From Mayamaea pseudoterrestris (taxonomy: Eukaryota; Bacillariophyta; Bacillariophyceae; Sellaphorales; Sellaphoraceae): a DNA stretch of 64,000 nt. The position numbers were made by a program, and so were the translations under genes. Numbering within the stretch: position 1 is the stretch's first letter; the number at the start of each line of letters is the position of its first letter. The stretch covers positions 372,001 to 436,000 of the forward strand of contig BROI01000004.1 of NCBI GenBank assembly GCA_027923505.1, written 5' to 3'. Positions 1-64,000 of the stretch are shown here, in pieces. The notes beneath the pieces are model-generated. The model saw only the letters and a program-made list of their open reading frames with translations. It had not been told where the DNA came from and did no database searches.

Positions 1-870
1 CTGCTCGCGAGTGGATTGCTGCTCCTTTGCTTGCGAGTCCAGCCCTTGCTTTTGCAGCAACTCTTGCAGTTGCAATTGATCAAGTTGCTCCTGCGACAAA
101 CCAGCCTTGCCCGTTCGTCGCAGAAAGTCGTCCTGCATGATTCGTGTCAGCTTGTGAATGAGAGTACTGTTGTCGCTGCTGCTGCTGGCGTCTGTAAAGT
201 CGTCGTCTGTATTGACAATTTCGTCATGCACATCATCATACTCGTCGTCGGCAATTTGCATCGCACTGCTCCTAGGTCTCATAATGGTCGGCAGCCAGTT
301 CCATGCGCTGCTCCGACTCTTACTCAGCCTTTCGGTTTCATTGTCATGTTCTCTTACAGTTTGCAACATGTTCATGGCTAAATGTCGCATGGCATGGTCA
401 TCGCGCGTCAAATGCCGCAGTACTTCTTGGTGTTCGTCCAGCTCCATGCGCGTCGCTTGCAGTGTGCGTTCCATTTTGCGCTTCTCCTGGGCATTCTTGA
501 GTGACTGCGCCGAAACCAATACTAGTATAAAGGCCAGGGCCGACTGCATGGCGCCGTGCTTGACGCGCTGCTGGTGTAAGAGTGCTTTTGTAGTCGTTGC
601 AGCTGCTGCAGATGGTGATGCAGTTGCTGATGCTGCATTGGAAAATATAGCAGGCTCCGTCTTTTTGCCTAGCGTACTCTTCAAAGCTTCATGTCGTACT
701 TGAGCTTGCTCTGTTGATGCGTTGGAATAGTATCGACTGAAGGATGCATGGAATTGCTTGTGCTCGAAACGAAACGAGTGCAGCGATGGTGCTAGTTGCG
801 ATCGTCGCTCGATGCCGCCGAATCGAGGCAGTAAAGCAGCGCAGCCCTTTACACCTATGGATCGTTGCAT
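1..870 (-). CDS. Partial gene: mitochondrial-looking single-pass membrane protein with coiled coil, function unknown
   Basis: An open frame begins at the ATG at 870 and runs off the left edge after 290 codons without a stop. The N-terminus (MQRSIGVKGCAALLPRFGG) is rich in Arg and hydroxylated residues and lacks acids, like a mitochondrial presequence. An Ala/Thr/Ser-rich stretch follows, then one hydrophobic segment at about residues 115-127 (SALAFILVLVSA). After it comes a charged helical region (KNAQEKRKMERTLQATRMEL) that looks like a coiled coil. The rest is acidic (runs of Asp) and Gln-rich and reaches the window edge. It is divergent from the aminotransferase. I do not recognise the family. 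An inner-membrane protein with a soluble coiled-coil domain is an inference from composition. Long plus-strand frames over the same bases are antisense shadows. Confidence 0.7.
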   Translation of the reverse strand, partial: MQRSIGVKGCAALLPRFGGIERRSQLAPSLHSFRFEHKQFHASFSRYYSNASTEQAQVRHEALKSTLGKKTEPAIFSNAASATASPSAAAATTTKALLHQQRVKHGAMQSALAFILVLVSAQSLKNAQEKRKMERTLQATRMELDEHQEVLRHLTRDDHAMRHLAMNMLQTVREHDNETERLSKSRSSAWNWLPTIMRPRSSAMQIADDEYDDVHDEIVNTDDDFTDASSSSDNSTLIHKLTRIMQDDFLRRTGKAGLSQEQLDQLQLQELLQKQGLDSQAKEQQSTREQ

Positions 871-1170
871 GATTGAAAGAGTCAATATTTGCTATCGGGT
901 TTGTTTTCTACATCGCGCACAGCCGACCGTTTTCCATGGCCATGGTTGAGACGGAAGGTTGTTGTGATGGAGCGTCTCGCACCGGTTATCGTTACATGAT
1001 ACGTACCTGTCGCACCACGAGTGATGTCACCTGCTTTTCCTTCGCCGAACGACAAACAACGGCCTCATCAATCAGCACAGCAAAAGCCTCGTCGTCGATC
1101 AATCCAGCGAGCGACATCACACCATTATATTGCCTGCATTGGTCATTTGTATACTAAAGAAAAAGTAAAT
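871..1170. other. Divergent intergenic region
   Basis: These 300 bases separate two divergent start codons and probably hold both promoters. Visible items are a perfect 12-base palindrome (CCATGGCCATGG, near 935) and one copy of the TGTCGCACCAYGA motif at 1008-1020. No gene is seen. Confidence 0.5.
1008..1020. promoter_or_regulatory. Motif TGTCGCACCAYGA, copy 1
   Basis: Reads TGTCGCACCACGA, 163 bp to 151 bp before the aminotransferase ATG in a divergent gap. Other copies are at 4622-4634, 4706-4718 and 12557-12569. The function is unknown; conservation and position suggest a transcription-factor site or core promoter element. Confidence 0.5.
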
Positions 1171-2859
1171 ATGTCGGCTGCTCAAATAGCAAACGCTGCC
1201 GAACTAGTAGCAACCAAGGGAGGCAAGCATTGGCCGCACAAGAGCCCGGCTCTCTCGGTAAGATCTTCTTGCTCCTAAGTTTGGTCGCTTTGCGTATCTT
1301 TTGCTTGAGATTGTTAGGCTTGATCATTACACGAATCTGATCCTTTCATTCCATTCCTCATTCAATTGTAACAGAAGGCAGTTGAGAATGCGTCAAAGCT
1401 CACCATAAGTCCAGAGCACGACGAACCCATGGGCTCTTGGAGCTCGGAGCAGATTCGTGATGCCACAAGCTCCTCCGTCATGCTCACTTGGGCGCCCGGC
1501 AAGGCTCGCCATTCGACTCCAATCATTACTCACGGCGAAGGAGTCTACTTGTTTGACGACAAGGGCAACAAATATTTGGATTGGACGTCGCAAGCAGTCT
1601 GCTCCAACATTGGCTACACCATGCCGCAGTCTGTCTTGGATGCCACGTTGCAGCAAATGAAGAATTGTGCCTTTGTCTATGGCGGCCTTGGCATTGTTGA
1701 AGTTCGCGCTCGATTGTCGAAACTCATGACGGAACTACTACCTGGAGATTTGCAGGGAATGGTCTTTCCATCGAGCGGGTCGGAAGCAAATGAAGCGGCA
1801 ATCATGATGGCGCGTCGATACACTGGCAAGTACAAGGTTATCAACTGGTATCGTAGCTACCATGGAGGAACTACCAACAGTCAGCAAGCGACTGGAGACT
1901 TTCGTCGCTGGTATGGAGGCGATCATGTACCTGGTTTTGTCAAGGCATTTAGTCCCTTTCCACTCTTTTGGGACTATGCGGGCGATGATGAGGCGGAACG
2001 CACGCAAATGGCCCTCAACATGCTGGAGGAATTGATTTTGAATGAAGGACCTGATACGATTGCGCTGCTGCAGTTCGAGTCGGTTGTTGGAGGAGGAGGT
2101 GTTTTGGTGCCACCGCCAGGATATATGCAGGGTGTGCGAGCCATGTGCGACAAGTACAATATTCTCATGCATTGTGACGAAGTCATGGTTGGATTTGGAC
2201 GAACAGGGGAGCTCTTTGGCTTTCAGAACTATGAAGGAGTCATTCCGGATATTGTCACGGCGGCCAAAGGAATCACGTCGGCTGCCTTGCCACTCTCCAT
2301 GACGGCGGTCCGCAAGCACATTATGGAGGCGTTTGAAGATAAACCAATCGGTTGGGGGTCAACATATCAGGGTCATCCAGTCGCCATGGCTTGCGCCTAC
2401 GAGAATGTCAAGTACTTGATCAAGAACGATATCATTGGGCATGTGCAGCGCCTCGCTCCAGTGGTGGATGAGCAGATGAAAAACTTGGCCGAGAACCATC
2501 CGTCCATTAAGCAGTATCGGTCTATTGGACTATTTGGATGCTTTGACGTTCATAATCCTGATGGATCGAACCCGCAACTGCAACATACGGCTGTCGACAA
2601 GGCATTTGTCGAGTACAAAAAGGTGCGTCAAGTAAAATGAGTGTACAACAACCTGCGCCCATGCATCTTTGTTCCACTTAAGCATACGGCTTCTTTCTTT
2701 CTATCGCAGGCGTATACCGCTAATGGCTTGATGGGGCTTCTGCGCCCGCCGCACTTGCACGTTGCGCCGCCATTGGTAATTTCGGAAGATGAGTTGATTG
2801 ATGGATTTGAGCGCCAAGACAAGGCACTTGATGTGCTGGACGAAGCCTTGGGATTTTAG
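1171..2859 (+). CDS. Class III PLP-dependent aminotransferase
   Basis: Three exons (1171-1257, 1375-2622, 2710-2859) joined in frame give 494 residues. The introns are GT-AG and phase 0. The protein is a fold type I, class III aminotransferase, the group that includes ornithine, GABA and taurine/beta-alanine:pyruvate aminotransferases. Visible motifs are FPSSGSEANEAAIMMAR in the PLP phosphate-binding region, YHGGT, the DEVMVGFGRTG block with the cofactor-ring Asp, and TAAKGITSA with the Schiff-base Lys at about residue 327. The C-terminal small domain (LMGLLRPPHLHVAPPL) lies in exon 3. There is no clear targeting peptide, so it is probably cytosolic. The amino donor cannot be fixed from motifs; taurine- or beta-alanine-pyruvate type is my best guess. 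Confidence 0.9.
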
Positions 2860-3088
2860 CTCTCCGCAACAAGAGTACTCACAAGCAACGGCTTGTAGAT
2901 CGGCCGAGTATTCAACATTACGTAAATAAGTTACCTTGAACTCTTTACTATTTATTATCAATGACATAGCTAGACGCGTTTGCTCTTACTTAAAGATAAG
3001 GTTAGAAGTTTTGGTCATCGAGGATGTCCGCCGCGCTTCTCCACACGCACCGTTGACCTTCATGAAAACAAACCTTTCGTCGCCTTGA

Positions 3089-3847
<759 letters not shown>

Positions 3848-4064
3848 AAGGACTGGCGCGCAAGAGGAGCAGAAAGGAGTATGTATAGTACAGCACAAAC
3901 CGACTGAATGGACTTGGAAGTGGATATTTTTCAACTACCGTGCTCCAAATAATACAATTGACAAGTCACAAAAAGACTTATTGTTCTATGATCACTACGA
4001 GTCGTTACAAAGTATCGTACCGCGTTAAGCGCCTCAGCTAGAGGCCTCATGAACGAATATTAAA

Positions 4065-4556
4065 TTAGATCATGTCAGCCTTGGCCTTCTCAATCATCTC
4101 TCCCAACTCCCCATTCTGATACATTTCAATCATAATATCTGATCCTCCAATAAACTCTCCGCAGACATATAGTTGAGGAATGGTTGGCCATTGGCTAAAA
4201 TCTTTGACTCCTTGGCGAATGCCTTCGTCGGCAAGTACATCGACCGAGTGATATTCAATGCCGAACGAGTTCAAAATCTGCACCGCCGTGTTACTGAACC
4301 CGCATTGAGGAAATAGCTTGTTTCCCTTCATAAACAGTAGGACCGGATGATTTTCAACCATGGCCTTGATGCGTCCTTGTGCATCGTCGGATCCATCAAG
4401 AAAATCGGCATCCGCCATGGAAATTGCAGTCGGCAATGAGCTTGCTTGAGATGATATTTTCGCCAAACCGACTGGCGGCCTCATTGGCGCAAAGGCATGG
4501 ACAATGGATCCCAGTAGGGCCACGACGGCAAGTACTAGCAAGCGTTGAGACGTCAT
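4065..4556 (-). CDS. Plastid-targeted monothiol (CGFS) glutaredoxin
   Basis: A single exon of 163 residues. The start at 4556 gives a clean signal peptide ([20 protein letters not shown]) followed by AFAPMRPP. This is the ASAFAP-type junction that sends proteins to the complex plastid of heterokonts. The mature part is a monothiol glutaredoxin: [15 protein letters not shown] carries the CGFS active site, [17 protein letters not shown] carries the glutathione-binding cis-Pro and GG(S/C)D motifs, and the length matches the GRXS14/Grx5 class. These proteins hold a [2Fe-2S] cluster with glutathione and pass it on during iron-sulfur assembly. The gene is divergent from the HD-domain gene across a palindrome-rich gap and convergent with ARL1. 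Confidence 0.93.
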
Positions 4557-4609
4557 GGTGAGTTGCGAGATTTGTGTGAACGCCACCATGGATAAAGTCG
4601 CTTCGTCGA

Positions 4610-4845
4610 TGACGTACCTCGTGTCGCACCATGACGCACCATGACTCGCCAATAGTTGGTACTATGAGATAAGGTGTAGTCCCAAAAACTTTGATTTTCA
4701 CTGAGTGTCGCACCATGATCAAAGTTATTGGCACTATGAGATAAAGTGTATTGCCAAAAACTTTGATTTTCGCACTATGAGTTATAGTGTAGTCCCAATA
4801 ACTTTGATATTTTTCAAAGTTATTGGCAGTACACTTTACTCCACA
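4610..4845. repeat. Palindromic repeat cluster A in a divergent promoter region
   Basis: Between the glutaredoxin and HD-gene starts, short blocks recur in both orientations: CCAAAAACTTTGATTTTC, ATCAAAGTTATTGGCACT, CTATGAGATAARGTGTA and TGTCGCACCATGA (4622-4634 and 4706-4718). A compact hairpin runs from about 4794 to 4832 (CCCAATAACTTTGA ... TCAAAGTTATTGGCAG). The same core appears in cluster B near 45.6 kb. The function is unknown. Possibilities are a shared cis element, a small foldback element, or the product of hairpin-driven copying. Confidence 0.75.
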
Positions 4846-4917
4846 CTGCAAAGTCTCCAGCGAAACGTGTTGATGATCGACCATGGCGTTCCAGTCACTT
4901 CCGACAATCATGGCTCT

Positions 4918-5844
4918 ATGTTGCCCTCTAACTTTTGTTTCTGGAGTCTTTTCATTTGCACTCTAGTCCATCAGTCTACTTCATATCTATCGCTGCCATC
5001 TGCGAAACGCATGCCAATCAAAATGAGCTCTGCTGCCACACCAGATGCCACGTCTTTCCCTGCGTCTCCAACCAATCTAGACGAAACTTCTAAAGTTTCA
5101 GCCGCAATCGCCTTTGCCAAACTGGTTGGCAAGCTCAAGACGACTCCTCGCACGGGGTGGGTTCGACGTGGCGTTCCGCGATATGAGAGCGTTGCCGATC
5201 ATAGCTGGAGGGTAGCAGCTCTTTCGCTTGTCATGGCGTCATCATCCAATGGAACCGCGTCAATCGACCTTGCAAAATGCATGCAACTAGCAGTCGTTCA
5301 TGACATGGCTGAGTGCATTGTTGGCGATATTCCTCCTGATGATAATGTATCAAAGGAAGATAAGCAACGAATGGAGCTGGATGCTGCCCAGACCATTGCG
5401 CAGCTTCTACATGGAGTGAACGGAAATGGTTCTGAGCAAGCTTCGAAAGGTGATGCAGGGTCCTACTTTTTGAACCTCTTTCACGAATTTGAACTGCGCG
5501 ATACTCCAGAATCCAAGGTTGTCAAGGATTTGGATCTGATGGACATGATAATACAAGCCGACGAGTACGAGGAACGTTTCGGAACGGACCTTTCCGACTT
5601 TTTTGTCAATACTCAACCAAGCCGCTTTCAAAACCCATTCATGCGGCAAATGGCTGAACAAGTCCATGTGCAGCGTACTGAGCGAATAGCGCGACAAAGC
5701 AAAGCTGTAAATGGATCTGCATCATCGGACTTATCAGCCAAAGACAAGGCTTTTGTTGAGGAATTTTCGCGGGCGTCGTCATCGCTTGACACAGTCGAGA
5801 TTGAGCGTGTCGTTAAGGCTTTACGGGCATGGGATGAACGATGA
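4918..5844 (+). CDS. HD-domain phosphohydrolase, HDDC2/YfbR-like 5'-deoxynucleotidase
   Basis: Single exon, 308 residues from the ATG at 4918. An in-frame ATG at 4873 is an alternative start. The HD-superfamily core is clear: GWVRRGVPRYESVADHSWR has the first His, VVHDMAECIVGDIPPDD has the paired His-Asp and the E..VGD block of the HDDC2 family, and a late Asp (VVKDLDLMDMIIQADEYEE) completes the metal site. Members hydrolyse (deoxy)nucleoside 5'-monophosphates using a divalent metal. The family is about 200 residues long; here about 60 extra N-terminal residues begin with a hydrophobic stretch (FCFWSLFICTLVHQ) that could be a signal sequence or anchor, so organelle targeting is possible but unproven. 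The last 50 residues are a helical extension. Confidence 0.85.
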   Translation: MLPSNFCFWSLFICTLVHQSTSYLSLPSAKRMPIKMSSAATPDATSFPASPTNLDETSKVSAAIAFAKLVGKLKTTPRTGWVRRGVPRYESVADHSWRVAALSLVMASSSNGTASIDLAKCMQLAVVHDMAECIVGDIPPDDNVSKEDKQRMELDAAQTIAQLLHGVNGNGSEQASKGDAGSYFLNLFHEFELRDTPESKVVKDLDLMDMIIQADEYEERFGTDLSDFFVNTQPSRFQNPFMRQMAEQVHVQRTERIARQSKAVNGSASSDLSAKDKAFVEEFSRASSSLDTVEIERVVKALRAWDER

Positions 5845-6011
5845 GACTTTATCGGATGTATCGTGCCATTTGATACGAAATGGCCCGTGGTATGTAGTAA
5901 ATTAAAGCTATTTCCACTTATTACTGAAGTAAGCGTTCATTAACGCATGTATTTTGCCTGTCGTTGGTGTGGCGGCACAGGTTATAGCAAAGGCATCTTC
6001 GCCATCAGTCG

Positions 6012-7139
6012 CTACTTTGACTGCGTAATCCCCGCAGCTGCAACATTCTCCTTCCCTCGCTCTCCGAATCGACCAGTCTCTCCTCGATCCAACTGCTCGT
6101 ACGTTTGGCCAATGGCCAAGGCAGCAGAATTTTGCTTCTCTCCGGGTAGGAGCTGCTGTAAAATCGCATATGAGGCTGCAACAGACTCTTTCGATAGTGG
6201 TTCCTTGTCGGAAGAAAGGCGCGACAAGGCTGTCGCAATATTATCAGCCTTTTGGTATCCTGCTAGACCAACCATTTCAAACGTTTTCCCAGTCGCCTCT
6301 GGTAGCGACAATGCCTCGACCAAGACTTGAGCTACATCGGCTCGATTGACTCTTCCACATGCAACGTCGCCTTGCGAAAAGATTGGTCGAGAACCAGCTG
6401 GCCAGTCGTCATTCAAACCGCACGGCCGAATGATGCAGTATGGTGTTCCGCTTTGTCGAAGTTTTTCTTCGCTCTCACGCTTGATATCCAGAATACCGGC
6501 TGGATTGAGACGGACAATGGGAATGTCTGCTGCACCAATGAACTGTTGCTTCTTTGCCTCGTCCCAAACGGTGCGTGTGACGCCGGCGCTGCTCAGCATG
6601 ACAAGCTTTGGAAGAAGGGGCTTGTTGTTGCGGGAATCTCCATTAACGGCGGGAGCCTTTTCGTTGAAGAACTTGGCAATGGCTTGTATTCCAATGGAGT
6701 CAATTGACTGCTTGGGCTCGGCGTCTGCGGTCGTTTTTCCTCCAAAGAATTTACTCTTGATCTTGTCCAGCAGGCTCGTCGGCGCAGACGCAGTTGCTGG
6801 TCCACTGGTAAAGCCCGAGGCGCACCATACAGCTGCATCAACGCCATTCAAGGCCTGCTGAAGCTCTTGTTCGTTTGTAAAGTCGCACGCGACAATCTTG
6901 AGCTTGTTTAGTTCACTTTCAGAAAAAAGTCGCTTGGCCTTGTCTTCATCGCGGACGACGGCGACAACATTGGAGTTTCGTCGAAGCAGCTCCTTGACAA
7001 CCAACGATCCCGTTCGACCGGTAGCTCCAGCGACTGCAACCGTCGACGGGGGTGAAGGGGACGCAAATGAACGGACCCTTTGAGCTGTCAGCAGCAGCAG
7101 GACGAGTGTGCCGACTCCGGAAAATCGTTGACTGGTCAT
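6012..7139 (-). CDS. Plastid-targeted NAD(P)-binding protein, NmrA-like atypical SDR
   Basis: Single exon, 375 residues. The N-terminus (MTSQRFSGVGTLVLLLLTAQ) is a signal peptide ending at RVRSFASP, a plastid junction with the key Phe. The Rossmann glycine motif VAVAGATGRTGSLVV follows directly. Next come VAVVRDEDKAK, the VDAAVWCASG turn, LVMLSSAGV, and IIRPCGLNDD, the features of the atypical short-chain dehydrogenase group that includes plant TIC62-like and cinnamoyl-reductase-like plastid proteins. The classical YxxxK pair is not evident, so it may bind NAD(P)H for structural or regulatory ends. An insert (residues 125-160, with KIKSKFFGGK) separates the early beta strands. It is convergent with the HD gene and divergent from MnSOD. 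Confidence 0.8.
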   Translation of the reverse strand: MTSQRFSGVGTLVLLLLTAQRVRSFASPSPPSTVAVAGATGRTGSLVVKELLRRNSNVVAVVRDEDKAKRLFSESELNKLKIVACDFTNEQELQQALNGVDAAVWCASGFTSGPATASAPTSLLDKIKSKFFGGKTTADAEPKQSIDSIGIQAIAKFFNEKAPAVNGDSRNNKPLLPKLVMLSSAGVTRTVWDEAKKQQFIGAADIPIVRLNPAGILDIKRESEEKLRQSGTPYCIIRPCGLNDDWPAGSRPIFSQGDVACGRVNRADVAQVLVEALSLPEATGKTFEMVGLAGYQKADNIATALSRLSSDKEPLSKESVAASYAILQQLLPGEKQNSAALAIGQTYEQLDRGETGRFGERGKENVAAAGITQSK

Positions 7140-7528
7140 TATTTGATACTTCCTCTCCTCCAGCCTTTAATACAAGTCTGGGCTATCCAATGGGGACTTG
7201 GTGATAGGTATGGTGCGCCTAATGTGTGCGTCTTAGCTTGATTTACTTGAGTGAGACGATTGGAAAGTTGATGATGTGTTGGAGGATGCGTCATGGCCGG
7301 ATCTTCGAATCGATTCGCTTTCCATTACCGTTGCGACTGCACGATAGAGTACGTCACGCATTTGCGAGCTCTCGTTCGCGCGATCTTCGCAGAGAGCTCG
7401 ACGCAAAGATCGCGCGCTCCCTCCACCTCGTTCCTTCGCAACCGTACTCGCACAACTCACTCGTCGCATCTGTTCCAGCTTTCAAGTCACCCAACAAGTC
7501 TCTCTCTACTGCCATTCAATTATTCTCC
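7140..7528. other. Divergent intergenic region with an inverted repeat
   Basis: These 389 bases separate the starts of the NmrA-like and MnSOD genes. An 11-base perfect inverted repeat, CGCGCGATCTT (7377-7387) and AAGATCGCGCG (7406-7416), has an 18-base spacer that contains GAGAGCTC; a GAGCTCTC lies just upstream. In-frame codons upstream of the MnSOD ATG stay open back to 7226, but the peptide does not look like a targeting sequence, so I treat them as untranslated. Confidence 0.5.
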
Positions 7529-8327
7529 ATGACTATTACAAAAGTTCTCTCTCAAACGGCCTTGAAGGCTGCTGTCAATCTGCAGTCCGCCAAAGTTCCA
7601 ACGCAGCTCGTCAAGTCGAGCGCCGCCCTCTTCTCCGCCTACGGCGGCAAGCAGCAGGAGCTTCCCAGCTTGACGTACGACTATGGCGCGTTGGAACCAG
7701 CCATTTCGGCGGAAACCATGACGATTCATCATACCAAACATCATGCAACGTACGTCAACAACTTGAATGCAGCCATTGACAAACTGGATGCAGCCTTGAG
7801 TTCTGGTGATGTTTCCGGAATCATTTCATTGCAGGCAGCCTTGAAATTTAATGGAGGAGGTCACTTGAACCATACACTGTTTTGGGAAAACTTGACGCCG
7901 CACTTGACGCATCCAGAGTCTCCCAAGGGTGACTTGGCGACTGCCATTGACCAGTGCTTTGGCAGCTACGACGGTTTCAAAAAGCAAATGAGCGACAAGA
8001 CAATTGCCATTCAAGGAAGGTATGTAACATGTCGGCGTAATTTTAATACGCTACGTTCAAAAACTTACTTTGTTAAATTTGTTGGAATTTTCCAGTGGTT
8101 GGGGCTGGCTTGGATACAACAAGTCGACGGGCCGATTGGAGATTGCAACCTGCGCGAACCAGGATCCTTTGCAGGCCACGACCGGACTTGTTCCACTTCT
8201 TGGCATTGACGTTTGGGAGCATGCCTATTATGTTGACTACAGAAATGTGCGGCCCGATTATGTCAAGCAAATCTGGGACGTCATTGACTGGGACGCTGTG
8301 GAGGCTCGCCTCAATGCTGCGAAGTAA
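7529..8327 (+). CDS. Manganese/iron superoxide dismutase, probably mitochondrial MnSOD
   Basis: Two exons (7529-8019 and 8096-8327) give 240 residues. The intron splits the AGT serine codon of [13 protein letters not shown]. The start at 7529 gives a Lys/Ser/Ala N-terminus of about 35 residues ([20 protein letters not shown]) typical of a mitochondrial presequence. The metal ligands are visible: a His in [14 protein letters not shown], a His in [14 protein letters not shown], and the Asp and His of [20 protein letters not shown] and GSGWGWLGY favour manganese over iron, although heterokonts also keep plastid FeSODs. The enzyme converts superoxide to oxygen and hydrogen peroxide. A longer start at 7226 is possible but unlikely. 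Confidence 0.93.
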
Positions 8328-8441
8328 TTGGCATTGCCGCATTTCAAGCCGGCTTAAAAATAGTCAAAGGAGCTGCGATGCGTTTTCTATTAGTCCACGT
8401 TAAGAGTAACTCAAATTAAATGATACTGCTCTTTTACGTGT

Positions 8442-11400
8442 TTAAGACCGTTGTCGCTTGGCCTCGCGGAGCTTGTCGCGTTTGCCTTCCGCACGATACT
8501 CACGCTTCTTGTTTACCTTGCGAGCGGCTTGAATCGCAGCATCCTTCTTGGCGTTTTCCTTCTCCTTGTCGGCTCGCTTTTCGTCCTTCTTTTCTTTGCG
8601 AATTTTGACCTTCTCCTTTCGAATCGTATTGAGCGCTTGAATGAATGTGACCTTCTTTCGCTCCTCCGGCTCAAGGACTACGGCGCGTTTGGATAAGTAG
8701 CCCTTCTTTTTGCGCTTCGTTGCGTCCTTAGGCTTGCTGGCATATGGAAGTGCTTCCTCCAGCTTCTTGGGAACAAAAAGCTTTGTCTTCTTCTTCTCAG
8801 GTCGCTCAATCGGCTTGTATATAGAGTCCGGGTTGACCTCAATGGGCGTATCCGTCTCGATCTGCAGCTGCGCCTTGGGTTTCATTCCGCGCCAACCTTC
8901 AACACCACCAGAAGTTAAATGGTTGGTAACAGGATTGTAATACTTTTTCACGTCCACAGGCATCCATGTACGGCAAACGACGATATCAGACATGAGAATC
9001 TTATCTTCGAAGGTAGCACGGAAGGAACCTGGCTGGCCTTGGCGGATACCCTTCTTTACTTGACCACGAATGCCACTGACGGTTTTGATCTTAGCGCCCT
9101 CGAAACGACTGACTTCAAGGTCACTGTTGAACATACCGGAAATAAATGCCGAATTTTTGAAGATTTTAGTCGGTGTTCCGACAAGCTTAAGCTTCTTCGC
9201 GATTGAGAACGATGCATTTAGTTCCAATACGACGCCCGTCGCAGCAATTCGGAAGCCTGAAATGTTACCAGCCATGCGTTGAATCGCAAGAATACCAGTG
9301 TTCGGTGGCGTCTGCGGTCCATAGAATGTCGCGTAGCAATGCATATGCTCTGGCGTGTATTTGAGGTACCGATGCCGACTGTTTTGGTCCTCTGTCGAAT
9401 ATACTGGTATGCTCTGAAAGCGGCGCCATCCGATTGAAAACACCAGAGGGTCGTTACACTTTAATATCTTCCTGTGCCAGCGATGTTTCTTGATGCGGCA
9501 ACGCACCAAACCCAGACTAGTCTCTTGGGGAGTCAGACCGCCAAGGATTAACGGCAAGTTTGGGTTAAACGACGAAATGAAAGCAGCTGGTATTCCGTCA
9601 ATTTGCACGCGACAGTACAACCCTTGCCGAAATCCTTCGTGCCTCTGGCGTGCGCGTTCGCCATCTTCGCCAAACTCTTCTTGATTTCTAGCCAAGCGAG
9701 CTTCCTTGTCTTTCTTCATCTGCATAACATACGCATTCTCTTCCTCTTTATCGTCCTGCTCTTTGTCCTTTGTTTCGTCCTCGCCCTTCCCAACTCTGGC
9801 CACCATCTTTTTCTTCTCTTTCTTCTTGGCGTAGTATTCTCGTCGTTGCGTGTCAGTCATGCCTGCCACATCTTCGCTATCGCTAGCTTCATCTTTAATT
9901 TCAAGTTCCGTTCCTCCAAATTTCTCGCCCGTTTGAAGATCTTCAAAATCGCCAAAGTTTTCACCATCCTCGTCGACATCTTCATCAGCCTTGTGCCACT
10001 TGCCCGTCACAAACTTGTCGCGCAGCGATTCTATTAGTGACTCCTCTCCTTCTTCGAGCCATGGTGATACGTCCACATAGCCGGCGTCGAAGGAACCGGC
10101 TAATCTACTCGAATCCTCTTCACCCAAATATGAAGTTTGCAATTCTTTAGCCTCTCCATTGTTGTTTAAACGACCGACTGCGCTAGACTTGCTCTTGGGC
10201 CGGAAAAATTCATCATCTGAAGCATCATCATCACCAGTCTGCGTATCAACAAGTGCGTCGTCTTCACTAACAACAGTGGTTGCAGCACTTCCGTATATTA
10301 ATTCCTGCAGGTTGGCTGAAGCTGACTGCCGGTCGAGGAATGACTGTGCGGCTCGGCGCGATATGTCACTCTTCCAGTCGCCAGGTTTGGAGGACCGAGA
10401 CACCTTATTGCTCCCGCCGGCTGAGGAAGCGTCATCACTATCACTACCTTCGTCGTCGTCATCGTTGATCTCCTCTTCTTGGTCATCATCACTGTCGTGG
10501 TCGACATCTGACATTGCGTCATCCGATTCGTCGCCGCTCTCATCGTCGGATCCGGAATCACTTTCAAATTCGGATGAAATCCCGCCTGTCTGATCACTTT
10601 CCAGGATAGTCCTTCGGCGCAAGGGTATGGACGCCTCATTCACGCGATTGTCGTCCTCCTCTTCGTCGCTTGAGGCGTCGGAACTAGCTGGTATCGCTGC
10701 ACTGCCGCGGAATAGGCGAAGGCTCGATTTCTTCATCTTCTCATCGATCCCAGTTCGAATGTCCTGCATACCTTTCAATATTCCCGCTGGAGTATCGGAA
10801 TCATATTCCGGCTCCATGTCCTCGTCATCTTCTGCTTCTTCGTCATCGCCATCATTGCCAATCCGAGCTGGCAAAGCGAGATTTTCCTTCTTGGTGTAGT
10901 TGATCTTTGGAATGTCAATGTAGATTGCATCATTGTCAAACGCAACTGCGCCCACGTTGGAAAGCGGGGCAAATAACAGATTGCGCTTACTCAAGGATGT
11001 GCGTTCCTTGTCCTTCTCCACGAGTGGGCAAGGATCTGGTAGAGTCGTAACACTGTTCATGCTATAATCACCGACACCAATCAAATGTACCTTCATATTT
11101 GGTTTCAAATGCGTCCCGCGCACGTAGCCGTAAAAAACGACGCTACGAGAGCATTCAGCGTCACGCTCAATCTCGTTCGGGTCCGTAATGTCTTCATGTC
11201 GATCTACAAGAACGTATGGATGGGTATTATGCCAGACAAGAGGGCGGTACTGTTATATGCGTGAGAAAATGGCTAGTGTGAGAGCATATAGGTACAATGA
11301 CCACCAACTTCCGAAAAGTTTGTCTTCTCTTCCTCATTGTCAGCTGCTGACGGCATTTTGCTCGACGGCGTCTTTCATTTCGTTCAAGATGATTCAGATA

Positions 11401-12497
11401 GAAGTCACCAAGAAAGTTGATATTCATCACACAATGAGGGCGACGTGGCATGGCGCGAATGGCAAAGAAACATACCTAAAGTTATAAAGAAAAGTTGTGT
11501 GAGGACCGAGTATCGTAGCTCTCAGCAAACAAGATTTCCGTAAACATAGTTTCAGAAGCCCATAGAGGGAAAATACTTGAGCTCCGCACGATTTTTTCAG
11601 AAGAAGTCACCAAGTTGTTGCTCATCATCAACCACACAACCAAATCGCGAATCCGTATCGCTTAGCAATATAACATACCTTGACTCGACCCATGAATAGA
11701 GAAAGCTGCTTAACTTCATTCTTCAGATATTTGCCGCCAATGACTCCGCTAAAGTGAAACATTTTAGCACCCTCGTAAATCTCAGTCCAAAATCGATGCT
11801 TCAGCAGCTTCTTCGCCTGCCGCACACTCTTGGCCGTCTTGAATGAATCCAAATGTGTAAAGATTCCCATGACTTTGGGGAACCCGTGCGTCTGCAGTAC
11901 ATTCAAGAACTCGAACGTATCCATCTCGAACCCATACTTGGCATCGACGCAAAGCAAGACCAAGTCGGCCACCTTGGCGCAATCCAGCATGGCTGCAGTA
12001 TCGCCACTCGGACACTCCAAGAAGGTGACGCGTTTGCTTTTTCCAGTCACGACGGTAATGGGACCAGTAATTGTTTTAAGGTTGTTGTTCGTGTACAGTT
12101 TGACGAGCGATCGAATCAGTGTACTCTTGCCGACGCCCGGTGGTCCCATGACGACGACAACCGACGGAGGCGCTTCCTCTACGGACGCAACTCGTCTATC
12201 AGTTAATGGAACATACTCCTTCTTTTGCGACCTATCCAAGTTGCGTTGAATCACTCGCTTGGTGCGGCCAATGTTGGCAACGCCGAATGCCTTGTGGTTG
12301 TGCTTTTCGACGCGGGAGCCTTCCTTCTTGGCTTTGACGTCCTTCTTCTTCTCCTTGCCACCGCGACCATCTTTCTTGGTCTTGTGGGTATGGTGGTCCT
12401 GCTTGACTTCCTCCATGAGTGATGGATGCAAGCTTGACCGATGATAGCTTGGTGGACGAGGCTGCGAAGGAACAATTGCAGGAAATGGACGAGCCAT
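8442..12497 (-). CDS. BMS1: BMS1, 40S ribosome biogenesis GTPase
   Basis: Two exons (12497-11679 and 11249-8442) around a 429-bp phase-0 intron give 1208 residues, between the yeast (1183) and human (1282) lengths. The N-terminal GTPase domain has GPPGVGKST at about residue 115 and [20 protein letters not shown]. After the splice comes [19 protein letters not shown], the hallmark BMS1 stretch, which proves exon 2 begins upstream of its first Met (11123). A long acidic region (residues about 380-620) leads to the RIBIOP_C/DUF663 domain ([32 protein letters not shown]-like). The C-terminus is a Lys/Arg-rich tail. BMS1 works in the nucleolar SSU processome with RCL1. It is divergent from RPL5 and convergent with MnSOD. 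Confidence 0.95.
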
Positions 12498-12677
12498 GGT
12501 TGGTCGTCAATGATTTTTCAAATGTGTCCCTATGGTACTAAAAATGTCTCTTTCCATGTCGCACCACGAATCAGTTACCGCGTTACTAATTCCGTCACCA
12601 ACGAATTGCTCGTCGTTTTCGCATCAACTCATCTTCTTTCTTGATAACCAATAATACACAAGAAACAATCCATTACC
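12498..12677. promoter_or_regulatory. Divergent promoter region BMS1/RPL5
   Basis: A 180-bp gap between two ribosome-related genes transcribed away from each other, so shared control is plausible. It contains TGTCGCACCACGA at 12557-12569, one of four copies of this motif in the window. No TATA box is obvious. Confidence 0.45.
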
Positions 12678-13813
12678 ATGGTAAGACAATTGTTGAAATT
12701 AGCAGCTTAGTGGCGAGCAAAGGAGCCATGAAAGGATATCGATCGACTGAGGTGCTTCTTGCCCTATCAAAACATAAATTCTCACATCATTTTCTTCCTC
12801 TCGTCAGGTGTTCGTCAAAGTTCAAAAGAGCAAGGCTTACTTTAGCCGCTTTCAAGTCAAGTTCCGTCGTCGTCGCGAGGGAAGAACCGACTACCGTCAA
12901 CGTAAGCGCCTCGTCGTCAATGACAAGAACAAGTTCGGATCCACCAAGTACCGTCTCGTTGTTCGAGTAAGTTTTAGCGTTTTAGCTCCTCATCGGTTGT
13001 ACATCAATATCAATTTGCCTTATTGAAGCTCATTCCATTCTGTTTGCTACTGATTCACAGTTCACAAACAAGTTTGTCATTTGCCAAATTGTTTACGCGC
13101 TTGTCGATGGCGACCGCGTCCTCTGCCAGGCTCACTCGTCCGAGTTGCCCCGCTATGGACTCAACTCTGGTCTCAAAAACTACGCTGCTGCCTACTGCAC
13201 GGGCCTTTTATGCGCGCGTCGTCTATTGAAGCAGCTTGGACTTGACGAGACTTATGAAGGAAACACTGAAGTTGATGGACAGATCATCACGACCGAATAC
13301 GAAAAGAAGAAGTACTACGTTGATGAAGTTGACGAGGACAAGCGCCCATTTCGCTGCCTCTTGGACGTTGGCTGCAAGCCCACCACCACTGGATGTCGCA
13401 TCTTTGGCGCACTCAAGGGAGCCGCCGATGGTGGCCTTGACATTCCACACAACGAAAAGCGCTTTCCCGGTTACGACCGCGAGTCCAAGGAGTACGACGC
13501 TGATACTCACCGCGAACGCATCTTTGGCGGTCACGTTGGTGAATACATGGAGTACTTGGAGGAGGAAGATAACGCCAAATACCAGGAGCACTTTGCTGGA
13601 TACATTGCTAGTGATGTTGCCGCTGATGGACTCGAGGACCTATACGAGAGTGTGCACACCAAGATTCGCGAGGATCCATCGCCGTCGGAGAAGAAGGAAT
13701 ACACGCCCGACAAAAAGTACAAGCGCAAGTCCAAGCTGACATGGGATGAGCGCAAGGCTCGTGTGCAGGCCAAGAAGGATGCAAAGAAGGCCGAGCTTGA
13801 GGCCGATGAGTAA
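12678..13813 (+). CDS. RPL5: 60S ribosomal protein L5 (uL18)
   Basis: Three exons: 12678-12680 (the ATG alone), 12808-12966 and 13061-13813, giving 304 residues (family about 297). Exon 1 ends immediately after the start codon, a placement often seen in ribosomal protein genes. The joined start [20 protein letters not shown] matches uL18. Further marks are [34 protein letters not shown] and [20 protein letters not shown]. The C-terminus is the usual basic tail ([20 protein letters not shown]). L5 binds 5S rRNA with L11 and joins the 60S central protuberance. It is divergent from BMS1. Confidence 0.97.
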
Positions 13814-14032
13814 ATTTAACTTTACATTGTTAGTCGTCGCCCTTTGCCTACATCAAGCTTGTGCTGTATTATATACTCGTACTTATATGGTGCTACTTAA
13901 AAAGGACTGTTTGTAGAAGTTGAGATAGTAGAGTGATGTTTACCCATCTCTTAGCATATGTACAGTTAGAGAAGCGACGCAAGAATTACAAACCGCTGCA
14001 CATTCAGCAAGCATGCTATGCTGCCCAATTAA

Positions 14033-15103
14033 CTACGGGCAGTACGTCGTAATTGTATCATCGATTGCCTTCCTCGTCAGAACCGAATCTTCCTCCCCGT
14101 CGACAGAGCCAGCACTCGACACAGAGACGCAAGAAGTCATGTTCCGCAAAGCTTCCAGATCAGTGGTAACCTCACTAGTATTGGGCAGGTCGCTTTCGGT
14201 CGGCGCGAGCACTTCTTGACTTGGTTCGTCGGGAAAGAAAGACCCCGAGGATGATGAAACCGACGCAGCTATCATTTTTGGCAATTTTTGCTTCGCTTTT
14301 ACCTTTCCCTTTTGCTTCCTTCCCTCGTCGCGTCTTGATTGGACCACCTTCCAGACTTCCTCCTCGTCCACCATTGCCACCCGGCAGCATGGACACTCGG
14401 CATTATTTTGTCGCTGTAGCCAATCCAGAATACAGCACTTGTGGAACCTATGAGAGCAAGTCGTGGCTTCGAGCGAGTCAGCTTCTTCCTCATATTCACC
14501 AAGGCAAATGGAACAAACTGGCCCTTCCATTGATCCATCTCCGTCGCACTGCATTTCTTCGTCGGTAGCACTAATGGCAAAGTTGACCAAGCTATTGGCA
14601 GTAGCATTATCATCATGATCTGGTGATACACTCACATTCGCCTTCGCCTTGCTAGCAGTGGCAGTGGCAGCTTCCGTTAGCAGCACTTCCATTGCATCTC
14701 GTCGCTCCTTTCGCGTCATGAGATGCGGTGGATTGCCGGCAGGATAATGCGGATGGGGATGAATATGCCGTATATATCTTCTCAGAATCCAGCCAAAGGA
14801 AATGTAGCATCGAGAATTTCCACACAAGTGTATTCTTCCAAAGTCCGCCTCGTAGACGCGATCAAGCTCGCCCCGATTGCGTAGGCGAAGAAATAAAATG
14901 ACCAGCAAGGCATACATGAGCGCAAAGAGCAGCCACGTGGCAGCCACTGCGAAAAAGACTGCCGCTAATACATCCATGGAGCTTTTGCCGCCGCCGCCAT
15001 GGTAGCCTCCGTCGTCGTCACTGCCGTACACATTATGGCCAACGACAAGCACCACCATATCGTCGCCAGCAATAAATGTGGGCGATGGCGACGGAATCGG
15101 CAT
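14033..15103 (-). CDS. RING-H2 finger membrane protein, probable E3 ubiquitin ligase
   Basis: Single exon, 356 residues. A short Gly/Asp-rich lumenal N-terminus precedes one or two hydrophobic segments at about residues 44-75 (VLAAVFFAVAATWLLFALMY, then ALLVILFLRL). A histidine-rich loop (RRYIRHIHPHPHYP) follows. The RING is at about residues 195-240: CSICLGEYEEEADSLEATTC, then SHRFHKCCILDWL and CPCC, a C3H2C3 (RING-H2) arrangement in which the Trp after the histidines fits E2 binding. The last 110 residues are low-complexity Ser/Glu/Lys. The layout resembles ATL-type and other membrane RING ligases. Substrate and compartment are unknown. It is convergent with RPL5. Confidence 0.85.
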   Translation of the reverse strand: MPIPSPSPTFIAGDDMVVLVVGHNVYGSDDDGGYHGGGGKSSMDVLAAVFFAVAATWLLFALMYALLVILFLRLRNRGELDRVYEADFGRIHLCGNSRCYISFGWILRRYIRHIHPHPHYPAGNPPHLMTRKERRDAMEVLLTEAATATASKAKANVSVSPDHDDNATANSLVNFAISATDEEMQCDGDGSMEGPVCSICLGEYEEEADSLEATTCSHRFHKCCILDWLQRQNNAECPCCRVAMVDEEEVWKVVQSRRDEGRKQKGKVKAKQKLPKMIAASVSSSSGSFFPDEPSQEVLAPTESDLPNTSEVTTDLEALRNMTSCVSVSSAGSVDGEEDSVLTRKAIDDTITTYCP

Positions 15104-15582
15104 GTCAAACGTCCAAATGACCCAATGACCGACAGCTAGACGCTCGAAGTGCTGCTAGTTTCCAAATAGCTCAATTATTCCTTCTTTATTCAGTGCAGCA
15201 GTGCGCCTTGACAAATGTTCTGTGAAAGCGTGGGAAGCTCGTTGACTGTCACACTTCACACTCGCCTGCCTTGCGCGTCCGGCAACTTCCTTGCCAGTCA
15301 ACCTTATTACCAGTAATGTCTAGTTACTGATATAAAAACAATGGCGAGCAAAGGTTCATTGATATACATTGGAAGCCAGGACGTTCGTCGATGCTCGACC
15401 GAAAACCTGACCAACTTGCGGCAGTTTTGAAGATGAACGGAATGTTAGGTGCGTGTCACGCTTTGCAAGCGTCACTAAAAAGACAATTTACTGGTCAATG
15501 AGGGATTGAAAAGACCCTCATGATTTTCTCCGTCTTCATCCAATCTTCGTTCACCGTCAACGAACCCTTCCTTGCAACAAGC
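15104..15582. other. Divergent intergenic region, nothing recognised
   Basis: The 479 bases between the RING-H2 and TMEM18 starts show no repeat, motif or open frame that I can support. An in-frame ATG at 15520 could extend the TMEM18 protein by 21 residues. Confidence 0.4.
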
Positions 15583-16445
15583 ATGGCATCGCCTACTAGC
15601 GATGAACCGCACACCGGAGACTCGCGTGGTGCATTTGCCCGCGTCGCCCAGGAAATATTGGACACGGCAGAACGAGTGACAACCACGGTTGAGAATGGCA
15701 TCCAAGGATTGTTCAGTGCAACCACGAACATGGCGTCTAATAACGAGGGTAATGTAGGTGGTCAGCAGGGCCATCTGATGGACGAGGATGCATCCAATGA
15801 ATTTTCGCAACAAGACTATGACGCAATGGTGCGCGAGCAGTTGGAGGGGTCGCCCCTTCAAGGCATGGCGGAGCAAGTGCTTGGTGGGATTTTGCAAGGG
15901 CAGGTATGTTTCGTTTGTATATGAGTCGCACTTTTTGTTTGGAGATTGCTATACTACCAAATATTTACAGCTGTCTGATGCAATGTCTTATCTCTCTTCT
16001 TTAGAATGGCCCAACGACTTTTAAGGAACAAGTCGATGCCTTTCGTTACGCCATCAACTGGACAGAGCCTTTGCTAACAAGTATAATAGGCTTTCAGGTT
16101 GTCATGTTTCTCCTGACATTATGGGTGTCTCGTCGCGGTAGAAGCATGGAAGTTCGACTAATTCTCATGGTCCTCGTTGGCGCTCTGGTCAAGGGTGCGC
16201 AGCGCTTAAACTCGTATGGAGCGCAGCATTGGGAAAAGGTGGCGACACAAAACTACTTTGACCAGGGAGGCATATTCATGACCATTTTGGTATGCGCGCC
16301 ACTGTTGGTAGACTGCTTCATCATGCTTGCCTGCTTCTTGAGAGAAGCGGCATCGCTATTGGTGCAAGTCAAGACGGCTGAAATCAAGAAGAAGAGAAAG
16401 CAAGACAAAGCAGGTGCAGCCAATAACAAGAAGAAGAATAGCTAA
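15583..16445 (+). CDS. TMEM18: TMEM18-family nuclear-envelope membrane protein
   Basis: Two exons (15583-15903 and 16005-16445) give 253 residues. The second half matches TMEM18: FRYAINWTEPLLTSIIGFQV opens the first membrane segment, LILMVLVGALVKGAQRLNSY the second, and YFDQGGIFMTILVCAPLLVD the third. A basic tail with KKKRKQDK-like clusters and KKKN follows, which in the animal protein acts in nuclear envelope retention and DNA binding. The family is about 140 residues. Here about 110 acidic, Gln/Asn-rich residues are added in front, all in exon 1. The start could instead be 15520. It is convergent with MOCS2B, with 84 bp between stops. Confidence 0.85.
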
Positions 16446-16529
16446 GATGCTAGATGGAAAAATAAAACGTTCGTGATTTCTATTGTTACTTTGCAAGCTC
16501 ACCTTTTGCCTGTGAGTACCGAACAGTGC

Positions 16530-17069
16530 TCAATCCCCAGCCGCATCATGCCTCGTCATTACCCTCGTTGCCTTTCCCTCCTTCCATTCCACATTTTCCT
16601 TCCACACTGACACTTCATCTCCTTCATAGACTTCCAGCTTCCATATTGGTACGCGGGCCTTGAGCTCATTGATCAAGTACTCGACGGCATGCAACGCTTG
16701 CGATCGATGTGGACTCGATACCGCAAGAATGACACTGGGACGTCCAACCGGGCATTCGCCAAGAACGTGAACGGCTGCAATCTTGCAAACGCCACTATAC
16801 GTTCGTCGCGTCTCGTGACAGAGTCGTTGCAGTTCCTTGACGGCCATGGGGACGTATGCTTCGTAGCAAAGTTTCGTCACAGTCTTGCCGTCGAAATTGT
16901 TTCGGGTCGTTCCGACAAAGGTGGCGACTGCGCCACATGATTCGTCGCATACAAAATTGTAGCATTCTTCAAGAATTGGTAGTTGTTCGGAGACTTGAAT
17001 GAAGAAATTTGGGTGCTCATTGTTGTGTGACGCGAAGTTTGTTGAGGATGCTGCCATTGTTCTGTCCAT
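16530..17069 (-). CDS. Molybdopterin synthase catalytic (large) subunit, MoaE/MOCS2B
   Basis: Single exon, 179 residues from the ATG at 17069; another ATG lies at 17057 and the frame stays open upstream to 17141. MoaE signatures are CGAVATFVGTTRNNFDGKTV, the Arg-rich RLCHETRRTY, and HVLGECPVGRPSVILAVSSP with the HR (PHRSQALHAVEYLI). The catalytic lysines sit in KARVPIWKLEVYEGDE, as in bacterial MoaE. With the small subunit MoaD/MOCS2A it places the dithiolene sulfurs on precursor Z to make molybdopterin for nitrate reductase and sulfite oxidase. No targeting peptide is seen, consistent with the cytosolic step known in plants. It is divergent from RPN3. Confidence 0.93.
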   Translation of the reverse strand: MDRTMAASSTNFASHNNEHPNFFIQVSEQLPILEECYNFVCDESCGAVATFVGTTRNNFDGKTVTKLCYEAYVPMAVKELQRLCHETRRTYSGVCKIAAVHVLGECPVGRPSVILAVSSPHRSQALHAVEYLINELKARVPIWKLEVYEGDEVSVWKENVEWKEGKATRVMTRHDAAGD

Positions 17070-17433
17070 CGACTGGGAAGTTGATACTCTAAATGTCAAT
17101 TGATTGATTGTGACTTTATATATATTTATTGCTTTCGGCAACTACTAAGCATGTGTCGTTTCAAGTACTTATGAAGAAGCTTGTTGGAAACGGATGCGCC
17201 ATGTGCGCCATGGTAGAGACGACGAGTCTCGATGACAAAACCGCTACGATCATCAGTCTTGCTGCGACATCATCGTAGACGGAGATCCGCCGCGATGCTC
17301 ATCGACGTCCACCACAATGGCAGTGAGGATCTTGTCTTCACCGTCGATTTACCTTCTTCCATCACCTCGGTCTGTCTAACGACCCCTCCTCTCATTCATT
17401 AATATCCAAGATCCGCAGTAGAAGCGCGGCAAA
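17070..17433. other. Divergent intergenic region, nothing firm
   Basis: The 364 bases between MOCS2B and RPN3 hold only weak dyads (for example CTACGAT ... ATCGTAG near 17250-17276). No open frame or repeat that I would defend. Confidence 0.35.
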
Positions 17434-19113
17434 ATGGTTCAAGACGCTGACATGACGGATGCGACTGCTGTTACCGCTCAAAAGGATGATAGTATACCTT
17501 CAGCCGATATCAAGTCCGAGACTCCTTCACTTCCTCCGCTGCAAGCGTCGGCGCTTCGCTTGGAGCGTTTGCTTGGTGGCCCAAAGGGAGCAAGTGCAAG
17601 CAGTAACGCGGAAAGCAACTACACCAATCCAGTCAAGGTCATTCGCCGTTGGTTGTCAACGAGTTCGGGCGCTGCGGCGGATGCGACGGCGCAAGATATT
17701 CAGGCCGCCGCCATGGTGCTCTTGGATCCAAACGGTGTTTGTGCAAACGGAAGAGCTTGCTTGCTTGGAAATAATAATGTGTCTACAATGGTGGATACGA
17801 ACATGGAGGTGGAAGCAGCTACTGGTAGCAGCAGCGCTCCTGCCTACTTGCATGTCGCTGCGCGCGAGGTGGAAAGCTGGCTGATTAGTCTTGCGGTTCG
17901 ACTCTTGTGGAAGGAAAAGAACTACACGCAAGCCTTTGAAATGTGCCAGCGCGGTATAGCCATTATCATGGCTCACCTTGAAGACGCTTCCAACAAAATT
18001 ACGTCAGTGTCGGCCCCGCTTGCGTCGAGCCTCTTTCCATTCTTGGCGCGCTTGTATCGCTTGAGGGCCTTGACGACGGAAGCCATCAAGGACCCAGCGC
18101 TAAACGCGAATCTGCGAGTTGAAATGGCTCGCGCGCATAACATGGCGTCGCTGCGTCGGGACGTTGATACGCAGGCGACCTTGCTGAACTGCATGCTTCG
18201 TGACTTGATGGAGGACTCGCAAGGTTTGTTTGCAACAATTTTGAAAATTTTTGCGTAGATCACATACTAACTCACTTGACTCCCTCTGCCAATTTCAGTT
18301 GAACAGGCGCAAAAGCTACTTAGCAATGCAACTTTTCCAGAAGTCGCGTCCAACAACCAGCTCTGTCGCTACCTTTACTATAGTGGACGTATTCAGGCGC
18401 TGCGGTTGGAGTACACGCTTTCCTTTTCCAACTTGTCGCAGTGCCTGCGCAAAGCTCCGTCTAATACGGGAATGGGTTTTCGCATTGCCGCCCAACGACT
18501 CTTGATTGTTGTGCAGCTTCTCATGGGAGAAATTCCGGAGCGACATGTTTTCTTCACCAAGGGCATGAAAGCGGAGCTGTTCCCCTACTTGAGCATTACG
18601 CAGGCTGTACGTCAGGGAGACTTGGCAGTCTTTCACAAGGTTGTGACGGAGCAAGCAGATCGCCTTCGCATGGATGGCACGTACACACTCATTAGTCGCT
18701 TGGCGCATCAAGTCGTCAAGGCTGGTTTGCGGAACCTTCATGTTAGTTACAGTCGTCTCTCATTGCAGGAGGTGGCGGACCGACTTGGGCTTCCAAGCAA
18801 GAGTTCCGCCGAGTATGTTGTTGCCAAGGCGGTTCGCGACGGTGTATTGGATGCAACGATTCATCACGAGGAAGGGTACATGCAGAGCCATGACTTGGTG
18901 GACGTTTACGCCACCAAGGAGCCGACGGAAGCCTTTCATCGTCGCATTGCGTACTGTTTGACGACTCACAATGACGCGGTGCGTGGAATGCGTTATCCGC
19001 CGGATGCCTATAAGAAGCAGTTGGAGGCGAGCCGAAATCGTCGCAAACGCGATGACAAGTCCGACGAGGAAAAGGCGCAGGAGATTGAGGAAGAGTTGGA
19101 TGAAGATTATTAA
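17434..19113 (+). CDS. RPN3: 26S proteasome regulatory subunit RPN3 (PSMD3)
   Basis: Two exons (17434-18223 and 18299-19113) give 534 residues, the size of human PSMD3. The intron splits the Val codon of DSQVEQAQKLL. The second exon is near-diagnostic: LCRYLYYSGRIQALRLEYTL, LLIVVQLLMGEIPERHVF, LSITQAVRQGDLAVFHKVV, DGTYTLISRLAHQVVKAGLR, then the PCI winged helix SYSRLSLQEVADRLGLPS with VVAKAVRDGVLDATIHHEEG. RPN3 is a lid subunit beside RPN11's scaffold. The first 60 residues are low-complexity. The acidic C-terminus (EEKAQEIEEELDEDY) is typical. It is convergent with the CELF gene. Confidence 0.96.
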
Positions 19114-19381
19114 GCATTTGTATAGCAGATGGGCGTTACAATTGTAGACACCTACATTACGATGTTACTCTCACTGCATATATTATAGGGTAACATTGCT
19201 GATACATCAAAGGCTTTCATAAAGGATAAAGGATTGATACTACCGTAGTTAGAGCCTTGATTATAATATGTAATGAGTGCGTTCATTTGTACTCGTGCAA
19301 TGTCTCGTGGTACACCAAAATTGAGACTGGGGCAAGATATAGAGAACAAGAGGCGCACATCCTTGTGACAAACAACAGATA

Positions 19382-21273
19382 CTAAACGACAGGTGGCGAC
19401 GGCTGGGCTTGCATGGGAGGACTCGCATCACTGTGAACTCTCTTGTGCTGAACCTTGAGTCGTTTGGATCCAATCTGGAAGCCATTCATCTGCTCAATGG
19501 CCATATCCGCCGCAGCGGCAGTGTCATACGAAACAAAACCTGTGCATGGTGGGCAAATAAAACGATCAGGATGTGAACCGTCAACGACACTCAAATAATA
19601 CCACTACACACATTACTTACCAAAACCCTTGCTTTCTCCTGTATACTTATCAACGTAGACCTTTGCGCTAACAACATTCCCAAACGGATTAAAGGCTGTT
19701 GCCAGATCCGCATCCGTCAAGTCGTGTGGGAGATGGTATACGAACAAATTTGCTCCAGGTGGGCCTTCCCTTGGTCGAGCGCCTTGCGGCCGCATATCCA
19801 CACGCTGCTGCTGATGATGGCTGGGATATCCATACGGCGCCATTTGGCCGTACTGGTGATGGGGCGGGTACATGTATGCCTGCGCAGTGGGAGGATAGCT
19901 GCCGGCAGCAGCGTAGTGCTGTGGCGCCATTTGGTATACGTTCTGCGGCGCTGGACCGGGATGGTGAAGACCCATGGGAGCCACCATTTGCGCGTGGTAG
20001 GGCGAGTATGCGCCATGAGGCATGGCCATCATTGGGTGTCCGCGACCCCCCGTTCCCATTTGCCTTTGTTGGCGCTGCTGCTTGCTGTCCGCAAAGCGGA
20101 CAATTAGTGGGCGTGCAGATCCTTCCATGGTGTACTGGCTGTTGAGGCTATCAATTGCCGAAAATGCAGAGTCTCTGGATACAAAGCGAAGGAAAGCAGC
20201 GCCCTTGCTCGTTCCATCGGCGTTGCGAATCAAGTGAATTTCCTTAATTTCGCCAAAAGGTTCAAAAAGGCTCTTCACCTCGTCTTCTCCAGCCTTGCGT
20301 GACAGCATTCCAATAAACAATTTGCTCTCCTGAATGACTGCGTAAAGAAAAACAAACAGTTAAGTTAAAGTTTAATGTCGACAAAAAATAATTGCACGAC
20401 TCAATCAAGGTGTCAAGTAGTGCAAGCATGACACCTTCACTCACAGTACGCACCTGGAGTAGTAAACGTACCCGACGGCTCCGCTGGCTTGACCTGCGCC
20501 GGCCTTCGACCACCAGGAAAAGTATAAGCGTCATGCAGCGATTCTTGAGCCGTCTGGGCGTCAGCCATGTTCCAGTAGGTTACAAAGGCGCAGCCTCGAT
20601 GCAAGCCGGAATGCTTGTCGCGAATGATCGCAACGTCCTTAAGGGGACCAAACGCATTAAAGACTGGGAAGATTTCTTCTTCTTCCAAATTCTTGGGGAC
20701 CTGTGGTATAATAGAGAAGTAAATAGTATTAAAGACACAGTTTGATATGAAACGACAAGCGTCATTGGTGGAACCAATGCTGCCTGCCTGGTTTTGGGAA
20801 CTTGCGAATCTTATCAGAATTCATGGCTAGCTCGTCCTTACCTGTCCAACAAACAGCTTGACCGGTTCTCCTTCCTCCTCATCTCCATCCTGGTCTTCGT
20901 CGGAATTGTTCGTATTGCTCTGAGAAGATGATGGCTCGGTACTGCTGGCCTCTTCATGCTGCTGGTGCGCAAAGCCAAGCGCTTGGAACTGACTCTGCAA
21001 GCTATTGATCCCAGCGTGTCCCACCAACCCACCATGCCCATTTGGATTCACATAGACTTGCTGAGGAGGCATACCGACTCCGATGACATGTTCATGTCCA
21101 GGAATCTGCGAGTCGTACAGGGTGGAGTCGTTGTTGGCCGCCTTGGCGCCGTCAACTCCTCCAGTTTCCTCCATGTGGTGCATTCGATGAGTCATTAAAT
21201 TCATCTCGCCGCTGACTCCGTGCGGGGAGGTTGCCTCGCGAATGGGCTGCTGCATGTTAATGCCTACAATCAT
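19382..21273 (-). CDS. CELF/Bruno-like RNA-binding protein with three RRMs
   Basis: Four exons (21273-20842, 20700-20454, 20337-19621, 19539-19382) give 517 residues. An in-frame TAA lies just upstream of the first ATG. RRM1 spans the first junction: [19 protein letters not shown] with [11 protein letters not shown]2 has [15 protein letters not shown] and KGAAFLRF. A linker rich in Met/His/Pro/Tyr/Gln (about residues 315-405) leads to RRM3, [15 protein letters not shown] with KGFGFVSY split by the last intron. Two close N-terminal RRMs plus a distant C-terminal one is the CELF/Bruno (plant BRN/RBP-DR1) architecture, proteins that control splicing, translation and mRNA decay through U/GU-rich sites. 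The first 130 residues are disordered and acidic. Divergent from the SPF30-like gene. Confidence 0.92.
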
Positions 21274-21662
21274 AAACTCGTTACTTTAAAGGAACGCAAT
21301 GTACTTGACCAAGGTGACAGGGAAGTGATTGGTTGTTCAGTGCAGCTGCAGCGACCCGAACAGTCAACATGTGCCAAACAAATGACGGGCAGCTTCACGT
21401 AGAAACTCTACCAGCCGCTGCGCCGCCGAATCTTGCCAGTCAACGGAGATGGAGTCGTTCGAGGGTCGCGCTTGCCGAGCCGGCCACGCCTGGTAACGCC
21501 AAAGAATCCGACAGAGAACAGCAGCTGTTTCGGAGCGAAAAATCTCGTTTTAGAATCGCACCGTTACTGGAGAGTTTGCTTCTGCGCCTCGACCATGGGC
21601 TGCACCCTGGCCTCTCGCCTCTGCACATCCTCCACCCCTTACCGGTACAGCTGGGCAACATT
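21274..21662. other. Divergent intergenic region, nothing recognised
   Basis: The 389 bases between the CELF and SPF30-like starts. The plus-strand frame of the SPF30-like gene is open back to 21333 but the added peptide (Arg/Leu/Pro-rich) does not resemble the family, so I treat it as untranslated. Confidence 0.4.
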
Positions 21663-22337
21663 ATGACAGACGCTTTGCAAGAGTACCAGTCGCAACTTGC
21701 CGACGTCATCAGTCTTCTGCAGGAGACTCCAAATGACGAGAGCTTGCAAAGTCTAAAGGCAGATCTCGAGGAGCTCATCAGCATTACTCAGCGAGACAGC
21801 CAAGCGGTTGGAACTGCATCAAATGGAGACGCTCACCTTTCAATGCAGCAGCAAGGACCCACATCTGTCGCCGCTGCCATTGATGCGGCAACAAACCAAG
21901 CCCTAGCGAGCGCTCGCGGAGAAACGGAAGATTATGAGGAGCAACACGACAATTACAAACGAAGTATTGAAGATATTACCGTTGTAGAAGCAGATGCGCA
22001 AGCTCCTGCAAAGAAATCGAAAAAGGCATCTGCAGTTGAAACAGAATTTGTCGTTCCATCCGGTTTGGTTGTACTTGACACGGATACGGACGCTGAGAAG
22101 AGTCGAAAGTATCGAGCCATCAAGTCGCTAAAAACGAAGTGGAGGGCCAAGAAAAAGGAGCTCGAGTCGGATAAAAAGCAAAAGTCGTGGCAGTCTTTTC
22201 AAAAGAAAAAGAAATCGACCGCCAAGGAGAAGAGCATGTTTGCCACGTCTTCGGAAGCGGACACAAAAGTGGGTGTTGTTTCTGCTGGTAGTCGACAATT
22301 GACGCAAGGCAATGAACGAAAAAGACACACTTACTAA
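21663..22337 (+). CDS. SPF30/SMNDC1-like splicing factor lacking a Tudor domain
   Basis: Single exon, 224 residues. The N-terminus (LQEYQSQLADVISLLQETPN, LKADLEELISIT) matches the conserved first helices of SPF30. The C-terminal third matches the conserved tail: KYRAIKSLKTKWRAKKKELE, KQKSWQSFQKKKKS, SMFATSSEADTKVGVV. SPF30 normally has a Tudor domain between these blocks that binds symmetric dimethyl-arginine on Sm proteins. Here that space (residues about 45-120) is low-complexity Gln/Ala/Asp, with no aromatic cage or beta-rich pattern. The frame is continuous, so a missed exon is unlikely. It may still join tri-snRNP recruitment through its ends. It is convergent with the mevalonate kinase locus. 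Confidence 0.78.
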   Translation: MTDALQEYQSQLADVISLLQETPNDESLQSLKADLEELISITQRDSQAVGTASNGDAHLSMQQQGPTSVAAAIDAATNQALASARGETEDYEEQHDNYKRSIEDITVVEADAQAPAKKSKKASAVETEFVVPSGLVVLDTDTDAEKSRKYRAIKSLKTKWRAKKKELESDKKQKSWQSFQKKKKSTAKEKSMFATSSEADTKVGVVSAGSRQLTQGNERKRHTY

Positions 22338-22424
22338 ACGCACATGCCTGTAAATGGTAGCAAAGCGACATTTAAACGTTATACTATCATACTATCGTAG
22401 TTTAATGAATTTGTGCACGTCTCG

Positions 22425-23664
22425 TTATTTTAGTCTCCCATGGCGCACAGCTACCGCATATAGAACAGTAATTGATCCAAGAGTGGCAATCGCTGCGAGA
22501 ATCTGCTGACGAGCACTTCTTCTCCCACCTCCTTCGGCTCGCTGAGACGGAAACTGACTTGGAGGTACAAAGAGTACACCGTCTCCTCCTAGCTTTGACG
22601 AAAAGCACGTGAATTTCCATGGCTTTACAGCTGCTCCTTCCAATAGCAAGCGCACACTCTTTTGCTCAGCCGCACTGGCATTCGTGTCAAACAGGACAAT
22701 GGCGCACCCGCCGCCACCAGCTCCCGTCAGCTTTGCTGCAGCTCGTCCAGGCGCGACGCGCGATACAATTTCGCAAATGCGATCCAAGCTGGCGTGTGAA
22801 ACGTTGATTGCCTGCAACAAGCGGTGATTCGTCTCCATCAATGTCAATAGTGAGTGAGAATCGTCATGCGTATTTTGTAAGAAGTCTATCTGGTGGCGCC
22901 GGAGTGAACTTTAGTTGCTGCTCGTCCCCTGGCGGCAGTCGCTACTCGATCTTGAGATCACCAAAGTCCCGCACTTACGCTCGACGACAAGCGCTTGTTT
23001 GAAAGTAACTCAAACTGGCTTCTGTAAATTGTGATTGCTTCAGTCGCTACAAGTGTGCTGATTTAGGACTCTCCAGCGTCTACTCCCTGGCGTCTCATGC
23101 TTGATTGACACCTCCAAGGTGGAACCTTGCACTTCAGGCGTAGCAGGTTTCTTTTACTCTTCCTCAAGTGATCGGTGTAACAGGGTCTTACTTGCTCATT
23201 GTGTTGTTCCTGGAGAACCCCGATGATCTTCTTACGGATTGCTTCCAGTCGGATACGGTCCAGTGGCTTCGTCATAATGTCTGCCCACTGCTCCTTGGTA
23301 TCGACTCGCTTGCACTCAATCTGCTCGTCGTCGAATGAGATGGACCAACAAGGATTTCTTCAATGGCTTCCGCACAAGCTGGCGTCGGAGGAATCTTTAG
23401 CTTGTCTTTCAAATCACTCATAACTCTCTCCATTGGTATTTCAAAATCAATGGGATGTGAAAGGTCTGGCATTTGGATCCGAATCATTTGGTCGTCAAAC
23501 GTTGGTTTCACTCGGACAGCGATTCGAAGGTCTGAAAGGGCGGCCGCCAATGCTGGTTCACCGTAGACGACTGCATGCTCTCCAAACAAAATTACTTTTC
23601 CAGGAGCTGATGCACAGACGGCGTTGTCATTGTTGCATATAGTATCAGTGAGCAAGCTTGTCAT
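22425..23664 (-). pseudogene. Mevalonate kinase gene with its centre replaced by a copia fragment
   Basis: The 5' part (23664 to about 23340) encodes a mevalonate kinase start: CASAPGKVILFGEHAVVYGE, then LAAALSDLRIAVRV, up to ACAEAIEEILVG. The 3' part (about 22915 to 22425) encodes the end: IDFLQNTHDDSHSLLTLMET, then VSHASLDRICEIV and KLTGAGGGGCAIVLFD, the C-terminal GHMP phosphate loop. Between them the ATP-binding GSSAA motif and roughly 150 residues of the kinase are missing, and a Ty1/copia-like stretch of about 425 bp sits there instead. No splicing can restore the missing domain, so this copy should be inactive. The C-terminus carries an unusual hydrophobic tail (QQILAAIATLGSITVLYAV) that could anchor to a membrane. 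Alternatives are a heterozygous insertion or an assembly join. Confidence 0.75.
22915..23340 (-). mobile_element. Ty1/copia-like LTR retrotransposon fragment inside mevalonate kinase
   Basis: A short remnant of a copia-family element. It retains the end of the RNase H region, recognisable by the ECKRVDTKEQWADIMTKPL stretch that closes copia polyproteins (the ADI.TKPL signature), plus about 250 bp of downstream non-coding DNA that may include part of an LTR. Gag, protease, integrase and most of the reverse transcriptase are absent, so it is a broken relic. Boundaries are approximate, set where mevalonate kinase similarity stops and resumes. Age cannot be set without the second LTR; the readable protein end suggests it is not very old. 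Confidence 0.75.
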
Positions 23665-23949
23665 AATGTCAGTGAATATAGAGGAGCAAAATGGTTGTGA
23701 ATCGCCATGGTGAAATCGTTGGCAAATTCCTTGCCTTTGCTTCTGAAAGTCGTTCCGGGACTAACTGTAAAACGGAAACGGACGAAGGGTCGACCGCGCG
23801 TGACGTGTTCGGCGCGGACCATCAACCGACTGCCCCAAATGGTTGACGAACGACTGATCCATCAACATGGCCAGGATCTGCTTTGTCCCTGATCAAGATT
23901 GCCATCAAAAAGACAGTTTGGGAGCGTACTTATAGGACAGTCAACTTTC

Positions 23950-25779
23950 ATGGCTCTTCATCTCATTCTAGTGGTCGCACTCGCAGGCAGTTTAACGCTG
24001 GTCTCTTGCTTCCAATTTCAACTTCAATCGTCGACCATCGGCAACCAACTGATTCACTTGCAGTCGCATTCGCAAGAAGCATCAAGAACTACAACCAGCT
24101 TGCATGCCAAGCAGCGCAAAACGAAAAAGAGAGTCACAAACTCGAGACCAAATTCATTTTACGACAAGACATCCGACTTGGCCACAGACGACAAGCCACC
24201 TGCTACAGCCGCCGAGAATGAGATTGAGGCACAGCGCGAAGCAAGAAAAGATGAAGCAGTCAAACGATTCGAGCAACGACCAGAAGTATCATCACTAGTC
24301 ATTGACGAAGAGACGGGTGTCGAAATTTTGGTGCAGGGCAAGACAGTCATGGACGTTGTCACCCGCAAGCCAGTCAAGCTTTCGAAACTTGGACCAGTCT
24401 ATCGGTTGGCGCAAATGTTTCCCGGTGTTCCACCCGATGTGAGAGAAAAACATCGACTAGATTGGAACAATGTGCAGGTCGAACAAGTCGTTGAAGCGCT
24501 TCGGAACGCATGTTCAGTGAAACTTGAAAATGGCAATCGTGGCATTCCTCCGCATCCGTCCGTCGCTAACAAAGCGATTGACTTTGTGCTGGCAAACAGG
24601 GATCGCATGGGACGACAAATGAAGAGTACGCTCGGTCGATTGACGCTACGTTCCATGTCGGACTTTAACAAGGAGCAAGCCTCGGCCAATCAGCAGTTGT
24701 GGAGAAACTACTTGACTATTGAAAATCACATTTCGGCGCCATTTAGACAAATGGTACTTGACGCGGAAGGCAGAGTTGGACCAAACTTTGGAAACCTTGA
24801 CTTGATGAGCTACTGCAACGGAGATTTGTACGAGCGCTGTGCCAACTATGTAGTGCTAAAGGGCATGGTGGCGCACTGGGAAAAGAAGGTGGTCGACGCC
24901 GACTATGTTGAAAAGAATCCCCGGACAAAAGACAACTACGTATCCATGCTGAGCCGGGGCGATCCGAGAAGGTACTTGCCCGACCCTCCCATTCTATTCA
25001 GCCTGCGAGAATGTACGCAAGTCTGTCTCATGTCGCAAACACTGACCAAGCAATTTGTTGAGACTTCCGAGCTGTTTGATGACTTTCCACCAGAACTAAA
25101 GTTTTTAGAGGCAGCCTTGTCAATTCGCGGAGGAACTGGCTTGCGCCAATTCGTCGTGGAGGAGTTTTGCCCCGCCAATGACATTACGCCTGCAGCGTTG
25201 CGTGAGGGCATGCGAAGACTTTTGGCGCAGCTGGACAGTCTGCAGATTGATCCATATGCTGACATTTGCAATCTTCTTGAGAGTCTCATTATCGCCATGT
25301 CTCGAGGAACGGAGGATGAACAATCGCCATTTCGTTCAGTCATTGCGAATACGGATACAAATGGACCTGGCTACTTTCAAACGTACACTTTCAACCACAA
25401 TCGCCTTTCGTTTGTTCGCTTTCTTGATCAACAATATGATGGGGAAGCTGGTGAAGGAGGTGACAACTCCTTTGGTGAGAATCCCTTTAGCAATTTCATG
25501 AACATGGGACAAAACGATAAGAAAAAGTCAGCAGGAGGTAACTTTTTTGATTTTGGAGACAAGCCGCTGGCACGCTTATTCAGTATGGAGGATGATTCTC
25601 TAGAATTCATGAGATCCGAGCCAACAGATGACGATGAAGATTACAAGGTCCCTCCGCTCCGAGCGCTTGGTCGACCGCATGAACTAGGATGGTTGGAACT
25701 CTTGGATGAAGAAACGCAGGATTCAAACAACAAGCTTAATACTATACCGGCAGGTACAATTGTTGCGGATGAAGAATAG
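23950..25779 (+). CDS. Conserved-looking plastid-targeted protein of unknown function
   Basis: Single exon, 609 residues; 23950 is the first ATG in the frame. The N-terminus is a signal peptide (ALHLILVVALAGSLTLVSC) ending at FQFQLQSS, a plastid-type junction with Phe. A basic transit-like stretch (KQRKTKKRVTNSRPNSF) follows. The mature region is helical and charged, with EETGVEILVQGKTVMDVVTR, RLAQMFPGVPPDVREKHRLD, WRNYLTIENHISAPFRQMV and an acidic tail from about residue 500. There are no membrane segments after the signal and no metal or nucleotide motif. I do not recognise the family; a soluble stromal or thylakoid-associated heterokont protein is the best inference. A decayed copy of its 3' end lies downstream. 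Confidence 0.75.
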   Translation: MALHLILVVALAGSLTLVSCFQFQLQSSTIGNQLIHLQSHSQEASRTTTSLHAKQRKTKKRVTNSRPNSFYDKTSDLATDDKPPATAAENEIEAQREARKDEAVKRFEQRPEVSSLVIDEETGVEILVQGKTVMDVVTRKPVKLSKLGPVYRLAQMFPGVPPDVREKHRLDWNNVQVEQVVEALRNACSVKLENGNRGIPPHPSVANKAIDFVLANRDRMGRQMKSTLGRLTLRSMSDFNKEQASANQQLWRNYLTIENHISAPFRQMVLDAEGRVGPNFGNLDLMSYCNGDLYERCANYVVLKGMVAHWEKKVVDADYVEKNPRTKDNYVSMLSRGDPRRYLPDPPILFSLRECTQVCLMSQTLTKQFVETSELFDDFPPELKFLEAALSIRGGTGLRQFVVEEFCPANDITPAALREGMRRLLAQLDSLQIDPYADICNLLESLIIAMSRGTEDEQSPFRSVIANTDTNGPGYFQTYTFNHNRLSFVRFLDQQYDGEAGEGGDNSFGENPFSNFMNMGQNDKKKSAGGNFFDFGDKPLARLFSMEDDSLEFMRSEPTDDDEDYKVPPLRALGRPHELGWLELLDEETQDSNNKLNTIPAGTIVADEE

Positions 25780-26059
25780 TTCTTTGGCCATTCGTTCTTA
25801 TCATGGATTTATGGTAGGTTTTATAAAAGTAACTACCGTAAAGAGTACATGAAGGTTTGAGTCCAAGATTTTACCTCCCTAGTTGATATATATACATATG
25901 TGTCCCCAAGCATAGCCAGAACAGAATTCATGGATCTTGACATACACATGGCAGGCATGGGCATTTGAAAGGCATGGCAGCTGCTGGCTGAGACTGGTGA
26001 CAAGTTATCACCAATCACATTCCAGTCCACAGAGACACTAGCCAGTCAATTTAACTTGT

Positions 26060-26310
26060 AGTGCACCTGTAAAAAGCACCATTCAGATGATGATGAAGAC
26101 TACAAGGTTCCTCTGCTCCGAACGCTTGGTCTACTGCATGAACTACCGGTAGGATGGCTGGTACTCTTGTACGAAGAAAGCAGGATCCAAACAGCAAGCT
26201 GAATACTATACTGGCCAGAACAATTATTATGAATAAAGAATAGTCTTTGACAACTCGGTCTTATAAAGGTTTTTCTGTAGGTTTGTAAAAGTAACTTTCG
26301 TGAAACTACA
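26060..26310 (+). pseudogene. Decayed duplicate of the 3' end of the upstream plastid-protein gene
   Basis: Bases 26085-26260 resemble 25625-25790 of the preceding gene in the same order: GATGAAGACTACAAGGT, then GCTTGGTC..C.GCATGAACT, AGCAAGCTGAATACTATAC for AACAAGCTTAATACTATAC, and GAATAAAGAATAGT for GATGAAGAATAGT. Similarity continues past the stop (GTAGGTTT.TAAAAGTAACT). The offset is about 460 bp. Small length differences break the reading frame, so it is a non-coding tandem duplicate. It lies in the 716-bp gap before the SNF1 gene, where nothing else is seen. Confidence 0.8.
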
Positions 26311-26495
26311 ATGAAGCCATTGTCAGATTTGTCTTTTCATTGCCGGAACGACTGACACAACAATGAAACGCACGGTGGCGCGAGCGAGACACGCTGCGCG
26401 GATTGCACAAAACCAGACAAGCTGACACCCTTCGAAAGCGTTGTTGCATCTATCACCATTGTCGCGCTCGTGTACGAATTAACGTAATTACAACC

Positions 26496-28803
<2,308 letters not shown>

Positions 28804-28905
28804 GTTGTTTGATTCATGCGGATGTGTTGTGAATCGTGCTCAGCATCGCGCAAGGCTTACTACTGTATAACTAAACCTAGCGATAGATACTGTTATAAAA
28901 TCGTT

Positions 28906-31900
28906 TTAAAACACGAGTCGCTTGATATCAGTCGCAATATCCTTGCCAACAGTAGCCCTTGTAGACTTTACATCAATTTTTACAGTCCGTCCCTTCATCT
29001 TGGCCAGCGCTCGGACGCGTATGCCCGAGTTAGATCGGGCGGCAAAGGCTGCGGCCTCGGGTGTTCCGCTTTTTACTTCTGTAGCTCGAAGGAAAGCCGC
29101 AATTGTACTGAACACGTCCTCTGATGAAGCTTCAGTTAAAATGTCAATCTTTGATGAGTAAGAGAACCATCCAGAAGACGTGAATTCCTGCAAGATGCCA
29201 TCAAGCGACACTCCTCCCTCTGGGTCAAAATGTGCGGAAACGGGCACGGAAACTTTAAATGAGACGGAGCTTCCCGTATCAGTAGATAGCGTCCCCTTGC
29301 ATTCTTGCGACCCCTCTGCTGTAGATTCAAAAGGACCAAGCTTGTCTGTTTCTCTCGATGATCCGCCCGCGATTGAGCCTAAGCGTTTTATTTCGTGCCC
29401 TTTCATTTTGATCGAGACGTCAAGCAAATTTGCCAAACTGCGATTCTCGAGCCGAAATACCAACATTGCACTACCATGCTTGCTAAAGACTTGATAAGCC
29501 AGCGATATCTGTGTCCAATCGATCGTCTGCGGTCCACTTGCGCCTGAAGTCTTGATTGATGCTCGCATCCATGGCCTATGTCGATTGGTGCTAGGGCGAG
29601 AAGCCTTAATCTCTTTTGTTGTCTGTGGGGCTGACGGCACTGACAATCCAAGCAGGTCATCAAACGCAGTATTAATCGGATTTGTGCTTGCTGTTGCAGG
29701 CAAGGCCGTCATTTGAGTAGTAACGGGTAACTCCGATGCGATGGACGTCTGGAATAGATCAGCTGAACTCGACCGGGACTGGTCAAAACCTCCGAGGTCG
29801 AGCAAGTCTTCCACATCGACCCGATCGATGCGAGCTTCCTTTGCTTTTTTGCTCTTCTTTGTTTTCTTTTGCTTTTTCAATGACTTGCCTTCTGGTTGAC
29901 GGTCGGGTACGACACGGTGCGTTTGCGTGGGCATGAACTCGTCATCCCGGAGCGGCGTTGTGAGGTCCACTCTAGCCAATCCGGAGAACTCTTTGCTTAG
30001 ACCTTTTTTCTTGGCAATGAGCCCTGAGACGCCAATATCGTCATCGTCGTCGTCGCTTCCGTGAATATATGCTTGTTGTCGTATTGCTCTTGAAGACACA
30101 TCGTGACCACCACGCGACGAAAGATTGTCACCGGCAGGAGCAAAAGCATCCGCGTACACATCGGCTGCCTGCTTTGCTTTCTTCTCCTTCTTCTGCTTGT
30201 ACTTTCTACGGACATGATCGTCCTCATCACTGTCGCTAAGCTGGATAGTCCCAAAACGACTATCTGGCAACATCGACTCATCCCCCTTTTTCGACGGGGT
30301 AGAACTTAGATAAAAAGGGTCCCCTTGTCTCAAGTTTTGTGAGGTCGATTTGCCGTTTGCAACTTCGCCATTGTGCTGGAAACTATTTGTGGCGCCGCTC
30401 GATAGCTGCATAGCCGAGTACTTTTGATTGCTGTCAGGGACGTTCGAACCTGGAACGGAAATCACATGTGATTGCTCACGCTTTTGCGGAAATTGCTGAG
30501 TAAAGCTTACTGAATCATTACCAATTTTGTGTGTGATTCGATAGGTCTCTTCTTCTTCGATTAATGTCGAAAAGACGGATAAGTCAACTGGCAAGTCTAG
30601 ATTGGCCGAATGGCCGAGCGTCGACGCTCGTTTCTTTCGTTGAGCCTTGGAACCAACGGGCTTCATCGGGGATGGCTTGTACAGGTAATTCAATATTCCA
30701 GACACGTCTCTGAGTATCGAGGGAGATGGCTGCTGTGAAGAATCCTGCAGAAACTCTAAGATTTCGTTTTGGCCGTTGCCTAATGAATCCATAGACGAGG
30801 CCGATGACCGATTAACCATCGCATCAGGAATTATATCCAGCGAGCGAAGGAGTTCCAAAGCAGTCAAAGCTCGCTCAGCAACTGCCACATCGGCGCTTTG
30901 CGAAAAGACGGGCAAGTTTATGAAAATTGTGTTGAGACAAGCAGATAATTCTGACGTCAGAACTTGGGCATCGGCAGTCGCAGCCGCAAAAACTTTCATG
31001 GCACCCTGAATATAAACTTTCTGCACGCTGGCGTGCAGAGTTTCGATGTTTGAAGGGCTGAGAAAAACTTGAAGCAACGCATGGTAACAGCCTTGGCTAG
31101 AAGAGTCATAAACATAGTCTCTTGCATCACCATCACCTGTGGCAATCGCGTCTTGAATTAAATCTGAATATTCTCCAACTATCCACGCTAGTGCGGGCAA
31201 GACTTGTGGCATGAGGTTCTTGCCTCGCCCGTTATCGCCACGTGGATCGTTGGATGTGTTGCCGTCGCGCTCGAGTAGCGTCGCCATTGACCGACGCACT
31301 GCATATGATCGAATAGGCAGCACTCGAAGGGCCACATCCGTGATTTGTGATCGTAGTAGCTCGCCATGCGTTTCAATGCCACGCAAATGTCCAATGTGAA
31401 ATAACACATCAATGTACCAGCCAAAGTCAGTTAGTAGACTATACTTCTCCGACGAACACAGCTCAATAATCTTGGCGACAAGATCGTTTCGATAAGAGCC
31501 CGAGGCTAGCTGTACATGCTTCATGAGCTGCGCCACCAGCTCCATCAGATTCTTGCGCGAGGTCATTCCAATGAGCAAATCCAAAGCTCTTCGTCGAATA
31601 GTAACATCTTGGTCGCTTAAACAGGCCAGAATCAGCGGGCGATACTCGGACGTTGACAGCACCTTGGGATGCGATGTTAACAAACTTCCAAACCCGACTA
31701 AACCAAGATACTTTAGATTCTGATCCGTCTCTTCCACAAAACTCCCGAGCGTCTTGGCGGACAGCTCCACAATATCAGGCACAATGGCTGGCATTGACCC
31801 ATCTGCCTTGCGCGTGTATGGCAGACAAAGTGTAATCGTATAGACGGCTTCATACAGGAGCGACTTGGCTTGCGTGTTGCGTACAATATTTGCCAATGGC

Positions 31901-32664
31901 TCGAGCAGCTTGCGGGCCAGCCGAGGCTCCTCTGGTACCAAGCTTCCCAGCAATTTGACTACTTTGATGAGCATCCAATTGTTGCTTGACTTTGTGAGTA
32001 GTTCGAAAAAGGCTGGTGCGAGGTGTAAATAGTTTCTGGGATTCTTGTCCGAAAGTTCCGTGATTACGTTCACCGCGCAGCTCACCACGGACGGGTTGGG
32101 GTCCTGCAGCGCCTGCTGCAGCTTTTGAAACGTTAGTCGCAACCCCTGCGGATATTTCATGAATACTTTGAACAGGCATAAAATCGCCTTTTTGCGCAAA
32201 TACGGTTGCGGGTGCGCCGTGAGGCTTGTAATTTCCGGCAACAGGTCCATGGCCAAGTCTTCCGTGACGATATTGGAAATGCAGTTGATTGCCAAGCCTG
32301 CCTCGTACACGCCGTGCATGCCCCCTCCGACGGCGCCTCGAAGCTCCTTTTTGAGTAGATTGGTCGTGAGCAGAATAACTTCAGTATCTTGTGTAAATCC
32401 CTGCGAGGCTGCCAAGTATCCTATTCGCTTCTGTCCAAACCGCGGGGATGACATGACTTCAATGGTAGCAAAACTAGCCCAGCTCATGCTGTATCCAAGC
32501 ATTTGTAAAAAGGTCAATTTCTGTAGAGCATTTGATTTGACGAATAAGTCGTTGGAGCTAATTTCCGTCTTGATTTCCGCAATGCATTGACTAATGTAGA
32601 GAGCCGTGTCGCGCTTGGACGCGCGAATGCCCTTGACGACGTCTGTCAAAGTTCTCTCAAACAT
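28906..32664 (-). CDS. AP3D1: AP-3 adaptor complex subunit delta
   Basis: Single exon, 1252 residues, similar to animal delta subunits. The adaptin trunk starts with the delta signature: LTDVVKGIRASKRDTALYIS, then KLTFLQMLGYSMSWASFATI, KRIGYLAASQGFTQDTEVIL and LAINCISNIVTEDLA. HEAT-type helices continue to about residue 600. A charged hinge has Lys-rich blocks (KKKGLSK, KKQKKTKKSKKAKEARIDR) and acidic DDDDDD runs, typical of AP-3 delta. The C-terminal 200 residues (LAYQVFSKHGSAMLVFRLEN) form a beta-sandwich appendage. AP-3 sorts cargo from endosomes to lysosomes/vacuoles. It is convergent with SNF1 (102 bp apart). Its 5' side faces the DIRS-type element. Confidence 0.95.
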   Translation of the reverse strand: MFERTLTDVVKGIRASKRDTALYISQCIAEIKTEISSNDLFVKSNALQKLTFLQMLGYSMSWASFATIEVMSSPRFGQKRIGYLAASQGFTQDTEVILLTTNLLKKELRGAVGGGMHGVYEAGLAINCISNIVTEDLAMDLLPEITSLTAHPQPYLRKKAILCLFKVFMKYPQGLRLTFQKLQQALQDPNPSVVSCAVNVITELSDKNPRNYLHLAPAFFELLTKSSNNWMLIKVVKLLGSLVPEEPRLARKLLEPLANIVRNTQAKSLLYEAVYTITLCLPYTRKADGSMPAIVPDIVELSAKTLGSFVEETDQNLKYLGLVGFGSLLTSHPKVLSTSEYRPLILACLSDQDVTIRRRALDLLIGMTSRKNLMELVAQLMKHVQLASGSYRNDLVAKIIELCSSEKYSLLTDFGWYIDVLFHIGHLRGIETHGELLRSQITDVALRVLPIRSYAVRRSMATLLERDGNTSNDPRGDNGRGKNLMPQVLPALAWIVGEYSDLIQDAIATGDGDARDYVYDSSSQGCYHALLQVFLSPSNIETLHASVQKVYIQGAMKVFAAATADAQVLTSELSACLNTIFINLPVFSQSADVAVAERALTALELLRSLDIIPDAMVNRSSASSMDSLGNGQNEILEFLQDSSQQPSPSILRDVSGILNYLYKPSPMKPVGSKAQRKKRASTLGHSANLDLPVDLSVFSTLIEEEETYRITHKIGNDSVSFTQQFPQKREQSHVISVPGSNVPDSNQKYSAMQLSSGATNSFQHNGEVANGKSTSQNLRQGDPFYLSSTPSKKGDESMLPDSRFGTIQLSDSDEDDHVRRKYKQKKEKKAKQAADVYADAFAPAGDNLSSRGGHDVSSRAIRQQAYIHGSDDDDDDIGVSGLIAKKKGLSKEFSGLARVDLTTPLRDDEFMPTQTHRVVPDRQPEGKSLKKQKKTKKSKKAKEARIDRVDVEDLLDLGGFDQSRSSSADLFQTSIASELPVTTQMTALPATASTNPINTAFDDLLGLSVPSAPQTTKEIKASRPSTNRHRPWMRASIKTSGASGPQTIDWTQISLAYQVFSKHGSAMLVFRLENRSLANLLDVSIKMKGHEIKRLGSIAGGSSRETDKLGPFESTAEGSQECKGTLSTDTGSSVSFKVSVPVSAHFDPEGGVSLDGILQEFTSSGWFSYSSKIDILTEASSEDVFSTIAAFLRATEVKSGTPEAAAFAARSNSGIRVRALAKMKGRTVKIDVKSTRATVGKDIATDIKRLVF

Positions 32665-32789
32665 GGTACTGACTAGGTTTCTTTGCTAGCTGCGAGTATA
32701 TTGCGAGGAAGCAAGTTGTCAAAGTGGTGTTGATTCTAAAAATGGAGGTGACCAAGGCGTGTTCCACAACGTTAAACCAAATCTGATCA

Positions 32790-35700
32790 AGACAGTACGT
32801 TGATTTGCGTAAAAAAGAAAGGCGTAGTTCCTACTCAACAATCTCTGGTTCCAGGTGAAGAAGCGTCAGTGAGAGACTCGAGAGGTCAAAGTTGGACGTG
32901 CAATATTATGTTGTCGTCCTGCTCGTGGTCGTGCGTTTCGTTCGCTGTCGCTCGAGTACCAGTCCGACTTTTCATCTTGTACACCAAAGAGACGGGTGGA
33001 AACGACGCTCGGGACAAGTGCCCGACAATTTGGTGCCCACCTTGGACCATGCGAGCAGCGTAGCCGGTGGTGTGAGCAGCAGTGCCATGCAGGTAGCGTA
33101 GCATTGCGTCAGAACGCCAGCGGCCCATCAATTTTATAATATTGTCATCGCAGCCGCCATTGAGGAGAGCCATAGCACCACCAGCGCGCAGGGAGCGAGC
33201 CTCAATGTCGGAGGGGTCTAAGCCCAGGGTAGGACCAAGTGCAATGACAGCATTGCGAAGGGTGCGCGTAATCTCCCCATTCTTGACGCCAAGAGGACGA
33301 TTAGCACACCAGTAGGTTGCAAGCGGTGTGTGGGCAGTAGCACCATGCTCACGCAAATAAAGAATGCGCCGAGCAGCAGCAAGCACCGGACAGCAATGGA
33401 ACAAGCCAGTGCGGCCTTGGCTAATGACTTCACCGCGGACACCATTTTTCTGATTATCAAATGTGAACGACACCTGGGAAGCCGCCAACAAATCTGCAGC
33501 TGGTGCAGCAAAGAGATCAAGACGGCGGGAACCCAGACAGAGTTGGACTGCACCTAGGCGTAGTGGTGGGGTGTTGCCACCGTGGGTGCCAGTGTACTCA
33601 CCAGGGCGCATCAAGAAGAAGAAACCCAGGGTGATGATGTCGGCAAAGGTTTGCAGGGGCAGGTGAGCCTGGTCCAGAATAGGCTTGGGCCAGGATGTGT
33701 TGCACAATGGTGACCGGAATTGGTTTGACGCGAGTAGGGGCTGGATCTTCGCGGTGCCAGCATTTAAATTGTTGCTGCAGCCGGTAGTCAATTTTGCCAC
33801 AGGAATCTTGTCGAATGTCGTGGGACCCCATGCGGGCGAACGTCTGGCCCACCGCACGGATGGCGTCCGCCACTGTTGCAGCGCGGACGGGTTGACCGCT
33901 GGCGGAGAGTCGGCCATCGCGGTAACGGGTTGCCCAGACTTGGAGAGTTGGGACTGGGTCATCCAAGGTTTTGAGGAAAGGGTCGAGATGGTGTTCAAGA
34001 CAGAAGTCACACCATGAGGCCCAATGCTTGTCCGCGGAGGCGGCTCTTGAAGGAACGACTCCGGCACGGATCTGGTCTTGGACAGTGCGGTAATCATGGT
34101 AGAAAGCATCTCGGGTCGTGGTTGGTACAGTTGCCAAGGTAGAGGCTGTGGGTAATGAGTGTTAAAGTAGGTGAGTAATTCAGAGTCAGACAAATGCCAC
34201 AAACGGGAGGCCTTGTCCGCCATTTCATTCACTGGACCAGGAATGTAATCATGGAGTGGAACATAGCGATGTGTGCGTTGATGCAAGGACTGGCATCTGA
34301 GTAGGTATGCTGCTGGGCCAGTGGAGGTAGTGGAGCCCTTGCGCTGCCAAGCGACAGCTGGAGTGTTGTCGTGGGAGGTGTGAATGGTGCGCTCACGGAT
34401 GTCAAAATTGTGTGCCAAAACATCATGATGGAGAACCGTCCCAAACAATTCCAAATCACTATTGGTAATAGTGCCATGTGGGTTGTCAAAACTCACCAAG
34501 TCCGCCTCAATGTGAGGAGGGAACCTGGCACGCCACAAGATTGGTTGTAGGGCATTGGTGGGCATGGAGACAAAGGCCACGGCCCCAGCGCCACGACCAG
34601 ATGCATCAGTAGTGCCCACAATAGCCGGGTCATCAGGAATCAATTCAGCAATGCGTGTTGGTCGTGTCTCTAGACCAGCCGCAATCCATCGAAAATCTTC
34701 CAGAAAGTCATGCACTGCCTGGGTCAACCGCAAACGACCAGAGTGACCATCAGGATGGCGAAAGGCCTCTTGCAAGGAACTGAACAGACCACGGCGCCCA
34801 GTGGATGCAAGGACATGGAGCGCAGCTCGCCCAAGAACTTGTGCCACTGCTTGGTGGCAATGCGGCGCCGCGTAGGAGGGATACTAGCTAGGATCTCACG
34901 TAGGCGTTCCAGGCGATGGGCTGGCAATGCAACACTCATCGCACCGGTATCAACCAACCAACCCAGGACTTGCTTGCGAGTGGTCGCACAAGCTCCTTTG
35001 AGTAACTTCTTGACAGACACTGGTTCTTGACGAGCAGGTAAGTCAGTGGGCTCCAGTGGGCGTAGAACTTGGTCAAATGTGTGCAGGAGAACACGTTGCA
35101 ACCTTAGCAGCCGATCCGGATTGCCTTGGGCTAAAGCAATCAAGTCATCCACATACAAGTCATTGTATGCAACAGGACGCTGGAGGATATCAGAGCGCTG
35201 GCGTGGAGCAGGAAGAGGCGCCACACTAGGATCATTGATGGGCGTATCCTCCACAGTCACAACAGGTGGGACAGAGCCGTGTGCGGGCACACTTCCAGGC
35301 AGGGGTGTTGGAGTGGTGGTAGCTGGTAAGGTTTGAGCTTGTAACTCCAGACGGTGAGGCGGTGGTGACTTGGCACCACACTGGAAGGCTTGATTGGCTA
35401 AGTCACAAATGGTCTCTGTCACTGCACAGAAATAGGGTGGAGAATGAATCCAACCCATAGGCAGTGTGAGTGGAAAAGCAATCAGAGGCTCCTCACCAGC
35501 ACACTGAGGAAACAAGACACCAAGCTTGGGGATATCTCCAGGCAGCAAACGCACACGGTAAAATCCATCAGCAATATCCAACTTGGACATGTGGACGGGC
35601 CCATAGCGGGGGTTGGCTCGAGCAATGCGTTGCAGCAAACGATAAAAAGTGCGGCCAAACTGCATGGACTCCAGTGGCGCAACTGCAGCAGTGTCATCAT

Positions 35701-38700
35701 TGACCCCAAAGTAGCTGTAGTCAGAGATGGTCCGAGGTCGCCGGTCTCGCTGAGGCACAACACCAAGAGGACTGAGTCGGAGTTGTTCCATTCCAAGGAC
35801 CTGTGAGGCTGGTAGGACGGTCCAGTGGCCTTTCTTGATCATGTCAGTGAACTCCTCCCGCAGAAAAGCAGTGTGTTCAAAGGCAGACTTGTGAGGGCCC
35901 CTCTTGAGCGCCATTTGCTTTTGTGCTAGTGTCCAAGGCTTTTTCTGCATAATGGCTGGTGCGCCACGTGCATCCAATTGGTGTAGCAAATGTGCAGCTG
36001 GATGATCCAGATCCTTGACGCTGGGCTGTAAGTCAGAGGCGCCGCGGCTGGCCTCCACAAAAGCACGCCAATCCGGAGACAAAGCAAGACGTGCAGATGC
36101 CTCCTGAACCAGCTGCCCCAATTCATCATCAAGTAGTTGCAAGGATGAGGTGTTGGTGTGTGTAGGCAACTTGGATGTAGGAAGACTGCCAGGCAAAGTG
36201 TAAGGAGGTGCAGATGCCTTTGGGGAGACCAGGTCATGTGCCTTTGGCTGAGAGGCCCAGTGTGGAGCCCAGCCAGTTGCCATGGCAGGTAACTGTGCAG
36301 GTGCAGCAGTGGCTTCCATTGAGAGTGGAGCAGCCTTGCTGAATGCCAAGTGTGGTGCCATGGTAGGAGCAGCCTTGCTGGCAACCAAGTGTGGAGCCAT
36401 GGCTTGGTGTGACACCACAACTGGGGAGGCGCCAGTACATGGGACTGGAGCAGCCACTGGAGAGGCATCAGCGGTGTGAAGGCCTGGAGAAGCCACATCC
36501 TCAGGTGCGACGGCGACAGACGATTCAAGGGGGCCTGGAGAAGCCACAGCCTGGTGTGTAGGTGTGACGGCAACAGATGGATTGGTGCTAGGAGCCAAGG
36601 TTGGACGACACTCAGGGTGGACAACTTGACGACTTGCTTGGAGTTGACTTGCTTGGACTTGGACCAGGGACGCAGTGGGACCGGGGACAGAGGCCAATTT
36701 GATTACATTCCTGGCAGCAGTAGGCAAGAGACGTGGTGTGGGCAGTAACAATGGTTCTTTCTGCACAACATGCACGCCAGCTTGCTTACCAAGTTCAGGA
36801 GATAGGACAGGTGACACAGTAGATTTAAAACGTTTACTACTGGGCGACTTAATTACTGGAACTACTTCTTCATTTTCGACAACTGGACCTGCGACTCTGG
36901 ATGGTGGAACAGCAGAGGTTGCAGGCGTCAGCGGATTATAACATATAGGGATCCGCCCGCCGGACCGTCAATCAATGCGGGGCTCAAGATGCTCCAATGC
37001 CCAAGCCAACAAGGCATCATCAGCTGCCTGACTATGCTTGATGTGGTCGGCTTTGCGCTGAGTCACATTTGCCACGCAAATGATAAGCCATGCAGGGAGC
37101 AGTAGCGAGTCCTGGGATGCTATCCTTGGTGGGCCAACTCTTGTCCTCGGGATTCTTCCTCATCAAGCGGAGTTGGCGCTTGTCCTTCTGGAAGGCTTCA
37201 AAGGCTGGGTTGTAATCCAGGTTGATGACCACCGCATTCGCCTTGGTAGAAGGACTGTTGCCGCTTGCACCCGTCAAAGTAGAAGCCGCGGTGGTATGAG
37301 TGCCTTTGCTGTTGACACTGCTACCAACCTTGATGGATCCTGGGATGTCGGCTGCCTTGTTGAGTTGCTTGCTTAGTTGAGTGCAATACTTGGCAGGCAA
37401 AGGAGGCAGGACAGAGAGATTGCCAATTTCCAAGTCCTCCATGACACTGGCCAGATCCGGGACGGCCTTGTAGGTGGGAGAAGTCTCCATAGTCTTGAAC
37501 CAACGGTGGAAGCGGACTTGGACTGCTCGCAGCATGAGGGAGGGTCCCTGCTCACCAAGGCTAGCCAAGGCGTGCTGATAGGTAGGAATGTTGGCTTCAA
37601 ATGTCTTGGTCCAATGCTCCAACGTGCAGACAAGCTCATGATCTTCCCCAAAGTACTGTGTGAGGAGGATTAGGTAGGCCCGGCACATGCGTGCTGCCAG
37701 GAAGTAGTTGGTTGGCAGCACCACTTTGGAAGTAACAGCCTGGAGTTCCTTAGTATCTTGGTAGGTGATTGCATGACCGCCACTTAGGATGTCGTCATGC
37801 GCCTGCGCCGCTTGGAGGACTTCAGCTGACATGTTTGAGCCTTGGAGAACAGTCAGATTGGGTGGTACCATCATGAAGACATTGATGCCTCCACTAAAAT
37901 CATCCTTGTCGGCGCCTGCAAAGTCTCCATCTTGAAGCCGTCGGCTAATGTGCGGCGTCACAATAGGAGCATAGTCTTGGTTACCCGCTGCCACCGCACC
38001 CTCAACTAGATGGTCTTGCACTACCTTGCGCTTGTCCTTGTCAGCCGTGGCGGCGAGGAGGTGGTGCAGTTCGGGATAGCCACTTGGTGAAGCAATGCGT
38101 AGCATGATGCTAGTGCGCCGTAATTGTGTCGCAGTTAAAATGTCGGAGACTTTCTTGGGTGCCTTGGCTGCTTCGGCGCGAGCCTCTTCACGGGCTCGGA
38201 CTTCGGCTGCATCCTTAGCTTGGCGCTCCAAAAGGTTGACCAAAGCACTTTGATTTGGATCGGGTTGGGCGAACAAGTCCGGCAAGAGGCGCCGCAAGTT
38301 GGTCGAGGTGAACCGGGCCACATCGGCATCCCAGCTCGGAGCGGCTCGTGCAATTCCTGGAATAGTAGGCACTCCATCAGCGGCTCGGCAAGTAACCAAT
38401 AGCTTTAGCCAAGTGCAAAGGTTGGTCAAGACATGTTCCAGCCCCGCATCAATAATAGCCGGCGCCAAACGGTCGAAGAATTCGCGCCGCGTAAAACCCT
38501 GCCCAATCACCAGCGGTGCGAACCGCACGGGCAAGGCCTGAACCATCCGCGCACGACCTTGGACAATGGTCGCATCGTCTTCGTCAACCGGCTGCAATGG
38601 AGGCAAATACTCAGTGCCAGCAGGCAAGCCTTGCAATCGCTCCATTGTTTGTGCCAATGTTGCTGGCACATTTGTGAAGTGCCCGTTCAATGGACTGAGA

Positions 38701-39130
38701 TGAAAATCTGCCACCGTCAGTTCGACGAGGCCTGCCGTGCCTTGGAAAACCTCCGTACCAAAACCGATGACTCGATTGTCCCAGCGGTTGGTGCGACCTG
38801 CAACGGCAAGGTACCGCTGGGCCCCGACAATGGCGTGAATGCAACCATGCATAGGCTGGTCGGCCTCGACCAAGGCAGCAACAAGAATGGGAGCGGTCTC
38901 CAAGGGCGTGTCGACCAAACCTTTAAAGCAATCAGCTGCAGTTAAAGGAGGATCGGCAGTGCGAGTGAGACCGTTCAAACCATTGTATTCACCGTTCAAA
39001 GGATCATTACTTGCCTGACTGTAACGGGCAAGGAAGGTGACCGTAGGGAGAGTGGCCCCGGCAAAAGGAATGGCGGCGGCTGCGGCAGCGGCGTCGGCTC
39101 CATTGACGGCGGCCATGGAGGAATGCACTT
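32790..39130 (-). mobile_element. DIRS-type tyrosine-recombinase retrotransposon
   Basis: Three long frames read on the minus strand. A gag-like frame (39128-37032, 698 residues) ends with a Cys/His knuckle-like motif near HLRGKC. A pol frame (36817-34724) has a Pro/Ala-rich leader, then reverse transcriptase with LDIADGFYRVRLLPGD and the YVDD catalytic box. A third frame (34847-32886) has an RNase H-like part (GTTDASGRGAGA) and ends with a tyrosine-recombinase domain (ARSLRAGGAMALLNGG, LMGRWRSDAMLRYLH). No protease, DDE integrase or LTRs are seen, which fits the DIRS order. The element looks close to whole, with perhaps one or two breaks, so it may be fairly young. The outer limits are guesses; I could not identify its terminal repeats. 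It fills the gap between AP-3 delta and the SAP gene. Confidence 0.88.
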
Positions 39131-39570
39131 AATTCTATCTTCTTTCCTTGTCAAAAGCAGCACTCGAGGCAGCTCTCTAAAGGAATCAAAGGACAAGCGA
39201 CTGTAGCAACAACAACAGGAGGGGCTGCTTGGAAGGAGCTTGCCTTCTTCAAAAGAATGGCTCCGAGCAGGGCGAAGGAGGATCAAAGGATGCTCTTCAA
39301 CACGCTCAGGGGCTTATCTGCAACCACGCAGCTTTCAAAGCCGTATGGTGTCGCCACGCTGGCGACTGTAACATATAGTGTAGTCTTTTCCTTCCGCTTT
39401 CAGCTGCGGCAAAGACGAGCCGTCAAAAGTCCTTCAACTTCGAGAGGGTGAACCAAGCAATCGACCGGCGTCGAAGAAGTATAGCAACTACCTGTAGCCA
39501 ACAAGCAGCATTGAGAGCTGAATAAAGACTAGATAAAACCATTTGAACCAATAAGCTAGGCGAAAAGAAG
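39131..39570. other. Gap between the DIRS-type element and the SAP gene
   Basis: These 440 bases hold no gene. Part may be the non-coding end of the retroelement and part the promoter of the next gene. A purine-rich segment (near 39222-39300) and a pyrimidine-rich segment (near 39385) are visible, with no repeat I can match to the other flank. Confidence 0.35.
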
Positions 39571-41810
39571 ATGAAGCTGCAATTTGTCGTGTCGGCGCAG
39601 CTGCTTGCAGTGACTGTCTCTTTTCAAACGCACCGTGCATACTTCTTGTCAAAGCCATTGCTACAGACGACGACGACATTGAGAGCACGGGGAGAGGAGC
39701 CAATTGTCAGAAACTTCAATGTTTTAGTACCCCAGCGCTCGCCATATTCGGGACGGTTCCCAGAAGAAATCACGGCGCCCGGACTGTCATCAGCACCTGC
39801 ACCATCCGTCGCACCCCCTGCTGTCGTGTCGGCTCCTCCAGCACCAGTCTTTGTCGCCCCAGATCCTCCAGTGCCTCCTCAACCAGTATCTATTGTTCCA
39901 GATGTCATTGCAACTCCCGAGCCAGAGATTATTCAGCAAGTCGCGCCGCCACCACCAATCTCCTTTCCTGACGCGCCAATTGCAAGCACGCATTCCGCAG
40001 CAGTATCATCCGCCGGTACAAACCCATACTTGGAACGCATGCGCGAGAATCACCAAGAATTTCGTGCCATGGTCAAGGGTTCCCTACAGGAGTTCGGCGA
40101 CTCGGACGCTGGCGGTGCGCTTCAGGACAAGCTTGCCAATCTAAAGTCACTCAACGTTGATACATCAAACGGTTGGCCTGCACTTCGAGACAATCTCAAC
40201 AAGCTTACTCTTGATACAAACAAATTATTTCAGGACTCGTTCAACCAAATTCCAGCTGACCAAATGCGCACGAGCATTCAAAACGCTGCAAGCTTGGTGG
40301 GAAGACAAGGAACGACGGCCGATCAAGTATTGCAGGCACTCAATACCAAAGAGTTGGGTTCATGGTATGCCGGCATTATCAGTGTCATTGTATTGGGTGT
40401 CGTGGCAACGGCTAGTTCGAAGTCGGCGAGTGATGAAGTTGCAACTGTGGCAAAGTCCAACGAGGACAGCATTTTGGATAGTAGCAGCAGCATTCCACCA
40501 ACGCTTGTGGACGATTTGACGGAAACAAACACAGCAATTCCAGCTAGTAGTACCATGGAGCAGCAGATCATGCAGCTCACGCAGGCGACTGCAGCAGTAT
40601 CCAAGGAACTCAAGGATTTAAAGTTGACACTGGCCGAACGTGACTACACAATTGCGTCCATGCAGAGCGAATTTCGTGTCGTGCAGAATGAGCTGACAAT
40701 GTTGAGAACTGTAGAGGAACAACTTGGTACCAAATTAAAACGAGTGGAACACGAGTTGGCGGAAAAGGTTGGGGAATTGGAAGAGGAGCGAGCGATGCGT
40801 GTCAAATTTGAGGCTGAGTTGAAAGAAGCGTCGAGCAAGGCAGCGAAGAGTAGTCTTAAAGAGGCTGAACCAATTAAGTCGGAGGCACTAGAAAAGCCAG
40901 CACCAAAAGCATCGAAATCTTCGAAAGCCGCTACGGCTTCCAAAGCTTCGCCGGCACCAGTAGAAGTGCCATTGAGCGAGAATGTGGCATCGAACGCGTC
41001 GAATCCTGCTGCTCCAGCACCTGCACCCAAATCAGCGCCCGAGAAACAACCTGCGACAAAGAAGATGTCAGAGCCTATCGCCTCTACGCCTAATCCAGAG
41101 CCAGTAGCGGTACAAAAAGCTGCGAGCGAAAAACCCCAAGCGACCAAGAAGGCGCCCAAGTCTGCCGCCTCTGCACCAATTCCAGCACCCGCACCATCAC
41201 CCAAAGTTGCAATCGCGACACCACCAGCGACAAAGAAAGTAGATGAATTACTCGCGCCTTCAACAAATCTTGATCCTGTATCTCCACCTAAGACTGCGTC
41301 TTCGAAGGCACCTGCGACCAAGGCATTTGCCGAGCCAGTCGCTCCATCGCCGTCTCCAAAGGCTGCTACTCTGAAAAAGGCTCCAAAGAAAGCTCCTGCC
41401 AAGACTGTCACAGCAGATGCTTCTGCACAAGTCTCTGCACCAGCATCCACAACTACGTTGGACAATGCAATTAGCAAGAAAGCGTCATCGCCTGTATCTG
41501 AACCTTTTTTCGCTGCGGTTGCCACCAACACTACCGAGTCTATCGCGACAAAAGCTCCGACATCGTCACCCGTTGCTTCCAGTGACGATTGGAGCAAGTT
41601 TTCGACTTCGACCTTGACAAGAAAGTCGATTGCTGAACTAACTGATTATCTAAAAGTGAAGGTGAGTTTGCATGCAGAAATATATTGCTGGCGGATGTAG
41701 AGCGACCGGATTCTAACACAAACGTTTCGATACAGGGGGTTTCTGTCGTTGATAGTAGTGGCAAAAATTTGAAGAAGGCAGAACTGGTTCGAGCAGTGCA
41801 GTCGGCGTGA
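39571..41810 (+). CDS. Plastid-targeted SAP-like, coiled-coil, Ala/Pro/Lys-rich membrane protein
   Basis: Two exons (39571-41661 and 41736-41810) give 721 residues. The start (MKLQFVVSAQLLAVTVSFQT) is a signal peptide ending at SFQ, a plastid-like junction. A Pro/Ala/Val linker (residues 75-150) leads to helices, then one membrane segment at about 265-285 (WYAGIISVIVLGVVATAS). A heptad-like coiled coil follows at about 325-430 (LKDLKLTLAERDYTIASMQS). The next 230 residues are a degenerate Ala/Pro/Lys/Ser repeat, like H1 or plastid nucleoid proteins. The end, across the intron, is a SAP-like helix-extended-loop-helix (KSIAELTDYLKVKGVSVVDS, then KKAELVRAV). A link between thylakoid or envelope membrane and plastid DNA is an inference. 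I do not recognise an ortholog. Confidence 0.78.
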
Positions 41811-41916
41811 AGGGGAACGATTTCGTTGCAACGCTATTAAAATTGCTTGACTGTAAATTACCACTAAATTTGTAACATACAACTTTGAAAGTCAAGCAAG
41901 TCATCATTGACATACG

Positions 41917-44900
41917 CTACTGTATGACGCCTTTCGCAAAGTACCTAGCGATGGTATCGAATCTGTCGTCGGCCTGACTTAGATCTCTCCAGAAATTTTC
42001 TCGCAGGGATTCAGACACGTCCTGTCGAGATTCTCCATCGCCGGCTCGGACCTTGGCATAAACCTCGTCAATGTTTAATCGTGATATGGTTCCTTCCGAA
42101 CTTGATGGAAGGGATAACGATATTCGCAGAAGAGAGTCGATCTCATTCTCCATCGAATTGCAAAGATGGTTGTACTCTTCGACTTCGCTAGTCAACCGCG
42201 ATATTTCTTTTCTGGAATCCTCTAGAATGGATCCGACGTAGTCTAGCGCGACCGATAATGGAACTGTCTGCCGGTTGAGCGTCTTGTTGAAATTCTTTTC
42301 ACTGAATTGACCAGTTCCTTCACCTGCAAGGATGCGAGCAACCCGTACGGGAGGCAATAAACCCTGATCTTTGGCTAGCGCAAGCGCCTCCTGAATATCT
42401 TCAAGAATTTCGTCTGCCTCGTCCTCTTCGTCAGAATCATCTTCATTTTCACTCTGTTTTGGGGACTGCAGGATATCGAATGAGGTCATGATGATGGAAG
42501 AAATAAGTCCACAACGTGTACAGTACCAACTGACTCACCACTTTTAACTTTTCGCCTACAAGGTTGACAAAGTGGCCAAGAACGTCCGCCAACACTTCTG
42601 GATCAGTCCGGCTCATTGCAAGAAGAGCGCGTCGAGACTTTTCACTGCCATCTTTGGCATACCTCTCTAGTAACATGGGCGTCATCTGGAGCCGTTCGTA
42701 CAGCAGTAATTCACCATCTTTAAACCCTGATAATTGCACAAGAACGAGAGCATCATACTCGCCAATTTCACCGCAATGACTGTCCGTCAGCGCCGTTATA
42801 ATTTCTTGGTGCCTCAGCTTCTCAACCTCAATGTCGCCGTTCCGCTTGGCCTGTTTCCACTCATCAAGAGTTACCTCAAGTAACGTACGACGTAACGATG
42901 GCGTCAAGTAGCACCTACTGCGATTACAATGAGCGAGAATGAGACGCAACATCTTTGAATTCTCAACAAATGCAGGTGCAAACAAGTGCACTGGGTACGG
43001 AGGATGAAGTATATCCTCTGGCGAGAGTTCAATCATTTTGGAAAGGGACGCCGAGTCCACTAATGAAGCTTCAGCTAGAAAATTTGGTGAAAATTTGCCG
43101 ACGCACAGGGCGACGACAACTCCGGCAGTCTCTCGTGGTAGAACGCGAGCCAGGCTGACGCCGTGAACCACTAGTATTTCCGCCACTTGCTGGGCATCCA
43201 ACGTGCAGATAGTAGCCAGTGCATCGCGAGGGTTTTCCGATATATTTGCCAGAATTGCCGATAAGGATGCTTTGTTAACCAAACTGGATGTTGAAGCCAC
43301 CAAAGCATCCGCCGCTTCGATATCGTTGAGCTTTAAATAACATGTTCGCAGCAATTCAATATGGACAGAAGTCGCCAACTCCAACTCTCGTAGCTTCTCC
43401 AAATACTTGACCAGTAAAGGAATTTTCGGTGCGTCAAGGAAACGAAAAATGACATGAGAGCTCTCCAGCGACCCAATCGTATGGATGTATTGATCCATTG
43501 CTCCCGCGTAGTCGTCCTTGCTGTACAAATGCTCGGCGTATTCTCGAAACAATGCTGTGACGTCAGCCGCATCGTACGATGGATCCGCGTAAGCAATGAC
43601 AATTGCTGCAGAATACAAGTTCTTCTGTACGAGCAACGATATTTTCTCTTGCGTCAACTTTTCCGCCAAAGTAATCAGAGACCCACCCGATGTTAAAACG
43701 ACGGCACTTGATCGCCCGCTACTTCCGCTCCCTTCCTCACTCTGTACAGGTAACGTCGCTACACCTGCAGCTCGCACCGCACGATGTCCCGGCGACAGCA
43801 ACAAGTGGAAGGCAACAAGCTTGTTAACGGTGTCATAAACATCAACAGCATCGCGCCCCGACTTTTCGTCCGTCGATGCCACGAGAGCGTAACCACTGGA
43901 AACTTGATCCGACTGCACGATTCGCAAGCGCTCGGCCGGCGTTGGCGGCGGAATCCCACAATAAGCCAGTTTGGTGCCTTCGACAGGGGCAACGTTGGTG
44001 CGTTCGGTCCGCTGGTACGAGTACAACCCGTCGTTTCGAGCGACAGTGATTGTGACTTGTCCCTGAACCCAAGTGGCATCAATCAATGACGCCGCGTTTA
44101 CCGGTCGTCCATCCAAATCATGCCTCGCAGATGGCGCTGACAAAGTAGAGTTTCCAGCAGGAAGAGCCATATCGTATGAACACAGACCGACGGCAGAAGT
44201 CATGTTATTATTGCTGGCTAAAGTGCCAACATCCTTGGGTCGATAGGCACAAAATACGCTTGCACGCTGCTGCTGATCCACTAGCGCCAGTTTGACACTG
44301 ACAACTTGTAAGCCTTCCGCCGACGGTGGTGCTGGAATGCGCAAGTATGGCCGCAGTGTATTGTTGCGTAAAGCCACGGCTTGACTGTGGCTGTGATTTT
44401 GCGTATTGTAGGAAAACACCAAAACGACTCCAGAGTCCGTTCCAATAGCCACCATGCCTGGAACAATATCAACTGTCGTGCAGTTACCGTCACTGACACT
44501 CCAAGAATGTAAAAGGCGCCAGAATTTAATGGTTGCTACATCCTCCATTGTTAAGTTTGGTGCAGTCTTGGCAGAAGGCAATGGTTTCTGACATGACAAA
44601 TGCAAATGAGGATCCTCCCATACGACCAATTGATTGGCCGAGACACATGCTAAATGTAGAGGGCCCTGTGGTGGCATTTGAAGCTGCTGCTTGCTGTGAG
44701 TAGTGCCATTATTCGAAACAGAAAGCCGACAAGCCGCTATACCAATTACGTGATCAAGTTCCTTTGTCGCTTGCCTTCGCTGCGGCTGCGGACTTGACGA
44801 CGACGCAGACGCCTTGACGGTTACTGGCGCGACCAAGGCCGACAAGACGCTAAATGGTGCAAAATAGCCTCGCCAGCCATCCAGGTCATCCAGATCCTGT

Positions 44901-45436
44901 TCCATGGCAAAGGGTGGATTGCAGCGAACTGTCAAATCGACGCAGTGCACGTAATGCGAGTCTCGTGACGAGATAAAGGCCAAGACCAAACCCTCAGCTG
45001 TCTTGGAAATATTCTTGTCAGTTACGTTCGATGGAGAAAGAATAAGCGCAAGTTGCTGCTGCTGACTCGGCAAGTGCACCAAACCTGCAGTTGATGTATC
45101 GTCTGTGTTGGCAGCTGCAGTTGCGCTACAAGCCGTTAAAGACGACCAGAAAGCCTGCAGCGATTCGCCATTTTTCCTCTGCTTGACGTTAACCGCGCTA
45201 GTATCATTTGTATTCGCAGTTGCAGGAGTTGGTTTCGAGTCGAGAGGCAAGGAAGCAGTCGTAACGACGAGGCTAATTGCCGTGTCCTCCGCAAGGTTGC
45301 TGCTGCTTACTGCGACTACGGTAGACGGCAAATTATCTCCTTCCTTTGCCACAAACAAGTCTTCGACAACTTCCGTCGGCAAGCTAAGAGTATGCCGCTC
45401 GAAAAAGGCGAACCGCTTCCAGCGAGAAGACGCCAT
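41917..45436 (-). CDS. VPS11: VPS11-like HOPS/CORVET subunit lacking the RING domain
   Basis: Two exons (45436-42539 and 42465-41917) give 1148 residues. The N-terminus SRWKRFAFFERH matches the VPS11 start, followed by a degenerate beta-propeller with inserts to about residue 600. The alpha-solenoid is clear: LVQKNLYSAAIVIAYADPSY, then EYAEHLYSKDDYAGAMDQYI, HTIGSLESSHVIFRFLDAPK. The end has VALDYVGSILEDSRKEISRL, the coiled coil before the usual RING, and FDTIARYFAKGVIQ, the usual segment after it. The C3H2C3 RING that belongs between them is absent; only one Cys remains in that exon. The subunit helps tether endosomes and lysosomes. Large Ser/Thr/Asn-rich propeller loops are unusual. Confidence 0.85.
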
Positions 45437-45499
45437 GGTGCCCGAATGGATTTGTGCAGCAAGGCTTCGTCAATCGAGACGCGGTCAGACAGGACTACA

Positions 45500-45785
45500 C
45501 TATGGTCGATAGTGCCAAAAACTTTGAAAAAATCAAAGTTTTTGGCACTGTAAGCTCAACAGTAGTCATGAGTCCCGGGAAAATCAAAGTTTTTGGCACT
45601 GTGCGCTTAACAGTAGTTTCCTTGAGTCGCGGGAAAATCAAAGTTTTTGGCACTGTGAGCTCAACAGTAGTTGTCATGAGTCCCGGGAAAATCGAAGTTT
45701 TTGGCACTACACTCTAACTTAGAGTGCCAATAACTTTGATTTTCAAAGTTTTTGGCACTACTCTTTGACTTACAGTGAGATGATC
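45500..45785. repeat. Palindromic repeat cluster B in a divergent promoter region
   Basis: Between the VPS11 and SAS10 starts. A hairpin at 45510-45551 reads AGTGCCAAAAACTTTGA ... TCAAAGTTTTTGGCACT. Then come four head-to-tail units of about 51-54 bp beginning AAAATCAAAGTTTTTGGCAC and ending CTCAACAGTAGT..GAGTCCCGGG (the last unit is cut short). A second hairpin at 45721-45763 reads AGAGTGCCAATAACTTTGA ... TCAAAGTTTTTGGCACTACT. The TTGGCACT/AGTGCCAA core is shared with cluster A at 4.6-4.8 kb. The units keep an open frame on the plus strand only by repetition. Confidence 0.85.
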
Positions 45786-45881
45786 AACGAGTGATAGTGT
45801 GACACTAAAGTCGCGAGAGCCATCCATTACTATTGCTTGCGACTCACACATCTCACAGAACAAAGCTTCAAGCATTCAACC

Positions 45882-48026
45882 ATGGCCAAGAAACGCCGAC
45901 ACACGGCCAAGACAGGCGACAAGAGCCTTTACAAGAGCCGGGAGGATGTGGAGGCACTGAAGAAATCTAAGCGCGACGATGACGACGATGAAATGGACGC
46001 GGCCGATCGACACTTTGCCAAGGACTTTTTGAAGCTTGATCACGACCAGGAAAGTAGCGACGATGATGATTCTGTCCAAGAAGAGGGTGTCATGAATTTG
46101 GGAATAAGGGGGGATGGTGACGACGACGACGACGATGAAGATGTTGACGATAGTAGCAGCGATGACGCAGATTCTGACATGGAAGATATTCGCCGTGGAT
46201 CGCAGAAGCGGTCTTCCAAGAAAGCAACCCATGACGACGACGAAGAAGACTTAGTAAGCTCATCGGATGACGATGAAGAAGAAGAGGAGATGGAAGATGT
46301 TCGCGATTGGGGTCGCAAAAAGTCAGCATACTATCACGGCGATACCGCCGACCTTGAGATTGGCCAAGACGCGGACGATGCGTATCTTGAGGAGGAAGCT
46401 GCCAAGGAAGTCCAGGCAGCCCGATTTAAGGACATGTCGGAGGATGACTTTCTTGACGAGTCTGATACGGAAAAGGAAAAAGTTGTTGCAACTGGAGATG
46501 ACATAACGATTGCTCGCGACAGCTCCAAACTTTCCGTTAAAGAAAAGCGAAAGTATCTCGACAAGCAGCATCCAGAAATGCTTCCCCTTCTATCCTACTT
46601 TTCTACCATTGTAGAAGATCTTAAGGAAAATACCAGCGTCGCGGCACTGGCGTTACTGGAAGGCGAAGCTGGAACGGCAGAGGTAAGCAGCCAGATGGTT
46701 GGGGAGATGCACTTTGATAGGCTGGAACGGAGGCTTTGCGCCGTTGACGTTCTAGTAGAAAAAACTGTGCAACATTACCTTGGGGCGATTTTTTAATCCT
46801 ACGATTTGGTCGATCCTGTGACTTGATATCGCTTGGTCCGCCCACTCACTCCTATTTTTGCTTTGCAATCACAGGCTGTCGGCGCGACGCGGACTGGCCA
46901 GCAATACTTACTGACAAAGTATCTGGCACAGCTTTCAACTGTGCTCAACATGTGCATATACCTTCTACTCAAGTCAGAACAAGCGCGTCAAGAGGACGCA
47001 GTGGATCCGGCATTGATACAGACGCACCCAGTAATGGTGCGGCTACATAAACTTAATTCAACTTTACAAAAGCTGGAAACTGGAGTCGAAGATCGCGTGG
47101 ATGGTCTAAGGGAACAGTTGTCTAACTTGGTTAAGGCTGCCAGTCTTATGAATAATGGAGAGTTGAGCGAAGCTGAGAGCGAGGAAGATGACGACAACGA
47201 GGAAGCTGTTGAAGTTAGCGATGCTCCTGAATCGGACGAAGGGTCGCCGGCTCCTGCTGCTGGGTCGGAGGACGAGGTCGACCAAGCTGGTATAAGCAGC
47301 GACGAAGCCTCGGTTGTTGACGAGAAAACGAATCACAGGCGCATTCTTAATGAAGCTCGTTTTGGCGTAAGGCTAGACGAGGTGAGGGAGGATGCCAGAG
47401 CTAAAACGAATCGCCGCAGACGACCGGCTGACTTTGGCGATTTTAACGATGAAGCTGAGGTACATGCAAAGTCCCTTGCTTCAACTCTAAATACTATCGA
47501 GCAACGATCTGCTTCTAAGAAAAGAAAGATCAATGCCGGTGCCGATGATATTGACGACGTTGAGAAGCAAAGCGATCAGCTTCGTCGAGGCATTGAAATG
47601 ATGGAAGCTGAGTTTGGCAAGGATTTCGACAAGCACGATGGCGGCGGTGACGGCAACGACAGCGACAATGTTGACCCGGAGCTAGATGAGGATGACTTTT
47701 ACGGCAAGGTAGCTACGGCTAGCAAATCTCGAAAGGAGGCACGAAAGAAGCAATACGAAGTTGCTCCGAAATATCCACGTTTAGAATCAGTTATTGATGG
47801 TGAGCGTGGTGTCTCCAAGCAAATAATGAAGAACAGAGGTTTGGTCGCTCACAAGAACAAGCTGAACCGCAATCCGCGCGTCAAGAAGCGCGAGCAGTAC
47901 CGCAAGGCACTCATTCGTCGCAAGGGTGCGGTGCGTGACGTGCGGACCGACGAGGGCCACAAGTACGACGGCGAAGGCACTGGTATCAAGAGCAACATTA
48001 GCCGCAGTCGCAAACTGGCGAGCTAA
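45882..48026 (+). CDS. SAS10: SAS10/UTP3, SSU processome component
   Basis: Two exons (45882-46682 and 46875-48026) give 650 residues. The N-terminus is basic (MAKKRRHTAKTGDKSLYKSR), then very acidic with Asp/Glu/Ser runs to about residue 140. The Sas10/Utp3/C1D (U3-binding) domain spans the junction: HPEMLPLLSYFSTIVEDLKE, then GQQYLLTKYLAQLSTVLNMC and IYLLLKSEQAR. The C-terminal Sas10 domain is strongly conserved: SKQIMKNRGLVAHKNKLNRN, then PRVKKREQYRKALIRRKGAV. The protein acts in nucleolar 18S rRNA processing, as does BMS1 in this window. Its stop at 48026 lies 5 bp from the stop of the convergent neighbour, so the transcripts must overlap. Confidence 0.95.
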
Positions 48027-48031
48027 AAATG

Positions 48032-49426
48032 CTATTCATCTTCTACTAGAACAGTTCTTGTCAGGTCGTAAGCACTTAGCACACCACCTCGCTTGACATA
48101 ATCATTGTATTCTTTTAATCGTCGCTCCAGCAAGGTTGATCGATCACCAGCCTTGTCAACATCATCCACCATTGTAATTCCCTTGTATGGAAACTGCGGT
48201 TTTCGCGGCGGCATTCCTTGGACAATGCCCAAGTGCAGTTCCATCGCTGTGAGCAATTTATCACTTGGCGCCTCGAATACTTCAGTTCCGTCCGCAAACT
48301 TTCGATTGCGGTATTTGCCCACTCGTCGATAATTCTTGTTTGGCAAGTGCAGAACTGTCAAGGCGCCAAACTTGTCTCGAGGTATCACTTGTTGAACGTT
48401 GCAGTGTCGGTTGCCGTACAGCATTTGACTACTCATCCAAACGCGCTGCGTTCCTTCGGTTGGCTGCGCGCCCACCCCTGGTCGGTCTCGTACTCGATCG
48501 AACTCACAATGGGGACGATCCTTCCATGCCAGTAGCAACTCGCGCGTCGCCAAATACATTCCTTGATGATGATTTTTCATGGTAACGTAGCGTTCTTGTA
48601 TATCAAATGGGCGTTGTTCCAGTGGCACGACGCAGTTTGGAACGACGGGCCGCTCAAAGTTGGAATGCTCCCAATAAACACGAGTAACATTCATAGTGGC
48701 GTGGCGCGTATTGTCATCAATGACAACGTTTGCTGGATAATTGTACTCATAGCGGACAATGCCAACATTGAAATCGGATGGTTTGGCATCCTCTGAGTCT
48801 GCAAGGATTCGTTCAACACGCTTCGTTTCCTTCACATACGTTGCAACGACGGATGGAGTTAATCGAATATCGTCCTCAGAGTAAATAAACAAGTCGTAAT
48901 CGTGAATGTTGTCGTAAAAAAGCTTGCGATGACAGTCCACTAGATGCAGTCGAAGCGACTTGTTCTTCAAAACAATATACAGCTGAAAGTTTTCGCATGT
49001 CAATCGGGTATTCCAAAGGTCAATAAGAGTGACTGGATATGGAACAGTTGCATGTATTTCAACATGAACAATGGCGCCAGCCGTACACAAGTCATGGTAG
49101 CCGTCTATGACTTCCTCCAGATGTGGTATCTGACTAAAGTCAAAGGCTGCTATGGCGACGAGAACTCGCAGTCCTTGTAGAACACTGCCACTCGAGGATA
49201 ACACATGTTGCGATATTGGATTGTCGAGAGAGATTTTATCGATTGCATTTGCTACGGACTGCTCCTGCCTTTGAGGAGGCTGCTCTGAATGCGATGCAAA
49301 CCAAAAGGTACTCGCCACCTTGACGTTGAGAACCAAGGTGGCCGACAAGAGACAGCCGAGGACGAATGATATAATGGGTATCACGAAAGAGATTGACGCT
49401 TCTTTCTTTGGTCCATTGTAGCGCAT
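48032..49426 (-). CDS. Type II membrane glycosyltransferase-like protein
   Basis: Single exon, 464 residues from the ATG at 49426, the first in the frame. A short basic N-terminus (MRYNGPKKEAS) precedes one membrane anchor at about residues 14-36 (ISFVIPIISFVLGCLLSATL), the type II layout of Golgi enzymes. The lumenal part begins VLVAIAAFDFSQIPHLEEVI and has a DXD-like acidic site in YDLFIYSEDDIRLTPSVVAT, typical of GT-A folds binding nucleotide-sugar through a metal. A second block (YVTMKNHHQGMYLATRELLL) is likely acceptor-side. One sequon (NVT) is present. I cannot place it in a CAZy family or name a sugar. It is divergent from the VWA gene across a large palindrome. Confidence 0.65.
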   Translation of the reverse strand: MRYNGPKKEASISFVIPIISFVLGCLLSATLVLNVKVASTFWFASHSEQPPQRQEQSVANAIDKISLDNPISQHVLSSSGSVLQGLRVLVAIAAFDFSQIPHLEEVIDGYHDLCTAGAIVHVEIHATVPYPVTLIDLWNTRLTCENFQLYIVLKNKSLRLHLVDCHRKLFYDNIHDYDLFIYSEDDIRLTPSVVATYVKETKRVERILADSEDAKPSDFNVGIVRYEYNYPANVVIDDNTRHATMNVTRVYWEHSNFERPVVPNCVVPLEQRPFDIQERYVTMKNHHQGMYLATRELLLAWKDRPHCEFDRVRDRPGVGAQPTEGTQRVWMSSQMLYGNRHCNVQQVIPRDKFGALTVLHLPNKNYRRVGKYRNRKFADGTEVFEAPSDKLLTAMELHLGIVQGMPPRKPQFPYKGITMVDDVDKAGDRSTLLERRLKEYNDYVKRGGVLSAYDLTRTVLVEDE

Positions 49427-49537
49427 TCTTGCTTGCGTATGAGCGTTTGTCGGTAACTCATTACAGTATGTATATCTATTGCTCTTGTCGTGCAAGCACG
49501 TCGCCACGTCGTCCAAGCAACGTGAAGGCCATGGTTC

Positions 49538-49958
49538 GAAACGAGTGCCAGTGAAACCAAGTAACGAGGCAATAGTATGAAACGGGTGCCAGTGTCAATT
49601 ACGTCACAAGGCAATAGTATAAAACGGGTGCCAGTGAAAACTGCGTAATAAGGCAATAGTATGAAACGAGTGCCAGTGAAAACTGCGTCTTAAGGCAATA
49701 GTATGAAACGAGTGCCAGTGAAAACTGCGTCACAAGGCAATAATATGAAACGAGTGCCATTGTCAAAGCAGTTTTCACTGGCACCCGTTTATTACTATTG
49801 CCTTGTGACGCAGTTTTCACTGGCACCCGTTTCATACTATTGCCTTGTGACGTAATTGACACTGGCACCCGTTTCTTACTATTGCCTTGTGACGTAATTG
49901 ACACTGGCACTCGTTTCGTACTATTGCCTCATTACTTGGTTTCACTGGCACTCGTTTC
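49538..49958. repeat. Palindromic repeat cluster C: 421-bp inverted array of 42-bp units
   Basis: The left arm has five units of 41-42 bp starting at 49539, 49580, 49622, 49664 and 49706, plus a partial one at 49748. Each is AAACGRGTGCCAGTGAAAACTGCGTCACAAGGCAATAGTATG with changes. The right arm has units of the same sequence in the opposite direction, ending at 49790, 49832, 49874, 49916 and 49957. Variant units pair in mirror order: the outermost of each arm carries ACCAAGTAAYGAGGCAATAGTA, the next carries GTGTCAATTACGTCACAAGG. The whole is therefore one long imperfect hairpin, not two independent arrays. It lies between the divergent glycosyltransferase-like and VWA genes. Function unknown; foldback element or hairpin-RNA source are options. 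Confidence 0.92.
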
Positions 49959-50118
49959 TGGCAGGGGACCAATGTGACGAGAAAGACCATCATGTCGCCT
50001 ATTTCGTCTTGCCGCGTCTGTTGACAGAAAGTCTTGCAAGGAAACAAAATGGACAGTCAAACAGCAAGCTATGAGACGTAAAGGGTTGGTTTTATAGCCG
50101 AGTCTAGCAATTAGCACC

Positions 50119-52944
50119 ATGAAGCGACAAAGGCCATGGACTCATGCACGCATGATTGCCTGGTCAATCGTGTCAATCTTCTTATGTCAAACGTTACAAT
50201 TCGCTTCAGCTCAGTCGACGACAGCTTCAAATGCAACCATCATTAGTACTTGCGAATCCGGAACAAACTCTGTCACTCTCAGGGTTCCAACCACAACGAC
50301 GCAGGATCAAGTGGACGTGTTCTTTCTCTTTGACGACACTGGCACCTTCATTTCGGCCTCGTCCACCGTCGCGCGTACCTTTGGCACTATCATTAACAAT
50401 TTGATTGTTTCCTATCCAAGTGTTTCATGGGGCTATGGTGTTGGCAAATTCGAAGATTTTGGAGGCATTGGACTTGACTATGATTCCGGTATATCTTCTG
50501 ATCGGCCATTCATATTGAATCAACCAATCATAGATTTTGATACGGCTGGAAGTCAAGACAATCTAGAAACTATTGTGCAGGACGCTCTGAATGTTCGATC
50601 ACTAGGAAACGGCGGAGATTTACCGGAGAGCGGCATTGAAGCCTTGTACCAAGTCGCTGTTGGCAGCGGGTTCGATGGCAACGGCGATGGAACATTGACT
50701 GGTATCGACGGCTCGCAGATTGCGGGCGCAGCCTCCACGCAGAGTGCAGCCGATGCAAGTGGAGACGTTCCGCCCTTTAGTTCGTTGGATGCGTCCGTGC
50801 TGGCGGCGGGAAGCATTGGAGGTGCTGGCTTTCGACCCAACGCGCTCAAGTTGGTGATTATTGCCACTGACATTTGCTCGGCCAGTGCGTTTTCCAATGT
50901 GTCTGGTGTTCCAGAGTCTGTCACTTCAATCTTTAGTAGTGTGCCTGCCAGTGACTTTGCTTGCGCGGCTGATGTCCGCTTTGGCGTGGTTGGAACTGCA
51001 AAGACTAAGGCGGAAAGTACGGCGGCAAGATCGATTGTTCCTCTGGGCGCTCACACGGTTGACGAGACGGTAGCAGCGCTTGTTTCGGCCGGCATCCAGG
51101 TCATAGGACTAGTGACGGAATCTGGAGCGCTTCCGGCTGGACAAGGCCCAAGCAATTTGCCTGCCGCGTATATATCGGCAATGGCCCGACTGACTGGCGC
51201 AATTGATTCGACTGGCAATCCCCTCGTTTACCAAATTACGCCGGACGACTTAGATGGAATGGTTTCAGCCATTACTTCGGCGGTGACGTTATCCTTGTCA
51301 GATCCTTTGAATGTGACGCTTTTACCAAATGGCTGTGACTCCATTGCCGGGTTGACGTACACTATCTCGCCAGACCCGGCGGAAAATATACAGCCTGGCT
51401 TGAACGTAACATTTGATGTGACGGTAACCATTGACCCAGCGATCGCTCGTGGAGATTGCCAATTGTCTTTTGCCAACTCTGACACAGGCGACGCTTTGAC
51501 TCCAGAACCAATAGAGCTCTCTGTTTGCGCCGACGTTTCGGCGGCACCGAGCCTCTCCCCATCCATCATACCTACGACACCGCTACCTAGTCAAATGCCC
51601 TCAATCACGCCAACTGCTGTTTCAGCGTTGCCTAGCTTTCTACCGTCAGCTAGTCCTACCGTGCCAGCAACGGGCAGACCGACTGTAACATTCGGTTCGC
51701 CAACAGGTACGTTTTAAGCTTTTCACTCGACCAAGTATGCTGCGTAGAACTCACCCTCTTAACATAATTCGAGTTCAGACACACCTTCAAAATCACCTAG
51801 CGTTCAACCAGCTTCAGTTACTGGTGCGCCATCGTTGCCGAGTTCACCGACGAGTAAGCAACTGAAAACTCGACAAACGTGTCCACGCTAGCATCCGCAT
51901 CTCTAATAATCACTTCATTTTCTATTCTACTTTGTAGCCGCACCGTCGACTACGCCGACAACGACTCAAATGACCCGTCGGCCGAGCAGCTCGCCAATCT
52001 CGCGACCAAAAATGGGAACAATGACGACGCCTCGGCCAACTTTGCCACCGTCGCCCCAACCAAAGATGAACATGGCAACAACCAACCGGCCGACGATGTT
52101 AATGGTGACAAGTAAGTATCCCAGGGCTTGTGCTTTTTACTATCTGCAGATAACTGATTGGGCATGAACTCATTCTTTTTCGTTCATTTGACAGCGACTC
52201 CAACCGTCTCTGCTGCTCCAACTGAGAGTCTTAGTCAAGGGACGGGCATCATATCACTTTTCGGTCGAACGACTGGGTACGTTTACTTAACGAGTCTATA
52301 TCGCAGGTCTTACATGAGACGGCACTAACAAAGATATTCTATATTTACCTTTCATTAATAGGGCCCTGTTTACTCGTGGCGACGGTCTCGTCTTGGCCAC
52401 AATCCCTCGTGGCAATAACATGGTTCAAATGAACCAGTCGCTAGGCATGCGTGGACAAGGAATGAGAGGCGTAAAGATGGGATTTGACAATGGCTTTAGC
52501 ATGCGTGGAGGAAAAAGTGGGAGCAAGGGCTTGAAAGGCGGCGATGGTGGAAATAGTGCTATGGGCGGCAAGAGACACGCGAGCAACGTGAGTCATCAAA
52601 AGTCCAGCAAGACTTATTATCAAGCTACCAAAGGAGCCAAAGGGTATGGTCGCGCGATTAAGGGTGGCCAAGGCCGCACGAGCAAGGGTAGTCAGAAGGT
52701 GGGTGGAATATTTGGTCGAACAAACGACGATGGAGTTGATCTTACAAGCAATATGAAAAGGATGCGTATGACCATGCGCATGAATCTTCCCGGCATGAAA
52801 CGGAGACAAGGCGCTGCAGCTGCATCAGCCGCTGTATCGGAGGAAGGAAGGATTGTTTTTGTTTCGGATGACGACGAGAGCGACATCGGTCAACTCAAGA
52901 CCAGGTTTAGCGGAACGCTGATAGGGTACCAAGCATTCACATGA
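50119..52944 (+). CDS. Secreted VWA-like protein with Pro/Ser linker and Lys/Gly/Ser-rich basic tail
   Basis: Five exons (50119-51706, 51779-51853, 51938-52111, 52195-52276, 52362-52944) join in frame to 833 residues. A signal peptide (MIAWSIVSIFLCQTLQFASA) opens the protein. Residues about 65-400 resemble a von Willebrand A / integrin-beta I domain: VDVFFLFDDTGTFISASS at the metal site, NALKLVIIATDICSA later, with an inserted Ca-loop-like DGNGDGTLTGID. A beta-sandwich region follows (LNVTFDVTVTIDPAIARG). The four short 3' exons encode a Pro/Ser/Thr linker (PSLSPSIIPTTPLPSQMPSI), then a basic tail with KSGSKGLKGGDGGNSAMGGK and KGAKGYGRAIKGGQGRTSKG. It suggests a wall, adhesion or silica-associated protein, an inference from composition. 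There is no membrane anchor. Confidence 0.82.
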
Positions 52945-53280
52945 CTCATGAGTATTATAGTTATAGTAAGTTGATTGACTCATGAGAGTTTTAGTTATAT
53001 ACTACGTAAGTTGTTTGCGCGTCGGATGCCTGAAGTTCGTAGCTAAACGGAGAGGCCAGTTGCGCAAACAAGAAGTGCTGTTAGCGATTTTAGTAATGGT
53101 GCGACTAGTGTCGTTGACCAAACGAAACGAAACGCATCCGTTCATCCTTCGTCGTCTACTTTCCATCACTCGCCTTGACTTCATACAGCTGCTTTTACAA
53201 TTGTTGAACATGATAATAAAGCGACTCACCGTATAGACAGATATATTTTTGGCTTTAAAGCTCTCATTTCATCGTCTGAA
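52945..53280. other. Short gap between two same-strand genes
   Basis: 336 bases. Two imperfect direct repeats are seen at about 52942-52968 and 52975-53002 (GACTCATGAG.RTTTTAGTTATA type). No gene is supported; short frames here lack family features. Confidence 0.4.
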
Positions 53281-54768
53281 ATGAGCACTACGCCGCCTCG
53301 TCGGACGCCCTTGCACCGACGCATTCCATTTCCAGTCACAATTGAAGTGAACAATCTACTTCCACTTGAATCAACGCCATTGAAATGGGCTCGACACGAG
53401 CATTCAATCAGTCTGATTCAATTCATTCATTTAGAAATTGTTGTGAATGAGAACCAGGTCGTCTACGAGTGCCGATTTCCTCGACGAACGACGCATCCGT
53501 CATGGAAACACTTGAACGAATACATTCCTGTCAATGAGCTTTCCACGGAAGACTACGAAACAATGGAAGCGAGACTGTTAATAGAATCGCCTGCTTCATC
53601 ATCCGATTCAGACCGTATCTTACTGATGCAAATACCGATCCATCCAAGCAAACTATCGAGGATAGCATCATCATTTTCCACCGAAATTGACCAAACACTT
53701 CCATTGAATGCTTTTATAATCACCTTTTCTGACGATTCAATCCGCGTTCCCCCAAAACTATACAATATCCTTGTTGAACGAAACCTTGTTCAGACACAAG
53801 TATCCGAAAGGGTGAATGAATTTAGTCGCTTTCGCGACGATGCCTTTGTCGCACTCGACCAAGTGTCCACGCCCGAGCGACGACAATTTATGGAGCGGAG
53901 TCTTTTGGACGATCCCTTTCTCGCTCGCAATGGACTTTTCGCTCCCTCAACATATAATGTCGATGATAGTGATAAGGACGACGACAATTCGGTCTCTTGT
54001 GAACAACGCGATATGAATGGCAATGGCAAAGTCATTCATCCGTTTGCTAGTACCCCATCCTTGGACGACGACGAAGATCCAATAATTCATGACGATGGTT
54101 ATAATTCATTAAGGGAGCAACAACTTTTGGTGCGTCTAATTGAACGGGAATCCATTGCGCTCGAACAGGATTATGCTGCCATTGTCGTGCAGGGAAGGGA
54201 GTCGCTGGAACATTGTCAACGGTGCATTGCCGATGCGCGCAAGCAGACGGAGCAAGTTGTTCACGACACGGTCAAGCTACGGAGTGACTCGCAGCGGACA
54301 AGTTTTTTGTTGGATGTTCAACGAATACGACTTTTTCGGGAGCTGCGTAACATTTATCCCATTTCACTTGTCTTTACCACCGACCAACGCTATAAAATTC
54401 GCGACTTGGAGATTCCCAACGAATTACTATCGGGAAGCGGCAGCTTGTCAGTTCCCGACGATGAATGCTTTGCCGCGCTCGGCCACTTAAGCCACCTGTT
54501 AATTATGATGGGCAAATACTTGACAGTAAACTATCGTTATCGCATGTACTATCAGGCGTCGCGATCGGCAATACAAAATGATCGATCCAAAGTGTTTCCA
54601 TTGTTCATGGGCCGGAACATTGAACGCGACCAGTTCGAGCTCGGGGTACGTTTGCTAAGCTGTAATGTGGATTTTTTGGTACAAGTGCGGAACATTCGCG
54701 TATCACCAAAGCTACATATACTAGGCAAGGTTAAAAGAATATACGAGCACGTGATTGATGGGTTTTAA
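53281..54768 (+). CDS. UVRAG/VPS38-like subunit of the class III PI3-kinase complex II
   Basis: Single exon, 495 residues. The first 170 residues fit a C2-like domain (beta-rich, with PVTIEVNNLLPL and FIITFSDDSIRV). A central helical region (EQDYAAIVVQGRESLEHCQR, IADARKQTEQVVHDTVKLRS) is the coiled coil that pairs with Beclin 1/VPS30. The C-terminal BARA2-like block is the best family mark: DDECFAALGHLSHLLIMMGK, then YLTVNYRYRMYYQASRSAIQ and FPLFMGRNIERDQFELGVRL. UVRAG complexes make PI3P on endosomes and act in autophagosome maturation. It is convergent with VAC14, another phosphoinositide regulator, with 25 bp between stops. Confidence 0.82.
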   Translation: MSTTPPRRTPLHRRIPFPVTIEVNNLLPLESTPLKWARHEHSISLIQFIHLEIVVNENQVVYECRFPRRTTHPSWKHLNEYIPVNELSTEDYETMEARLLIESPASSSDSDRILLMQIPIHPSKLSRIASSFSTEIDQTLPLNAFIITFSDDSIRVPPKLYNILVERNLVQTQVSERVNEFSRFRDDAFVALDQVSTPERRQFMERSLLDDPFLARNGLFAPSTYNVDDSDKDDDNSVSCEQRDMNGNGKVIHPFASTPSLDDDEDPIIHDDGYNSLREQQLLVRLIERESIALEQDYAAIVVQGRESLEHCQRCIADARKQTEQVVHDTVKLRSDSQRTSFLLDVQRIRLFRELRNIYPISLVFTTDQRYKIRDLEIPNELLSGSGSLSVPDDECFAALGHLSHLLIMMGKYLTVNYRYRMYYQASRSAIQNDRSKVFPLFMGRNIERDQFELGVRLLSCNVDFLVQVRNIRVSPKLHILGKVKRIYEHVIDGF

Positions 54769-54793
54769 CAATAGAGACTATTACAAGCAACGA

Positions 54794-57700
54794 CTATAGA
54801 GTAGACTGCTCTTGTTCCCAATAGTCCTTCCAAGCAGGTTCAATTATAGGTTCAGTAGCAATAATTTCCTCATCGTCATCATCTCCCCCTTCGGCTGACG
54901 GTGAGCTGGGATTACCTTCCACAATACTCGCAAGATCATCATAACCTTCCGACACTTGCTCGACCGAAAATGATCGACGCTCTGCCTTGTCTCGGCGGTA
55001 AGTTTCACGTGCTTCGTCAGCTGCTTCATGGGACGAGTATCCAAGCCATTCATGTCGACCAGTGCCATTCATTGCGTCATCAACCGGCAACGCAGGAACT
55101 TCGAGACTCTCTGCCCGGATGGTATCCCATGCAGCAGCACAATGCAGCGCTCGAACCTGCAAGACACGGTCGAAGAAGGGATTAACGTCCTCCTTCACCA
55201 CCATCTGCTTTTTCTTGCTTTCCATCAATTGTTCCGCGGCAATCGCACTCTGTCGAAATCGAGAGACGCTCATGAGCCGATCCTTCAGCACAACGTAGCA
55301 TGTGGATTGCGGTAAAACCATGAGAAGTGACTTGAGTGTCTGAAATAGCATAAATCCGCTCCCTTCAGTAGTGGGGTCGCTATCGTTTTCCAGCATCCGG
55401 ATATGGAGATGCCGAAATAACGGCCGCTCCAGCATTTCTACTAACCGGTCAATTTCCAGGAAAAAGACTAGGTTACAATCCAAAGGATTCAGCCGATTTA
55501 TAAACATGTGCGATGTACGGTAGGCCCCTACCCAGAAGCACAGAGTTAATGTACTGGCGAGGTTGTGCGAGAATGTATGGAGAAGAATATGGAAGAGCCT
55601 TGAGCGCTGCCGGTCCCGTTCACTATGCGTATGATAGCAAATGCAGTCTTTCAGAGTCGTGCGCAATGGCTTTGCTTCATTTGTGTTTAACAACACGTGG
55701 CTCAGATGTCGTACGAACGAGGATGCAAATTTTAGACGCTTTGTCGAAGGTACACCTCGCAGCATGAAACGGTCGATTTCGACAGCAAATGACACAAAGA
55801 CAAACTCAGGGGGCTGCATCTTGCACATGTATGTGAGCAGTTTCGACAGGTCACCAACCAGCTCTTCGTTGTAGGTATGAAGCTGAACTAGAGCAAAATA
55901 TACCTCTCGATTGCGCGAAAACATCTTTTGATGGGAGGGCTGAATAATGTTTAACGCATAAGAGACGCATTGTTCAGTCATTGGAAATTGAGGCGCCTCT
56001 GTATCATCTGAACTGTCGGATAACCATGCAGGATGTGTGGAAATTGGAGTTGGATTTGTTCGCATATTCTCACTGTCTTCTCCCTCTACTGGGATTGTAA
56101 TAATGGCAAGAACTTCAAGACTTTTATGGACAATCGTTTCTGGCGGTCGATCCATTAGCTGATGAATGATGGCGATCACAAACTCCCCAGCGAACTAAAC
56201 GGCAACGACTGACAATTTGAGATCATAAAGGCTGAGGCAGAATACTCCATTATGCTAAACTCATCACTTACCTCGGCCTTTATCGCAACAGGAACCACAC
56301 TTTCATACAAAACAATAATCCATTGTAAAGTACATAGCCTCGATAAGATCATTGACTCGTCACTTCGAGTGACTTCGTCTTTGCTGGCATTAAACCAGCC
56401 AGGACTTTCGATGCCTGTCCCGTCTTGTACAACGTCCATCCTGTATGGCACACGATCCACAGCAGGCGGATGACGCGCGGCTAGTCCATCAGGCGAGTCC
56501 AATTCGTCTCGCAAAGCAGCAATGAAACCGTCAAGCAGTGGCACATAGCTCGGACCATCTCGGCGAACGGCAACTTGGAGAGTCTGGTTAGTCTGCTCTG
56601 CGAGTGCCCGTGTGCTTTGGTCGGGCAGGAATAAGTCTTTTGACGATCCGTTAGGTTGAAAATCATCTCCAATACTTAAAAAGATCCCAGGTAGCATGTT
56701 CGGCAAAGCGTTCCTGATAGATGTTGCTGCACCAGATAGATGACCACCGGCCTTGAAAACATCCACTGCAGGAATTGCTCCGGCATCATTCTCGCTAGAT
56801 TGTGGAGCATTGCTTGGAGTGTCCAAATGCGTTTTCACAATGCGCGACATCCAATACATGGCCACCTTTCGTACACATGGATCAGGGTGTTCCATTGTAG
56901 TTACAAGCGACTGCAGAACCTGGTCGAAATCCACTCCAACTGACTTGGTGCTATCATCGGCACCGGGCGCCTCGTTGACCAGCAATTTGGGGAGCACAGA
57001 ACGAAGAAAGGCAAGAGCCGCCTGCCGAATATCCTGTGATGGATCCCCGACCATGTCAAGAATGCCGCCCAGGAACAAGTGTAGAAATTCGAGAATTGGC
57101 GACGACACGAGCTTTTCGTTCAGTTCCTGTAACCAAGTCAGAGTCAGTCGTTTGGTAGCCTTGTTTCGCATGTGTACGAATCGAGCAAAGACTGGAATGC
57201 AATCCTCGGCCGAGAAGCCTTCCGATCCTTGGATCATGGCCTTGACAATAACTTCCTTCATTTTCTTGTCGAGTAGCTCGGCGCCTGATCGCACGTCCAC
57301 ATCCACATCAGCATACAGCGATCGCAGAATCTCGAAGAGAATGAAGAAATGCTGGACAGCCATGCTGGGCATGACCTTGACCACGTTAAATAAGGACTCC
57401 GTTGCGTAGTAGCGGACGCGCTGACTATGACACTGGCAGCAATGCACCACGCTTGCCAAAATCAAGTCGCGACACTCGGACACGAGCGGGTCCGTGTCTT
57501 TTGCCTTCTTCAATCCAATTGCACAGGCTGCAAGCGCCACGACACCTCCTTTGCGAGCATCCTCGTTTAAAGATCGAACATAGTCGTCCGATAGGAGTAA
57601 CAGTATCGCTCGTATTCGTCCAAGTTCGTTCTGCTGTACCAGCGACCGCACCACCTTCTCAATCTCCATGGCGGCTAATCGCCGTCGTTCATACCGCTTG

Positions 57701-58779
57701 TGCGCCAGGCTCACCAAAACAGCCGGACTAATACTTTGCTGCGAACTTCGTTTAAGCGATTCGCGCGACTCTCGAATCATGGGATCATCCTCGTCGTCAT
57801 CATCATCTACATCAGCAATGGTAGTGTCGGCAGCTGCTAGCTTCATCATGTCGCTATCAAAGCCCATGAAGGATGACTCAATCTTTTGTCGCATCGTCAT
57901 GAGCACATCCGGCAGGACGCCACTGGAGACGTCCGAATCATCGGGATGTGGTCTCTGCTGACCCGTGATGCTACTAGCAATGCTGGATCCGGATGAAATG
58001 TGTTGATTGTTCGGGTATCGATGATTGCTGCTTGCGTTAGTGCCATCGCTTGACGGTATCACCTTTCGACCATTCGCATCGGCAGTTGCAGTGCCAACCG
58101 AGACCTCCGACGAGTAAGATTTGCTGTTGTTTTGAGTTGCATGATGCACTGGCGGTAAGAATTGTTCTCCTGCTGTTGCTCCTCCTCCAGCCGATGACGA
58201 CGTTCCGGAGGATGCTTGGCGCGCAACGTCACCAGCATCTAGACTCACGCTAGGCGTCGTGAAAAATTCTGCAGCAGCCTTGCCTTCGGAATGCTTGCCC
58301 GTCTGCAACGCCTTGTCCCATTCCGACTGGCCAGTTTGACTCGAGTGTGAGGGAAGTTGAACCTTGTCGGCTTCGTCCTCCGAGTCTGAGCTAAAGTATG
58401 CAACGCCATCTGGATCATTAGCTTCATCCAAAGTCCCATCTCCCTTTTCGTCAAGTAAGCTCATATTGGCTTTGTTCATTTCAGCAGTTTCTTGTAGATC
58501 GGATGCGTCCTCATCCATGACGATCGGAACTGCAGCAGCAGCAGTCGATGCACTAACAGCATCATCAAAGTCAACTGCATCATCATCAAGCAATTCTCCT
58601 ATACCCGAAGTGACTTCAATCGACTCGGTCGTCTCAATGTCGTGTATGACAGTCTCCATGGTGCCGAACTTGAGCTCATTCGTAGACGCAGCTTCCATCG
58701 GTTGACCACCATGGCGCATCGCTCGATTTATAGGCCATGTCGTAGAGGTACTCCAATCGGCGAAGTATCGCTGCGACAT
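54794..58779 (-). CDS. VAC14: VAC14 scaffold of the PIKfyve/FAB1 lipid-kinase complex
   Basis: Two exons (58779-56272 and 56182-54794) give 1298 residues. The frame stays open upstream to 58824 but 58779 is the first ATG. The first 350 residues are low-complexity, acidic and Ser-rich, absent from animal VAC14 (782 residues). The HEAT-repeat core begins near residue 365: LAHKRYERRRLAAMEIEKVV, then LLSDDYVRSLNEDARKGGVV, FVHMRNKATKRLTLTWLQEL and PDPCVRKVAMYWMSRIVKTH. Exon 2 continues the helices (VIAIIHQLMDRPPETIVHKS) and includes the conserved C-terminal domain (FWVGAYRTSHMFINRLNPLD). VAC14 holds FAB1 and FIG4 to make PI(3,5)P2 on endosomes and vacuoles. Divergent from CSN5 with a 181-bp gap. 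Confidence 0.9.
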
Positions 58780-58960
58780 TGCAAAGAAGGATCCACCTTG
58801 CGATTTTCTTTCGCCGTCGTGCACTCGAAGCGGAGCTATTACTGCATCATTTTACCTTCTCAACGGGTCGATTAGAGGACTTTCCGAGTAATTTTGTTTT
58901 AAGCAAAAGTTTGCCGCTTAATAACTTGCTGATTTGGTCTCGATACTCCATTCACCAGCC

Positions 58961-60142
58961 ATGACGGAACCGCAACAAGCTGCTCCAATCGATTCCAAGA
59001 TGCAACCCGAAGAAACCTCTGCAACCTCCACAATCACAAAGTCTAAAACTAGCATGACTAATATTGCGGATGCGCGCTACACTTGCGACATGGAGAAACT
59101 CCAGAAGCTTCGGACGGCTGTGCCATGGGCCAAGGACCCAAAGTTTTTCAAGACTGTCGCAATCAGTCCGTCCGCCATTATGAAGATTATGATGCACTGC
59201 GCCAGCGGCGTGGAAAAGGGCATTGCCAAGGGAGGTAATCCAACCGAAGTAATGGGACTCTTACTGGGCCGACCCGATCCAGATACGCCGAGCACGTTTG
59301 TCGTGACGGATGCCTTTGCCTTGCCGATTGAAGGTTTTGAAACGCGAGTCATTGCGGACGACGATACCGTCACAAATCACATGATTGCGCTTGGAGAATC
59401 TTTGGAGCGAACCCGCCGCGAGCGATTCATGGGGTGGTATCACTCGCATCCCTTTGATTTGGGCGAGCATTCACACTGCTTTATGAGTCAGACGGATATT
59501 AGCACTCATTTGCAATGGCAGCGAGCAGAAGATCCACACGGGAATCCATTTGTTGCGATTGTCGTTGATCCATTGCGGACGGCGCATTTGGGAACTCCTG
59601 AGCTCAAGGCCTTTCGTGCGTATCCGCCCGAGTACATGTCGCCGACGGCGAACGAGTGTCCGGATGGTTCGGTGGAAACATCCGAACAGGTGCGATTGGA
59701 GCACTGGGGCTCATGCTGGAATCGTTACTACGAACTAAACATTGAGTACTACATGTCGCAAACCTCGCGCAAGATTATGGAACAGCTTACGCAAAACTAC
59801 TTGTGGATTCGCAAGCTGACACAACCAGCGGACAATACAAGCAAACTGGTAGCATGCGCCAAGCAGTTCAAGACGGCGGCCAATGCGTCCAACACGCCCA
59901 CGGGCGGCACCACAAGTCGTAGTACCGCGAATCGAGCTTCAACAATGGCATCGCTTTTGGAAGGAGGAGGAAGCCGCGGTGGTGGACGTACGCGTGGAAA
60001 ATCGGAAGCAAGCTTGCTAGCTGGCCCAAACACGCCGCGTAGTAAGGAGTGGAACAAGGCTGTGGGAATGCTGGATGACCTGGCTAGTGAGCAGGTTTGC
60101 GAGAATAGTCTGCATGCAACCAAGGAGCATTTGTTTTCGTGA
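58961..60142 (+). CDS. CSN5: COP9 signalosome subunit 5 (CSN5/JAB1), MPN+ deneddylase
   Basis: Single exon, 393 residues. The first 30 residues are low-complexity. The MPN+ domain has VAISPSAIMKIMMHCASGVE, GGNPTEVMGLLLGRPDPD with the catalytic Glu, and GWYHSHPF...SQTDISTHLQ with the JAMM His, His and Asp. The spacing between HSH and S..D is 12 residues (PFDLGEHSHCFM) rather than the 7 of plant and animal CSN5, a 5-residue insertion also adding a His. FVAIVVDPLRT and EHWGSCWNRYYELNIEYYMS complete the fold. CSN5 removes NEDD8 from cullins. AMSH- or RPN11-type alternatives are less likely because the DPLRT...AFRAYP stretch is CSN5-like. The tail is Gly/Arg/Ser-rich. Confidence 0.88.
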   Translation: MTEPQQAAPIDSKMQPEETSATSTITKSKTSMTNIADARYTCDMEKLQKLRTAVPWAKDPKFFKTVAISPSAIMKIMMHCASGVEKGIAKGGNPTEVMGLLLGRPDPDTPSTFVVTDAFALPIEGFETRVIADDDTVTNHMIALGESLERTRRERFMGWYHSHPFDLGEHSHCFMSQTDISTHLQWQRAEDPHGNPFVAIVVDPLRTAHLGTPELKAFRAYPPEYMSPTANECPDGSVETSEQVRLEHWGSCWNRYYELNIEYYMSQTSRKIMEQLTQNYLWIRKLTQPADNTSKLVACAKQFKTAANASNTPTGGTTSRSTANRASTMASLLEGGGSRGGGRTRGKSEASLLAGPNTPRSKEWNKAVGMLDDLASEQVCENSLHATKEHLFS

Positions 60143-60251
60143 GCTGGCGTTACGCTTGCTCTGCAGCTGCAGCGTCGCCCCGTTCGAAAACCTTTGGCTG
60201 CGACAAATCACCCTATAAATGCCAGGTAATGTATTGATAAAAGTTTCATCA

Positions 60252-60500
60252 CTAATATGACGAGTTAGACTCACCGGTTGCTTGCTGTAGGATGACTGCG
60301 ATAAACTCACCATTGAAGATCAGCTCACGCACCGCATGCAGATAGCTAAAATATCCTAGCCTCAACCCTAATTGACGAATTGGAGGACGAGGCGAGCAAA
60401 ACGCACCACACGATGACCATGGAAGGCCGCCGCTGCTTGGTGCAAAACAGCTTGATACAAAGAATAGAAAGATCAATTGACAGTGCAATCTATTTGACAT
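60252..60500 (-). CDS. Candidate small plastid-targeted protein between CSN5 and NOT3/5
   Basis: An 82-codon frame starts with an ATG only 14 bp from the NOT3/5 start on the other strand. It begins with a signal-like segment ending in a plastid-type junction (CQLIFLFFVSSCFAPSSGG), then SPRPPIRQLGLRLGYFSYLH and a hydrophobic end. A donor-like GGTGAGTC sits at its end and an acceptor-like TTTATAG lies about 70 bp on. However, splicing those gives a stop at once, so the true 3' end is unclear. It would restore gene-strand alternation at this spot. Chance and the NOT3/5 promoter remain good alternatives. Confidence 0.3.
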   Translation of the reverse strand: MSNRLHCQLIFLFFVSSCFAPSSGGLPWSSCGAFCSPRPPIRQLGLRLGYFSYLHAVRELIFNGEFIAVILQQATGESNSSY

Positions 60501-60514
60501 AGTAGTAATTCATC

Positions 60515-62607
60515 ATGTCAAACGCACGGAAGCTCCAAAGTAAGTTTAGAAGCGGCGAAGAAGGGACGGAGAAATTGCAATTTTTACTGCGTTTCACCTC
60601 GACTTGAAGATTTCGCTCGCATCAAAGAGCAATTGCTGTCGAGTAGAATGGCTCGATAGTATCTCTAAGAAATCGTCTCACGAATATACTATCTCCTACT
60701 GCAGCCGAGATTGACCGAGTCATGAAAAAGATTGATGAGGGAGTTGAACTGTTTGACGACATTTGGGAGAAGGTTTACTCGGCGGAGCAGCAAAACCAAA
60801 AGGAAAAGTACGAAGTAGATTTAAAGAAGGAGATAAAAAAGCTGCAACGTCATCGCGACCAAATAAAAGCATGGATCAGTGGGAGCGACGTCAAGGACAA
60901 GGATGCTCTCATGGAGGCGCGAAGATTAATTGAAACAAAGATGGAGCAATTTAAAGTCTGCGAAAAGGAGACTAAAACCAAGACTTACTCAAAGGAAGGT
61001 CTTGCAAGGGAAGACAAGCTAGATCCGTCGGAGGAGGCAAAACTCAACACTGCAAGCTGGCTGCAAGAGTACATTGAGAAGCTCAAGCGACTAGTGGAAG
61101 ATACAGACTTTGAGATTGAAAGGTTGTCGGCTGGAAAGGGAAAGAAGACAAACAAGAGTCAAATTGAAAAGCTGAAAGAACATATTACCAACCATCGGAA
61201 CCATATATCCAAAATGGAAGGCATCATTCGTCTCATCAACAATGACAGGTTAGAGGTGGATACAGTAGACGCGTTGAAGGACGACATTGACTATTACCTA
61301 GAGTCGTACGAAGACGAGGATTACCACAGCGCGTACGACGAAGACTACTTTTACGAAAGTTTGGGCTTGGAGGAACTTGACGTTGTCAACGTCGACATGA
61401 TTACTGCAGCGGTCACGAACAGCAAAAAGGCGGATGGCGATGATCCGTCAATGAGTTCCAAGGGTAGCGAAGATAAGCGCGGCAAGGGTAAGGCAGCCAT
61501 TTCGTCAGTAATACCGCTCACTATTGGACGCGCAAGAGTGGGAGCGGCACCAGCAGTAAAGGTGGAAGAGCCAAAACTAACGCCTGTGAAAAAGGCGCCA
61601 GCGGCACCGGTACCCGTAAAATCACCAGTGCCTGCGTCACCGGCGGCGTCGCAAGTGCAGGGAGCAAGCATGGCGGCCATACTGAAACGAGAATCGGAGC
61701 AGCAAGAAAAGGAACGACAAAAGGTAATAGTAAAGATGCTTCGTGCCTGTAAATTCGCAATCCTGCAATGTCTCACTCGCCACACGTCGGACGTGCCCGT
61801 TATCAGGCGGAGCAGGTTCGACAGCAAGCAGCACAACGTCAGCAGCAAGAGGCACAACAAAGACAACAAGAGATTGTCCGACAACAGGAAGCGCTACAGG
61901 CTCAACAGCAGCAAGAAGCGCAAAAGCGGCAGCAGGAGGCAGTACGTCAACAGCAAGAAGCCGCAGCTCAACTGGCGGTCCAGCAGCAAGCGCAGCAAGC
62001 GGCGGCAGCAGCAGAAAAGGCGAAGAATGTGCAGCCACCGCAGCCTTCCGGAAACAACGGACTGGAATTATTGACATCTGGACTGAACGGTCTTGGTCTG
62101 AGCGCAGATTCGGGAGCCAACTCGGTTACGACAGCCACTGCTACATCGAGTGGCGGTCCGTCGCCAAACCTTGACGCTGGATCGTTGGCTTCCGCATTAA
62201 GCGAGTCTTTTGCCACGAGTCCCAACATGGTTGACAACGACAGATCGCGTCAATACACGCCGCAGAACCCGTACCCGACGCCTACATCCTATCCCTCGAC
62301 ACCGGCTGGAATTTTCGAGAACCCTGCAGTGTTTGAAAAGCTGGGAACAGATTGCTTGTTCTTCATCTTTTACTACATGCAGGGCACATACCAACAGTAC
62401 TTGGCTGCGCGAGAGCTCAAGAAGCAGAGTTGGCGGTTTCATAAAAAGTACATGACGTGGTTCCAGCGTCACGAAGAGCCAAAAATTACCACGGACGAGT
62501 ATGAGCAGGGCACGTACGTATACTTTGACTATGAGACTGGTTGGTGCACACGGATCAAGTCGGACTTCCGCTTTGAATATGCTTATTTGGAGGACTCGTT
62601 GCAATAA
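60515..62607 (+). CDS. NOT3: CCR4-NOT complex subunit NOT3/NOT5 (CNOT3)
   Basis: Three exons (60515-60539, 60705-61723, 61807-62607) give 614 residues. The tiny first exon plus exon 2 reads MSNARKLQTEIDRVMKKIDE, the canonical NOT3/5 start. The coiled-coil Not3 domain is strongly conserved (YSAEQQNQKEKYEVDLKKEI, KKLQRHRDQIKAWISGSDVK). The middle has an Ala/Pro/Val linker and a Gln/Ala-rich stretch that resembles coiled coil. The C-terminal NOT box is clear: KLGTDCLFFIFYYMQGTYQQ, then AARELKKQSWRFHKKYMTWF and GTYVYFDYETGWCTRIKSDF. The protein links deadenylation to decapping and codon-dependent mRNA decay. It lies head-to-tail behind CSN5, with a 372-bp gap. Confidence 0.95.
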
Positions 62608-62685
62608 GTAAAAAGTAGGGTAACATGTTGTAACAGGGAATTACGGAAATACAAAGAGACGACGTCTATGATAGATAAGCATGCT

Positions 62686-64000
62686 CTATGATGCGGCAAG
62701 ATTCTGAGAATCATGTGCTGGCTGCGATCCCTTCTCGCTCGCAGTCCCATCCCTCAGTTGTCGTCGAGCAGTGACGCCACCGCCTACTCCAATTGTTTGC
62801 GCATCAAACTTGATTATCAACGAAGTCATGTTATCCTTGCTTCCCCTAGCGAGACACTCGTCCAAAACCTGCAAAAGTAAAGCAAATGTACGTGAGCAAA
62901 TTATTAAACTGACCCATCAACCCATTCATGGCCATTTGTTCCTCGTTAACCAAACTCACCTCTTCGCAAACAAGCCCCAAATCAGTTTCGCCTTCACTGA
63001 AAATTGACGAAACAGTTTGAATAGCTTCATAGTTCGTTTGCACGTCCCAAATCCCATCACAGGCAATAATGATAAACTCGTCCAGTTGCTGGTTTCGCGC
63101 ATGAATGGTGATATCCGGCACTGGCGACACCTTTTGATCGCCCGGCCGCATCAAACGTGTAGCTTGGTCAGCACTGGACGATTCCTGCAGAGCGCTCGTC
63201 CCGCCCATGACCGTGTCAATATTTTTGAAACGAAAGTCACCCAACCCGCGGCTGACTGCCAAGTCTCCTTCAACACGACCTCCAGCGACGTAGCCTCCAG
63301 CAGCTCGAATGCGACTTTCCTCGTCAATATCTTCAGGCTTGTGATCATAGCTGAGTGGTACGACAGACTTGATGCTAACAGGCACATTGGTACTCGTTGC
63401 AGCAGCGTCAGCAGAAGAGTCACTACTTGAATTCGCCGCTGATCCTCCACTGACTTGCTGTTTGCGACTCAGCACAGCTCTCGAGTCACCTGCATTGGCG
63501 CAAACAATGTACTGCGGCGTGAGCAAGACGACGCAGGCCGTAGTTCCCGAGTCGCCCTCCTCCTCCAATCGCTTCAAGGCAGTTTCGGCTGGAGAATCAA
63601 CGTCGTCGTCGTCATCGTCAATGTCGTCTCCATCCTTTTGAATTGCTTTTGCAGCAGCAGCTGCTGCAACTCCAATCGTCTTACGACTCTCATTTGCCTC
63701 ATGTGCATGGTACGGCTCGTCGGCATCCTGCACTGCTCCAGACTTTAACGCACAAGCAATCTCGCGATCCAAATCAACAAACGCACTCATCAAAGCATTC
63801 TCGAGTAAGTCGAGTCCCTTTTGATTCTCCTTGTTCTTGGCAGACACATTCTGTTGCTGACTATTGACATTCGTTTGCGATTTTGTCCACCAGTGCGCGT
63901 ACTCGACAAAACTTGGTTGTCGAGCCAAGACGCGGCAAAAGTTGCGACCAGCGTAGAATGCCGCAAAGGTTCCACCGTGACCGTCAAAGACGGCAAAGAG
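62686..64000 (-). CDS. Partial gene: PP2C-family Ser/Thr protein phosphatase
   Basis: Two exons seen (64000-62960 and 62868-62686) give the last 407 residues; the N-terminus lies beyond the right edge. The first visible residues are LFAVFDGHGGTFAAFYAGRN, the PP2C motif with the metal-binding Asp. Then come SGTTACVVLLTPQYIVCANA, GDSRAVLSR, SYDHKPEDIDEESRIRAAGG and DLAVSRGLGDFRFK. The late motif FIIIACDGIWDVQTN has the second metal Asp, and GSKDNMTSLIIKF closes the domain. Acidic and Ser/Ala-rich inserts (about residues 70-110 and 170-200 of the visible part) enlarge it. PP2Cs are Mg/Mn-dependent phosphatases; targets cannot be inferred. It is convergent with NOT3/5 (78 bp between stops). Confidence 0.93.

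Follow-up and report, generated by a model that had tools for sequence, protein, structure and literature searches.

Three arrays of tandem and inverted repeats in divergent gene spacers and their resemblance to foldback elements

Background

A typical MITE has fixed ends, is accompanied by a target-site duplication and exists in many near-identical copies. Among foldback elements, the transposase of Galileo binds sites inside the tandem-structured long inverted ends (PMC3688188), and Tetris, a non-autonomous foldback element, has few copies that keep their target-site duplications (PMC4079207). Among diatoms, 235 MITEs have been annotated in Phaeodactylum tricornutum, as have MuDR elements (PMC5859163).

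Here we describe three short repeat arrays, termed A, B and C, in a single 64-kb stretch of DNA, which is referred to in its entirety as the window. The first-pass annotation of this window had recognized two clusters, both of which are confirmed; the third array, C, had been overlooked. Searches of the literature recovered neither the core strings of these arrays nor a description of such arrays in diatoms. In our estimate it falls just short of an even call that all three are small non-coding, non-autonomous foldback (MITE-like) elements which came to lie in short spacers of the 5'-5' type.

Results and discussion

A palindromic core shared by clusters A and B

The 17-base core AGTGCCAAWAACTTTGA is present in 12 copies in the window when up to 3 mismatches are allowed (7 exact and 5 with one mismatch), as against 0.45 expected, and none of 100 shuffles of the window attained this number. 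Within the window it is confined to two clusters, the coordinates of which had been correctly recorded in the first-pass annotation. Cluster A (4645..4850, no strand assigned) occupies the spacer between a glutaredoxin (Grx) gene on the minus strand and an HD gene on the plus strand, and combines a 41-bp tandem unit with 5 cores in the order + - + + - (4678+, 4719-, 4750+, 4791+, 4814-). Cluster B (45491..45780, likewise unstranded), in the spacer between VPS11 (minus) and SAS10 (plus), contains the other 7 in the order + - - - - + - (45511+, 45533-, 45584-, 45638-, 45692-, 45723+, 45743-). Four of these are same-orientation tandem cores with start-to-start distances of 51, 54 and 54 bp, and an inverted pair is found at either end of the cluster. 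In silico folding of the single-stranded DNA yielded z-scores relative to shuffles of -5.8 for A and -7.9 for B. The core search, the spacings and the folding together bear out the earlier description of a shared core in both orientations, of hairpins, and of units of about 51-54 bp in B.

A further motif, CGCACCATGA, has three exact copies, all of them in cluster A, and similar sequences are seen in other divergent spacers (the motif and its relatives lie at 4625-4645, 4709-4718, 12560-12569 and 17195-17212). Over the whole window such matches number 88 against 69 expected, which is a weak enrichment.

Cluster C, a third and stronger array

Using TRF and repeat searches we detected cluster C (49525..49958, no strand assigned), a long foldback in the spacer between the ORFs at 48032-49426 (minus) and 50119-51717 (plus). 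It comprises about five 42-bp tandem units, the first of them 41 bp in length, followed by about 4.5 reversed units. Its left arm (49538..49728, plus strand; units L1 to L5 in part) and right arm (49768..49958, minus strand) are 191 nt long and 91% complementary, and it is the strongest of the three arrays. The strand is predicted to fold into one long, nearly continuous stem of ~190 bp, for which DNA parameters give -214.6 kcal/mol (z -29).

The units of C belong to several types, whose order is mirrored between the two arms: the outermost pair, L1/R1, has a private 41-bp form with 95% identity, L2 is equal to R3 and 95% alike to R2, and the inner units constitute a third type. This mirroring implies that a mixed tandem array predated the inverted duplication, and that units were gained or converted afterwards. 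Matching units differ by 0-2 bases, and judged from these differences the array looks recent. A search for inverted repeats (score of at least 13, arms within 600 bp) in the rest of the window retrieved three 13-bp pairs with arms ~400-500 bp apart, and no other such repeat. No match for the arrays emerged from an Rfam search. Several C units (49596-49860) contain TGACGT or TGACGC, which we take to resemble bZIP/CRE-type sites of diatom promoters.

Relationships among the three arrays

The alignment of A with B scores 52, whereas shuffles reached 21 at most, and the homology extends past the core: the right-end module of A (4787..4849) is colinear with that of B (45719..45778), and the match of the right flanks takes in ~25 bp of non-core sequence (p 0.005). 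A comparison of the left ends of A and B detected no match (p 0.75), and, as they disagree, the ends of a putative element cannot be fixed. The two clusters are separated by 41 kb, and Pfam gene calls indicate that their neighbours are unrelated, which upholds the earlier contention that they do not represent a segmental duplication; we accordingly reject that explanation.

Alignments of C with A and with B are at chance level, their scores being attained by 267/300 and 92/300 shuffles, respectively. We therefore do not count C among the copies of the A/B family and handle it as a separate sequence of like build. The outermost units of A, B and C alike are inverted and face inward, and tandem units of 41 bp (A), 51-54 bp (B) and 42 bp (C) lie inside the inverted repeats. 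Half-sites of the form GGCACT/AGTGCC are found at a spacing of 14 in A and B (seven sites, at most 2 mismatches being allowed) and at a spacing of 11 in C (ten sites). With 75 similar pairs elsewhere in the window, this common layout is only suggestive.

Genomic setting

The genes flanking A and B were assigned by Pfam. To the left of A, on the minus strand, lies a gene for a plastid-type glutaredoxin, whose signal-peptide-like N terminus is followed by an AFAP motif, an arrangement familiar from diatom plastid presequences; the HD-domain gene lies to the right, on the plus strand. The protein encoded at 50119-51717, adjoining C, bears C-terminal PS-rich repeats, which are of a type widespread in diatoms. 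Genes are dense in the window and its G+C content is 0.46-0.55 per 2-kb stretch, which makes a diatom the most probable source of the DNA.

About 7 divergent spacers separate host genes in the window: Grx/HD, NAD-binding/SOD, BMS1/RPL5-like, MoaE/PSMD3, VPS11/SAS10, the spacer of C, and VAC14/JAB. Arrays are present in 3 of these as opposed to 0 of ~15 other spacers (hypergeometric p ~0.02, calculated by hand on an approximate, ORF-based gene map). Several divergent spacers exceed the average length, which also raises their odds of holding arrays, and the bias toward 5'-5' spacers is modest. The assertion that the repeats lie only between 5' ends is true of all three arrays described here, albeit on small numbers and within the window.

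Elsewhere in the window, three minus-strand ORFs (32886-39116) lack confident Pfam matches and, inspected by eye, together resemble a single retroelement. These are a gag-like ORF (37032-39116), likewise recognized by eye; a reverse-transcriptase-like ORF (34724-36400) with a YVDD motif and a weak match to RVT_1 (E 0.017); and an ORF (32886-34565) with a tyrosine-recombinase-like C-terminus (RAGGAMALLNGG...LMGRWRSDAMLRYLHG). This combination, as judged by eye, suggests an element of the DIRS type. A 39-bp direct repeat (1.9 copies) is situated at 36327-36402, where the reverse-transcriptase-like ORF begins.

Signatures of mobility and database searches

The first-pass annotation had proposed target-site duplications as a check on mobility. 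The longest candidates at the three arrays measure 6, 6 and 4 bp and, with ends that are not fixed, 58% of random stretch pairs share at least 6; comparison of flanking direct repeats thus detected no target-site duplication beyond chance at A, B or C, and mobility is consequently something that we infer. Among the window ORFs searched, no DNA transposase was recognized. In the viral and prokaryote collections the hairpin pattern and the C unit each had 0 matches, the core had 4 single matches and a longer core 6. A second near-copy was present at 0 of these 10 loci, for which reason we regard the matches as chance occurrences and reject them as copies of the family.

Weighing the possible origins of the arrays

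The two readings put forward in the first-pass annotation, a MITE-like foldback family and a shared cis element multiplied by hairpin slippage, still lead. The similarity that A and B show outside their core and the existence of C tilt the balance toward foldback elements, and as regards mobility there are only target-site duplication candidates that do not surpass chance and isolated, chance-level matches in the collections. Under the foldback interpretation, A and B would be old, diverged copies of one element family, with a unit consisting of GGCACT-N14-AGTGCC and then about AAWAACTTTGATTTT, whose presence in both orientations would render either strand hairpin-capable. C would be a younger and separate element of the same build and different sequence, probably arising as a 42-bp tandem array that underwent inverted duplication, with gain or conversion of single units at a later stage. 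The repeated core might serve as the binding site of a transposase encoded elsewhere, and the number of units may subsequently have been altered by slippage or unequal exchange.

It is possible, if doubtful, that the arrays are instead multiplied cis-regulatory palindromes, in which the core or GGCACT-N14-AGTGCC would be a putative host-protein binding site, selected, copied in shared promoters and co-regulating both neighbours. The location of all three arrays in divergent spacers is consistent with this, as is the pattern of conservation: the conserved columns across the 12 core copies make up one contiguous block (0/20,000 column permutations), with variable linkers, though the block is partly ascertained as the copies were retrieved via the core itself. 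Within the tandem units of B the core also varies less than the right linker (0/51 versus 6/51 differences, p 0.027), without a significant difference from the left linker (2/51 versus 6/54, p 0.27), and with pairwise counts that are not independent in either comparison. However, the homology of A and B reaches outside the core, the flanking gene pairs have no obvious common function, and conservation is likewise expected of a transposase site, so that it cannot separate the two readings. In a very unlikely scenario, the arrays would exemplify a promoter element class of their own: dimeric half-sites (GGCACT, N11 or N14, AGTGCC) would have multiplied within bidirectional promoters into arrays of alternating orientation, unit number and hairpins would tune both neighbours, and the unrelated sequences of A/B and C would have reached one build by convergence. 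We also consider it rather unlikely that the arrays grew purely locally, through enlargement of imperfect promoter palindromes in place by replication template switching and slippage, with neither mobility nor function. The different unit lengths (41, 51-54 and 42 bp), the absence of target-site duplications above chance and the structure of C, an inverted duplication of a pre-existing tandem array as expected from template switching, all fit such growth, but the sequence shared by A and B across 41 kb, amidst unrelated neighbours, requires some transfer of DNA, for which old ectopic copying would have to be invoked. Least probable of all is a hairpin RNA locus, with C, and perhaps A and B, giving rise to a long double-stranded transcript from which small RNAs would be processed; the near-continuous stem that C could form is in keeping with it, but any recent long palindrome would fold in the same way, and Rfam offered no match.

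We favour the foldback interpretation because sequence of A, down to a colinear right end, recurs in B despite their unrelated neighbours, and because foldback elements are built with tandem repeats inside inverted ends. The published accounts of Galileo, of Tetris and of the MITEs and MuDR elements of Phaeodactylum lend support to this analogy. The long arms of C, in which the unit types are mirrored and a private form occupies the outermost position at both ends, point in the same direction. Against it stand the lack of target-site duplications above chance, the differing left ends of A and B, the dissimilarity of C to both, and the absence of a transposase among the window ORFs searched. 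The arrays are real, now extended by a third and stronger example, and most likely represent a known kind of feature. If they are mobile, compact foldback elements that seed repeated candidate binding sites into shared promoters of a diatom-like genome would constitute a route from transposons to regulatory DNA. Should they belong to the host instead, they would provide readily testable bidirectional promoters with a variable number of units. C is seemingly recent enough for a comparison of strains to separate these readings.

Comparison with known systems

The arrays share with bidirectional promoter elements that carry arrayed binding sites a position between divergent gene starts and conserved palindromic half-sites, but they depart from ordinary clusters of binding sites in that their units of 41-54 bp are arrayed both in tandem and in inverted order and, in C, in that they form an almost perfect long palindrome. 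By description rather than by sequence they can be likened to the MITEs of Phaeodactylum tricornutum, in that they, too, are short inverted repeats of non-coding DNA within a genome of diatom type; unlike typical MITEs, they lack demonstrated fixed ends, a target-site duplication or many near-identical copies. They also differ from FB, Galileo and Tetris: they are only ~200-430 bp long, their ends are not defined, the flanking direct repeats do not exceed chance, and no autonomous partner is known. With the foldback elements, namely Drosophila FB, Galileo and Tetris, they have in common inverted repeats that are themselves built from tandem units in variable number and, by analogy, a short core repeated along the array that is a candidate transposase site.
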